Of a DNA stretch of 64,000 nt, positions 1-64,000 are shown in pieces; the stretch's first letter is position 1, and each line of letters opens with the position of its first letter. The notes beneath the pieces were generated by a model. That model was not told where the DNA came from. It saw only the letters and a list, made by a program, of their open reading frames with translations, and did not search any database. The DNA is taken from the NCBI GenBank assembly GCA_020002185.1, contig CM034532.1:52781944-52845943 (forward strand), written 5' to 3'. The position numbers and the translations under genes were made by a program. This DNA is from Paraescarpia echinospica (lineage: Eukaryota > Annelida > Polychaeta > Sabellida > Siboglinidae).

Positions 1-399
1 ACTGAAAACAAAGAAGCGATGAATGTGAACATAAAATAGTATTAATAAATACCACCTGCGCTATAGTACAGCGGCTAAATGATATGATTGTACATTTTTT
101 GACAAAAGCATGAAAATTGGCACACATAGATTACGATATACAGAATCATTTCAAGCTAGTCGCTTTCGACATGGTACCTAGCCACCATCTTGATTTTTAA
201 AATGGCCGCCACTGAAATCCATTATCCAGATATCTCAGCTTCTAAGCAACATACAAAAATGTTCTTTGTGTCTAAACCAACATTTTCTTGGTCAAAGAAC
301 CCTTTTCTGCCATTTGTTATATCCTTAGATGACGGCCATGTTAAAATTCAAGCAACCTACAAGACAACGCAGAATACATAACTGAACCACTCAAAGGTT

Positions 400-1320
400 T
401 TTTATTATTTGCTACACTGTACAAGGTAATTCGTTTCCGGAGGATAGGTATTCATCAGCACAAAAGACGAGACAGTTGTGACCACAGTCCATAAAGCCAC
501 CAACGAACTACAGTACTTTCAGCCATGAACACAAGAGGAGGCGGGCATCGGCAGCATATTACATTAAGTAGCTTAATGTGTTCACCAAGGATTTCCCAAA
601 GTGGACATCCAGCAGTGTATACAGATGTGGTTATTCTGGCCGAAACCCACTTTTATCCCATTGCATCCCATGTCACTGCCAACAACCAATGAAATCGGAA
701 ACAGTAATGCTATGCTATGTCCTGGGTATGACATAGGCTTCAGTTTCCTTGGTCGAGGGAAGAAGTCGGTATGATTAGCATGGGCTCCATTCCCCGCTGT
801 TACACAATCATAAGAAGTCGACTCATGTACACTAAATGAGATACACAGATTCATCACCGAAATGTACATTAAGACTGTTGTATTTAGCAGGATGGATGAA
901 GCAAAAAAACAGCTGCCCAGGGATCTGATACAACTTGGAATACCCCATAAACAATACATACATTGCACCAACATGCGAGAAGGGCTGTTTATCAAATTGG
1001 TTAAGTGATGTCACAAACTCTTCTGCCAAATCTCCACCTGCCTGGTCTTGGTCACTGTGGTTGGATTGCAGCCGACTTAGTATAAAAACTATGCTGGACT
1101 TGAACTCCCAGAAGCACCGATGCAATACCATGATCTAGTGCACTGTGGTTGCAAATCTAAGTGTAGATTCAGATCATGTTCTTAGAACGCATATATGCAC
1201 GGCAGTCATCTTGATATTCTATGTGACCATCATTTGATGGTTATAGTCTATTTATATTCATTTGCACCTGTATTACTGGATTAAACACAAAGAGTATGTT
1301 TTGTGTTACAAGTAAGCTTA
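400..1320. other. Internal part of the left foldback-like element
   Basis: A minus-strand 99-residue open frame (832-1,131; starts MVLHRCFWEFKSS) and an overlapping 137-residue frame have balanced composition but no recognised motif. They may be remains of the element's own gene. Confidence 0.3.
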
Positions 1321-1784
1321 ATTAAATTATATGATTACATGGATGTCGGCCATCTTGAATTTCAATATGTCTGTCATCTGGGGATATAACATGTGAAAGA
1401 AATGGATTAATTAACCCTGAATATGTTGGCATAGACATTAATATCATGTTTCTATGTTCGGTAGAAGCTGAGATATTCGGACAGATGATTTCCATGGCAG
1501 CCATTATGTTTTTAAATATGGCTGTCATATGGGAATAATGCAACTGGTACGATTGGATTATTTGACCTTGAAACATATCAACCAGCTATGGATTCGTCAT
1601 ATGTGGTCCTCAAAATCAAGAGGCACTAAAATTGTGCTCGTTAAACGTCTATGCATGGCAGCCATTTTGTATTGCAATACGGGCTTCATCTCAGGATGTA
1701 GCATATGGCAGAAATGGATTCCTTGACCCTGTAAATGATGGTTTAGACACAAAGAACATGTTTTTATGTTGCTTAGAAGCTGAA

Positions 1785-2646
1785 ATAATAAATAAATAAT
1801 AATAATAATATACTTTATTTATACACTCATATCCAGAGTAGGACCCTGTTCAAGGGTGTTGACAACTAATAGCTACTAAAATGTAGATAATATAATTAAA
1901 CGCATAACAAGACTAGTAGAACTGCATTAATGTTTAAAATGTACTAAACATACGTAAGCTAAATGTATCAAGACATGCATAAAAATAATAATAATAAATA
2001 AATAAATAGACAATATTAATGAATAAATTATTTAAAATAATAGGCTAGTTCTGCTAATTGAACGTATAAAAAGGCTAGAACTGCATTAAAATATAAAATG
2101 TACTGAACAAACCTAAGCTAAAAATATAAAGACCTACATAACATATAATAATAAATAAATAAGTAGAGAGTAAAATATTAATGAGGAAATAATTAAAATA
2201 ATAGGCTAGTATAATAGCGCTTTAAATGTGTCCTTGCTCTCGGTCAGACGCAGCTCCTCAGGTAGCGCGTTCCACAGAGTTGGCCTCGCGCGAGAAAATG
2301 AACGGCGGCCATATCGTTCGAGGTTATGGCGCGGAACGGCCAGCAACGCGCGGTCTGCAGATCGCAGGACGCGGCGCGGCACGTACGGTGTGATGAGCGA
2401 CGCGAGGTACGTCGGCGTCCGATCATGGAGGACGCGAAACACAATGACGAGTAACTTGTACTCAATGCGGTACTTCACGGGCAACCAGTGGAGCTGTTGC
2501 AATGCGGCCGTCATGCTTCGCCGGCCTGATTCGTAGCACGACTCTGGCCGCCGAGCGCTGCACCATCTCAAGACGGTGCAAGAGGCGGTCGGTGATGCCA
2601 TACAGGACAGCGTTCCCGTGGTCGAGCCGTGATATAACAATTTCAA
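1785..2646 (-). pseudogene. CR1/L2-like LINE 3' end inserted in the left element
   Basis: The minus strand (2,646-2,206) encodes LQQLHWLPVKYRIEYKLLVI, VFRVLHDRTPTYLASLITPY, RSADRALLAVPRHNLERYGR and RARPTLWNALPEELRL, the conserved C-terminus of such LINEs. An overlapping frame just upstream gives SRLDHGNAVLYGITDRLLHR. Its 3' UTR runs to an AATAAT/AAATAAAT-rich tail at 1,785-1,815. It is GC-rich in the coding part and clearly foreign to its surroundings. Confidence 0.85.
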
Positions 2647-3380
2647 TTATGTAATTATATAACAATTTCAGTATGGCTGTTATCCTTGGATAGTGCACAA
2701 TACACAAATGGATTCCTTGACCATGGAAATGTTGGTTTGGACACCAAGATCATGTTTCTATGCTGTTTAGAAGCTGATATACTAGCCTATTGGATTTCCG
2801 TGGCGGCCATTTTAAAAATCAAGATGGCGGCTAGGTACCATGTCGATAGCGATGGGTACCTAGCTTTATATGATTCTACATATCATAAACTACATACGCG
2901 CCAATTTTGATGCTTTTGCTAAAAACAGTACAATCCGTCAAATTTCTCGCCCTTAGCCGCTGTAGCTACTATGCATTCTAGCATGTTTCTAAAACAAAAA
3001 GCCAGTACTTGGGGTTTGATCAATACAATTTCAAACACAGTCCTCCATGTCGTATAGTAGAATCTGAGACACACATTAGTTGCGAAAACATCATGTTCCT
3101 ATAAGAAATATCAAGACGTTCTTGAAACAACTAAATTCACAGTTAGGAGAGAATTGAACACATGAAACGCACTCACACTGATTGTCATGTGGTAAAGTTA
3201 TTCTATCATAAACGTATGCGCAAATAGTTTTTACTTCAAAACAGGCCTAACACAACTAGATATTTGTGCGTTTTAGACAGAACAGTGGTTAAGTAGTATC
3301 GGTATATTAAATGTTTGTAGGTTTTCAACAAAGTTAATAAAACCAAACACACTGTATCCTCACAATGAATTATATCTTAC

Positions 3381-3404
3381 CATCATCTTTGACACATTGG
3401 ATTG
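3381..3404 (-). CDS. Tail micro-exon, 24 nt (IQCVKDD)
   Basis: Acceptor ACTCCTCGGTTTCAG, near-consensus donor GTAAGA, phase 1-1, encoding IQCVKDD. The acceptor is shared with 5,637. Leftmost array exon seen; no terminal exon with a stop was recognised, so the gene may run off the left edge. Confidence 0.5.
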
Positions 3405-3609
3405 CTGAAACCGAGGAGTTGATTGCAAGTACACAAAATAAGAACAGTACACTTAACCGTATCCCATATGATAAGTCACTATCACGATGTTAACGTGGTC
3501 ATTATCCATTTCCGACTATACTACTAAAACATGTCTCGATACATTACTCAGACCTATAATATACTCATATCCATCCAGTTAAGACGTAAGACAAGAACTA
3601 AACAGTTTT

Positions 3610-4830
3610 ATATAATAATTTATAACCTTAGCTTTATTTCTAAGATACTAGAAAAGGTTGTAGCTAACTGTCTAAGGTCTCACCTTATCACAAATGTTTT
3701 AACTATATTGTTACAATCAGCATAAAAAAATTCATTCAATATAAACTGCTCTCTGAAAAGTATAGAATGATATTAACTTGAACACTGATAAATGTAAAGG
3801 AACTGCATTAACATTACTTGATCTGTCTGCCGCCTTTGATACCATTGATCACATTCCTATTAAACGCTTATCAAAATGGCACGGTATATCTGGCACAGCT
3901 CTGAGCTGTTTTTTTTATACCTAACTGACATATATATCAAACCATTAAGATTGGGAACTGCCTTTCGGCTGCATTGTTAACTTTATGTGGTGTCCCCCAG
4001 GGCTCTGTTCTTGGGGCTTTGCTTTTCTTTACACTGCGCCACTAAGCTCTCTTATGCAAAGTCATAACTTGGATCATCATATATACGCTGACGACACACA
4101 CACTACATTTCTTTGGCTACCCCAAATGCAAATCGCTCCATAAACCAGAGTAGTGATTGCCTCCAAAATATATTCCACTGGATGACTGACCGCAGATTAA
4201 AGTTAAATGTTAATTAGACTGAATTTCTCATCATTGGTACTCCAATGCAGCGTGGTAAACTTGATCTTTTTTTCCAACGCGTATTTTGAGTCAGAATATT
4301 ACACCAGCAACCTTTGCACGTAATCTGTAAGTAATCTGTAATAATAACTTCAATTTTAGAAAACATATATATCAAATGTGTCGCTGCATTGTTTACCATA
4401 TAAGTGACTGTCGCCGTTTTCGTTGGCATATGTAAAACTATTGCACCAGCTCTTGCTAGGAGCAGACTTGACTATTGCAATTCCTCGTTTATAGTATCGC
4501 TAGCAAGGACATTACCAAACTTCAACGTGTCTAAAAATGTTGGACAAATCTCCTCGTCTGTTTTCGCTCATTGCCATTTATGAAATCACTGCATTGGCTA
4601 CATGTGCGATATCGAATTTCTTCAAGATCTGTACAATTATCTATCAATCCCTATCATCCAAACAACCTGCATACCAGCATACAATGCTTACTCCAGCAAA
4701 ATATCAGCTTAGGTCAGCAAATTATATTCTACTTTTTCCCATAGTTAAAACAAATGCTGGAACTCGCGCCTTTTCGGGTGCCACATCAACTTTGTGGAAT
4801 TTACTATCTATCAGTATTAAGTGAGTAAGA
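3610..4830 (+). pseudogene. Decayed L2/CR1-like LINE polymerase
   Basis: Blocks LSFISKILEKVVANCLRSHL, LIKMA-type remnant of the RT A motif (AAFDTIDH at 3,830), ALFLGL, YADD remnant near 4,090, RLKLNVN..EFLIIGTPMQRG and at the end KICTIIYQSLSSKQPAYQ, NAGTRAFSGATSTLWN. The order is that of an L2-like polymerase from RT to C-terminus. Stops are frequent. Same family as 16,980-17,460. Confidence 0.78.
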
Positions 4831-5094
4831 AAAACAGTGTAATTTCGCAGTCATCCAAAAACCTATACGTGTGACCTTTGTCATGTACTTGACAATGAGA
4901 ACACTTAAGCTTTAGATTTTTTGAGCCACTGAGCTCGGATTTTCCGAGGATATTGGCGTTAAATAAGTAATTCCATTATTATTATTTATTAATTAATTAA
5001 AATGTATCGTATTTGAAATTGTTACGAGGTTCCTTATTAAGTTATCATATATTGTATCACATATATATTATATTATACATAAATGATATATTAC

Positions 5095-5118
5095 CTTCTT
5101 CTGCGGGAAGTCCTCCTT
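5095..5118 (-). CDS. Tail micro-exon, 24 nt (GGLPAEE)
   Basis: Acceptor CATCTCTGTTTCAG, donor GTAATA, phase 1-1, encoding GGLPAEE. A related but dead copy lies at 5,617-5,637. Confidence 0.5.
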
Positions 5119-5616
5119 CTGAAACAGAGATGTTGAATATCTAGTTTAGAATAAAAACACTAATTACTTTTGTAATTATGTTACAGTAATTACTCTGCGT
5201 TTCCCTTTATACACATGCATAGGGCATACTGTGCAATACGGTACAAAGTTATGATCAAAAGGTAAGTAAGTAAGTTGATTAGAAGGGTGGTTATAAATAA
5301 CACTATTACAAACATATTGCAACATAAACAACTCCCAACTTGATATTATTTATATACCATGAAGCAAACTTGATTGTGCCAAACTCAACAATGAAACCAA
5401 ATTCAGTAATGAATCATTATTTGCACATCTACATTTTGGAAATAACTCAATTTCCACGATTAACTGGACATTCATATGTACTACCAATGCATACCAAATT
5501 CATTGTGTTGTATATTCAGGGCTTAGATATTTTAATTGTTACAAGGTTTTGTATTAAATTAACAGAAATTACATCAAACAAATATATAACTGTATAAATA
5601 TATGATATAGAATATT

Positions 5617-5637
5617 CTTCTTCGGGGAGTCTTGTTT
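5617..5637 (-). pseudogene. Dead copy of the 24 nt micro-exon
   Basis: Acceptor CCTCGATTTCAG is intact and the peptide would be TRLPEE, 21 nt. The donor GT is replaced by AA (GAAGAATATTC), so the exon cannot be spliced normally. The surrounding 500 bp duplicates 5.0-5.3 kb. Confidence 0.5.
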
Positions 5638-5699
5638 CTGAAATCGAGGAGTTGTATTAATCATCTGTATCCAAAATTATGTGTCTCTAAATTTAATAG

Positions 5700-6580
5700 A
5701 GTAATTATAATAATAATTACGTTTGTAATTGCATTTCAAACAATTTACCAAACATAATAGAATAGTGTACTACCACGGTTGCGCATTGACCTGTATTTCA
5801 CATGAACATCAAAACAGAATTGCATGTGTGCTTCTGTAATATACTCAAACGCAGGGCTTACTGTGCAATGGCATATTTACCCAAAGTTATGATTACACGT
5901 ATAATTACACAACCTAATGTTACATAGATTATATCATAACACGCACAATAACAAATTGTTCTAAAATTTTATTATTTGTGTAACATCAAGGATACTTGAT
6001 TCTACCAAACTCAAAAACAATACGTTATTTACACATCTGCATTTTTTACATATGTCAATTTCTGCAATTAATTAACCATTCATTACGTACTTTCAATGCA
6101 AACGGTGACCTAGTTTGACCTTATAGCCACACTTACTATATCAGGTAACAGGTACACATCATATCTCATTTTGATTGGGAGACAATGAGCTTTTTAAAAA
6201 ATAAAGATTTATAGACTGGTTTCTAATATTTGCTTCATTTCCAAAACACTTAAAAATTGTTCCGGTATGCCTTAGATCTCATATTAGATTAAACTGTATG
6301 TCTAATGTACTCCAATATGTATACAAACAACTCCATTATACGGAGACTGTTCTCTTAAAAGTGGACAATGCTATACATTTTAAATATGGATAAAGGTAAA
6401 GTAACAGCATTATAGACTCTCTGCCAGTGTCTGGATTGGGGCCAGGTCATGTCAATGGTACAACAGATGGATGGAGGAGGCTAGAGATAAGAGGCAACAT
6501 CGGTTGAGAAGATTCACAGGACTGTGTGAATGCGATCATCTGCCAGGCAAGCCAAGTCAGCATTGCCTTAAAGTCATGGT
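5700..6580. other. AT-rich intron-like stretch
   Basis: Contains a copy of the intron block with AGGGCTTACTGTGCAATG and ..AAAGTTATGAT also present near 5,220 and 17,850. No exon found. Confidence 0.5.
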
Positions 6581-6589
6581 ATCAGTCTT

Positions 6590-7615
6590 TACTGCTTTTT
6601 CCAACTAGACAATTACAGAAAGAAGGGAACTTGTCAGCGTCTCTAATATAGTCAATAGTTGGCAAGAGGAAATATTTAACAAAGATAGACTGGAATAACA
6701 CACTTAAGAATAAGACTGCAACATAATGCTGGGATATGTTATGGAAAGAAATTGAGTGCATCGTCGATAAGTTTGTTCCATTGAAAAAAACGTTAAACGG
6801 TCCAGAATTAAACATTTATTGAAATAAGCCATTAGAAAATTAAGTAAAAAATTATGTGGAAGTCATATAGACGCACGGATAATGATGAAGACTACAATAT
6901 TTAAAAAGAAGCAGTTAACCAAGCTACACCTTAAATTAGACAAATTCAAAGACAAGCTATGAACAAAAATTAACTTGTAATATAAAACATGACAGCAAGA
7001 GGTTTCATGCATATGTTCGGAGCAAAAAGAAAGTTCAGGATATGGTCGGTCCTTTAGAAGATTGTGCTGGAAATATAATATCAGAGGGATTCTTAATGGC
7101 AGAAGACCTGGATGAGTACTTTAGTTTGGTGTTTACCACGGAAGACATTAGTGCACTGCCAGTACCAGAGGCCGGAATCAGACTATTTCGGACAGTTATT
7201 TGTAACCCCGGAAATGGTAGCTAAGGAAATAAGGGTAATAAAATATAATAAATCACCTGGAATGGATGGGATTCCACCTAAACTACTATTGAAAATCGTA
7301 GAACAATTTAATATAATGCCTGCAAAGTTTTCAACTTGTCTTTAAACGAGGGAGTGGTTCCTCTAGAATGGAAAGAAGCAAACATCAAACCGTTTTCATA
7401 AAGGGTTCGAGAAACTAGTCAGAGAACTACAGACCGGTGAATTTAACATCGGTGATTAGCGAATTATTAGAAAGACTAATTAAAGATCACATGGTGGATT
7501 TTCTTGTTAAACATAACATGATAAACCCATCTCAACATGGGTTTCTAAAAGTGAGATCATACTTAACAAACATGTCATGTTTTTGGAAGACATCACTAAG
7601 TGGGTAGACGAGGGA
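6590..7615 (+). pseudogene. CR1-like LINE fragment (block 1, longest)
   Basis: Plus-strand blocks KRKYLTKIDWNNTLKNK, CWDMLWKEIECIVDKFVPLK, LMAEDLDEYFSLVFTTEDIS, EIRVIKYNKSPGMDGIPPKL and the degraded NYRPVSLTS region are the segment between endonuclease and RT palm of CR1-like LINEs. Stops and shifts are common. The LINE is cut at about 7,615, where intron sequence resumes. Confidence 0.8.
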
Positions 7616-8158
7616 ACACCAGGAGATATGATATATAAACACAAGAAAATAATGTACTTTATTCCCATATGTAGCAAATCTGTATTTCAACCGGATAAAT
7701 CCGTATTGCTCTGTGCATATTTTGTGCCACCATTTATCAGGCATATCCATGTATATACACACACAATATTATCCTCGGTTGTCATACGTATGTTAGTCCA
7801 CCTGATGTGGGCGAGGAACTACTTATCAGCTGCACTGGCCACACCTCAGTAACTAAAACTCTGCCTTAAGGCAACATCAAAGGGTGATCAATTGCTGCTC
7901 TGCCTACACCTCAATAACTTACAATCTGCCGTAGGGAACTGCCTAGGAGTGAACACCTACTTTCTACGATTCACACGTTGAAAAGAGTTTTGCTCATACA
8001 ATGTCCAAACAGATGCAGGCAGGCAAAGCTAATTTATCTGTAGTGTAAAGTCACATAATATAACACACGTCAGCAAAATAAAATGTCTGCAGGATCCTCT
8101 TGAAGTTAACAAAATATTTATTAAACAGAATTAAGATTAAAAACAAATGATACACTAC

Positions 8159-8308
8159 TTCCTGTCTTCGGACGCGTGTCTTCTGCAGGAACATCAGAAG
8201 CAACCGTAGGATCATCATCAGCAGCTGCAACATAAACAATCACAACATCATTAGCTATATTAACAATTGCAATGGCAGCAGCAATAAAAACAGAAACCAC
8301 AAACGTTG
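8159..8308 (-). CDS. Tail exon D4c, 150 nt
   Basis: Copy in block 1. Same start TFVVSVFIAAAIAIVNIAND and end VPAEDTRPKTG. The three copies stay open with intact GTAGTG donors. Confidence 0.62.
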
Positions 8309-8721
8309 CTGTCACAACAGTAACGCTCAGCTGGTTCAGACTATTTTGTGGTGTTATTTTTTCTTAATTTCTTCCCCATAATGCTCCTACTAGTATGTCT
8401 GCCTGGTCCAGTGGCCAGTATAGTTGCTGGTTGCTATGGCAATGATGACAAAACAAATAATGATTGGGTGGTTTCACAGGAAAGGTAGCAAAGTGACTAT
8501 CGTACCCAACTTGCCCCATACATTTAGACCACTATGGTACAGTGTGTATTATTGTATCTTTGCATCTTTGATATGCATGTAGACACAGCAACTATGACCA
8601 TTTGAGAGCAGATGCTATTACGGTTAGGAAGGTATGAACAGAGATGTCCTCAACTTCACAGATATCTCAAGTCACACTTGTATTTTCATAAACCTAAACC
8701 TGGTGAGAATTATTTATTCTT

Positions 8722-9215
8722 AATGGCAGAAGACCTGGATGAGTACTTTAGTTTGGTGTTTACCACGGAAGACTTTAGTGCATTGCCAGAACCAGAGGCC
8801 GGAATCAGACTATTTCGGACAGTTAATTGTAACCCCGAAAATGGTAACTAAGGAAATAAGGGTAATAAAATATAATAAATCACCTGGAATGGATGGGATT
8901 CCACCTAAACTACTATTGAAAATTGTAGAACAAATTAATATAATGCCTGCAAAGTTTTCAACCTGTCCTTAAACGAGGGAGTGGTTCCTTTAGAATGGAA
9001 AGACGCAAACATTATACCGTTTTCATAAAGGGTTCGAGAAACAAGTCAGAGAACTACAGACCGGTGAGTTTAACATCGGTGATTTGCGAATTATTAGTAA
9101 GACTAATTAAAGATCACATGGTGGATTTTCTTGTTAAACATAACATGATAAACCCATCTCAACATGGGTTTCTAAAAGTGAGATCATACTTAACGACATC
9201 ACTAAGTGGGTAGAC
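8722..9215 (+). pseudogene. CR1-like LINE fragment (block 2)
   Basis: Same segment as block 1 but starting at LMAEDLDEYF. Best-preserved stretch: RNKSENYRPVSLTSVICELL and INPSQHGFLKVRS. Confidence 0.8.
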
Positions 9216-9764
9216 GAGGGAACACCAGGAGATATGATATGTGAACAAAAGAAAATAATGTACTTTATTCCCATATGTTGCAAATCTGTATTTTAACCGG
9301 ATAAATCCGAATTGCTCTGTGCATATTTTGTGCCACCATTTATCAGGCATATCCATGTATATAGACACACTGTATTATCCTCGGTTGTTATACGTCTGTT
9401 AGTCCACCTGTTGTGGGTGAGGAAATACTTATCAGCTGCACTGGCAACACCTCAGTAACTCAAACTCTGCCTTAAGGCAACATCGAAGGGTGATCAATTG
9501 CTGCTCTGCCTACACCTCAATAACTTACAATCTGCCGTAGGTAACTGCCTAGGAGTGAACACCTACTTTCTACGATTCACATGTTCAAAAGAGTTTGCTC
9601 ATACAATGTCCAAACGGATGCAGGAAGGGAAAAGCTAATTTATCTGTAGTGTAAAGTCACATAATATAACACACGTCAGCAAAATAAAATGTCTGCAGGA
9701 TCCTCTCGAAGTTAACAAAATATTTATTAAACAGAATTAAGATTAAAAACAAATGATACACTAC

Positions 9765-9914
9765 TTCCTGTCTTCGGACGCGTGTCTATTGCAGGAACAT
9801 CAGAAGCAACCGCAGGATCATCATCAGCAGCTGCAGCATAAACAATCACAACATCATTAGCTATATTAACAATTGCAATGGCAGCAGCAATAAAAACAGA
9901 AACCACAAACGTTG
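9765..9914 (-). CDS. Tail exon D4b, 150 nt
   Basis: Copy in block 2, with the same splice sites. Changes include VYAAAADDDPAVASDVPAID instead of VYVAAADDDPTVASDVPAED. The frame is kept, so substitutions have not broken it. Confidence 0.62.
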
Positions 9915-10327
9915 CTGTCACAACAGTAACGCTCAGCTGGTTCAGACTATTTTGTGGTGTTCTTGTTTCTTAATTTCTTCCCCATAATGCTCCTACTAGT
10001 ATGTCTGCCTGGTCCAGTGGCCAGTATAGTTGCTGGTTGCTATGGCAATGATGACAAAACAAATAATGATTGGGTGGTTTCACAGGAAAGGTAGCAAAGT
10101 GACTATCGTGCCCAACTTGCCCCATACATTTAGACCACTATGGTACAGTGTGTAGTATTGTATCTTTGCATTTTTGATATGCATGTAGGCACAGCAACTA
10201 TGACCATTTGAGAGCAGATGCTATTACGGTTAGGAAGGTATGAACAGAGATGTCTGCAACTTCACAGATTTCTCAAGTCACACTTGTATTTTCATAAACC
10301 TAAACCTGGTGAGAATTATTTATTCTT

Positions 10328-10845
10328 AATGGCAGAAGACCTGGATGAGTACTTTTGTTTGGTGTTTACCACGGAAGACATTAGTGCATTGCCAGAACCA
10401 GAGGCCGGAATCAGACTATTTCGGACAGTTAATTGTAACCCCGGAAATGGTAGCTAAGGAAATAAGGGTAATATAATATAATACATCACCTGGAATGGAT
10501 GGGATTCCACCTAAACTACTATTGAAAATTGTAGAACAAATTAATATAATGCCTGCAAAGTTTTCAACTTTTCCTTAAACGAGGGAGTGGTTCCTTTAGA
10601 ATGGAAAGAAGCAAACATTATACCGTTTTCATAAAGGGTTCGAGAAACAAGTCAGAGAACTACAGACCGGTGAGTTTAACATCGGTGATTTGCGAATTAT
10701 TAGAAAGTCTAATTAAAGATCACATGGTGGATTTTCTTGTTAAACATAACATGATAAGCCCATCTCAACATGGGTTTCTAAAAGTGAGATCATACTTAAC
10801 AAACATGTCATGTTTTTGGAAGATATCACTAAGTGGGTAGACGAG
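10328..10845 (+). pseudogene. CR1-like LINE fragment (block 3)
   Basis: Third copy, with the same start and end points as block 2, showing that it was copied as part of the tandem block and not inserted again. Confidence 0.8.
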
Positions 10846-11390
10846 GGAACACCAGGAGATATGATATGTGAACACAAGAAAATAATGTACTTTATTCCCA
10901 TATGTAGCAAATCTGTATTTTAACCGGATAAATCCGTATTGCTCTGTGCATATTTTGTGCCACCATTTATCAGGCATATCCATCTATATACACACACTAT
11001 ATTATCCTCGATTGCTATACGTCTGTTAGTCCACCTGTTGCGGGTGAGGAAATACTTATCAGCTGCACTGGCCACACCTCAGTAACTCAAACTCTGCCTT
11101 AAGGCACCATCAAAGGGTGATCAATTGCTGCTCTGCCTACACCTCAAAAACTTACAATCTGCCGTAGGTAACTGCCTAGGAGTGAACACCTACTTTTTAC
11201 GATTCACACGTTGAAAAGAGTTTGCTCATACAATGTCCAAGCAGATGCAGGCAGGCAAAGTTAATTTATCTGTAGTGTAAAGTCACATAATATAACACAC
11301 GTCAGCAAAGTAAAATGTTTGCAGGATCCTCTCGAAGTTAACAAAATATTTATTAAACAGAATTAAGATTAAAAACAAATGATACACTAC

Positions 11391-11540
11391 TTCCTGTCTT
11401 CGGACGCGTGTCTTCTGCAGAAACATCAGAAGCAACCGTAGGATCATCATCAGCAGCTGCAACATAAACAATCACAACATCATTAGCTATATTAACAATT
11501 GCAATGGCAGCAGCAATAAAAACAGAAACCACAAACGTTG
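11391..11540 (-). CDS. Tail exon D4a, 150 nt
   Basis: Phase 1-1, acceptor TTACTGTTGTGACAG, donor GTAGTG. Starts TFVVSVFIAAAIAIVNIAND, then VVIVYVAAADDDPTVASDVS, ends AEDTRPKTG. About 27 hydrophobic residues, then an acidic stretch: a plausible membrane helix. Confidence 0.62.
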
Positions 11541-12334
11541 CTGTCACAACAGTAACGCTCAGCTGGTTCAGACTATTTTGTGGTGTTCTTGTTTCTTAAT
11601 TTCTTCCCCATAATGCTCCTACTAGTATGTCTGCCTGGTCCAGTGGCCAGTATAGTTGCTGGTTGCTATGGCAATGATGACAAAACAAATAATGATTGGG
11701 TGGTTTCACAGGAAAGGTAGCAAAGTGACTATCGTGCCCAACTTGCCCCATACATTTATACCACTATGGTACAGTGTGTATTATTGTATCTTTGCATCTT
11801 TGATATGCATGTAGACACAGCAACTATGACCATTTGAGAGCAGATGCTATTACGGTTAGGAAGGTATGAACAGAAATGTCCTCAACTTCACAGATTTCTC
11901 AAGTCACACTTGTATTTTCATGAACCTAAACCTGGTGAGAATTATTTATTAAATGTTATGGAAAATATGTAAAATGCGACAACACTTCATCAACACCCCA
12001 GATATTAAATAATTTTTGAATCAACTGCATCATATTCCGTTAAATGACTATTGATGATGTCCGTTTTTGAACATTGATACTTGTAACTCATTTAAAATTG
12101 AGGACAGATTCCACAGTATGCTTTAATACATTGTTCTGTGTATCTGTATAAAGTGAATGTATAGAATGTACACCATCTTGCAACCTGAACTATATTACTG
12201 GAATAACAGGAAACACAGCTGAGAAGTTGCTTTTATTGTTTTTCAGCAGGTAATTTACCGAATTACATGGCGTGTTAAGTTTAATAATAATAATAAAGTA
12301 AGAAATGATTGTGTCCTTTCTTGAACGACCACGT

Positions 12335-12965
12335 ATAACCCAGCCGATATGTGTATGAATTGTGCATTTTATGATATGATACAAGAATGAAATTTTTCAA
12401 GATGGCCGCAGAAAACCTATTTTCCCCATATCTTAATAACTGCGCCACGTAGAGCAATCATTTTGGTACCAAAACATGGGTTTTCGGGGTGAACGATTTC
12501 AACTATGTTATTTTTGACCTTTTCCGACATTCACATCCACCATTTTTAAATATGTCGGTCGTTAAATTCAGTGTCCCATTATCTTAACAAATGTGGCATA
12601 TAAAACCGTAATTGTTGTATTACTGTATTGATTATAATTCAAAGATGGCAAATATGTTACGATTGGTCTTCGCCAATAATCGTATCCGTCATTTTAAAAA
12701 ATGGCGCCTTTCAAAGCCAATTTTCCTCATATCTTAAGAACTAAACCACCCAGAGAAATAACCGTGGTGTCAAAATTTTGTTTTTTTTAGCGCGGCTGTT
12801 TCAAATATGCTACTTTTGATTTTGTTAGACGTTCGTATCAGTCATGTTTTCCAAAATGGCGGCTATTTTGAAAAATAGCCGTTATTTTCCAAAATGGCCG
12901 CCATCGATTGCTATTTTACATATAATTCGCTAAGGTAAATCCATGATGGGAGTATCAAAGCACCC
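12335..12965. repeat. Left terminal inverted repeat
   Basis: Matches the right arm from the inner border (CCATGATGGGAGTATCAAAG) outward to at least 12,335, and weakly to about 12,160. Confidence 0.75.
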
Positions 12966-12999
12966 GACGCGTTGATCAGATCAGCTTGTAGCCTGTATC

Positions 13000-15070
13000 T
13001 ACTTCAACAGAAGGCGTACACCGATTACTGCAATGGCATGGAAGAGGGGTGCAATCACTGGAAGACTTGTGTGCTCAGAGAGCTGAAGTGTGTCCCCTCT
13101 TCCCGTTTTGGGCCATCGTCCTGCAGCTGGAACTGGAGGTGATGATCTATGTGAGAGCGAAACGAGAAGGAGACTTCCTGTCTACATAGATGCACTGACC
13201 AGGGTCCGGTTTCACGAAGCGTACTTAAAGTTACGCAATTACTTAGCGTCAAATGTTTGCGTAAACTCCAATGTCATGTACTAAGGCAATCATCTTAGCG
13301 TTAAAAACGTTCTTAGTCGCTTCATGAAACCGGACCCAGGATCGTTCCTTGGTTCTTCGCCGTGGTTCTTCGCCGTTCCTTGGTTCTTCTGCGTCACACG
13401 ATTTCTCTGAACGACAGTCATCCTCGTATCTTTGCAGAGTTTCGCAAAGGAAAGTTTGTTGTGAAGAAAACGGCACACGTGTTCTCTGGCAATGCGATTG
13501 ACCAGGCGCATGAGCAGAAAAATGCCTCTGTGAAAGAACAGTATGACACCTACATCAACGAGCGGCTTGTCAATCAAACAAAGCCTATTACAGATCCAAT
13601 CAAGAGAAACAACCTGCCACTGAGAAACAGCCGGCCTCCAGTGCGAGAGAAATCAAGAGCACAACTACAGCTGTCATTACTCAAGAATGTCTGTTCTCTG
13701 TTCTCCAGGCTGTACATAGCGTCGCAAATGCGTAATGGTGATCTGGATCAGTTCTTTTAGCATGAAAACCATGCGTATCCACCAGCGTTATCACAAATGG
13801 GCAAACTGCGAACTGGAACAAAGCCTGATCGGGTCGACTGCTTATAAGACCTCGTTCCTGTACATGACGATTTCCCCACGCCAACCGTACAAGTCGTCAT
13901 TATGTATGGGGCTGCAATCGTCAACATGCTTCGACCGGTTTTTGCGAAGACATTCTCTGATTGTGCGACACAAGTGTTCTTGCCATACATCACATCACAA
14001 AATGTGAGCAGATTCTATGTTGTGTGGGACGAGTATCTCGTAGATAGCTTGAAGGCTGAAACACGAACTAAGAGTCGGAAAGGAGTCCGGCACAATTCCT
14101 GGAAACTAGCAGGAGTTTCTCCGCATTGTCAACAACAGGATCGAGTTGTTTTCGTTCTTGGCGACTAGTGCAGGAACCATTGTCACCAACAAACAAGTCA
14201 TCAGCACACATCACACTGGTGTGCTGTGTACTCAGAGGTATCGTGTCTTGCTCGGTGCACTCACGAGGAAGCAGATACACGAATCCTACTCCACCTGGAA
14301 GATGCTGTGAAACAAGGGTATGACACAGTATCCGTTTGCACAATTGACACGGATGTGGTACTTCTTGCAGTGACATCAGCCCAGCGCCTCAACATCGCCG
14401 AACAGTGGATTGCTTTTGGTGCTGGGAAGAACTATCGGTTCTTACCGGCCCATGAGATGGCCGAAGCACTGGGTCCAGATCGTTGTGTTGCCTTGCCAAT
14501 GTTTTATGCTTTCACTGGTTGTGACACGGTGTCATGTTTTGGAGGCAGGGGCAAACTGACTGCATGGGACACGTGGAGTGACGAAGTCACACCAGCTTTT
14601 TGGCTGCTACCCTGGAGTCCATATGTGATTGGCTAGGTCCACTGGGATGATTTGTGGTCCTGTTATACGACCATACCAGCAGCCAAGAATTTGTCAATGG
14701 TTCGAGGAAGCAACTGTTCACACAGAAAGGTAGAGCTATTGACGATCTTCCTCAGACACAAGCAGCACTTATTCAGCACACCAACCAGCTACTTACCAAG
14801 CCAAGCCGGTGACTGCTGGGAACAGACGATGATCGCGGCTCCCAAGCTGCCATCTCCAAGTGAATGGGGGTGGAACAGGAATGAAAACGGCTGCTGGAAA
14901 AAATGCTGGACAACTCTTCCAGAAGCGACACAAGCTTGTCGAGAACTACTGCGCTGTGGTCGATTTAACTTATGGTTGCAAGAAGAGATGCATAGCATGT
15001 GCCTCAAGGCAGGATTTCAGTGCACTGCTCTTTGCTACTGTGGTGGACTGTGTGCACCTAGCTAACGTGT
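13000..15070 (+). pseudogene. HEEADTR-family PIN/FEN-like nuclease gene, broken
   Basis: Blocks in order on the plus strand: VMIYVRAKREGDF-like start, the MITE, IVPWFFA, SHPRIFAEFRKGKFVVKKTA, HVFSGNAIDQAHEQKNASVK, VQVVIMYGAAIVNMLRPVFA, RFYVVWDEYLVDSLKAETRT, THEEADTRILLHLEDAVKQG, TIDTDVVLLAV, FTGCDTVSCFGGRGK, SPSEWGWNRNENG, LPEATQACRELLRCG and CLKAGFQCTALCYCGGLC. This block order occurs in large uncharacterised proteins of many invertebrate genomes. D..VVWD, EEAD, DTDVV and GCD spaced this way resemble the acidic residues of PIN/FEN/XPG nucleases. At least five frameshifts or stops and loss of the N-terminal part make it a pseudogene. It is 2.07 kb against a family gene that I believe is larger. 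Confidence 0.72.
13203..13336. mobile_element. Short palindromic MITE, 134 bp
   Basis: Ends GGTCCGGTTTCACGAAGCG and the reverse complement of GGTCCGGTTTCATGAAGCG. It interrupts the conserved DALTRIVPWFFA reading of the host gene. CAG occurs at 13,200-13,202 and again at 13,337-13,339, giving a 3 bp target duplication, and the frame resumes across it. Confidence 0.82.
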
Positions 15071-15414
15071 GACACACTAAACATTGGGACGTGCAGTAAC
15101 TGGGAACTACCACATTTGGCATAGAACGTTTCTGTCGTGGACAATGTGTACATAGTTATCATGTGACCTACACACAATTGCTACATGCATACTGAACTCT
15201 CACACACGACATAGTAAGTTTATGCTATGGATTGTTTCTGCTGACAAGTAAGTTTCTGCTGTGGACTGTTTCTGCTGACAACATGTCACACAAAAATTGG
15301 ATCAAAAATAATGATATTCTCATTGTTATGCTTTATAAAATAAACAATGTAGTAAGTTTGAGTGGCGTTTTGAGGGTAACATAAACTTTAATAACATGAA
15401 AATAGGAAGGAAAG

Positions 15415-16080
15415 GAACGAGCATAGATACTTCTATCATGGATTTAGCTTAGCGGATTATATGTAAAATAGCAATTTATGGCGGCCATTTTTGAGGAAAA
15501 AAAACGCCATTTAAAAAAATCTGCAATATCAAAAGTAGCATATTTGAAACACCCGTACTCAAAAACCTAAATTTTGACCACAGTTATCTCTCTGGGTGGT
15601 TTAGTTCTTAAGATATCAGGAAAAGTGGCTTTGAAAGGCGCCATCTTTAAAAATGGCGGATAAGAATATCGGTGAAGACCAGTCGTAACATATTTGCCAT
15701 CTTTGACCTATGACCAATATAGTGACACAACAATTACGGTTTTATGTGCCTAATTTGTTATGATATGGGGACATTAATTTTAACGACCGCCATCTTTAAA
15801 AGTGGCGGATGTGAATGTCAGAGCAGGTCAATTGTAACATTTTGTTTTTAAATGACCTCGAAAACCTATGTTTGGGTACCAAAATGACTGCTCTACGTGA
15901 CGCAGTTATTAAGGTATGGGGAAAATAGTTTTTCGGTGGCCATTTTCAAAATGGCCGCCAACGCCTTCCAGGGCAAAATATGAGATGGCCCTATATCCAA
16001 ATATTTGTGTTTTTATATGCTCTAAGTGTGTGCCAAATTTCATGCTTGTATCATAAAACGCACAATTCAGTCATATTTTG
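15415..16080. repeat. Right terminal inverted repeat
   Basis: Inverted partner of 12,335-12,965. The outer part contains CATGCTTGTATCATAAAACG, also related to the arm of the element at the left window edge. Confidence 0.75.
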
Positions 16081-16979
16081 TTACATATCAGCTTGGCTAA
16101 TATAAAAAAATGGTGGCCATGGAGCGGTATTCCAAGGCATATAATTCTAGCTACTCCGTGTACATATGCATACTGACTAAAGCTGGTTTAACGAAACAAT
16201 TTGTTTTTGGATTATCTGCTAACGCTATGCATTAGAGTTTTGTTTAATTAACTCTCCTTTCTTGAACAATTGTTCAACAGCACACTGTGCAAGCTCTAAC
16301 TGTGTATAATTATTAGTGGAGTCGCATAGGGGAATGATCGTGACACCCTGAGCCAAAGTACAAAATTTAGCACTGTCGTACCACACACAACGTTTGAGTG
16401 GGGGCTGCCCGATTTTACATATCAAGGTGAAGGTCGTGCCAAGGTCAAATATATAATAATGTTATAATTCCATTTCTAACTTATCTCGACACTTAAATAA
16501 CATTTTTGAGTGTTTTGAAAGGCTACATTATTTTTGAAAACACTAAATAATTTACTAATTTGCATAAATCCAAAATGACTGCCAAAGTTCCAAAAACAAT
16601 CTACTTTTTTGGAATTGTAAAATAATTTTCATTAAAAGAGATTAACATAATCCTACATATTATACTTACATATGGTGATGAACACCTATCTTAGACACAC
16701 ACACATACACTGTTTATTGACAGTAAACAATTATTATTATTATCATTAAAAGCATTAAGTTTATGTATATAAAGTTTCAAAAAAATAGAAAATAAAATTT
16801 TGCTTCGCTTAGGGCAAAGTTGTGAAAAAAGGAATTACAGCCTACTGGTAACAAGTTCAGTTGCGATGGTTTTTGAAACAGAAAGAGGCAACTAAAGGCG
16901 AGTACGTCGTAAATCACGAATATGTTAATAGCAGCAGCGACAAATTTGATAAATATGCCGACTAAAATTGAAATTATCA

Positions 16980-17460
16980 TCAATACTCCAAGATTTCGTG
17001 CTGAAGGTGCAGGCATAACATACTAAGCATAGGCGTGGGAAAAACGCTTTTAATTTTGTCCCGCCGCCTCTGTGTACCAATTATAAGAAACTCTGTTTTA
17101 TCAACATTTAACTTTAAACTACTCTTAGTCATCCAAATGTCATTAAGACAATTTCTGAGCTGATCTAACGAGCAATTCGAATTAGGCGTAGATAAAGAAA
17201 TGTAAATCTGGGTATCATCTGCATAAAGATGATCGTTTCGATTACAAAGGCCCAAGAACAGAACCCTGGGGAACACCACATAAGTTAAATATGAAGAAAA
17301 CCAGTTCATAGCTGTGCCAGATATGCCGTACCACTTTGATAATCGTTTAATTAGAATGTTATGATCGATGGTATCAAAGGCGGCAGATAAATCAAGCAAG
17401 GTTACTTTACCATTATCAATGTTTAAGTTATTATCATTATGAATTTTTAAAATAATGTCC
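16980..17460 (-). pseudogene. L2/CR1-like LINE reverse transcriptase fragment
   Basis: Encodes LLDLSAAFDTIDHNILIKRL, SKWYGISGTAMNWFSSYLT, a short gap where the Q-G-S block should be, then DHLYADDTQIYISLSTPNSN and KLNVDKTEFLIIGTQRR. The RT palm motifs A (AAFDTIDH) and C (YADD) are intact. Stops are few, but sequence is missing between SYLT and VLFLGL. It is a closer-to-intact relative of the 3.6-4.8 kb copy. Confidence 0.85.
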
Positions 17461-17617
17461 TTACCTCAATACCTCACAACATGCATTAAAGCAATACCAA
17501 GGAGTGGCCATCAGCTGCACTTTCCACACATCAAAAATTCACAATCTGCCACTTGGCGCCACCCGGAAGTTGGACAAATATATAACTAAATAATAAAGAA
17601 ATCAAGAAACGAGATAC

Positions 17618-17695
17618 CTTTTGACTCACTGATATCGGGTGCTGGTGTGGCTGCAGTGGCTGCAGTGGCTGCAGTGGCTGCAGTGGTGCCTGCTC
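17618..17695 (-). CDS. Tail exon, 78 nt (Ala-Ala-Thr repeat)
   Basis: Phase 1-1 exon between TTATTATGTTCAG and GTATCT. Encodes AGT, four ATA/AAT-type repeats (codons ACT GCA GCC), then TPAPDISESK. The perfect 9 bp repeats (GGCTGCAGT on the plus strand) make it length-variable in steps of three codons, always in frame. Confidence 0.6.
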
Positions 17696-18650
17696 CTGAA
17701 CATAATAACTTTTTTGTAATTACATTAGAAACAATAAACAAATATACTAGGAAAATATACTAGCATGGTTGTGCGTAGACATGTAGTTTATATGAACATC
17801 AAACGAAAACGGTTGTATCATTGCCCAAACTCTCGTTTCCATTTTGTACACCTGTAGGGCTTATTATGCACTGACATAACTACGCAAAGTTATTATTATA
17901 AGTACGATTACAAATACTAATTTTACAGAGGCGACCAGTAATAATTGCTCAATACAACCATGAAAATACATTTTAATAATTAACTTGGCAGCTTCTGTAA
18001 CAGTTTAAATGTATATACACAGACGAGCGTAGTTACCATCAATCAGTTATAACTTGATAAAAGGGCTGGAAATCGAATAAAACACACTTTACATCCGATC
18101 TGTGTAGACTCAACGGGAATCATTGTATACATGTCATAGCAGCAGTGTTTTGTTGTAAAGATGAAAGAACTGGACACCAGTATTATTAAAAGCACAACAA
18201 CGGTGTATATAATTATCTAGTAGAAAACAGCAACAGCAGCTGCGTAAGAAACTGTTGGTTTGGTTCGTTAATGTGTTTGAGTAGGGGCAGTGACAGTGAG
18301 TTGTTACAACGAGCCATGAATTGGCTTCATTTTGCAGTTATTTTGAAGCGAATTACAATAGGCGCGGCTGCAGTGTTTTCCAGTAGATAAAGATAATACA
18401 TTGAATTCGCCAGAAATCATGTATATATATATACATACATATATATATAATAAACAGATTTGCATAATTGGGAAATATGCTGAGGTCGCTGTCAAAGACG
18501 ACATTTAGATCACAAATGGAATATGTGATGACGTATCACTGCTATGCAATTAAATACAAATAAATTGATAACCCTCTCACAACACAGCCAATATTCACGA
18601 TCTATAAAAATACATATAGGCGCTGCATTAGCTGTTAATGGAGTAATTAC

Positions 18651-18662
18651 CATGAACGCCTT
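18651..18662 (-). CDS. Candidate micro-exon, 12 nt
   Basis: CCGCTCTCCAACTAG acceptor, GTAATT donor, phase 1-1, encoding GVH. Too short to judge from sequence alone. Confidence 0.3.
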
Positions 18663-18892
18663 CTAGTTGGAGAGCGGCATTATGTAATGTTATTACTATT
18701 ATCACTGTATGGATCGTCGTCCCTCTCGCGTTGTGTTGTTTTTAGTATTTCTTCATACTTCATGTTTTCCATTCGCCTTGCAGCTGTATATATATATATG
18801 TGTGTCTTGGTCTTCCTATTGCTTTTTCTATTGCCATCAACCGTTCCTTTCAAATTGATAGTTCCCTTGTTTCATAGTTGATAGTTCAAACA

Positions 18893-19150
18893 CCACTACC
18901 AATTAACAACTGCAGGAGCAGCAACAACAACAGCAGCAGCAGCCATAAACTGTGCAACCACAGCAGCTGCTGCAACAGCAGCCGCTATCTAGCACATCAG
19001 AATCTGATGGTATAATTTGTTCTTGACATCTGCTGCATAATCCTCCTACTAATGTGTGTGTCTGGTTCAGTGACCAGTATTGCTGCTGGCAGCTATTTGG
19101 AACCAGTTTGATAATGTTTTGGTCTACTGAGATCTGCTGACGTGCCACAT
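18893..19150 (-). pseudogene. D-class exon relic
   Basis: The flank (GGAGGATTATGCAGCAG, TCAAGAACAAAT) and the GTAGTG donor match other D copies, with GCT/GCA repeats between. The frame leading to the donor is leucine- rather than alanine-rich and no phase 1 acceptor fits, so the copy is probably dead. Confidence 0.45.
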
Positions 19151-20001
19151 TTACTAGGTTGAAAACCGTATCGGTGGCTTGAAATTACACATAAATCCAT
19201 ATAATTAATTAATTAAGTCTGTATAGTATTCTGTGTTGGTTATCCGGACTATTGCATTCCCACCGCATCTCACGATCTACCAGACTACGAAATAAACGAA
19301 CATAAAAATATGGTGGGATTCACTAGAAACTACCCGTGTGCTACCATTTATCAGGCATATCTGTGTAGTTAAAATTTTCTCTGAGACCGTTATATGTTTA
19401 TCACTTGATGTTATGTTTGTGAGGTGAACACAAGAAACTATTTGCTTTATCACAATGTTTCCCATTTTAAGCAGATCTGTACTAAAACCGGATACGGCCG
19501 TGTTGCTCTGAGAATCCAAAACATGTATGGCAGCTTTACTGTTGTGAATGAGAACATCTCAATCATTCACAATCTGCCTTAAGGCGCTACCTGCAAGTGA
19601 CCATCGGTTGCACTGTCCACACCTCCATAACTCACAATTTCCCACAGGTTGCGTTCGAAATGACTACCGGCGCCCGAAATAGGCAATGTTTGAATCGGCT
19701 CGCCAACTTTACAAAGTTAATTGTTCGATGGGCCAAAAACGATTCAGCTCAGTTTTCGAACACTGGTTTTATATGTTAATGTGTGGACCATTAACGTTTG
19801 AGTCGAACCACTAATTTCTTAGTCAGACTGCCAATTTTTCAAAGTTGAAGGTCCGACGGACCATACACTTTTCAGTTCAGGTTTTCGAAAACTGGCGCTA
19901 CAAGAGTGACCGTCAGCTGTACATCCGACACCTCAGTAATTCACCATCTGCCACAAAAGTCCCCATGTAGAGCGACCATCCCTCTTATGCGGCCAATGTA
20001 C

Positions 20002-20058
20002 CTTTTTTAAAGAAGCCGCCCCAACCACGAGGGCCGGCTGCTGCTGCGGGTTTGGCCT
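20002..20058 (-). CDS. Tail exon E3, 57 nt (Ala, Gly, Lys)
   Basis: Encodes AKPAAAAGPRGWGGFFKK between CCTTGGTTTCAG and GTACAT, phase 1-1. Same acceptor as E2 and same length, but a different peptide. The intron repeat unit lies just downstream, as for E1 and E2. Confidence 0.6.
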
Positions 20059-20216
20059 CTGAAACCAAGGAGTTTGTTGCATGTACAAAACATTAGCATT
20101 ATTAAAATATATTTAATGAATACAACATCAGATACACGTTTGACGAATACAGCGTCAGTACGGGTATGAATACTAATTATGATATCTTTACGCTGAGTGT
20201 CCATATACCTTTCCAT

Positions 20217-20640
20217 TTATACAACACCTGCTGTAATCTGGCTGATTTGTGTTGATGAAATATACTGCTATATACCAACCCCCATATTTGACTAAAAACG
20301 CTAATTATAATAAATCATCAAGATACACGTTGGCTGCAATCCTCTCGTAACAATCAATTGGCGTTCACATTTGCATGGTATAAGCTTCTAAGCAATTGTT
20401 GTGGCATAAATTCCCTAGGTGAGAGAGTATCACCTATCTAATGTATCGACTAAAATGGGAGATGTACTTAATAGTTCAATATGATGTATCGTAATTATAT
20501 GTGTATTACGATGTCATTGGAAAGAGCATTCAAATATCTTTCCATTGATTTGCTATATGATTTGTGTTGATGAAATGGACTACTAGTTATACATATCCCT
20601 ATCATTTGACTAAATGCCATCAAAACATATACACGATAGC
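20217..20640. repeat. Diverged tandem duplication
   Basis: 'GATTTGTGTTGATGAAAT' and 'TTGACTAAA' blocks at 20,245-20,300 and 20,560-20,615. Noncoding. Confidence 0.5.
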
Positions 20641-20699
20641 ATTTATTCACAGGTGGCAAACGATGTTCTGGATTTCATATATGTACATTATAACGTTCT

Positions 20700-22800
20700 T
20701 TAAAAACACTGGTGCAACGTCCCTAGGGGACTAATAATAAACTATGCATAAAACAATGCTTCTCAACCTTTGTTGATCTCAAGGCACGCTTTCGAGTTCG
20801 GTCCTAGCGGCATAACGTACCAAATGTTACCATGTCAACTTGTACATATCTTCTACATTTTGAGACCAACTTATATTTACAAGGCAGACTAAACACCCCA
20901 TTGTTCCACATGGGTGAACAAACTTGCAAAGTTTATAATGTATAAATAAATATTTATAATCATTTGGCTTAACAAAACAAAAAGTTCTCGGAGAAGTTGT
21001 TTTGACATAACCTAACGCTGTTGTTCTTGATTACTAATAATGTAGCGAATTTCCCAAAGGTACGTTGTTGAAAACAGACGCAATACAACAATGGCACTAT
21101 CATGTTAGGATGGCCTTTTTTCAACTGCACGCAATGCGTCGACATGAGATTGAGATGCCATCACTCCTGATGGCTATACTATACTCTCGCACTTTCATAC
21201 TATTTTCTAATGCTTCTATAGATGAAACAGAGGGATCCCTAACCAAATCATACTGCTCCGAGTTAGTCAGTTTGAAATAATGCTATATGTAGGAGGTGGC
21301 TCATAGGGCATGTTGAAATGGACCATTAATACATATCCTTACTGAACTAAGCACGTTCTGGTGTTAAGCTGATATTATTATAGGCTAATACATTTGAACA
21401 TATCATGACCAAAGGTATCAGCCATGAATGCCAGATTTCCCATCCAGTATTTGTTCTGTACAATGCTGCAATTCGTTGTGCAACATCGGAAACGTTTGAA
21501 ATTCATCTCCATAAGCTCAATAATAATATTATTGACAGAAATTAGCAAAAGCCAACGAACCAGTGGAAACAAAGTGGGAGTAGTAATTAACAATATGCAG
21601 GAAATGCGAGATTTGATTGCCATTGGGCGATGTTTGGGGTTTCAATCAGACCTAATTTCAACAGGTCCGACAGGCTACTTGCCATTACATTTTCACGATG
21701 AAAGAACCTGTCTGTGGTTCGAACAGTAGCGTTTAGATTGTTCACATTTGATACACAGCCTTTGCCATCTCTTGGTTATTAATCTGGTAAATGTTATTGA
21801 AACAGCGATGTTGCATGCATGTTGTTGCTTTCGCTATTAATCTATTAACGCTTTAGGTAGCGTCAAGCACCACTATCATAACATTTCGCGCAGTTCAGTC
21901 TTTTCATAACGGAATCTTGATTCAAGTCTGCTCTAGCAACAGTTTGAAGGAACTGATGTCCCAACCAATGATAATGAGTGCCTAGCGGAAATGTGACACT
22001 TTGGTCTGTTTGCAAAAAATATCACGTTTTTTATAATTATCGCTACAAATGTGACACTCCTCTTATAATTCCACGGCACACCTGGGACTCGGAAGGAAGT
22101 TCCTTTAACATTAGGGAATGGAATGATGTCTGTGTACAATGCACCATCAATAAATCGTACCTTTTGGCTGTTCTTGTGATTCACCGGGTGTACCCTTCTT
22201 ATCATCTGGACAAGTTGCATGGCAGTTCTGGTCACATAATTAGCAGTTATTTACTGTCGATAGGGGTCATTTTGGAGATTTTTTCCGAAGTTGAGATGAG
22301 TAGTGTTGGAGATTGTTTGCGGTATCTAGGAGGGTAGTGTTAGAAATAGTTCCCATTATCGAGGGTAGTGATGGAGATTTTTGCGGTTTCCAGTTTGGCT
22401 GGAATCACAATTGATTTCTTAAGTTAGGATCACAAATCAAGCACATAATATTATAGTATCTTATCTGTTAGTGTAGACCCTTGTGTAATTTCGTGCAGAA
22501 TGTTCGTTAAAAGCAACCTTTCACTTGATTATGAATTTTTTTTTTAAGTTTAAAAAAAATTAAGGTCGCAATTTTTCTAAGCAGGATAAGTTTAGCAAAT
22601 TCAAAAAGGTCGCCCACCATGCAAACTTTTCACTATTTCATATAAATTTTGTTTCACATAATAATTAGTTTCACACAATTGTAAAATAAACCGGCGTGCA
22701 GGACGATATATTATATCCATGTGCCATACATTTATTATTCCGAAGGTCGGTCCTCGGAACCGGTAATTTTGGAAAAGCAAAATTTTGCAAATAACATATC
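20700..22800. other. Stretch with no supported gene
   Basis: The longest open frames (21,424-21,729 plus; 21,978-22,337 plus; 21,933-22,235 minus) have no recognisable motif and no clear splice context. GAGGGTAGTG-type short repeats occur at 22,280-22,390. Confidence 0.4.
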
Positions 22801-22867
22801 AAATGCCAAAGTGACATCTATAGTAGCAACCATGATCAAATAAGTGTTGTCCATGTTGCACATATAC

Positions 22868-22900
22868 CTTCTTAATTACTCGGGTTGCAACTGTAAGCTG
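22868..22900 (-). CDS. Candidate exon, 33 nt
   Basis: Acceptor CATTCCCTCCAG, donor GTATAT, phase 0-0, encoding QLTVATRVIKK. It would follow the 22,952 exon. Confidence 0.35.
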
Positions 22901-22951
22901 CTGGAGGGAATGCATACAATATGCTGTTACTCTATTATTAGCTACATATAC

Positions 22952-23019
22952 GACTGGAGGTATTATGCATTCAGGACACCAAGCAGAAGTGATACAGAGC
23001 AAAGATGATGATGGCGTTA
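22952..23019 (-). CDS. Candidate exon, 68 nt
   Basis: Follows the best pyrimidine tract in the window (TTCCTTCTTCCTTCTCCTCC TACAG). Encodes TPSSSLLCITSAWCPECIIP PV, donor GTATAT, phase 1 to 0. Joins in frame to the 33 nt candidate at 22,868. Confidence 0.4.
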
Positions 23020-23306
23020 CTGTAGGAGGAGAAGGAAGAAGGAACGGAGTTGGTGTCATTGTATCAGAAGAGATAAGTAAGGCGGTGGTGAGAGTGGAGT
23101 GATGGAAGGTGCGCAGAATGATGGCATGGCTGATGATTAGGAAACAGCTTATTATGTCTGCATGTGGTTTACAGATGCGGATGCAGAAACAAAAGTTCGT
23201 GGAGGCAGACCGTTCCCTTCCGTGTACACCGTTTGGGCCACATAACATTAATTATATACATTACCTAATCAATTACATTTATCTCAGTAATTGGCATCTC
23301 AGTTAC

Positions 23307-23336
23307 CTTCAGATGAATTTCCGGTGCTCGAAGAAC
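23307..23336 (-). CDS. Tail exon C3 (serine-rich), 30 nt
   Basis: Encodes SSSTGNSSE between TTCTTTTTCTCAAG and GTAACT, phase 1-1. The pyrimidine tract is strong. It resembles C1 and C2 in composition and in having a GT-rich tract nearby. Confidence 0.55.
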
Positions 23337-23417
23337 CTTGAGAAAAAGAACAACATTATCCTTAACCATTTCCACTTGAGATCTTTCAACACTTAGTAAT
23401 GCTTGCAGGGGGATGTA

Positions 23418-23457
23418 GAGTGTGCGTGCGTGCGTGTATGCGTGCGTGCGTGCGTAC
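23418..23457. repeat. GTGCGTGC microsatellite
   Basis: GTGCGTGC/GTATGC repeats near the left end of the Ngaro element, in the intron next to serine exon C3. Confidence 0.85.
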
Positions 23458-23514
23458 GAGGGTTTTTTCGTAAGGTTTATTGTTTTCAAAAACTCACGTA
23501 TATATATAAATATA

Positions 23515-23837
23515 TTTACGCAATGCAACAAGACAACACCAGATATGGAAGAAATGTGGCCAGAATAACCTTCTGACATTTATTTATTATTCACCCGATA
23601 ATTGGATGAGTTATTAGCTAAAACACAATACAATCAAATGTGGGCCATTTGAGGTCTTAAACATTGCCCCATTTATTTTACCTACACATTCTAAAAACAA
23701 GGCCCACATTATAGAATACCATATTTAAATTATGGTAATACACCAGAACTATTAAAAAGACGCCTCCCAGACATTTAGACGATTAAAACTACTAACTATT
23801 ACCACATCCTAGAGAGAGGTGGGGCCATTCCGCCACA
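23515..23837 (-). repeat. Split direct repeat B2
   Basis: Outer 3' end of the Ngaro-like element. Confidence 0.9.
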
Positions 23838-24035
23838 CCGTTTATTAATCCTACTTTAATTACCGCCCTACAAACCCTGCGTACACTTGAAGGAGGAAAA
23901 AGCCTTAAGGCAAAACCTCGTGTACCATTTAGAAACAGGGAAAAGCGTCAGCAAAGCTAAATTATCGCATGTGCGTGTTGTGAAAATCCCATACATACTT
24001 ATAACTAGTCTTATGGCAGGAGGGGAGGGAGGTGG

Positions 24036-24358
24036 AGTCAAAACTTATACGATATTCGATAAACAACTGAACACGAGGAATTTCAAATGTGGCCGCTGCT
24101 GGAGGCGCAGTGGCCTTTTATGCCCTGAATGGTCGGACTAGTTTTTACTGTATCACTACGCTAAAGCGCGGGAAGGCCGGCATGCCTCCCGGCTATTGGA
24201 CTCTGACCTGGGCAGGACGGCCGGTACGCCTTCAGGCTATTGGACTCTGACCTGGTCAAGGTACAGTGTCAGCTTGTTTACCTAGCCTGCAGGCTGGCTC
24301 TAGTTGCCTTGGTTGCCTCGCGTAAAACTTATTATGCAATGTAATCGCATAAATCCCT
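24036..24358 (-). repeat. Split direct repeat A2
   Basis: Second copy of A. It abuts B1 at 24,358, forming the junction AAATCCCTTTACGC that reproduces the joined outer ends of the element. Confidence 0.9.
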
Positions 24359-24680
24359 TTACGCAATGCAACAAGACAACACCAGATATGGAAGAAATGT
24401 GGCCAGAATAACCTTCTGACATTTATTTATTATTCACCCGATAATTGGATGAGTTATTAGCTAAAACACAATACAATCAAATGTGGGCCATTTGAGGTCT
24501 TAAACATTGCCCCATTTATTTTACCTATACATTCTAAAAACAAGGCCCACATTATAGAATACCATATTTAAATTATGGTAATACACCAGAACTATTAAAA
24601 AGACGCCTCCCAGACATTTAGACGATTAAAACTACTAACTATTACCACATCCTAGAGAGAGGTGGGGCCATTCCGCCACA
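24358..24680 (-). repeat. Split direct repeat B1
   Basis: Begins TTTACGCAATGCAACAAGAC on the plus strand and is near-identical to 23,515-23,837. It lies just downstream of the RNase H coding end. Confidence 0.9.
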
Positions 24681-24796
24681 AGGTCACCCGAACATGTGAC
24701 CACCCCACCTCGTAACTTGAATTTAAAAAGACCTCTAATATATACACACACATATACCACCAATTTTGAAGATCTCGCCCGTGACAAGACCCCCAT

Positions 24797-26639
24797 TCAT
24801 ATATGGTTATAACTGTGTGGGGAGATGTGATATGGCAGGTCAATTGGCATGGTAGCTGCCCATGGCGCCAACGATCTGAAATCGGCTACTTGACCGCGTG
24901 ACAATCTATCTGCCAGCACGTTGACGCGACCTGGCACATGACATGCCATGAAGTTGATGTTGAACCTCAGACATGTGAGAACCATTCTACGAAGTAGAGC
25001 CATAAGATGGGGTTCACGGGATGTCTGCTTATTGATTACTGGTACAAGCGCCTCATTGTCAGTGAAAAAGCAAACACTCCGGTTTGCCCATTCTTCCCCC
25101 CAGACTTCGACTGCGGCAACGATAGGGAACAACTCTAACACTGCAATGTTGAGGGAATACCAAGAGTGATGGCCAGGTTCCCCAGAACCATTCCTTGTCA
25201 TACACTGCCCCATAACCTACCCTACCTGATGCATCGGTATACAGCTCCAAATAATCACCTGCGTGAAACTTGTCATTCAGGAAGAATGCTCTACCATTAA
25301 AATCTCTCAAGAAATCTTGCCACACTTTCAGGTCGAGTTTGACTTGCTGAGTAAGCCTTACATGATGGTGTGGTCTGGTCAAGCCTACAGTTAAATCGAT
25401 GAGGCGCCTTAAGAAACATCTTCCCGCTACAACCACCGGGCATGCGTGCCCCAATACGCCAATGAGAGATTGAAGATGCTGGAGAGTGACTTTCTGCCTT
25501 GCTAAGAATTCAGCTACAAGCGACTTACATTTCGCCAACTTATCCTCCGGGAGTCTGGCTTCCAACCTGACTGTGTCCAACGTGATGCCTAAAAAGGGGA
25601 GTGTAGTAGCGGGACCCTGCGTCTTCTCCTGCGCTAAGGGGACGCCCATCTGCCTACATAGCGAAATGAAAGCATTCATGTCAGCTGCACATTTTTCAGA
25701 AAAATCTGCGAGGAACAAGAAATCATCGATATAATGGACCATTCTCGATACATTCAACTTAGACCTAGCTACCCATTCCAAGGCTGTACTGAAATATTCG
25801 AAAATAGAACAGGAACTAGCGCAACCCATAGGAAGAACAGCGTCCATATAGAATTTCCCTATCCACTGAAAACCTAACAATGGCGTGTCCTGTGGTGAAA
25901 CTGGGATTATGCGGAATGCCGCTTCGATGTCTAGCTTACCCAAGAAAATTGTGCACGGGGACTTCTTGATGAAGGTAATAGCGTCCTGTACCGTCGCATA
26001 CTGTACTGAAGAGAATTCATGTGGAATACCATCATTCACTGACGATCCCCCTGGATAAGATAAGTGATGAATCACTCGATACTCACCAGGTGTCGTTTTA
26101 GCTACAACTCCGAGCGGGGACACCCTGAAGTTGGGAACATTAGGTGGAACATTGCATGGCCCAATAATACGACCTAATTTCAATTCTTTCTTAATCTTTG
26201 CGTCTATTACTTCTGGATACTCGAATGCAGATTTCAAATTTTTAGTCAATGTTTGTGATTGAACTGGTGTATTAAGACAACCTAAACGAAAACCACAGGT
26301 AAAGCCGTGGATAAGGTAGTGGGATAGATTGCTATCATAACCTTGCAACATGAGCTGTAGTACTGCTGGGGAAACAGGTGACGGCAGGAGATTGTGTTTA
26401 TTGTCTGGGGTTAATGCGTGGGGTAATTGCTGGCAACACGGCTGTACTGGTCTGTCTATATTGGATTCGCGGACACTGGGTAACTGGGTGGCCTGCCCCA
26501 CATCGCTTGCATTTGTGCTGGTAGCGACATTTGCGACTGTCACAGTGCAGGCCCTTGTTATATGTGAAACAGGGGTTGGAACTTTGTGCCGGCCGGCGGG
26601 CTCCTCCCTTGCCATGAAAGGGGGTCCCCCGAACGGCAT
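24797..26639 (-). pseudogene. DIRS-type reverse transcriptase and RNase H
   Basis: The first frame (26,639-25,059) holds RT: LGKLDIEAAFRIIPV (first catalytic Asp, residues 234-247), MGCASS (SPxxF-like block) and VHYIDDFLFL (YIDD at 303-306), then RNase H start LELYTDASGRVGYGAVYD near 465. The frame then shifts near 25,180 to 25,213-24,797, which continues AVLELFPIVAAVEVWGEEWA, RSVCFFTDNEALVPVINKQT and HVPGRVNVLADRLSRGQV. These are typical DIRS RNase H blocks. All catalytic residues are present, but the one-base shift splits RNase H. It ends just before repeat B1, leaving no room for a recombinase downstream. Confidence 0.88.
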
Positions 26640-26691
26640 GCTTACCGTTCTGCTTGCTTGCAGCCAAAGCTCGGATTCGACAGTGTCCCAT
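26398..26691 (-). CDS. Zinc-knuckle end of gag
   Basis: Encodes CFTYNKGLHCDSRKCRYQHK, then CKRCGAGHPVTQCPR, the C...C...H...C and CxxCgxxHxxxxC fingers typical of DIRS/Ngaro gag. It overlaps the start of the RT frame in a different frame, so polymerase expression would require a shift or separate start. Confidence 0.7.
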   Translation of the reverse strand: MGHCRIRALAASKQNGKHAVRGTPFHGKGGARRPAQSSNPCFTYNKGLHCDSRKCRYQHKCKRCGAGHPVTQCPRIQYRQTSTAVLPAITPRINPRQ

Positions 26692-26699
26692 CCTCAGTT

Positions 26700-27911
26700 G
26701 TGTAGCACACGGAAGGACCTGAAAGACTCATCATAAACCTGCCAATTGTAACCCCGCTCTGAGAGATCCCTGATTGTCTGTATGTATTTTAGCATTGGTG
26801 GGGCTTTGTGATAGTGGACAGGTTGCGAGAGATATATGGACATGTAAATTTGAAATGCCTTGGACCACAGAGGGAAAGAGGTGATTGCTGGCTTGGCCTT
26901 GGGTTCTACGCACACCACTGAGGCCCCGTCTTCTGCCCCCTGGAGTCCCAAAGCTAATTCCTGTGAAACTGCTTTTCTTTGGGGAAGTAGGGTAGCTAGC
27001 TCCACAAATTCGCCCGCCCAGTGCTCTAGTTTTATCAGAGACATGTGCATGTAGTGAAACGGCAGAGGAAGTGAACGCTCTAACTCTGTCTTGCGTTCCT
27101 ATGGGGAGCCTATCCAATACCCCCCAACACCTGTTTCCAAGCCATCTGAAGATGGCCACGGAGTAGCCAACCCAGAGGCCGTCACTCTGGGCAGGGCAGA
27201 CTCTGTAAGAGCTACGTTTCCCACAGGCTGACCCAAGGCCGTTACATGGGTCAGCTGTGGAGAAACTGTGACACACTCACCAACAACATGGTCATCAGAG
27301 GTAAGTCCTATCGGGTCTTTACGCTGTTCTGTTAACATTTGATGCATTTGCTGCAATAAATTGTTCGACTGCTGTACCCGATCCTCCATTGACTCTTCCC
27401 ATCGGCGACGAGCTACGGTTGCTGCCTCGCTCTCCAACAGTGGCGCTGCTGTTGCGTCCCACAGATCAGTGTCACGAGTAGCTGATTATCCAGCGTCAGT
27501 TTGCACTCCTGACTGCTGGCTTCGAGCTGCCGCCGACCGACCTGCGCGTGTCCGTGGTCGTCCCCGAGCTGGCAATGGCTGTTGGATCAGCATCGAACGA
27601 TCCGTTGTCGTTGGGCCAACATCAGGCCACGCTCCTGATAGATGGCTTCGCCCCGCCCCCGGTCGTCCGGCACGTGTCCGAGGTCGACCTCGAGTCACCG
27701 GTGGCTGCTGGCCCGTCGGTGGATGATCCCCTGTCATCGGTGCCGCTGTCCGACTGCGAGTCCGAGTCGGTTCCACAATGGCAGCACCCGGACGAGTCAA
27801 ACTCTGGCTTCGTGCCCGTTTTGGAGCCATCCTGTAACAATTATGCATTGCCGGTGCGGCACGGGTTATTTGATGCAAATGTAGCCTGCCTCCGAGTAAA
27901 AACATTTCCAA
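26700..27911 (-). pseudogene. Gag-like region of the Ngaro element
   Basis: Starts around MAPKRARSQSLTRPG, includes two RGRPRTRAGR AT-hook-like repeats, a coiled segment RWEESMEDRVQQSNNLLQQM, and then PLWSKAFQIYMSIYLSQP and LKYIQTIRDLSERGYNWQVY, the conserved DIRS/Ngaro gag block. At least one stop near 27,485 and one frameshift near 27,070 break it. It binds nucleic acid in the particle by family role; that is not shown here. Confidence 0.7.
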
Positions 27912-28084
27912 TGGACTACGAACTTTTGGTGGTGCACTGATTGAAATGTTTAATTCAAGTCATGCAACATCATCAGGCACATGTCGCCACCTATTGAAAC
28001 AGATAGGCTCGTTAAACTTAAAGAGAAACTAGCTAGGAATCTGCTCTATCATTGCAGCTCCCAAAAACTGAAATGGAATAGCAA

Positions 28085-28380
28085 TGATCTGCCAATTGTC
28101 ACTGTTAAAAACACAAGAACGCCAAAAAGCCGGCTGGCTGACAAGGCCAAAACCGCCGTACTGGCCGTCTGGATCGAACTGCCAAGCTGGTCCGTCAGGG
28201 CCAGAACGCCATCATATGGCTGCACTGCCCGGCCAGCACGCCATCATATGGCTGCACTGCCCACATACGCCAAGCTGGCCAGGTCGTCACACTGACAGGG
28301 GGCTATCTGGACCGAACGCCAAGCTGGCTGGGCCAAAACACCAGGTGCCAAGCTGGCCGTTCGTCTCAGTGTATGCCCAG
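28085..28380. repeat. CCAAGCTGGCC short tandem repeats
   Basis: GC-rich stretch with six or so copies of CCAAGCTGG(CC/TC) and a 27 bp direct repeat containing GCCATCATATGGCTGCACTG. Noncoding part of the Ngaro element. Confidence 0.65.
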
Positions 28381-28639
28381 GAACAAGTAATTCAGCTCCA
28401 AATATATGATCACCATGCTAGCAACACACCATATGCTAACAATCAATCAATCAATCAATCAATCGTGCGCCTATTGATGAGGCGCTGTGAAGAAATGCAG
28501 CTGTCACCACCTAAAAATTGGAAACTGCATTAAATAAATGTTGAGGCCATCTTTACTGGAGCGACAAATTATTGGCTGGTCGTAACCTATCGGTAAGATA
28601 CCATATGATGCTTCAGAAAGCACTGCTTGGCATGATGAA

Positions 28640-29190
28640 GATCGAGGTATGTATAACAAAACACCAAACTAGTTGGTAAATAATCAGTCAATAGTCTTGA
28701 GATATCATCACCTGGCATAAAGGTGATCTAGACACATAAACCAACACGGTTGGTAAATAAACAGCCATGCAGTCTACACTTTGACACACCACCACCTGCT
28801 ATAAAGATACATATCATAAACCAACCTGGTTGGTAAACACATTCAATAGTGAAGTCTACCGCCAACAGCGTCCGCAATAAAAATTGAACTAGGTACATGG
28901 TAACAAACACTGCTGGTTAACAATTAGCCGAGTTATCTACACTCGAGGCACCACCACCTGTCACAACTTAGAAATGTATACATATACATTTACACCAGCA
29001 TTATGAATAAGTAATTAGCTGTGTAATCTACGCTCGAGGCATCACCACCTGTCACACACTTTGAACTAGATACATATATATTTTAAACGAGCATTGTTGG
29101 TAAGCAAACAGCCAGTCCTTCGAACTGCCTTCGAGACGTTGCTGCCTGCCACAAAGATGAACTGCATACAACATATAAACCAAAGCTGCT
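28640..29190. repeat. Tandem repeat inside the Ngaro element, about 85-90 bp unit
   Basis: About six diverged copies with the order 'ACCACCTG', 'ATAAAGAT', 'ACATAT', 'AAACCAAC.TGGTTGGTAAA', 'CAGCCA', 'GTCTAC'. It fills the space between the SGNH ORF and gag. Confidence 0.7.
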
Positions 29191-29559
29191 GCTGAAGAAG
29201 CAGCCAAAAGGCTGGCATCTAATCATTTGCCAGCAGTGGTCTGCGCCCGTGACACAGACCCCTGTCTAAAGAATGGCTAACATCCCTTCAAAACCGTATT
29301 ATACCATGTGCTGTCTGGATAGTGATAATAATAATAACTAATAAAAACTTTATTGAACATAGCTGCAATGCAGCCAAGTCTCGTGTAAAGCTTAAACACT
29401 TGAATTAAGTTTGCAACATGACTGACGAACGTACCATAAAAATTCACTTATGCTATGCCTATGGATCTTTACTCAATCTACTGCCTTCCTACGTTTATTG
29501 GGTAGAGGTTGGATAGCAGCCTGCTGCCCTGCCCCATTTATCGCCCGCTGAATTCGAAA

Positions 29560-30183
29560 CTAGAGCCATTTGGCTGCCCTGAGAATTGCCCCCCGGTAAC
29601 TCCTGAATAACTTGTAGTTCCCCAAATCGTTGAAATGAACCCCATCTTCGCGAAATACCCGGTCCTGCGGATTCATAAAACCCTTATGCTTCCAAAACGA
29701 GACTTGGTGGCATTGCTCGCACGCGGCCCTAACTATCTCGTTTACGCTCGCGGCACGCGCGGCCCCCTCCGATGGCGAAAAATGTCGCCAACCTTCACGT
29801 CTAATGAGTTGACCGATAACGACGTGGCTTACGCCGAACGCTACTAATTCGGTGGCAAACTCTAACAAATCCCATGCGATCTGCTGCGGACAGGGGCCCC
29901 CTGACGTGTCGATATCATTACCGCCTACGTGCAGTAGAACGACCTGCGGATCCAAACAAGCAAAACGCTCCCAGTGCTCGTCGGAACGCAACGATTGTAC
30001 TGTAGCCCCTCGACGGCCAACGTATTTCACGTTGAAACCGTGACCGTCGACGGCAAAATCTGCCGAGACCCCTGGCCAAGCCCAGGATGGACCGGCCGAC
30101 TCCAAAAACCGCGCTAACCAGAAAACATGGCTATCGCCCACGATCACTGCTCTATAGCCCCCCGTGAAACGGTCAGTCGCCAC
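29560..30183 (-). CDS. SGNH-hydrolase-like protein of the Ngaro element
   Basis: A 207-residue intact ORF. VIVGDSHVF (catalytic Ser at residue 18 in GDSH), a loop with ...GRRGATVQSL, VVLLHVGGNDI (GGND at 87-90) and DGVHFND near residue 182 (Asp...His pair) give all four SGNH blocks in order. Ngaro-type elements of animals often carry such a putative esterase, but usually after the polymerase. Here it is the first ORF in the element, about 170 bp inside repeat A1. Its role in these elements is unknown. The reading frame is unbroken while gag and pol are shifted, which suggests it is young or maintained. Confidence 0.8.
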   Translation of the reverse strand: MATDRFTGGYRAVIVGDSHVFWLARFLESAGPSWAWPGVSADFAVDGHGFNVKYVGRRGATVQSLRSDEHWERFACLDPQVVLLHVGGNDIDTSGGPCPQQIAWDLLEFATELVAFGVSHVVIGQLIRREGWRHFSPSEGAARAASVNEIVRAACEQCHQVSFWKHKGFMNPQDRVFREDGVHFNDLGNYKLFRSYRGAILRAAKWL

Positions 30184-30355
30184 TTTAATCTAACGAGTAA
30201 CGGGTACCGGACAATTTAACTTATGCGAACAACACAAAATATACTTAGGTTCGTTGTATCGATCGACGTGACTTGTTGTTGACTCGCAAATCTCCGTCGC
30301 AGAAATGATGTTGAAAGCGCGCAGAAAATTGAAGTCAAAAATGAAGCAAATACAA

Positions 30356-30678
30356 AGTCAAAACTTATACGATATTCGATAAACAACTGAACACGAGGAA
30401 TTTCAAATGTGGCCGCTGCTGGAGGCGCAGTGGCCTTTTATGCCCTGAATGGTCGGACTAGTTTTTACTGTATCACTACGCTAAAGCGCGGGAAGGCCGG
30501 CACGCCTCCCGGCTATTGGACTCTGACCTGGGCAGGACGGCCGATACGCCTTCAGGCTATTGGACTCTGACCTGGTCAAGGTACAGTGTCAGCTTGTTTA
30601 CCTAGCCTGCAGGCTGGCCCTAGTTGCCTTGGTTGCCTCGCGTAAAACTTATTATGCAATGTAATCGCATAAATCCCT
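30356..30678 (-). repeat. Split direct repeat A1
   Basis: Outer 5' end of the Ngaro-like element. Near-identical to 24,036-24,358. Confidence 0.9.
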
Positions 30679-30679
30679 A

Positions 30680-32380
30680 TATACGTGTTTGTGCGTGCGT
30701 GCGTGTGCTAATTGTTATGCTAATTTCCACCACTCGTGATGCGGTCTGTGAATCCAATTAGTAGGTTTACACTGCACACTATTATTCACTTTCAGTTTTG
30801 TATTGTCAGATTCAAAGTCCAATACATTTTTGAAATATACAGATACGAATTCTAATAAAATTCAGCAAAACGGGTGAATGTTAATATTGCATAAACCATA
30901 CAATTTAGTGCGATTGATGACATCAGACATAAGCTGATTAACTGGTAAATTGCATATTTGTGAATAGGTCATTAATACATGATAATCCATTACCCATTAA
31001 AGTATCTAACAAGTAAAACTTACAAGTATCAATTTCAAATTACATGAAACACAAGTCAACCACTCCCGTCAGTTTATTACTTTATTCAGGGACATATTAA
31101 CGTTTGACACAACTTAGGCATTGATCAATAGCTCAAGCTTAATATCATATCCTACCAACATACATTAAAATCTGATATCGAGTCACAAGTCACGCTATGC
31201 TTCAATCAGAATACCAATTTCACCAACTAAGTATGCATAATGCCAGATATATATGAGTCTGACATGCAACAGTAAGTCACAACGTTGCCCACGAATATGT
31301 GAAGTAGCATTATATGACTTATGTATTCACAGTGATAACACATAATGTAACAATAACGGCAGAAGCGACATACATATCACCCATTCTAATATAGCTTTAA
31401 AAAGCAACCGCAGAACGTGGTTAAGTTGAACTTAAACACAGTCCTTGTAAACTAACTTAATCCATATCGTAGATGATCTTGGCAACTGGCATTGTACATG
31501 AAAAAATGAAGAGGACGAGCATGCGATGTAGCGTTGTGGATTTGAACAGAATTAGTACTATCATTCATATATGACTTGAATCAACTTTAGGACTTCATCT
31601 ATATATATTTATATATATATATTATATATATATATATCCTGACTCAACAAGGTGAACGACAGCCGATAGATGGAACAGCACCATTATAATTATGTTTCGA
31701 ATTTCCCTTGCGAGCGGTATGTCATTCTGCATTAACATTGACCGCCACAATGGTGTAATTGGTATATACTTATTTTGGACAGCTTTGTCCATATTCGGTT
31801 TCTTGTTACTTGAGAAATGGCCAGAATGTACTCCGCTTAGATAGCTGGTAATGCCAGATCTCTAAGAAAGGTTAACAATTGTAACGAATAAATATACCAT
31901 ATGATGTGCAGTTTCTGGTAAACATCTTAGTGTGTTGCCAGTACTGTGTAAGCCGGGCAACTTTCAGAATGTCCAAAACGTGCTTCGTGTCAGTGTTTCA
32001 TTCATTGTACATGTTGAAATCACCAGCTATCAACACGTTTGATATACCCATTACCATGGTATGAATCACATCAGCGAATTCAAGTGAAATAACTCTGATA
32101 TTAGAGAAACCATTCTTGCCGTTTGGAGTAGGGCGGTAGTTCCAACAAAATGAAGGGATCGAATGCCACCTGCTATAAACTATACCTTACTATAAATCAT
32201 TACACAAGTATATGGTTCTTTATACGATGGTGCACTTCAAATAATATATAGCTAAACAATTATTTATTACCAATATTCTACTCATTTTGACATGAATAAC
32301 ATTTATTTAAAGCAATCCAGTAAGCTAGTCTGAAGCATCACAAGAACATAATAGGAATGTGTTGTGTTTGATCATTAGTA
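30680..32380. other. AT-rich stretch without recognised gene
   Basis: Mostly unique AT-rich DNA, with a TA tract around 31,600-31,640. No array exon or element recognised. Confidence 0.5.
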
Positions 32381-32399
32381 AATCAATTCAAGATGTGTT

Positions 32400-32660
32400 G
32401 TTTATAACGCACCATGATAAATACGTTTTGTATACTGCAGACATCAAGTAATGGTTCCATGTTGTTCGCACAAATGAATGGTGCATTGCAGTAAGAGGTA
32501 CATTCAGCTAACACGTGTTGCCAGTCTTGTTCCAGCAAACTCTGTCCCTGCATCTTCTCCTCGTTCCAGATGTAAAATCCGCCTAGCCTTCTCTCTTGCA
32601 TTATGGCCGTCACACTCAAATAACAATGGCCTCTACATGAAACAAACAAAACGCAGAGGC
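32400..32660 (-). CDS. Unrecognised open region with possible exon
   Basis: After TTTGTTTCATGTAG the minus strand encodes HCYLSVTAIMQERRLGGFYI, then QSLLEQDWQHVLAECTSYCN and APFICANN. Amino-acid use is balanced and the cysteines are spaced like a small disulfide domain, unlike the low-complexity shadows elsewhere. No clear donor follows. I do not recognise the family, and it may belong to another gene or a relic. Confidence 0.3.
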
Positions 32661-33666
32661 CAACTGTTATGATACAAATAAGCTTCTTACTATAGTAAAT
32701 CAAATTAAATCTTTACATATCTTATGCCTGTAGCATAAAGAAAAAAACTTTTTCTAAATATTGTTTTTAAATAATCAGACTGTTTAGGTTGATTTTTGTT
32801 CTACATTATACATGAATTACAATACCTATGGCTAATACTAGAGCTTACCAGTATTCACAAAATAAATAAATAATGTTGTATGTATACCAACCCTCCTAGA
32901 CAGTAAACATTTATTCGTGTTTTAAGAGCATTCTACTAGTGTCCCAATGATCGCTGATGGTATGTATGTCTAAACGAATGACTAACTCAACCATTCTCAA
33001 ATCCCAGAAAATATATTTGAGACACGATCAAGTATGTACTGAGAAGCTATGTCAGTTTGAAGAACAATACCTTTCCAATGACAATCGTGAGAAATTCTGA
33101 ACAAACAACAGGGTATCTCGAATAAAAACAAAAACAGAAACAGGTTGGCAGTTATTCATAAATGTTAAGAAACACTAGCTGGCAAACTGTTTTGGATGGT
33201 TTTCATTCCCAGAGCTAGTAAGTATCGACAGTCGATTGAATGAATCGGAGGTCCCAAATACCATTGGTATATTGTTAAGCGTGGGGAGTGTTTGAACGTG
33301 GTTCAACCTTCAACATAAGAATAGAGCATCGTGTCACAGAAAAGTGTTGAGTCATGGAATTTTATGGACTTCCTCCGTGATAAAAATAAGAGTGTATCTG
33401 CATTATACGTACTCCGCTAACATGATGACCTTATTCAATATAGGTCTATCTTAATAAGCATATCTTAAAATAATAATGATCAGGACCGTAACGTGGTTGA
33501 TATTTGGGGATGACGTGTTTTGGCGTGGGATTACACATTTTCAACAAACACCCATCACATTTGGGGGGGTAGTGTTTGACATCGTTAAAACAAATGTTAC
33601 ACCATCTAAATATAGCACAATAAGTTCCCTCCAAGCAGAACTACTTCCTCCAAACGGAACGCTTAC

Positions 33667-33716
33667 CTGCGGTGAGGGCAGTGCGTACGCACCCATCGAA
33701 CCTCCAGCCTACGGGC
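33667..33716 (-). CDS. Candidate exon, 50 nt
   Basis: Acceptor CTATCTATTTAG, consensus donor GTAAGC, phase 2 to 1, encoding PVGWRFDGCVRTALTA. The phases match class A exons but the peptide is unrelated. Both splice sites are good, but nothing else supports it. Confidence 0.35.
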
Positions 33717-33719
33717 CTA

Positions 33720-35430
33720 AATAGATAGGTATGTAGCTAGCAAGACCCTTTCAGCTACATTTTTGTTTCTAGACACCTTAAGTAGACTGATAATTAAGTA
33801 ACTATCTTGATGGCTATGAAACGCGGTTAAAATATTGAATAATTCCTGAAAAATACAATTATTGTAATATCATAACATAAACTCTAGAACAAGTGGTGCA
33901 GATATGTGTCTTGATAAACTGACTGAATTGTGAACTAGCATCGGACGTTTTCTCATTTTGCTAAAGGATGGTGTACAACAACACGACAATCTTAATTTAA
34001 ATCGGCATGCATAAACTGGAACAATGTGATAATTAATACGTACATATTTATGGTAACATTAACGTTTTCTAGACACTTGTAATTGAAAAATGATGAAGAT
34101 ACTTACTTGGAAGATGAGACAAATCTCAGCTGTATTTATGGTCCCTTGTCCGGAGTGATATTAACATTACAGACCGTTTCTTAAATTCCGCTGGATCAAC
34201 AATCTTTAGAAAACAAGACGTTCATCTGCACATTACAAATCAGAAACAAAATCCAGCCAATAGCATTCAAAGAAAAATAAAATGTCGCTTGCGCGAAGTT
34301 ACTCTCTTTGTAGCAAATAGTCTTCTTCAGACGTATTTCTTCTTTTTTGACAGCTTGAAAAAATTAAAATCACGGAAAATTGCACGAACAATACATATAC
34401 CTCATTTGAATATAAAATGGTGTCTAGTTCAAAACATACAGTATCCCCTTAATAAAAGGACAGTACTTTAATATATTTTCTCTTTTAAAACTGTCCAGAC
34501 TATATTTTGATTTATTACAAATCTGCAACCAGTCAGAAACAAAAAGTATATTAAAACTGTAAAAGGCATCGTCTATTAGAAGAGATTCATTCAGTACAAA
34601 AGTTGTTTCTGTTTTATTGTCTTCAGTGAGATAGAGTATTTCATGTCATGATAAGGAAATGCTACGTAATAATGGTGATGTACTGATATAAGCAAGTGTT
34701 GGGATCTGATTTTCAGTCCTCCTCATGGCTATGTGTAGAGTCCCTTCCCGCTTTGTGTGGACGTGTAAAGTTCTTGTCCCTTTATATAACTCAGAATTTG
34801 GAATGAAAACAAACGAATAACACCTAATACTGTATTTGACAATACAATAATATGTTTACAGTATGTTTAACATATCATGTAATGATCACTGACCTAGTTT
34901 GGTTGCACCAATCGGTTAGCTTTCGCCGATAACCACGCTCAACACACCGAGATTACAAAGCATTTTTATATGTTCACTAATTCGCTATCACAATTTAAGA
35001 TTTAGACCGTTCTTTGTGGAGATTAACGGTTGCTTTTCATTATATCATTCATTCACACTTTAAGATATATTTATTTATTTTGTTTTCTAAAGATATATTT
35101 CCATGTTTCTACCAATACTTAGTATGCTTGGTGAAAAAAAAGTGATTTATAAGAAATATATTTCATGTTTCTCGCAATTAGTAAATGTTTCATGTCATTA
35201 TACAAATGCGTATGTAGTTTATTCCGCGTGCATTTTGCATTTGGAAATACAAATTGAATTATTGTTATTATTCAATGTAGCCACTCAGTTATACGCCACC
35301 TCATTTATTATGTTACATCTTTAGACATAGATACCATTGATTGAAGATGTTACACTTGTACATCTACATGTAAATTGTTATCCCTGTGGACCTTAGATAT
35401 ACCTTGCGTACATATATATACGTGCGTTGT
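33720..35430. other. AT-rich stretch, nothing recognised
   Basis: No supported exon or element seen. Open frames are short and low-complexity. Confidence 0.5.
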
Positions 35431-35485
35431 CGCGCACGCGAGTGCATGTACGAGGCGTGTGTTTTGCGCGTGCGTGCGTGCCTGC
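35430..35485. repeat. GTGCGTGC-rich tract
   Basis: Short GT/GC repeat adjoining serine exon C2, paralogous to 40,085-40,190. Confidence 0.75.
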
Positions 35486-35541
35486 GATAATGAACTTAGA
35501 TACTGGTCATCTATCGTTATTTCACTGTGCTGCCATAGTAC

Positions 35542-35577
35542 CTGATGATGAAGAGCTGGATTCTTCTTTGCTTTCAG
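35542..35577 (-). CDS. Tail exon C2 (serine-rich), 36 nt
   Basis: Encodes ESKEESSSSSS between TTTATTTCAG and GTACTA, phase 1-1. It is the duplicate of C1 with diverged acidic part and conserved splice sites. Confidence 0.62.
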
Positions 35578-35777
35578 CTGAAATAAACAAAAGGGTATTC
35601 TACATATTTTATTCATCCATTGGCGTTACACCCAGCTGGGATTTGCCAATCATTCAATAGAAACATGCACAATCAACCAATAACAGTGATTATTTGCAAT
35701 TGCACACCAAGCTATAATGTTAAAGTTACAAATATATGTGTGTAGTGTAAATTATGAGGAATTATTCGTCAGAAATG

Positions 35778-35783
35778 GATATA

Positions 35784-35821
<38 letters not shown>

Positions 35822-35830
35822 TATAATTAT
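35778..35830. repeat. (TA)n microsatellite
   Basis: Interrupted TA run. Confidence 0.95.
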
Positions 35831-37013
35831 ATGCGCTTAATTGTTGCTATCAGTTTATTTTTATGAACAGCCAACATAAACTGGTGCTTTTAGAACGAAG
35901 TAAAAAGACAGATCTCCTGCAAAATTCCTGCTAATAATAATACCATTACCTTCCATAGCTTAGGATGGAGACAAGACTGAAACTTACAAAGATTATTCCA
36001 CGCGGCAGATGAATACATAAATGATTACCATGTCTGCTGTATTGAGACAAACACCCCATGGATTATCTTGTGAAACCCTAATAATACTATCGCAACATAT
36101 GGTGTATAGTAAGAGATCAAAATATTAAATATCTTAAAGCACCTGAAACCGGGAGCGTCTTTTCCTACCCGCTACACTCAGCAGACACAAAAGTCAGAAC
36201 CTGGAAAGCGTTCCATTTTTATGGGCGGCAGAACTGATATCGTATGAATAGGTTAGAATGTATATAGTATTATGTTATCAGTTCAAGTACAGCAAAATGA
36301 AGTACAGCAAAGCAGGCTGTCCTCTGATGGGAAATTAATACTAAATATGTACGTAAGATTAGCCCTACCATACTACAGAACTTAGGGGTATGCACATGCC
36401 ACATGAAGACAAGAGTCAAAATAATTTAACAGTTACAAAGGCCTTGATACAGTTTTATATCTGAAACTTCTTCCACATTTATAGTTACATTGGAAAATTA
36501 TACAATATATACAAAAAGTGTAAATATTACTTTGACAGTTTAAACTATTTCTTTCAAAGAAACAGCTTTTGATTTGACTATCTACTTAAAATTATATATT
36601 GCGTATTGATTCCTGTTAAAACAATATTGGGAAATTCAAATATCACTGATGATTAAATGAGTAATGCGTAACAAACGTATTTTCTATTTAAATAAATTAA
36701 GTCTAATTCATAGAACACAATCTGTCAATACTTTTTCACAATTTTAAGAGAACCAATATAAATTAACCAATGCTGAAATATGATTACAATATACAAAATA
36801 CACTACGCATTAAACCAAATCCACAGATGAAAGTTGAATTACAATTTCAAGTGGTCTTCTCTTGATGTTCCTTTCTGAATCAATTAATTGACGTCATGTA
36901 CAAGCATTTTTTAAATAAACAAAACTGATCAAACAGAACATATGAAACAATAACTGTGTCAACGCCATGTTGTTGTTGTCATGTTTACGTATTTTGTGAA
37001 TATGTGATGTTAC

Positions 37014-37040
37014 CTTTTTTGTCGTCGTCTGTTTTCTCTA
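37014..37040 (-). CDS. Tail micro-exon, 27 nt (EKTDDDKK)
   Basis: Acceptor CTTCTTTTATAG, donor GTAACA, phase 1-1, encoding EKTDDDKK. A second AG inside would give a 15 nt form (DDKK), resembling the 37,733 exon; both keep the frame. Confidence 0.5.
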
Positions 37041-37732
37041 CTATAAAAGAAGCATTACAATGGTTAATTATTACAAAATTAAGTCAGTTAATATTTTCAA
37101 AATATAACGTACTCAAAAAATACCCACCCTCCAAAATGGATAGATTGGCAGTTTGCATAGCAGTAGCTTGAGGCTAGAATACTGGTTGTTTGTGCACAAA
37201 TTAGTGTGGTTGACTTCGGATGCACGCTATTGGTTATGTATACGTGACATATATACAAACCTACACATTTTATAAAGCCCCGGCAATCCAACAATGATAT
37301 ATCTGGTGAGATTTCACATAAAAATAGCAGCAGTGTGCCATAATAATGGAATGTTTGACCGTTGATGACAACAAATAAGAGGTATTTTCAAAGTGTTACT
37401 TCTCTGAGAATATAAACATACTGCTTAAGCATTAACACACTACTCATCTGGGTATAAAAGAATTGTGGGCAAACAAGATGAGGATACAGCGTTAAATTAA
37501 CCTACTTCAAACAAAACCGAAATATATATTGGATGTACATAAGATAAGAATAATTCAACTATATCCATAATTACATACATCCATGTTAGAACAATTAAAC
37601 TAATTACTTTCATGCAAAAATACATTCTTTCAGCAGTGGCATAATGTAGTTACTGTTTATTTGTGATAAACAGTGTGATGGTTACGATTCTAGAATATAA
37701 AAATAATACTACAAAGTTAGGTGGAACATTAC

Positions 37733-37747
37733 CTTTTTTGTCTTTGT
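37733..37747 (-). CDS. Tail micro-exon, 15 nt (KDKK)
   Basis: Acceptor AATTCTTGGTTTCAG, donor GTAATG, phase 1-1, encoding KDKK. The acceptor is shared with exons at 58,984 and 20,058 (TTGGTTTCAG). Confidence 0.5.
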
Positions 37748-37869
37748 CTGAAACCAAGAATTGCTCCCGTATACACAAAATGCACAAAACAACAACAGTT
37801 AAATACATTACTTTTAAAATATAATATATTATATTTTACAAAGTGTTTTTGAAAATTAATGGTAAGATG

Positions 37870-38055
37870 CACATGTGTGTGCGTGCGTACGTGCGTGCGT
37901 GCGGGTGTGGTTGAGTGTTGTGTGTGTGTGTGCGTGCGCACTCGTGTGCTTGCATGCGTGTATGTTGTGCGTGCGTGCGTTTGAGCGAATGCGTGCATGT
38001 GTATGTGCCAGTGCGTGCGTGTGTGATGCGCTTATGTGCATACGTGTATGCACGT
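37870..38055. repeat. GTGCGTGC-rich microsatellite
   Basis: About 185 bp of imperfect GTGC/GTGT repeat. Open frames on both strands here are composition artefacts. Confidence 0.9.
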
Positions 38056-38189
38056 ATACGTAATTTATATATGGCCTATTCTCGAGAAAAATGTACTAAT
38101 GACCATCAAAAACAAAGTGTACTATACAAACCATTCCCTTACTGGTTTATTTTTTGGGAAAAATAATAATTAATTAGCGTACATACATT

Positions 38190-39080
38190 AATAAAGGCAC
38201 CCACAGTGTTACACCTGCAGGATTTCCGGCCACCAATCAAGGGACTGTGCAAACAAGATGAGGCGCTCAAAATCACCGCACACTTGTTTCGAGTGTAACG
38301 GAAAATTGCATCTTCTAACACAATGATTATGCCGCCGTAGCTGAGGATGTGACAAAAGTAAGTCGGATGCACCTACGTGGGAATAGTAGCAGTAGCTGCC
38401 CCGGCCGCAGCTCTTGGGCAACGACCAGGATCGGAAGAGATATCGCGACAGGGACAATGCAAAATCCACTGATTATAGCCATAGTTCCATTCCTCGATCT
38501 AGTGATGTCTTTGTCTCGCCATTCGAAAGGTTGATGGGACAAGCTATGTGAGGTGAATCATGTCGGCCAAGAATCCACCCGAGGCCTACCCGGTAATATA
38601 TTGGTAGTAGTCATAATGAGGGAGGCCAACTCTAACTAAATCAGTCCCGTCATAGGCGCACTGACCATGCATGTGACAACCCGATCGAGAAGAATGACTA
38701 GGGGACAAGGTTAACACAACTAATTGAACCAGCGGTCTGGCGTAGGCGTACTTGAGTAAGCCCAACAATAGGCCACACCATGCTGACGATGTAGATACGC
38801 TAAATATTGGTAGTGGACACTGCTAATGAATTGTTAATCGTGTGTACCCTCGTTAGACCAGAAAACTGCCGTGTCCCATGAATAAACATGGATAAATAAT
38901 GCAGAGCCTCAATAGACGGCAGCCAGACAGAGTAAAAGGCAAACAATGCAGAACTGATGTGCAGGGATATTTAAAAAAATAATAATTGGATATCATTGTT
39001 GCTGATGTGGATAGCAACTTTGCCATAATAGTTGGCGCCACAATCTACGTCGTAACGAGGAAGGGCTCTAGTACTTGCTA
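38190..39080. other. GC-richer unique block without recognised gene
   Basis: This stretch is noticeably richer in GC than its surroundings, and only short unrecognised frames are open. It could be a foreign insertion. Nothing is assigned. Confidence 0.3.
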
Positions 39081-39239
39081 CAATGTGAGTAAAATCCAAG
39101 CAATTTAGATAGTCTCACCAAAACACGGAGTTAATTTATATATCCATCACGTGACGTATTGCCTGGCAACAACGACCGCCAAACTCTCAAAATGGAAGCC
39201 ATACACATAGAGCGTTCGTTTTCTTTATGACATACCTGG

Positions 39240-40080
39240 TACATACATATTTGTACATGCTATTCCAGAGAACTACTCTGTGCAGACGATAATGCCATTG
39301 TTGCCAACAACCTTGAAGACATGCAAACCCTAATCAACAAGTTTGCAGAAGCAAAATGTTACGGTTTAAGCATAAACCTGAAGAAAACGGTAGTTCTATA
39401 CCAATCATCAAGGATCGAACCTAATCCAGGTCGTCTTCCTAAACGGCCAACTACTTGAGAATATCCATAACTTAAATTATCTTGGAAGTACCATCTCTGA
39501 TGAGGGAAAACTACCATGGAATTGGAGAACTACATAGCGAAGGCATCATCATCTTTCGGTCGACTATGCAACCGTTTATGGAACCACGTAACGAACAGGG
39601 TGAAATGTCAGGTGTACAGAGCAATAGTTCTCACTACGCAGCTGTGTGGAGCTGAATTAAATCTGGATTCTATGCCGAAAGCAAGTTAGAAAGCTACGTG
39701 CCTTCCAGATGAGACACTTCCGATGCATCATGGAACTAACATGGAGAGACCACATTACAAACAAAGAAATACTCAGAAGAGCAAACATTCGGAGCATGGA
39801 ACAACTACTCAAACAGACAAACCTCAGATGGACAGGTCACGTGGCTCGCATGGACGACAACAGATTTCCAAAACACATTCAATTTTCACAACCATAAGAA
39901 GGAACTAGGAATAGAGGCCGCCCAAAACTAAGATATAAAGATATTATAAAAATATACCTGAAGAAACGAGGAATATACTCCATGCAGTCCAGGACCGACC
40001 GACCTAGAGAGGAATCGTAAACATCGAACCATGCGAGCAGTCATAGTTGAGATAGATTCCAGAGAATGGCCCAAATACAA
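39240..40080 (+). pseudogene. LINE polymerase fragment
   Basis: The plus strand reads ADDNAIVANNLEDMQTLINK (YADD-like block), FAEAKCYGLSINLKKT, AIVLTTQLCGAE, ELTWRDHITNKEILRRANIR and LKQTNLRWTGHVARMDDNRF, then HIQFSQP. The order matches a non-LTR polymerase from palm to C-terminus. Frameshifts separate the blocks. Same class as the minus-strand element at 48.4-49.1 kb. Confidence 0.75.
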
Positions 40081-40084
40081 AATG

Positions 40085-40190
40085 AGTGGGTGTGTGCTTA
40101 CGTGCGTAAGTGCATGAGTGCGCGTGTGTGGTGGTGACGGTGGTTTCGCGTGCGTGCTTAAGTGCGTGCGTGTACATGGGTGTGTGTGAA
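40085..40190. repeat. GTGCGTGC-rich microsatellite
   Basis: Imperfect GTGC/GTGT repeats beside serine exon C1. The C2 copy (35.4 kb) and the GT tract by C3 (23.4 kb) sit in the same relative position. Confidence 0.85.
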
Positions 40191-40270
40191 TAAAGTCTGC
40201 AATAGTGTTTTCAATTTAGTTAACTTAGATAATGATCAGATATCGTTATTTTACCATGGAACATTAATAC

Positions 40271-40309
40271 CTGATGATGATGACGATGATGAGCCTGACT
40301 CGGTTTCAG
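40271..40309 (-). CDS. Tail exon C1 (serine-rich), 39 nt
   Basis: Encodes ETESGSSSSSSS between TTTATTTCAG and GTATTA, phase 1-1. The exon and its flanks (ACTTAGATA.TG.TCA...ATCGTTATTT) are duplicated at 35,542-35,577. The low-complexity serine run comes from TCA repeats. Confidence 0.62.
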
Positions 40310-40399
40310 CTGAAATAAACAATAGGATCAAGAGTCAAAAGAAGTTAACAAAGTACAGTTTTACACTTCTTTCGCAGTTACTATTACATTTAATGCACA

Positions 40400-42090
40400 A
40401 TTAAAAAGATCACTATGTAATACAAGTTATTTATATAGCATTTGCATGAATATCTTAAGAAGCTATTCGAATAAGTTATAAAACGATTACCAGTATTCAA
40501 CTACAAATATATGTTTCAGAACCGCTTTCTAAGATGACTGCATAAAAAAGAAATACTCATGTAGCACGTTACGAAAAACGTTATTAAAAATGTAATAAAT
40601 TCTGTGTTGAATGGCCGTTTGAAGTATTTCAATCGAAGAGACATAGCTTGTTGGGTTGAGTTGAATACTTAAACAATTAATGATGTACATGAGGATAATA
40701 TTTATTCCCATTGTTCAAACAATATCAAGAAACTCAAATGTCAGTGATGACCAAATGAGTTACACTTAATAAATATTTGTTTTTGCAATTAAATAAATAA
40801 ATAATAACATATATAAGATATTCTTTTAATATTTCACATTTTGAAAGCTCAGTTACGTTGGCTGTAAAAGATTCAAGCAAGTGCAGACAGCCAAAGGTAA
40901 CGCAAAGCTGGATATTTCCACATGTAACTTTTTTCTTGATGCCAAATATTGTATTTTTGGTTTTAAAATTAGCTTCCCAAGTATGCGAAGACATGTATTG
41001 TATGCTTGATGCAGAACTTTAACAATCGTTCAGTCAAGGCACATTTTTTTTCGTTCCCATTCCAACTATCATTATAATAATTAATTTCAAAAGGATGAGT
41101 GCCGACCTTTTCTGAGTGAGTGGGAGATTAGTCCTTAGGTGGATTGGACTGGTAGAAGGACTCTGGGGAGGAATTAAGAATCTGTGGAAGGTTGACCCCA
41201 ATAACAGGTAGTAGATGGGAGTTTGGCCCATAAACAGACATGTGGGAGATGGGAGTTTGAGACCATACCACTCGCCTCCCTAGGGTCTAGACTAGTGCCA
41301 ATGTTGTTATGTTGTCAGTTGATCAATATTACACATTCAGCAAAGGATGATAGGTATACAGAGCGGGTGTGCACCGCACACACGGGCCTAATGTAAATAG
41401 TGTGTTCACAAACAAGAGTCGATTTGGGAGTGTTACCATGTTACCACTCGTTTGTATGTTCTAACATAAGAACTACTGGGATGTATTTTAGGTTATACAT
41501 GTATAATATGTTTCGCCTGTGTCCTAGAAGCCTGAAAACGGCTTCATGATCAGATTAGTGATTTTTCAAAATATGACTTAGTATTTTGACAAAATGGGTC
41601 ATTTGTAGAGGCGTTACATTCAAGAGGTGCAGCTAGAGGTCTCAGGAAGATGGAGGTTTTTGGAGGTTTTGGTGAGCCTCAAGAAGGATGTAGTAAGAGG
41701 TTTTCAAAGCTACAGGCCTGCTGTACTAAAAATAGTGCCCTTGTTAAGCAATTTTGCACATGTTGTAATTGTGACGATGAAGTGTTAAAAAGGCAATTAC
41801 AATATGACGATAATGAAGAAACAAGACTCACGTCAACTAATCACTAGACTAGAAAGAATCGTGTGTAAATGTTAAACAAACTAGTCATAATTTAATTTGA
41901 TACCAAAAATGTACACTAGTCACTACATCAGTCATCATACGTCAACAAGACAACATTACATAGGCAATCATAGCATGTCAAATGCCGTTGTCGTTGCAAT
42001 ATTTTTGGCAACAAAAGAAAAGAGGTAAATACGCAAGAAAAAGGCCGTAAATTCCGAATATGATAACCGAGACAAATATTCTTCAAACAT
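40400..42090. other. Intron-like stretch with G-rich block
   Basis: A TGGGAGATTA/GTAGATGGGAG-rich block at 41,100-41,280 resembles 52,830-52,940, with the same preceding AAGATTCAAGCA(A/G)GTG sequence. These are paralogous introns. A 65-residue plus-strand frame at 41,650 has no recognised motif. Confidence 0.45.
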
Positions 42091-42094
42091 TTAC

Positions 42095-42148
42095 CACCCA
42101 GGTCAAAGTCGGTGGGTGATATTCTCCTTTTTTCGCCGTGTAAATGTA
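42095..42148 (-). CDS. Candidate tail exon, 54 nt
   Basis: Encodes HLHGEKRRISPTDFDLG between AATGCTTTTGTAG and GTAAAT, phase 1-1. The acceptor is good, and length and phase fit the array exactly. No paralogue in the window. Confidence 0.5.
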
Positions 42149-43019
42149 CTACAAAAGCATTTGGTAATTTTGGAGGATTTTGCGAGGAACAAATTAACAG
42201 CGACACAGTCAAAGGGCGCGCGCGTGCATTTTCGACGCTAATTAATGCAAAACTAAAACGTTCAACAACACATTTGGACCATACTTAGTCATAGACTAAA
42301 GTTATTAAATATATTTATATCAGTCTTAGTTTTGCAATACTACAGGCCCTGTTTACAGATACTAACTTTGAAATTAGTTGGAGTAGGCATTTTTTTTATA
42401 AAAAGTAAAATAATATATCGTCACCATCCTGCAAGTATGCAGCAGCAAGTGTCGTTTGGGAAGCTTTGGCCATGAGTTTGGGTAAACATTACATAACATA
42501 AATTTCGATAATGCTAGTACCGTAACGACTCACGACCTTTAGGTTTACTCTTGCCACAACAGGCTCCCATATCTAGCCGCCAGCTGCGGATCTTCGAAAA
42601 ATACGGCGCATACAAATATTCCACCGATCTTTCATTTTTTACGTTTACCGCGCGAGCGAGTTGAACGAGACGTCAAACGCACTCGACGCGCGCACTTGCG
42701 AATATTAAGCAAAGGACCAACATCCGTACTAATGTTGATACCTTTTTATACATTAACTAACGCTGCGACTGTCTTTCATAATTACTCATATTTGAGCAGA
42801 ACAAAAAATATAGCATGGCAATGGATACTCTGTAAGTAATTTTGTAATGTTGCTTTCACCAGCGTGAACATTAATTTGCTAAACAAAATGGTGTTGTTTG
42901 TCAAAACTTCACGACATCACATGAATCACATGTAAACACTCAAAAGGGATATCAGCAAATTACTGTTGGCATTAGGCATACTCATTTTATTTCAATAACA
43001 CATTTTACTGACACCATCC

Positions 43020-43144
43020 TATATAAATATTGTATATATATATTTATATATATATATACGAATTCAATTATATAGAATATATGTATTGTTAATATTTGTA
43101 TATATATGTATATATATATATACAAATATTGTTAATATTTGTAT

Positions 43145-43178
<34 letters not shown>

Positions 43179-43430
43179 ATACAACTATTAACAATAATTA
43201 TATTCTGTATAATTGAATTCGTTGTAAAATTATAGCGTAAATTCAATTAGTAAGTAATAAACAATATATGCATAACATGTATATATATATATATATATAC
43301 ATGTGTGTATAAATATATATATATGTTAGTTATTACTTAAATTCTGCAACTATAAAAAATTGTACGCTATAATTATACAACGAATTCAATAATATAGAAT
43401 ATAAGTACTGTTAATACTTATAGTACTTAT
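43020..43430. repeat. AT-rich palindromic region
   Basis: GAATTCAATTATATAGAATA at 43,059 is mirrored by TATTCTGTATAATTGAATTC ending at 43,220, with (TA)n runs between. A third copy of the arm is at 43,381-43,405. It could form a long hairpin or be a dead foldback element. Confidence 0.75.
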
Positions 43431-43469
43431 AATAATAATAATCATCATCATCATCATTGTCATCATCAT

Positions 43470-45290
<1,821 letters not shown>

Positions 45291-45742
45291 TCACCATAAC
45301 GCTGCGATGATGCGTCGATAGCTCTTATTTCCTTGACGTGTAGATAAATATGCCGGCTCATATGTTGGTTTCTCATATTTCGGTCACGCAAACTGGAGTA
45401 ATATTCTAAGTTTTTCGCTAACAAGCGAATTGGGAAGAGTATATATTAGTGACATCAGGCTTTATATTACAATGGCGCTGTTATTTAAATTATGTGTCTT
45501 CAACAATGCTATTCTAGTTAATTGCTGGCATAATATTCTTAATTGTAGTTTCTAATGGTTGGTCTTTGTTAACTCGTTTAAATGCATAGGCCCAAAACAG
45601 AAGCTTTTTATTTCCCTTTAAAATACAGTAGGTAAACGGAAAAGCATGCATGTTGAATAAAACATTATAACATCGATTTGATAAGATTATATTTAAAACT
45701 TTAATAATACATTAATAATTATTTTATTTTGTTACATCAGCT

Positions 45743-45847
<105 letters not shown>

Positions 45848-46161
45848 TGGTCGCACAGAGGACATCAGCCCATCAATTGAAAGGATGTCGGTTCGATCAC
45901 CCCTACTGCTGTTTCAAAATATGGGCAATTTCGTTTGTGTCTATCGGATAAGACAATGGTGCCATTAGTTCCTTCTACCTGGTGTCTATGTCATATGAAT
46001 TAACGAAACACAGGGGGAAATGGAAAATCTGGAAACGGATCTATTAATTATGGGACAAGATAATATAAATACTTCAGCAAAGTAACATGTTTGTATGATT
46101 ATTTTGCCTTTAACAGAACATTTATCTAACGGATCTAAAACTAAAACAAATAATATGCTAC

Positions 46162-46212
46162 CTTCTCCTATATCCTGACGTCTGTCTTCTGGAGCAGCAA
46201 AAACAAACGTAG
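46162..46212 (-). CDS. Tail exon D3, 51 nt
   Basis: Encodes TFVFAAPEDRRQDIGE after GTTGGTGTTGCAG and before GTAGCA, phase 1-1. It aligns with the start and end of the 150 nt D exons (TFVVS ... PAEDTRPKTG) but lacks the long hydrophobic middle. The donor-side intron (AAAACAAATAATATGCTACC) matches that of D2. Confidence 0.6.
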
Positions 46213-47339
46213 CTGCAACACCAACAACAAAACAACTACACGCATGTAGCAACAGCAGCAGCAGCAGCAGCAACAACAACAACAGCAGCAGCATCGGCTA
46301 CAGCAGCAACAACATCAGCTTCACTTCAAACAATCACAATTAGTCCAGTCAATGTATGCCCTAAAACAAATTGCAATAGTAATTATGACAGTGTTTTAGT
46401 TAGTATTATATGTCTACATTACCAGAAAAAAGTCCACCGAAATCCATGTGGTGGAACATTGTCATTTTTGACGACAATGACAAATGGTCAAAAGTCGCTG
46501 CCAGTGATATTTTGGCTTAGTAAAATGTAAGGGTAGGCATTATTTTCTTTGCATATTTCATATACATTTTGCATACAAATGGCAAGATAATGGATCGATC
46601 TACCTAACGATATATAATAAGCATAAATTTGTTAAATATTAACGTGAATAATCGTTTTTAAACACAGTGAACCACGATTTTTAGCCGCTATGGGGGGGGG
46701 TCGCGTTGCTATCTAACGTTGACTTTGTCCATTTGTAATTGAATAAATGGATGCTCTATGGTATAATGTTGTTGGTGGATTTGTTATCCATTGGGGTTCC
46801 TGAAGCAATTCATGTTGGCAACCTAGGGCATTTTTTTAAATATGCAAATTAGGGCTTTCATTACTGAAACACATATTTTCTTCAATAGCTTTGCAACTAT
46901 GCATGATAATGTCACAGAAGTGGTGTCAAGACCGATATTTTCATAGTCAACAGTTAAAATAAACACATCCCCAGATGTAAATAACGGCTGCGTGTTTGTC
47001 ATTTCATAAAACTTTCCGATATCGGCCATGTTGGATCTTATTACATGCTTATCTCCAATGCAATTTTTATGAATATCTCCAATGACTTTGATTCGCATCT
47101 ATTATCTATGCCCCTTGATAACAATTGGCACAATCAACAACAGAAACACATTGAATTTTATTGTAATATTGTTGCATAACATAGGATAAATAGTTATCAA
47201 TCCATATAGTTGACAGTGGTTGCATGCATACAAGTGTATATTCAAATTCTCAATATAGTACGGTTTACCGTGTCTTCCTGTGCAATTTGCTTTCCAAAAG
47301 CATTTTTTGCACGAATATCGTCTTCAATGTTTCAGTAAA

Positions 47340-47465
47340 CAGAAAATCTGAGATGGCAATTTTCCTTTTTGTTTTTAAAGAAATAGCCGCTAAATCACAT
47401 TTCCGCATATCTTAACAACTGCGTCACCTACAATATAAATCTTGATGTCAAAACATGGGTTGTAC
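47340..47465. repeat. Fragment of the 12-16 kb element's terminal repeat
   Basis: CCGCATATCTTAACAACTGC, GTCACCTAC and AAAACATGGGTT match 12,425-12,485 in order and spacing, with substitutions. Confidence 0.6.
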
Positions 47466-47697
47466 ACGCGCAATTGATGGTACATGACATATTATTGCCG
47501 TGGCACTTGCAACCGTCAGTGCTACATGCCAAGCTCTCTGCTTTGCAATCACAGCGTATGACATCAGTCAGACCTGGAGGATCCGGGAGTCCAATGTCAA
47601 AGCTGGGTGACGGGATACCGTCCTTCACCTCCCGCACAAACTGCGTGATGTCCAAATGAGGAGAACCTTGCTGATCAGTCACCTTCCATAGCATCAT
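47428..47697 (-). pseudogene. Cysteine-rich C-terminus of a HEEADTR-class protein
   Basis: Encodes LPDPPGLTDVIRCDCKAESL, then ACSTDGCKCHGNNMSCTINC AC in the same frame (a C.C....C....C.C.....C...C.C array). Proteins of this repeat-associated family end in such a CXC-like knot. It lies right next to a 90 bp stretch (47,370-47,463) matching the terminal inverted repeat of the 12-16 kb element, as expected for the gene end beside its repeat. Confidence 0.55.
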
Positions 47698-47879
47698 CTA
47701 AAGATGAGTGTGGGAGAAAGAATGGACAGCCAGTGCACATCATGCCTCCCACAGATTATGTGCGGAGGGAACATATTCAGATGATGCTGGGGTAAGCGGC
47801 TGATCAGCAACGTCCTCCTCCTAGAGGAGGATTGTTTTGGCCAACAGAGAAAACAAGCACATATTTATCAACTTACTGA

Positions 47880-48340
47880 GCAATGAGCTTGAGAAAGCTG
47901 GGTGCTGCTGTTTTCATGCAGCGGATGCTAAGCTAATGATCGTTAGACAGCATTGAACTCATCAGACAAAATCGACACTATCCTCATTGGTGAAGACACC
48001 GATTTGTTAGTGCGGTTTCAACAGGAGCCCTTTGATGTGTTCTTAATGCCACAGCCTAAAAAAAGCATACCACAACAAGTAAATAACGATCTGGTACATC
48101 AGAGCTCTCACAGAATATCTGAGCCCAGCTGTGGGCTAAGATATTATACCATAGCAACAGTTGAAGAATTGGTTACTGCAAGAAAACAAGCTATTGTGTG
48201 CTTCCAATGAAGCAACATTGACAAAAACCTTGATGGTTTGCTGTACAAGCACTTCATTGAAAATGTAGCATCAAGCGCAGCTGACGCACAGGGATAAATC
48301 TACCCCGTACTTCAACTGCTGCCCACTATCACAGCCTCAG
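47880..48340 (+). pseudogene. HEEADTR-class nuclease-like gene, C-terminal fragment
   Basis: The plus strand encodes IDTILIGEDTDLLVRF, then about 55 residues on GLRYYTIATVEELVTARKQ, a stop, then LYKHFIENVASSAADAQG. The EDTDLLV core and the later KRFIE.VASSAA pattern match large proteins of animal repetitive DNA that share the EEADTR, DTDLLVL and cysteine-rich tail blocks. Several stops make it a relic. It faces away from the minus-strand tail fragment at 47,428. Confidence 0.5.
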
Positions 48341-48349
48341 GATCAACTC

Positions 48350-49060
48350 TCAGAACCAACAGAAAGTGGAAAGAATCCAAGAAAACTATAAAAGCCACGA
48401 ACTAGAACTGGATTGTTAAAGACATGTACCCTATTCCAAAGATGACTGACCTCCCAGCAGCACCATCTGGCGGGTGGGGGCGGCAGCACGCATTCTGGTG
48501 GTTGCAGGCTCTGGAGCAAGTTGGACAAAGGTTTACTTGGCCTGAAGGTGCCTGAGACGCAGATTCTTTCCTCCGCCTACGCTTCTCCCCGCTACTTCTC
48601 TTCTGGAATGCTCAAAGTCCTGGGCATCTCTCATGTTAGTCGCTCTGTAGTAGTTTCTGTCTGTTGCTAGCTGTTCCCAACCTTTGTGGTCTTGCCAGTG
48701 TGAGTTGCCGCTTCAGCTGATCCTTCTAGTGCTTGTGGGGTCCTTCCCTGACGAAGCTCATAATAAAATATCAATATAATATTCTGATGTCATCCATTTG
48801 AGAGACGTGGCCTGCCCAGCTGAGCTGTCTGAGCATCAACATGGTTTCGATGCTCCAGAGATCTGCCTTTTCCAGGACCTCTTTGCTGGAGACATAGTCC
48901 TGCCAATGCAGTCTCGTGATGGACCGCCGACGTCGCTGGTGGAACCGTTCAAGCAGCTGTACTTGCTTTCTGTAGAGGAACCACGCCTCTGCCCCACACA
49001 AAAGGGTAGTGACAACGACAGCCTTGTATACGTGTATCTTTGTTGACAAACGTAGAGAGT
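48350..49060 (-). pseudogene. LINE fragment, polymerase C-terminus with zinc-finger tail
   Basis: The minus strand reads KAVVVTTLLCGAEAWFLYRK, HWQDYVSSKEVLEKADLWSI and RQLSWAGHVSQMDD, the characteristic end of a non-LTR polymerase (LLYGSE.W, L.W.GH..RMDD). After a frameshift it ends in a degenerate CPTCSRACN...H finger. It belongs to the same class as the elements at 39.2-40.1 and 43.5-45.3 kb. Confidence 0.75.
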
Positions 49061-49299
49061 GATTCTGCCATACGTATACATTTCAGCGATCTAGTAAGCT
49101 GTTGGCTTTGGAAAGACAAACTGATTGAGTTGAGTGTACTTTTGTGTGTGCGTGGTGTATCAAATTTCCACTAACACCTCCGTGGAAGCTCTAAACGACG
49201 GCAGTGTTTGAGCGTGTCATGTACCAGTAAATAACACTATATGTTCAGCAATGATAAGGACGTACGTACACACTTCACTGCACTTTTTATAGCGTATGG

Positions 49300-50100
49300 T
49301 TTGGGTGAAGATAAATGATATTGGAATAAGTACCTGAGTTAAAATACAAGTTTATGACCATATATGTAAGCAAAATTTGGTTGATCGGAAAGCTACTCCC
49401 CATGGCATTAAACGTGATGTATATCGGTGTATTAATCCATCCATACCCTTTCCAGTGGTGTATATCATCTGCATAAATTGCGCAAAGAATATAGAATACT
49501 CAGCTTAAATAACGCCTTTCCCTAAATTTTACTATGACAAAACTGACCGGCAGCGACTTTCGACAACTTGTCATTATCGTCAGAAATTAAAATGTTCCTC
49601 CCGTGAATTTCTGTGGATTGTTGACATGATAATGCAGACATATAGTGCTAACTAAAACGCCACAATGATTGCTATTACAATTTGCTTGAGGCTAAACCAT
49701 AGATTGACTGGACTAGGCCGAAAATCGGGGTACATGTAAATTGCGATAATTTGCTAATGTGTTTAGAATACGATTCTAACCTTAATATTCATTGTAATGG
49801 CACTTGTTAGACTCCATTACACAACTCAGTGCATTGTCTTTCCAAAGGTATACATCATCTTTATAGTATTCTCAGAGAAAATAAGTTATACAACATGAAT
49901 TACGTGTATCCCCCTAAATTTCAGTGAGACCTACGTCCACTTGGCAATATGTGAAAATTACAATGTTCCACCAAGTGTTTTTTTCTGGTAGCATAAACAT
50001 ACAGTAGAATCTAAAAATGCCACAAAACTTACTATTGCAATTTGTTTGAAGTTGAACCATAGTTTGACTGGACTAAATCTGCATTAATAATAAAACTTTA
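49300..50100. repeat. Diverged tandem duplication, about 370 bp unit
   Basis: Blocks from about 49,380 and 49,790 share the order 'TATACATCATCT', 'CCCTAAATTT', 'AAATGTTCC', 'CATAGATTGACTGGACTA'. No coding potential was seen. Confidence 0.6.
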
Positions 50101-50929
50101 TTTTGACACCGTCAAATCCGGGCCTGCTGTCCCGTTCACGAGTGTGTTCAAATAATTCGAATTCTAAAATAGCTTCCAATTAATTCAGGTCTAACTTGGT
50201 AGTTGTAAATGATGTTGTTGATAATAATAATAATAATACGTTGTGAAACATGTTAAAAACTATACAAAATGTTCATATGTATGATTTGTTTAAGTAGGCC
50301 TAAATATTTACATGTTAATCTGCGTTCTTAAAATAAATATTTGAAATAGGAAAAACGCTTATATTATCAATATTACAATAATAATAAAATCGATAATATG
50401 TAATAAGACAATTGAAATCCAAATCCCTTAGGCTGCTACCTGTGAATAACTGTCCACACCTCAATAACTCACAACCTGCCATATGAATGACCAACAGCTG
50501 CACTAATGTCCAAGGACGTCAGCTTTCCTCAACATTTCGCGTCTTTCATCTGAAAGTTTTGTTCAAGGATACAAGACATATTATCAATCATGCTAACGAC
50601 ATGCTATGCATAAGCAGTTTTTTTTTTAAATATTTCTAGCATTACTGGTATTTGCAGCATCGAGTATTGTATTATTATTATTATTGAGGATGATTACGGG
50701 GGTGGTGCATCCGCGGGTCGTCAGCGTGACGAAACGTTAGGTGGGGAATTTCCCGGGGGAATTTCTTGGTAAGCATTGCGTAACAACTAAAAAGAAAACA
50801 TGTTAGTTCGTCTAGCTCTCGATATCAGACTGATATCAAACATTGCTATACCAGTTACAATCAGAAGTGTCTGACTTTTAACGAGAGTTTTATAGTATTG
50901 GGCATATCAATACAAGAACTTTGAAGAAG

Positions 50930-51130
50930 AGCTCCGAAAGGCTTCAGTACAATACTAATTAGTTTTGTGCAGTCTTGCGCATTGCGCTATTAGCCGAACA
51001 ACTGCGACTCTAGTGCATTCGCTGGTGACGTTGAGAATCGACTATGGAAATGCGTTGTTGTACGGAGTGTCAGACCGTTTGTTCCACCGCCTTGAGATGG
51101 TCCAGCACTCGGTACTTTACCGTGACGAAA
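50930..51130 (+). pseudogene. CR1/L2-like LINE fragment
   Basis: The plus strand encodes RTTATLVHSLVTLRIDYGNA, then LLYGVSDRLFHRLEMVQ. This is a LINE polymerase segment after the YADD region (family form ...S.LDY.N.LLYG). It is cut off on both sides, and its right end abuts the A2/B2 intron. A closely related minus-strand piece is part of the LINE at 1.8-2.65 kb. Confidence 0.75.
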
Positions 51131-51211
51131 TATACGGATTGCCCTTTAAGTAACAAATGTACAGCAGTGCCGTTGGTTTTCTGAACTGTCTGCTGTGATG
51201 TAAATGCATAC

Positions 51212-51250
51212 CCCCATCTTCCATGATACATGGTACAGATGGCGTCTCTT
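51212..51250 (-). CDS. Tail exon B2 (EETPSVP class), 39 nt
   Basis: Encodes EETPSVPCIMEDG between TTGTTTGTCCAG and GTATGC, phase 1-1. It is the paralogue of 61,214-61,252, and its whole A2-B2 neighbourhood resembles the 61 kb module. Confidence 0.62.
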
Positions 51251-51310
51251 CTGGACAAACAAGTAGAGTGTTAGTATTCATCATTACCCAGTAGTATTGC
51301 ATAGACCTAC

Positions 51311-51351
51311 CTTTAAATGCAACATGTAGCGCGGGTATCATAACACCTGTG
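51311..51351 (-). CDS. Tail exon A2 (TGVM class), 41 nt
   Basis: Encodes TGVMIPALHVAFK after a CTCATTTTAG acceptor and before GTAGGT, phase 2 to 1. It splices in frame to B2. Paralogue of A1 at 61,308-61,342. Confidence 0.58.
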
Positions 51352-51775
51352 CTAAAATGAGAATTGAATGGAATATATATTTACACAAATATAATGGAAT
51401 TTCCTAGGATGTACTTTAATGTATTTTGTTAACAAGTTTGTTAGGAAAGTTAAGGTATTGCAAAATCTAATACAAATTAACCCTCTCTCTTAAATGAGTA
51501 TTCAGTTCATAATTTATGTAAATTTTGCTTGACGCTTATGCCATTGCATTGCAACCAAACATGCTATGCTACTGAACAAATAGAAATGATTACACTTGCA
51601 ACTTAGTGAATTGGTAGGCCAAACAACCAATAAAGAATTGCAGTATCATTTAACTGCTAAATGTTAGACACCATTAAAACAGCAGGCTCTCTCAGTATAT
51701 GTGACACTATTTTCTACATCAATAGTGTTGTCCTTCTTTTTAAATATTGAATGCATGTACAAAACAGAGGCAGCC

Positions 51776-52375
51776 GTGACAACAGCTACTGCAACAACAA
51801 CGGCTACTGCAACAACTGCTGCAGCCACCACATCAGCCGCCACATAGCTGCAGCCACCACAGCAGTCGCCACAATGGCTGCAGCCACCACAGCAGCCGCC
51901 ACATAGCTGCAGCCACCACAGCAGTCGCCACAATGGCTGCAGCCACCACAGCAGCCGCCACAATAGCTGCAGCCACCACAGCAGTCGCCACAATGGCTGC
52001 AGCCACCACAGCAGCCGCCACAATAGCTGCAGCCACCACAGCAGTCGCCACATAGCTGCAGCCACCACATCAGCCGCCACATAGCTGCAGCCACCACAGC
52101 AGTCGCCACAATGGCTGCAGCCACCACAGCAGTCGCCACAATGGCTGCAGCCACCACAGCAGCCGCCACATAGCTGCAGCCACCACAGCAGTCGCCACAA
52201 TGGCTGCAGCCACCACAGCAGTCGCCACAATGGCTGCAGCCACCACAGCAGTCGCCACAATGGCTGCATCCACCACAGCAGCCGCCACATAGCTGCAGCC
52301 ACCACAGCAGTCGCCACAATGGCTGCAGCCACCACAGCAGCCGCCACAATAGCTGCAGCCACCACAGCAGCCGGT
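51776..52375. repeat. GCTGCAGCCACCACAGCAG minisatellite at a D-exon position
   Basis: About 18 tandem copies of a 29-30 bp unit (GCTGCAGCCACCACAGCAG, then YCGCCACA, then ATG or TA). The sequence just to the right (52,376-52,500) is the standard D-exon upstream flank, so the repeat is an expansion of an alanine-coding D exon. Because 29 and 30 bp units alternate, no single minus-strand frame stays Ala/Val throughout: it switches to Trp/Leu/Cys-rich frames. It probably no longer encodes a normal exon. Confidence 0.8.
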
Positions 52376-52950
52376 CAGAATAATGTGCTGGTGTTGTTTG
52401 TTCTTCATTTCTGCCCAATAATTCTCGTACCAAAACGTATGCCTGCTCCAGTGACCAGTACTGTGCTTGCTGCTATGTTAGCGATGATCAAACGAGTAAG
52501 TTAGTGTTTAACAGACATATTTTCAATTAAAAAAAACCTACATAAAACATTCTTTCAATATTTCTTCAAACTTTTGAAAAGCAATTATGTTGGTTATACA
52601 AGATTCAAGCAGGTGTACACAGGCAAAGCTAACTTATTTTTAATGCAACTTCCAACACCTGGGCCCTCTCGAGTACAGCTGTTATTTAACTTATGTAAAT
52701 ATACAATATATGTTATGTTTTTACATTATTCTCATAGGCAAACAACATCAATGATAGCAATATAACATTACGTTTTATCTTGTCAAGCAGACGTTTAACA
52801 ATTATTGCTGAGTGACGACCTTTAGTAGTGGTAGTGGGAGGTTGATCCTATAAATTAGTAGGATTGGTGATAGGAGGATTCTAAAATGCGGGGTATCAGG
52901 TTGGTCCTCAAAATACCTTGGAGATGGGAAGTTGATACTTTCCCCCCGTT

Positions 52951-52951
<1 letters not shown>

Positions 52952-53015
<64 letters not shown>

Positions 53016-53030
53016 CTCTCTCTCTCTCTC
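52952..53030. repeat. Compound (CT)n(TA)n(CT)n microsatellite
   Basis: A CT run, then about 17 TA units, then a second CT run. Confidence 0.95.
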
Positions 53031-53976
53031 GCCCACAGAAAGGTAGCCGGTAAGCGCTGATGTCACGTACGCACTATTTGCCGTGTTTCAAACATGGTTA
53101 ATTTAATCCAACTTCTAACACCATATCGCGTAGTCATTTGCTATGGAGTAACGTTGTATTATACAATAAAGGCAATATTCAAGACATAGTTCTATTAGTC
53201 CACTCGGCTACTTTATATTTTTGGTGACTACGGTGCAACGGGCAGAGTCCAGTGCCCCGCCATGAGACATCATTAGTTTGGCCACTGCCATCCTGTATAG
53301 TGTCTACTAGGGATACAGCCTCTTAATGACACTGTCTACTAGTCACCAGTACAACGTGTGACATACACAACACACTACATAATAGCAACAAACATGTCAA
53401 CTCGCATTACAGGTGCGTCCAATGATGTTCAATGTCACACAACCTGATGCGCAGGTATTCTAATTAGTGTACCACTTGACATCAGCGCTGGAGTAAAACC
53501 ATCGCTAAGGGCAGGCCAGTAACCGCATGCTGCCTAGTTGGAAGAATCGGAGCCGAACGTCTCTCCGGAGAGGGAGTAGGGTGAACTTGTTGCTGTGATT
53601 CTGATATCGGTTCATCAGTGGCGTCCAGGGAGTTTCCAACAACGTCAACTAAAAGCAAGTTTTACTGGGCTTTCAGCACCGTTGCGAAAGTATTTTTATG
53701 TACCTCGGTTTGCGGGGCTGGAATTGATCAATGTAGGTACCGGTCATCCTCGCAAGCCAGGGGTGTGACTACGTACGCTACCCCTGGCAGATCTTCTACT
53801 CAATGTATGGAAATTAGCTGAATCAAACTCATAGCCGACTTTGCCGTACCATCCGTGAGAACAGTGCAGACACTCATCCTGTAGCGAAAAATCCTGCCGC
53901 TGAAAAATACTGCCGCACCAACCCTTAATGTGCATGTCCGGAAGTACAGTTTTTCGCGGGGAGACGTCAGTGCTTG

Positions 53977-54014
<38 letters not shown>

Positions 54015-54228
54015 TAGCAAGGGGCTACACACGTACACGGACTAATTTTACGAACAGGTAGCCAGGGTCCTACGTATACGTACGTTCATCCAAATTGTAT
54101 TAGCGTTAAATTTTGACTGGTTCTGATTAGGACAGTCGCGAAATCAATTAATTGTAAATGTTGTTATACTGTTATCTTAACACGTTGTAAACATGAAGCA
54201 AATACGTGCAGTGTGGAACAACAATTAC

Positions 54229-54252
54229 CTTTGACACTGATATAATAACATT
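54229..54252 (-). CDS. Candidate tail micro-exon, 24 nt
   Basis: Acceptor GCGCATGTTCTAG, donor GTAATT, phase 1-1, encoding CYYISVK. The splice sites are good and the length fits the array, but there is no paralogue to confirm it. Confidence 0.4.
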
Positions 54253-55539
54253 CTAGAACATGCGCAAAACGATTAACTAATTAATTTAACTTTAATCGAA
54301 CTAGAGTAGGAAAGCCTGGGGATTGTTGTCAGTTTGTTCTTTTTGTAATAACATTTCCATAATTTTTGTTGTTGCTAAGTTTAACTTTAGTATATCATGC
54401 AGGCCCTATATATATACACCTGTATTGATGTATGTTTATTCAAAATATGAAATTTGGGTCGCTCAAAAGGTGTATCACCTAAAGCAAGTAAGTATGTATT
54501 ATTTCCAAATATATATATATATATATATATTGGTAAGCATGTAATATGTCTCCAATAAAATTGCTTTAATTATACTATTGCGAAAAATCCTGCCGCTGTA
54601 AATACTGCAGCACCGACCCTTAATGCGTATGTCCGTTTGTTGTATAAAGAAATATTTTGCCCTATTCTAAATACATTAATCTAATCGCGGTCTTCAAGTT
54701 TTATTATGAATATTTCCGATGGGATGGGTGTAATATTATTAGAATGTTGTTCATCTGAGACATTTGGAAAAAAGGATATATATGTGGAAATATTTATAAA
54801 TGCTAGCCACTAATGTGATGTAAGTTTTATTCAGCACAATTAATCTAATCAAACTGTCAAAACTATTATACATTATTTTATATATATAATTATATATATA
54901 TATATATAATTATATATATATATATATATAATTATGTCGTCATGTTTTGCACATTCCCATGACTATAAGAGTAAAAGTATATTATCCGCGTGAGAGTCAC
55001 ACAAGATATAACGTACACAATGGACACTAATTGAAATATGTATATTCCTTTATATAGTTGGTTTGATGCTAGTAATGACATAGAAATACTGTAAGCATAA
55101 TTACTTATACATTATCCAAGTATGCAATCCACATACACTACATTAATCATGTATACTTAATGCATACCATACTTATGTTTTCTGATAATTTAGTAATTAT
55201 ATAATGCATGTGCACTGTGATCATGTAATATAATTGGGATATGTTTAATAGACACCGTACACACGTTTTCAAAACTAAATCCATGGGCATTACCATTATG
55301 CACCTTTACTGAGACAGATTATTACACTTTGCGAACTGAGCAAAGTGCAGCCAAATTACCATATGATATATACTTATTAAATTTTAATTGCTTAGTATGC
55401 ATGTGTACTTTTCTGAATGTCTACATGGGCATGCGGATTTTCTTTATATATATATATATAAAATTGTGTGATGCACAATGCACATGCACAATGTATATAT
55501 AGACTAATCATTAGGTTACTCGTATAAAACACATCACCA

Positions 55540-55632
55540 TCACAACAAAAGGAGTCGCCGAATTACTTCATGACTTAAAAACAAACAAATCAACAGGGCC
55601 CGACCAGGTGTCAGCCAGAATCCAGGGTCGGT
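55540..55632 (+). pseudogene. LINE reverse transcriptase fragment (CR1/Jockey type)
   Basis: The plus strand encodes KGVAELLHDLKTNKSTGPDQ followed by VSARIQG. This is the start of the reverse transcriptase domain of CR1/Jockey-like LINEs (K.TGPD.I). It stops shortly after and is a short relic. Confidence 0.65.
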
Positions 55633-55689
55633 GAGGCAGTATTTTACAGCGGCAAGATTGTTCGCCCCTTTTTAACAAGATTTAACAAG

Positions 55690-56300
55690 ATTGCCATCCA
55701 GAGAATTAAATCTAGATGGCAAGTGGACAAGGAAGCCCTTTGGCTTATCGATAGTCCAACCCTTTTATCTAAATATATCCAGCCCTTCTGAAGTATGTGT
55801 CGATTTTATTTTTAAACATATTCACATTACTAGCACCCACACAATCAGGAGATAATCTGTTCCATTCAATCACAATCGTTTGTGAAAATGGGAACTTTCT
55901 TACGTCTAATCTACACTTCTCCTTTACTAATGTAACTTCATGTCCTCTAGTCTTTCTATCTTTCTTAACTGAAAAAAAACATATTTCTATCAATATTTTC
56001 ATAACCATTCAATATTTTAAACACTTCTATCTGATCTCCTCTCAATCTCCTGGTCTCTAGTGTTGTTAAACCACATTCTTTTAGGCGTTTTTCATAACTA
56101 AGATCCCTCAGTTTTTGTATCATTTTAGTCGCTCTCCTCTGTACTCTTTCTAGCATATCTATATCCTTCTTGCGGTATGGCCTCCACGCTTGTATACAAT
56201 ATTCTAAATGAGGCCTAACTATTGTTTTGTACAGCGGTATTATTAGTTATTTATCTTTATATGCTATATTTCGCCTAATCAATCCAAGGATTTGATTTCC
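55690..56300 (-). pseudogene. CR1-like LINE, 3' end of ORF2
   Basis: Two overlapping minus-strand frames give MLERVQRRATKMIQKLRDLS, YEKRLKECGLTTLETRRLRG and EVFKILNGYENIDRNMFF, then ending VNMFKNKIDTYFRRAGYI. This is the conserved C-terminal part of a CR1-type LINE polymerase. A frameshift near 55,985 (a run of A/T) separates the two parts. It is truncated at its 5' side. The orientation is opposite to the fragment at 55,540. Confidence 0.8.
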
Positions 56301-56877
56301 TTTGCTAACATATAACAAGCCATGGCGCCTCCCGCGAAAAACTGTACTTTCAGACATGCGCTTTAAGTATTTTTCAGCGGCAGGATTTTTCGCTACAGTC
56401 CGACTCGCGCCTCAGTTCCAGGAATCACAATATAATTACCCATTCGACCATTCTCACGAGCCGCTAAGCGGTATTGTGTATTCAAACAATTACGTCTACT
56501 GCCCATGAAGACCACCCAGAAGACCACTGGACTTCGTTGGCAAGCGGTATTACCGACTGAGCTTATATTCCGAGTTTCGGCAAGCGATCTGCCACGTGGT
56601 ACTGAGACTGATGGAATCAGCAGCGACCCATGGCGCGCGAGGATGGTACCGGACAGCGAAACTGATAACACGTTGCGCCGACCAACGCCGACTTGCACAT
56701 TGATTACACCATTAATCTAATCGTAGCATTGCAGACAGCGTAGTCTGTTCATTCCCGGATCACCATAGACACAAATGGGCTAATTAATATATACGACTAA
56801 TGTGTTTAGTCTCGTGAGTTTGGCAATCGAGGTAAAACTTTATTTACAACCGCAAAAACCATGTCAGCTCTCATTAC

Positions 56878-56892
56878 CTGGATCACCAAACA
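56878..56892 (-). CDS. Candidate micro-exon, 15 nt
   Basis: Bounded by a GGTTTAG acceptor and GTAATG donor, phase 1-1, encoding FGDP. The pyrimidine tract is weak. Listed because phase and length fit the array. Confidence 0.3.
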
Positions 56893-56899
56893 CTAAACC

Positions 56900-57890
56900 A
56901 CGCATCGTGCCTCGCGATACTAAAAATAACAATCAACATACATTTCAGGGAAACGCACGAAACTAATGTTATGGAGTCTGGTGGGAGTTGAACACGCGAC
57001 CAAAACACTGGTATTTTGAGAGACGGTCGTGTTTAGCTGAACCAACTACGTTATTAGTAATCTTGTTTAGTTTAGCTTTCGTTTCATCTGTGAGCCGTTT
57101 ACTCAGTTCGTCTTTTCCGTTTGAAACAAGGCGGAGCGCTGAGATGATTTCTAAAAGAGTACAATCGTAAAACTTAAATTCTTTCCAAAAAGCGAGTTCG
57201 TTCGCAAATGACTACTTTTAGGCGGATACCAGCACAATATAAGCCCAATTATTACTACTGTTAACGTAAGGATCACCATTCCTCTCGGTGTAGTGTTGTT
57301 CTTACTAGTTGTCCATACATCATGTTTCCCATGCCGTGCAGTTGCTTGTGTATGTGTCTCTTAATGTACCTCTGTTACAGTCAACCAGTGCTTCCAATAG
57401 CACCCGTTGAATACCATCCTCTCATATGATGGACCCAAATTACAATGTTTCTGTACTGTATTGAATAGTTACTTTTATTTATTCCTGCACGCTTTAAAAC
57501 TGTTATTATACATTCATGACATGTGCAGTCCAGCTATGCATAGCATTCGTCTTAATCACCAAATCTTTTCTGGAAATAGTGCATGGTGTCGATCGGCACT
57601 GTACATCAATGTAGACCAGTTGTAAGATTTTAAATTTTCAACCAGTGAACCAGGTGAACACTTTTAACATGTCGTTGAAAGTTGGCTGTGTTATATCTAT
57701 CCTCGTTTTTCTTTTTTTTCTTTTTTTAAAATAGCTGTTTTCAAAACGGCCATAATGCTGAAACAGACTTATTAATTTTGGGACTGGGTGGTAATTAACA
57801 TAACATACAATACATCAGCAAACAAATTATTGTAGGATTCACTTGAAGTGAACATAAATTTATTAAGTAGATACATGGCTAAAACAAATA
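56900..57890. other. Intron or intergenic stretch without recognised gene
   Basis: Mostly AT-rich unique sequence, with a T-rich tract at 57,708-57,728. No supported coding region. The block just left of D2 (57,800-57,895) is shared with the D exons at 46.1 and 8.1 kb. Confidence 0.5.
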
Positions 57891-57899
57891 ATACACTAC

Positions 57900-58211
57900 C
57901 TTCTACTTCCGCCTGACGACTTTCTTCTGCTTCTGCTGAAGCAACAACAGCAGGAGTTACAACAACAACAACAACAACAGCCACTACAATGACAACCACA
58001 ACAGCAGCAGCTACAAGAACAATATCATCATCAGCAGCACCGGCAGTACCGGCAGCACCGCCAGCACCGGAAGCACCAGCAGCAGCGGCGGGTGAGGCGG
58101 CGGCGGCGGCACCAGCAGCAAAAACAGTAGTAATAACAACTGCAACCACTACAGCTGCTGCCACAAAAGTAACAGTTGCAACGACAACTGGAGCAGCCAC
58201 AACAACTGGAG
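57900..58211 (-). CDS. Tail exon D2, long Ala/Val-rich segment, 312 nt
   Basis: Entry after CTCATTGCTGTAG and exit at GTAGTG, phase 1-1, 104 codons. The peptide starts APVVVAAPVVV, passes through long Ala/Val/Gly runs with an ADDD break, and ends ASAEAEESRQAEVE. The hydrophobic runs are long enough for membrane helices. The acidic end matches the other D exons (46,162; 8,159; 9,765; 11,391). The alanine runs arise from GCA/GCT/GCC repeats, so length may vary between individuals. Confidence 0.6.
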
Positions 58212-58577
58212 CTACAGCAATGAGGAACCTGTTGGGGGAGCAGAATCGTGCCAGGTCCATAATGCTTTGGTCTTGACTGTTGCGCCATAGTCCTCCTACT
58301 GATTTGATTGTCTAATCCAATGGCCAGTATTGTTGTTGTTTGCTACTTTGATATAGTTTATTGATGTTACAGTCTACAGAGTTATGTTGCTGGCATGCCA
58401 TATTTTCACATTGAAATCGGCATTTGTTACTGTAGATTGCACACATATAGGTAAATATGTATCATAGTTTGTTTTGTTCATCCGTACTATTGCATTCTTA
58501 TTCATATCGCCATTTACAAGGCTACAAAACATTAACGTACATTAACAAATATGCTAAATTTCACCAGACGTTATCGT

Positions 58578-58619
58578 GTGCCACCATCTATCAGGCGTGT
58601 GCCTGATAGATGGTGGCAC
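58578..58619. repeat. Perfect 19 bp hairpin with 4 bp loop
   Basis: GTGCCACCATCTATCAGGC, loop GTGT, then the exact reverse complement. The left arm occurs unpaired as GTGCCACCATTTATCAGGC in related intron blocks at 7.73, 9.33, 10.96 and 19.34 kb, so the second arm was gained only in this copy. Confidence 0.85.
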
Positions 58620-58844
58620 TATGTCAAATCAAAGCTGCATGGCTTTCTAGGTAACCTCTTAGCAACAAACTTTCTCTGAGACCATTAAAATGTATAATTC
58701 AACGCTATACTGGTATGATGAACACAATAAAACATTTACTTTATCACATTTTCCCATTCCCGGCAAATAAATGTTAAACCGGATACAGCATTAAAAAAGA
58801 TCCGTGTTGTTTACTCCTAACCTGCCACAGGGACGTACTTAGAA

Positions 58845-58927
58845 GGTCCACTATGCAATGTCCACACCTCAATAAGCCAGAATCTACATTAGTTCGCTAC
58901 CCAGGGATTATCATAAGCGGCACTTAC
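58845..58927. repeat. Dispersed intron repeat (ACCTCAATAACTCACAATCTGCC family)
   Basis: A 50-60 bp degenerate unit with the order 'cacctcaataa.tcacaatctgcc.taagg.gctacct.ggagtg.ccat...gcactgtc'. Further copies lie near 7,836-7,960, 9,440-9,560, 11,070-11,190, 17,490-17,575, 19,545-19,645, 19,905-19,995, 50,430-50,515, 59,455-59,626 and 61,535-61,615, usually beside an array exon. Confidence 0.7.
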
Positions 58928-58984
58928 CGTGGGCGGCTGCTTTTTTGTTCAACTTGGCCTCGCGTCTTGCTTCGCGTCTGGCTT
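58928..58984 (-). CDS. Tail exon E2, basic, 57 nt
   Basis: Phase 1-1 exon encoding ARREARREAKLNKKAAAH, with acceptor ATTGGTTTCAG and consensus donor GTAAGT. It shows an internal ARRE duplication relative to E1. One of the best splice-site pairs in the array. Confidence 0.65.
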
Positions 58985-59039
58985 CTGAAACCAATAATTG
59001 ATTGAATGTGTATGACACGGGCAACCACAGTAGTAACAA

Positions 59040-59188
59040 CAACACATCAGCTACAGCAACACCAGCAACAGTAGTCACAGCGGCAGCAGATATAAAACAA
59101 GCAACAGCAGCAATAGCAGCAACAGATGCAACAACAGTTGCAGTAGCAATTAAAGCTACAGCGACAACAACTGCGGCTACAACAGCTG
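59040..59188 (-). CDS. Probable D-class exon or exon relic
   Basis: After a CCTAACCCTGGCAG acceptor the minus strand reads AVVAAVVVAVALIATATVV and further Ala/Val sequence in the same frame as other D exons. The upstream flank (GGAGGATTGTGGGACAG, TCAAGAACAAAC) is shared with D copies at 8.4, 19.0, 52.4 and 58.3 kb. No clear GTAGTG donor remains, only a weak GTGTTG, so it may be inactive. The left limit is approximate. Confidence 0.4.
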
Positions 59189-59626
59189 CTGCCAGGGTTA
59201 GGACAATCTACTGGTGTTGTTTGTTCTTGACATCTGTCCCACAATCCTCCTACCAATGTTCGTCTGGTCCAATGGCCACAGTTGTTGCCGGCTACTATGT
59301 CAGCGATTACCAAACGTGTTATGTGTAACATATTTTCAAATCAAATAAAAAAAATAATAATTATAGAACATATATCAATGATTCACACTTTGGAAGAGTA
59401 ACTAGATTGGCTATACAATATTCAAACAGGTGCAGACAGGTCAAACTAATTTATTTTGCTGTACTACCCACACCTCAATAACCTCAAAACCAGGAGTTAC
59501 CATTAGCCTCACTGTCCACACCTCAATAACTTACAGTCTGTCTTAGAGCAGTATCTAAGAGTGAACATCTGCTGCACTGTCCACACCTAAAAAACTCACA
59601 ATCTGCCTTATGGTGCTACCTTGGAG

Positions 59627-60326
59627 CAGACCTGGGGTCAGATACATCATATATATGTATCTTATGTATCTAGATACAATTTTGAATGTATCTGTATCTG
59701 TATCTAGATACAGTGCGCCGAAATCAATATGTATCTGTATTTTATTTAGATATATTCCAAATGTATCTGAAATTTCAGATACATTTCAGATACATTTTAG
59801 ATAGATCATTGGTCAAGAAGGGATATGTCCCACTCCCACGTAGCCAAAAGTTGTTAATTGTAATTATAGGAAACAATTAGTAGAAGCCAAGTACCTACTC
59901 ATGGCTTCATCATATCCACCAAAGGAACCAGTTTCTTTTGAAAATGTCTGACAGCAACTAAAGAAGCCAATTGGATAGGTGCTCCATGAAGGACTCAACA
60001 TTCGAGACACTTATGTTCATCCGTATGAACTCTTAGTAATTGCATGCTATTTGTATGTATGCAAGTGTAATATTAATAAAATAAAGCTGTCATAAATAAA
60101 TAAACTGAGTGTTTTTTAGTTTCTTATACTTCGCCATTACCGATCGCAAATTTAACCATAAAATGTATCTGTATCTGTACCTAGATACATTTAGAAATAA
60201 TGTATATGTATATGTATCTAGATACATTTAGAAATAATGTATCTGTATATGTATCTGTATCTGGCCAAATTAAAATGTATCTGTATCTTATCTAGATACT
60301 TTTCAAATGTATCTGCCCCAGGTCTG
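59627..60326. mobile_element. Non-autonomous hAT-like element, 700 bp
   Basis: Both ends read CAGACCTGGGG(Y)CAGATACAT as inverted repeats, with many GTATCT/AGATAC hexamers just inside each end (59,640-59,810 and 60,165-60,315). The flanking 8-mers CCTTGGAG (59,619-59,626) and CCTAAGAG (60,327-60,334) look like an 8 bp target-site duplication with two later changes. A CAG...CTG terminus and 8 bp duplication are typical of hAT elements. No transposase is present. The element interrupts one copy of the dispersed intron repeat. Confidence 0.75.
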
Positions 60327-60348
60327 CCTAAGAGTGGCCATCACTTAC

Positions 60349-60393
60349 CATGGGCGGCTTCTTTCTTTTTCAACTTTACCTCGCGTTTTCTAT
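60349..60393 (-). CDS. Tail exon E1, basic, 45 nt
   Basis: Phase 1-1 exon encoding RKREVKLKKKEAAH, between TTTGTTTTAG and GTAAGT. It belongs to the same class as 58,928-58,984 (both end in an ...AAH module just before GTAAGT). Highly basic and likely solvent-exposed. Confidence 0.6.
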
Positions 60394-61213
60394 CTAAAAC
60401 AAAGGCGTCGGAAACTATTGAATATGGGGGGTGGGATCGACGGCAGCGAGCATAATGTGGCCAACCAAAAAATTATGTAACACACAAAATCTTTTTTAAT
60501 TTGCCCCCATGTAATGCGCCGTAATGCTGGACCGAATCCCCGCCCAAAAATACGAAAACACTGAAGATCCAGGACTAGATTTTAAATAGCACGATGGGTA
60601 TATTTATCGGAAAGGATATGTTTAGGCGGGGGTCTAAAAACCTGAAATACTGACTATGGAACAGTTTCAAATTGTTCCTCATATTGTTGTCAATCTAACA
60701 TAATTGGATTCAATCTATATCTCTTAGCGGCCAGTTTGGATCAATTGAGTTTAGTTGTCATGCCATAATTAACACCGTTATGATGGATTTCTCATGACCT
60801 CAAACAGATAAGATAATGGCAATTGTTCAATTCAAAGTGCATGCACATCCAAATTATGGATATGCGTACAGACACATGCGCGCACGCTCGCACAAAAGCA
60901 GGAACACGCGCGCGCAAGCACATACACACACACACACACCAGCCGGATTCACTTTCTTGCCCGTATTGTCAATAATCCATCAAAACGTAATTCATACTCG
61001 ATGTTTTGCAATACCCTCTTGGCTGCCCGATTAAATTGTCTAAGGAACCGAGTGAACATAGAAAGAGTGGGCCTCGTCGCCTAGGAGGAGGTTCAAAACA
61101 CCAAGGTTAATGTACTAATATATAGATTAGCGAGATTGATCACCTGCATTTCATTAGGTGGCAAATCTTAAATAAACATTTATGTAAATTTCTGCTGTGG
61201 TGAACATTCATAC

Positions 61214-61252
61214 CTTCATCTTCCATGACGGGTGGCACAGATGGCGTCTCTT
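61214..61252 (-). CDS. Tail exon B1 (EETPSVP class), 39 nt
   Basis: The exon encodes EETPSVPPVMEDE between TTGTTTGTCCAG and GTATGA, phase 1 at both ends. The paralogous exon at 51,212-51,250 reads EETPSVPCIMEDG with the same acceptor and a similar donor. A proline/acidic linker with no recognised domain. Confidence 0.65.
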
Positions 61253-61307
61253 CTGGACAAACAAGTAGTGTTAGTACTGGTGTTATCGGTACCAAAATAT
61301 TGTATAC

Positions 61308-61342
61308 CATTAAATGCATCACATAAAGCAGTCATCACACCA
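61308..61342 (-). CDS. Tail exon A1 (TGVM class), 35 nt
   Basis: The exon encodes (x)GVMTALCDAFN, between an AATTTTAG acceptor and a GTATAC donor, entry phase 2 and exit phase 1. It joins in frame to exon B1. A second copy of the same class occurs at 51,311-51,351 (TGVMIPALHVAFK). Conservation of both splice sites and peptide in two copies 10 kb apart supports a real exon. Confidence 0.6.
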
Positions 61343-61618
61343 CTAAAATTAAGTAATTCATCATTGATATCAATACACGTGGTTGCATGTGTCAGTGCAT
61401 TACGAGGAAGCATGGTTATGTAACTGATGCAAGTAGAAGTGATTACATTTGCAGCATTGTGAATTTGCAGGCTGAAAATTAAAACATGTAATACATTCAG
61501 TATAATATTTTTATCAAGACAGCCACCCAGGAGTGATCATCAAATACATTGTTCAGACATCAATAACTCGCAATCTACCTTAGGGCGCCTTCTAAGGGTG
61601 GTCATCAGCTGTACGTAC

Positions 61619-61838
61619 CCTGGGCAACTGTTTCTGTCAAGTTGACATCGTGGCTTCCTTCTTCCTCATTGCCAGTGACATTATGACCGTTATCTTCTAA
61701 CTTTCCCGAAGCGGCATTATTTCTCAGGTTCATGCTTTGTTGTCCTGATATATATGTCCACATGGGTGGTCCCCATCCAGAGAAACCTTCTATGTTGGAG
61801 ATCTGATTGGCTACATCCATGAGGGCCGCCACTCTATC
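61619..61838 (-). CDS. Phosphoglucomutase-like gene, exon p4 with extended C-terminal tail
   Basis: The first half, DRVAALMDVANQISNIEGFS followed by GWGPP, aligns with the end of PGM (LSPLI.IAL.IS.....GR..PTVIT). In PGM the protein stops there. Here the frame continues for about 40 more residues that are rich in N, E and G and end SHDVNLTETVAQ, then meets a GTACGT donor with exit phase 1. The acceptor is TATACGCAG, the exon is 220 nt (phase 0 to 1). A second overlapping GTACAG donor four bases on would give phase 2, which matters because the next candidate exon needs phase 2 entry. The exon ties the enzyme-like core to the small downstream exons. Confidence 0.75.
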
Positions 61839-62126
61839 CTGCGTATAGCAAGTGTATAGGAATATTAGAATAAGCAAGGATCCATGCCGAAACATATTGG
61901 TTGGGTAAGTTTACGACACAGCAATCAGTAGATAGACATGTGCTGATTGATGTTGATACGCTGTGTTATCTAGGAAGTATTACCAACATTCTAGGAATAA
62001 AACCAATACAGTTGAATAATATAATCATGTGTTGCCATTTGTTCGATATATGTAATAAACAAGAAAAGATTTTACAATATTTCTATAAAATAATGGATCA
62101 AATGTCGTTAAAAGTTGCGTGCATAC

Positions 62127-62261
62127 CTTTGGATCATTATATATTTTAGCAGCATTTTCTTCTATGTCTTCTACGTAGATATGGATGTCTATACCTGACA
62201 TTGGGTATTCAAACTCACGGATGATTATGCGAGCACCATCCTTCATTTTGAACTCAACACC
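62127..62261 (-). CDS. Phosphoglucomutase-like gene, exon p3; degenerate phosphate loop
   Basis: The 45-codon exon is phase 0 at both ends (acceptor CTGGATTCAG, donor GTATGC). It starts GVEFKMKDGARIIIREFEYP and ends DIEENAAKIYNDPK. This is PGM domain 4, where active enzymes read GLR.[24 protein letters not shown] followed by a helix ending near QDPQ. The RLSGTGSAG substrate-phosphate loop is replaced here by REFEYPMSG, so the phosphate contacts are gone. Known PGM5-type proteins also alter this loop and have lost activity. I infer a pseudoenzyme or scaffold role. The helix region (IYVEDIEENAAKI) is well kept, which argues against simple decay. Confidence 0.82.
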
Positions 62262-62672
62262 CTGAATCCAGGCAGAGAAAAGAGCCATGGCTAGCTAGCA
62301 GAAACCATCGACAAGTAGCATGTATTCTTATGACTGGTGACACGTATGTAATAAAAATGTAACATTGTGATTATGCCCTACAGTTAACACACCATTGCAG
62401 TACAGAACGACTCAAGAAAGAAGTCAACGTCTTCTTTGGTTCCTATTGTTAGCCGCACCATGGGGCTGACAATAGAAGCCATGGAAAAACCCAAATTTTT
62501 ATCATATTTATATATATAAAAAAACACCGCTAAAGACAGCATAACTATCACCAGCATCAAGAGAACGCAGACATCAACATTTCGCCGGACAACTTTATAT
62601 AAGCAATTCTTCACAAATAAAATCAACGCACACTGAAGTGGACACTTTCCGTAGTCCATGTGCTATACGTAC
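62262..62672. other. Intron between PGM-like exons p2 and p3
   Basis: A minus-strand open stretch here encodes a hydrophobic segment and then SPMVRLTIGTKEDVDFFLES. The PGM alignment runs directly from p2 to p3, so this is not needed for the core. It could be a retained exon, a relic or chance. Confidence 0.4.
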
Positions 62673-62877
62673 CAATTTGTCTATTGTCTTTCCTGTCAAT
62701 GAGTTGACATACTGCAAATTTTGTACACTCGCCACAGTGTAAGATCTGCCACTGTTATAAAATGAAGAGTTCTTTGATTTGTACGTTTTCCTGACAATTG
62801 ACTGGTCGTTTACAAGAGTAGTCAGACGCTGCAAGAGAGGATAGGCATAGACCGTCCCCAGCTTGTCGTAGTCACAC
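62673..62877 (-). CDS. Phosphoglucomutase-like gene, exon p2
   Basis: The exon begins CDYDKLGTVYAYPLLQRL and ends NSLTGKTIDKL. It follows p1 in frame through a phase 2 junction (acceptor CCACGTCAG, donor GTACGT, exit phase 0). It aligns with the PGM segment RYDYE...M..L......VG..F......YTV....NF.Y.DPVDGSIS, which starts domain 4. The pattern YTVASVQNLQY corresponds to the family YTVEKADNFEY, but the DPVDGS turn is replaced by NSLTGK. Spacing and exon phases fit p1 and p3, so this is a real spliced gene rather than a processed copy. Confidence 0.83.
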
Positions 62878-63302
62878 CTGACGTGGAGAAGGACACACAA
62901 CCAATTATGATGCAATTGACACGGTGTGATATTCATGGTCACAATACATCTATATGGAGGGACGTTTAACAAACTACATTATCACATGTGGTCATAATGC
63001 GTATGACAACGTACATTGTTACAATGCATCCATGTTACAACAATCATGGTCACTATCCATCTACGTGACAACATCCATGTTCCCTATGTGTCCGTGTGAA
63101 AACATACATGGTAACAGTACATCATTGTGACAACATTTGTGGTCACAATATATCTTGTATTATAAATATATATTATATTATAGCATGTCATATATCTGCA
63201 ACAAAGTTCATTATTTCAATGTTGATTTGCTAGATATTTATAAAACATGAAATACTGCAACTGTAATTGTGTAGTTTTAATAAGTGGCATAAATGAGATG
63301 AC
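62878..63302. other. Intron between PGM-like exons p1 and p2
   Basis: It contains loose tandem repeats around ACAACATNCATGGTCACAAT (63,000-63,150) and a short TA tract. No exon was seen. Confidence 0.6.
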
Positions 63303-63422
63303 CTGCCATAATAACAGCGTCCAAACATTTTCCAGTGCTTCTTCATCATGGCGTCAATTGACTGGTCCTGTTCAGCTAACACCGATAGCCACGCCATCAG
63401 CACCCACATGGCGTCGTTCTCC
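63303..63422 (-). CDS. Phosphoglucomutase-like gene, exon p1 (first in window)
   Basis: This exon encodes ENDAMWVLMAWLSVLAEQ, then a segment ending KMFGRCYYG. It matches the PGM1/PGM5/parafusin stretch with the pattern EKDGLWAVLAWLSIL...HW.K.GRNFFTR, which lies in domain 3 just before the domain 4 hinge. On the minus strand it is bounded by a TGTTGCAG acceptor and a GTCATC donor. It enters in phase 2 and leaves in phase 2, and the split AG+G codon restores the arginine shared with PGM (GR|CDYD). PGM converts glucose-1-phosphate and glucose-6-phosphate in the cytosol, and PGM5 is a non-enzymatic adherens-junction relative. The earlier exons (serine phosphorylation site, metal site) should lie beyond the right edge of the window, so catalysis cannot be judged from this exon alone. 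Confidence 0.85.
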
Positions 63423-63880
63423 CTGCAACACAATGCAGCATAAATACAACGTTACAACATCCTTGCAATACAACACAGCGCAAAATACAACGTTATCACA
63501 TCATTGCAACACAATGCAGCACAAAATACAACGTTATCACATCATAGCAACACAATGCAACAAAATACAACGTTATAACATCATTGCAACACATAAATAC
63601 AATGTTATCACATCATTGCAACACAACACAGCACAAAATACAACGTTATAACATCATTGCAATACATAAATACAACATTATCACACCACTACAACACAAT
63701 GCAACATAGCGTCATCACACCACTGCAACACAACACAGCGCAAAACACAACGTTTCCACACCACTGCAACACAATACAACACAAAACATAACGTTACCAC
63801 ACCACTGCAACACAACACAAAACACAACGTTACCACAACACTGCAACACAGTGCTGCACGCAGCACAGCGTTACCACATC
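63420..63880. repeat. Minisatellite, about 40-46 bp unit
   Basis: A unit like CATTGCAACACAATGCAGCAC followed by AAAATACAACGTTATCACAT repeats about ten times with small changes, in the intron upstream of PGM-like exon p1. Open frames through it are composition artefacts. Confidence 0.85.
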
Positions 63881-64000
63881 ACTACCGTAAAAATATGTTT
63901 TGTTTTCCACATTAACTGTCATTCACAAACTTTGCAGGATCAATCTAGTTATGCCCCATGAAGCATTAAAGTTTGTGTATTATGAATCAATCCCGTGTTT

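Follow-up and report, generated by a model that had tools for sequence, protein, structure and literature searches.

A phosphoglucomutase-like gene that may be joined to a large array of symmetrical microexons in Paraescarpia echinospica

How could a run of very small exons come to lie behind a phosphoglucomutase (PGM)-like domain? The question arises from a 64-kb stretch of the Paraescarpia echinospica genome (contig CM034532.1, positions 52,781,944 to 52,845,943; hereafter the window), whose minus strand carries a PGM1-type head followed by an array of ~200 kb with ~84 predicted microexons, defined by supported splice sites, a length divisible by three (3n), a final G and phase 1 on either side. 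Less than a third of the array falls inside the window, and it continues below window base 1 to ~C2:52626571; a terminal exon at C2:52625641 is only a guess. Several homologous families make up the predicted array, and a 24-nt class encoding eight residues forms the majority. An intact PGM1 lies ~290 kb from the duplicated head on the same strand, with the array between the two. Judged from sequence, head and array are probably parts of one very large minus-strand gene in which a PGM-fold head is spliced to an array of cassette microexons. In the initial annotation a PGM-like gene comes first and small symmetrical exons are arrayed behind it on the same strand, and this arrangement was upheld; that annotation gave no exon list and candidates were compared by class, which placed minus-strand matches to its classes across the span it had described (3381..61342) and beyond.

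The head is a full-length PGM1 paralogue of 11 predicted exons, with a frame open throughout the chain (positions are those of the window unless given as C2):

~C2:52853505-52846267, minus strand: head exons 1-7, outside the window (exon chain; 5′ end of exon 1 provisional)
63303..63422, minus strand: head exon 8, 120 nt (tblastn at 43.9% identity with a human PGM1 query; exon chain; the joined head's hits in Pfam and PDB)
62673..62877, minus strand: head exon A, 205 nt (splice scores, translation, PF24947 match of A+B+C)
62127..62261, minus strand: head exon B, 135 nt (splice scores, PF24947 match of A+B+C; phosphate loop replaced)
61619..61838, minus strand: head exon C, 220 nt (the final PGM helix and a 45-residue extension; phase-1 donor G/GTACGT)

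The joined head matches PGM1 and PGM5 chains along its whole length, scoring 417 bits against PGM1 (5epc, residues 2-562), and four Pfam PGM domains exceed their cut-offs (PGM_I 77, II 40.3, III 29.5 and PGM1_C 65.8 bits); exons A, B and C joined score 57.5 bits against PF24947 (cut-off 27). Searching for proteins with the frame of exon A returned nothing useful, and visual inspection of the frame before exon 1, whose 5′ end is provisional, showed no evident signal peptide. Head and neighbouring PGM1 share the eleven-exon layout, and the neighbour retains all four active-site loops of the enzyme. By contrast, every one of these loops is changed in the head, which carries TASTAH for TASHNP in the catalytic loop (serine retained), DADGV for DGDGD in the metal loop, GDELQG for GEESFG in the sugar loop and, in exon B, REFEYPMSG for RLSGTGSAG in the phosphate loop, roles that we take these loops to have. 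Because all four are altered, the duplicated head is probably a pseudoenzyme.

The end of the head provides the link to the array. Whereas the adjacent PGM1 terminates directly after TVIT, exon C has no stop at that point and runs on for ~45 residues to a phase-1 donor. Exon C is conserved in three relatives (P0001-P0003), with weaker similarity flanking it on both sides and no sharp end at the splice sites, and none of the three shares the stop found after its donor in the window. A genome-wide search placed exon C in at least one location; searches of viral and GTDB contigs for its relatives gave nothing useful. The last ~45 nt of exon C, its donor and the following intron align, in the same phase, with the basic AAH exon at 58928..58984 (score 51; best control 29), a homology that ties the array to the PGM-like gene. 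The array might instead be a separate same-strand transcription unit between the PGM-like gene and PGM1, unspliced to the head: the first array exon follows exon C by 0.37 kb, but the first intact 24-nt exon appears only ~56 kb further on. We consider this improbable given the phase-1 donor of exon C, a following stop that the relatives do not share and a homology that crosses donor and intron.

Inside the window we count 16 predicted array exons, listed here with two further elements that fall outside the count:

61214..61252, minus strand: array exon, 39 nt, EETPSVPPVMEDE, EETPSVP class (homologues)
60349..60393, minus strand: array exon, 45 nt, DRKREVKLKKKEAAH, AAH family, basic class
58928..58984, minus strand: array exon, 57 nt, EARREARREAKLNKKAAAH, basic AAH, aligned with exon C over exon end, donor and intron
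57900..57932, minus strand: array exon, 33 nt, EAEESRQAEVE, acidic, preceded by a (UGY)n tract
51212..51250, minus strand: array exon, 39 nt, EETPSVPCIMEDG, EETPSVP class
50482..50552, minus strand: decayed AAH exon copy, donor lost (nhmmer after one retraining round, E 2.2e-15); not counted
46162..46188, minus strand: array exon, 27 nt, EDRRQDIGE, acidic
40271..40309, minus strand: array exon, 39 nt, AETESGSSSSSSS, serine-rich
37733..37747, minus strand: array exon, 15 nt, DKDKK
37014..37040, minus strand: array exon, 27 nt, VEKTDDDKK (alternative: 24 nt from 37037)
35542..35577, minus strand: array exon, 36 nt, AESKEESSSSSS, serine-rich
23307..23336, minus strand: candidate array exon, 30 nt, GSSSTGNSSE, no homologue in 304 kb
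22161..22205, minus strand: array exon, 45 nt, DDKKGTPGESQEQPK, EETP-like acceptor context, no other homologue found
20002..20058, minus strand: array exon, 57 nt, EAKPAAAAGPRGWGGFFKK, acceptor context common to 58984 and 37747
17618..17695, minus strand: candidate array exon, 78 nt, GAGTTAATAATAATAATPAPDISESK, without a homologous exon but with two plus-strand matches that resemble repeats
11391..11414, minus strand: candidate, 24 nt, EDTRPKTG, ending in A, weak donor (score 1.4); not counted
5095..5118, minus strand: 24-nt-class exon, EGGLPAEE (24-nt profile E 7.4e-10)
3381..3404, minus strand: 24-nt-class exon, AIQCVKDD (24-nt profile E 2.8e-07), last in the window

Exon classes differ in length and charge, and the window contains only two intact members of the 24-nt class. 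With profiles built from the window families, further copies, some of which are intact, were located on the same strand beyond the window; exon 61214..61252, for example, has two intact 39-nt homologues there and other homologues that have decayed. The EDTRPKTG candidate has a copy at 8182-8159 and a third at 9788-9765 with a damaged acceptor. In all, the predicted small exons comprise 61 intact 24-nt matches and others of 15-57 nt, with one 78-nt candidate, against 11 head exons. The AAH, serine-rich and EETPSVP classes and the acidic ends described initially were recovered, but the long Ala/Val-rich 'exons' are probably intronic, reading through (UGY)n tracts that are open in all frames when perfect. 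Also left out of the parts were 51346-51311, 48510-48451, 47697-47683, 22129-22082 and 10552-10490, which have strong splice sites and for which homologues were found or sought only in their own tandem copies or overlaps. Minus-strand phase-1 candidates are richer in D, E, K and R at high thresholds, an enrichment that carries little weight because more than one frame can be open across a single short interval.

Can such agreement of length and frame arise by chance? Raw counting of AG..GT phase-1 intervals (4397 minus, 3333 plus) provides no evidence. Support for the array comes from a frame-blind test of the window, which used generic splice-site matrices and a splice score sum of at least 12, with transposons, satellites, head exons and two of the three 1.6-kb triplicate copies masked. 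The best non-overlapping strong AG..GT intervals had 3n length in 33 of 64 cases on the minus strand (binomial p 0.002) versus 10 of 41 on the plus strand (Fisher p 0.005), with exons 60393 and 40309 scored as non-3n, another interval ranking best at each place. At score sums of 10, 11, 13, 14 and 15 the counts were 47/104, 37/82, 22/42, 13/28 and 9/18 on the minus strand and 23/82, 16/59, 9/27, 6/18 and 5/10 on the plus strand, the contrast being absent at 15, where numbers are small. Across 304 kb of unmasked sequence the excess reached nominal significance in each of the five minus-strand bins that span 52.64 to 52.84 Mb (with p values of 0.0024, 0.0013, 0.0011, <0.0001 and 0.014, uncorrected and drawn from copies that are not independent) and in none of the eight plus-strand bins or the three remaining minus-strand bins. 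The 3n excess is limited to the minus strand and the array stretch in these main tests; in a distal control region, 23 of 51 plus-strand intervals were also 3n. Among the 33 minus-strand 3n intervals, 18, 19 and 16 are open in phases 0, 1 and 2, and inside the window alone phase 1 is indistinguishable from the others. The non-chance agreement first claimed for length and phase together holds for length in the frame-blind test, but not for bare counts, and phase 1 rests on exon C and the 24-nt class rather than on window intervals.

In the 24-nt class, strong 24-nt intervals between AG and GT number 56 on the minus strand versus 3 on the plus strand, and 53 of the 56 are open in phase 1, compared with 36 in phase 0 and 44 in phase 2. 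Profile matches with E up to 10 are similarly one-sided (104 versus 3). At E ≤ 1e-3, 61 of 79 minus-strand matches are intact, retaining both splice sites, exact length and frame. Predicted 24-nt exons follow one another in the genome, for example from 52.7713 to 52.7437 Mb. All 61 end in G, and with phase 1 and a final G the codon spanning any junction begins with G, which no stop codon does. Among the matches listed genome-wide, the class clusters at the array locus: 47 among the 100 listed, of 292, lie here within 138 kb on a single strand. That the 'exons' are transposon pieces or random AG..GT intervals is largely refuted by the strand and position controls, the locus-restricted families and the genome-wide counts, and we regard it as very improbable even though raw criteria yield thousands of matches and transposon frames occur in the window. 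An interpretation of the recurring classes as interspersed repeats was dropped, their copies being same-strand and locus-restricted; genome-wide scatter over both strands was seen neither for the 24-nt pattern (among the matches listed) nor for exon C or F2, an intronic element described below. Scans for tRNAs and Rfam families gave nothing useful.

Array introns carry two recurring elements, F1, which directly follows several donors, and F2, which precedes several acceptors:

59161..59337, minus strand: intronic element F2 (nhmmer), repeated upstream of several array exons
58346-58195, 52513-52343, 19122-18956 and 11710-11527 with its two tandem copies: further F2 copies

A genome-wide DNA search places F2 in at least three locations, all in the window, and misses window copies found by the profile, a mark of its limited sensitivity. 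The positions of F1 and F2 next to splice sites would suit Dscam-like, mutually exclusive choice through docking-site pairing, but a search of both strands of 304 kb revealed no convincing complement: F1 had no plus-strand match, and the single one for F2 was short and repeat-like. The 24-nt part of the array, moreover, has no F1 match and two weaker F2 matches, and we consider such a mechanism extremely improbable.

The sequence shows that a tandem duplicate of PGM1 kept its eleven-exon layout and fold while its active-site loops changed, and that its last exon passes the point of the PGM1 stop and ends ~45 residues later in a phase-1 donor. AAH exons and the end of exon C would share a common origin, and array exons would have multiplied locally as tandemly duplicated blocks of exon plus intron, the largest of 5 kb with four exons. 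If head and array are one gene, the pre-mRNA would run from the head through the array, with microexons used as cassettes, and the choice of exon subset would vary how long and how charged a tail the constant PGM-fold head carries. The charged Ala/Glu/Lys/Arg-rich repeats suggest that the tail may be helical or disordered and act in binding or as a scaffold.

Part of the array has decayed. The 18 of 79 profile matches that are not intact 24-nt exons comprise two longer intact exons and otherwise decayed copies; three 24-nt copies between AG and GT contain stops, and splice sites are kept in both a 25-nt copy with a broken frame (C2:52682765) and a 27-nt copy with a stop (C2:52693363). Frame-broken copies with both splice sites would harm transcripts that include them. 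Together with the softer borders of exon C, they lowered our confidence in a head joined to cassettes and raised it in a decaying relic, an array formerly used and now drifting. Two tests of constraint gave counts below expectation but without statistical significance (variable exon columns, 5/96 observed versus 14.5 expected, P 0.14; phase-1 stops, 2/44 versus 5.0, P 0.10), which is compatible with such drift, and pN/pS among 24-nt exons is near 1 (0.84-1.05). Nevertheless, 61 of 79 matches retain splice sites, exact length and frame and exon C is conserved in relatives, and a relic appears improbable to us. A stronger contender, although still unlikely, is that the head is spliced to a genuine array in which every functional exon is constitutive, giving one long repetitive charged tail with little choice, much as in the repeat regions of titin or elastin. 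The arrangement of homologous exons in tandem units with similar splice sites would fit, and duplication alone also explains the symmetry; against it, the classes are unlike in length and charge, and the array tolerates copies that lack splice sites or break the frame, which would be harmless only if skipped.

Under the cassette reading, any subset of exons could be joined in frame, which could give one animal gene very many protein tails. We tentatively extend it, at somewhat less than even confidence, to a single-locus somatic or tissue-specific repertoire in which a pseudoenzyme head would carry combinatorial tails from ~80 mostly eight-residue modules, an open-ended diversity system built by exon-unit tandem duplication beside a housekeeping gene. 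If true, the locus would show how a housekeeping gene can turn into a source of varied proteins, with a stop-loss origin still readable against its intact PGM1 neighbour; the locus makes it testable whether such arrays yield real repertoires or one long repeat.

Known systems resemble parts of this locus. The PGM1 family already includes a non-enzymatic paralogue, PGM5 (aciculin), and the head is homologous to PGM1 and PGM5 over its whole length, with the exon layout of the neighbouring PGM1; unlike them, it has four changed loops, lacks the stop at the PGM1 end and is followed by an array. Arthropod Dscam also places exon arrays, chosen mutually exclusively, behind a constant part, but the exons here are tiny and symmetrical and no F1/F2 docking site was found in 304 kb. 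Titin PEVK and tropoelastin likewise have many small symmetrical in-frame exons encoding repetitive sequence; they are structural proteins without an enzyme-fold head, and their exon families are different. None of the literature matches listed, in the portions of text available, describes large microexon arrays or one attached to a PGM gene, yet the initial statement that no described gene has this layout needs a qualifier, since micro-exon genes (MEGs) have much of it. According to the available portions of the sources, genes that contain micro-exons are widespread, but those composed mostly of frame-proof micro-exons are described chiefly from parasitic flatworms (PMC4015677, PMC10526429, PMC7653826); MEGs of schistosomes and tapeworms contain runs of very small exons separated by long introns (PMC10526429, PMC7653826), and because the exons are mostly divisible by three, skipping keeps the frame. 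An operational definition of at least seven exons (from the available part of PMC7653826) takes in the 11 head exons plus array, all predicted, and the tiny, mostly 3n exons predicted here from sequence are MEG-like. Schistosoma mansoni MEGs, as described in the part available, comprise 10 to 20 short exons, and their products are secreted and carry a signal peptide at the N terminus (PMC10526429), whereas this locus has a full PGM-fold head, ~84 predicted exons dominated by one 24-nt class and no signal peptide apparent by eye at the predicted start; its array, if real, is several times larger than theirs. Flatworm micro-exon genes are the closest kind, and the enzyme-fold head and multiplied exons set this locus apart.

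Three predicted exons in the window, when joined, encode the C-terminal domain of PGM1 (57.5 bits; cut-off 27), and a tblastn search with 20 kb of upstream sequence added recovered the remaining PGM1 parts in order. The resulting head, a PGM1-type paralogue, is a phase-consistent chain of 11 predicted exons with an open frame throughout and a provisional 5′ end of exon 1. In a 612-residue model, with two hand-chosen junctions, one of them a GC donor, all four PGM domains score above cut-off and PGM1 (5epc) is matched at 417 bits over residues 2 to 562, bearing out the PGM-like domain that the initial annotation had placed ahead of the array. The donor of head exon 7 is apparently GC (CAG/GCAAGT, C2 just below 52846267). 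The relevant features are as follows; the window is C2:52781944-52845943, with window position equal to the C2 coordinate minus 52781943:

Window 62877-62673, minus strand: head exon
Window 62261-62127, minus strand: head exon
Window 61838-61619, minus strand: head exon
C2:52528428-52552189, same strand as the head: intact neighbouring PGM1, loops conserved

The head reads TASTAH for TASHNP, DADGV for DGDGD and GDELQG for GEESFG, and has EFEYPMSG where PGM1 has LSGTGSAG; we take these four altered loops to be the catalytic, metal, sugar and phosphate loops. The serine of the TASHNP-type loop is retained. The match to the neighbouring PGM1 is likewise divided into eleven pieces, at the positions seen in the head, and this gene stops right after TVIT. 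Two copies of its N-terminal exon, possibly alternative first exons, lie near 52551980 and 52546556; in one of them the matched stretch contains a TAA. Eight array profiles had no match in the fetched stretches of the neighbouring PGM1 or other PGM loci at E up to 0.01.

Exon C, the last head exon, continues for about 45 residues beyond the PGM1 stop position to a predicted donor, G/GTACGT. It is 55–59% identical to three relatives, P0001–P0003, and conservation peaks between the predicted acceptor and donor. The similarity borders are not sharp: P0001 and P0002 have weak translated matches into the preceding intron (E 0.006 and 0.015), and the P0002 match extends beyond the donor, across a stop present in the window. 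This stop is absent from P0001–P0003, whose frames continue (P0003, on a 2.7-kb contig, may be truncated). Since the genome contains one match to exon C, the three relatives probably belong to other genomes. An exon of the AAH class, named, like the other array classes, by encoded residues, aligns in the same phase with the final part of exon C, the donor and the intron that follows (score 51 versus a best control of 29).

The initial annotation had offered a count of phase-1 cassette candidates as evidence for the array. By itself this count carries no weight, since 4397 minus-strand and 3333 plus-strand intervals in the window pass the bare criteria. If both splice sites must reach a score of 6 on approximate matrices, the counts of open intervals of a length divisible by three (3n) in phases 0/1/2 are 19/25/18 for the minus strand, against 7/4/7 for the plus strand and 6.0/6.3/6.8 for six shuffles; the minus-strand excess spans all phases because short intervals are often open in several frames. 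A fairer test is blind to frame and takes the best non-overlapping strong AG..GT intervals (12–100 nt, score sum at least 12, after masking), in which 33 of 64 minus-strand and 10 of 41 plus-strand intervals have 3n length (p 0.002 against 1/3; Fisher 0.005 versus the plus strand). This result supports the proposed array. The strand contrast is smaller at score sums of 14 (13/28 versus 6/18) and 15 (9/18 versus 5/10).

Within the window we catalogued 16 predicted array exons with both splice sites above 4, all 16 ending in G. Among 276 segment pairs from 24 candidates, 15 beat the best reversed-sequence control of 29, and 12 remain once three pairs from overlapping segments are discounted. These links join the AAH exons with exon C, 20058 and 3404, and also connect exons within each of four further groups, EETP, SSS, EAEE-EDRR-EDTR and DKDKK-VEKT. 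Two motifs, first noticed in exons and then counted, fall in the window at acceptors of catalogued exons: TGGTTTCAG at 3/3 sites (chance mean 0.69; 5/100 shuffles reach 3) and near-matches to TGTCCAGAAGA at 3/3 (mean 0.78; 3/100 shuffles). Within families, the lengths of copies are multiples of three apart (45/57, 36/39, 24/27/33, 15/27 and 36/42), though 3n length had been a selection criterion for the first family members. At window 7089-11950, a 1.6-kb unit lies in tandem triplicate, about 95–97% alike, with one EDTRPKTG candidate exon each, that of the middle copy having a damaged acceptor.

Two intronic elements recur beside array exons:

F1, window 61618-61547, 58927-58856, 19955-19894, 17559-17455 and other places: follows a number of array donors within introns and contains repeated copies of a GAGGTGTGGACAGT-like unit
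F2, window 59337-59161, 58346-58195, 52513-52343, 19122-18956 and 11710-11527: conserved and followed by (UGY)n tracts, ahead of a number of array exons

DNA search places F2 at no fewer than three sites in the genome, all in the window, a lower bound, given that the profile detects additional minus-strand copies in the window. After one F2 copy, a 30-bp minisatellite lies within the (UGY)n tract (window 51818-52373). Transposon frames with reverse transcriptase (RVT_1) and GDSL-like hydrolase (Lipase_GDSL_2) domains, presumably DIRS-like, occupy window 24800-26693 and 29560-30183.

With 240 kb of surrounding sequence added, for a total of 304 kb, the array extends further on the same strand. 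Minus-strand copies make up 13/13 for F1, 9/10 for F2, 9/9 for the window family F4, 5/5 for AAH, 6/6 for EETP and 2/2 for SSS; later family profiles are also same-strand, except for two repeat-like plus matches of the 17695 exon. Outside the window, the copies at 52646644, 52640581, 52699812 and 52698093 have both splice sites, 3n length and an open phase 1; that at 52693363 (27 nt) has both sites and contains a stop, and further copies have lost one site. In unmasked bins, with uncorrected p values and copies that are not independent, the frame-blind 3n excess is nominally significant in 5/5 minus bins that span 52.64–52.84 Mb and in 0/8 plus bins across the 304 kb. Minus bins upstream of exon C (14/51) and at 52.56–52.60 Mb (19/58) show no significant excess, and the bin at 52.60–52.64 Mb, in which we place the far end of the array, falls just short (22/51, p 0.09). 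A possible terminal exon lies at C2:52625641, and past the far end a run of long plus-strand frames (C2:52566361-52579560) presumably represents a Polinton-type element.

Nearest-donor intervals in the array region fall into remainders 0/1/2 modulo three as 144/58/55 on the minus strand versus 52/50/61 on the plus strand; in a distal control the counts are 22/13/31 on the minus strand and 23/8/20 on the plus strand, which also shows a 3n excess. The commonest minus interval by far is 24 nt (54/257). The minus strand has 56 intervals of 24 nt between strong AG and GT sites and the plus strand has 3; phase 1 is open in 53 of the 56, phase 0 in 36 and phase 2 in 44. A 24-nt profile has 104 minus versus 3 plus matches at E up to 10. 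At E ≤ 1e-3, 61 of 79 minus matches are intact (48 unique sequences); the other 18 comprise two longer intact exons, three 24-nt intervals with stops, one of 25 nt between intact sites, and a remainder that has lost a splice site. Typical modules encode EAKRVKEE, EARRQAEE, VVTLSAEQ and AKQLDQER; some modules lie in tandem units of 5 kb that are about 87–97% alike. Further classes occur at the far end:

AEM: 39 nt
VS-SP: 36/42 nt
DGIP: 39 nt
HHGH: 45 nt

In total we predict 84 array exons. The window contributes 16. Of the 61 intact profile matches, the 59 outside the window are added, two of which are 27-nt exons that the profile reads as 24 nt. Nine more are 52699812, AEM (two), VS-SP (four), DGIP and HHGH. 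Introns, transposon types and assembly size indicate an animal genome. Across the 1.084-Gb assembly, TTTCAG-N23-GGTAAT has 292 matches (115 forward, 177 reverse) versus 82 for a backward-pattern control. Of the 100 matches listed, C2:52.649-52.787 Mb contains 47, every one on the minus strand. The other 53 spread over about 226 Mb and the remaining 192 over about 858 Mb; these densities are similar and do not indicate a second large cluster.

Ratios of pN/pS among the 24-nt exons range from 0.84 to 1.05, varying with the divergence allowed. Recent tandem copies have 5/96 variable exon columns versus 14.5 from the flanks (P 0.14), and phase-1 stops number 2/44 versus 5.0 expected (P 0.10). In 146 pairs chosen for exon similarity, acceptors are 74% and donors 89% similar, and near flanks 48–57%. 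Splice sites, length and frame are thus mostly kept in the array exons; at the level of residues, the ratios and both tests give no significant sign of constraint. Exon skipping would make it easiest to tolerate the decayed and frame-broken copies interspersed with intact ones; these copies also fit decay of the array. In the proposed mechanism, transcription would run from the head through the array, and the array exons would serve as cassettes that generate isoform diversity. Every exon checked (16 catalogued in the window and 61 intact 24-nt exons) ends in G, so that each junction codon is GNN and never a stop, and, the exons being symmetrical, any subset in any order would stay in frame, as the initial annotation had proposed.

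According to the initial annotation, moreover, no described gene is known to have this layout. Among the matches listed in a search of openly accessible papers, no PGM gene carries such an array. As a general statement it needs a qualifier. PMC7653826 defines a micro-exon gene as one of seven or more exons, of which half are micro-exons (under 70 nt, with 3n length) and four form a run, and the gene predicted here from sequence falls within that operational definition. Compared with the Schistosoma mansoni micro-exon genes as portrayed in PMC10526429, the predicted gene differs in scale, head, exon homology and origin.
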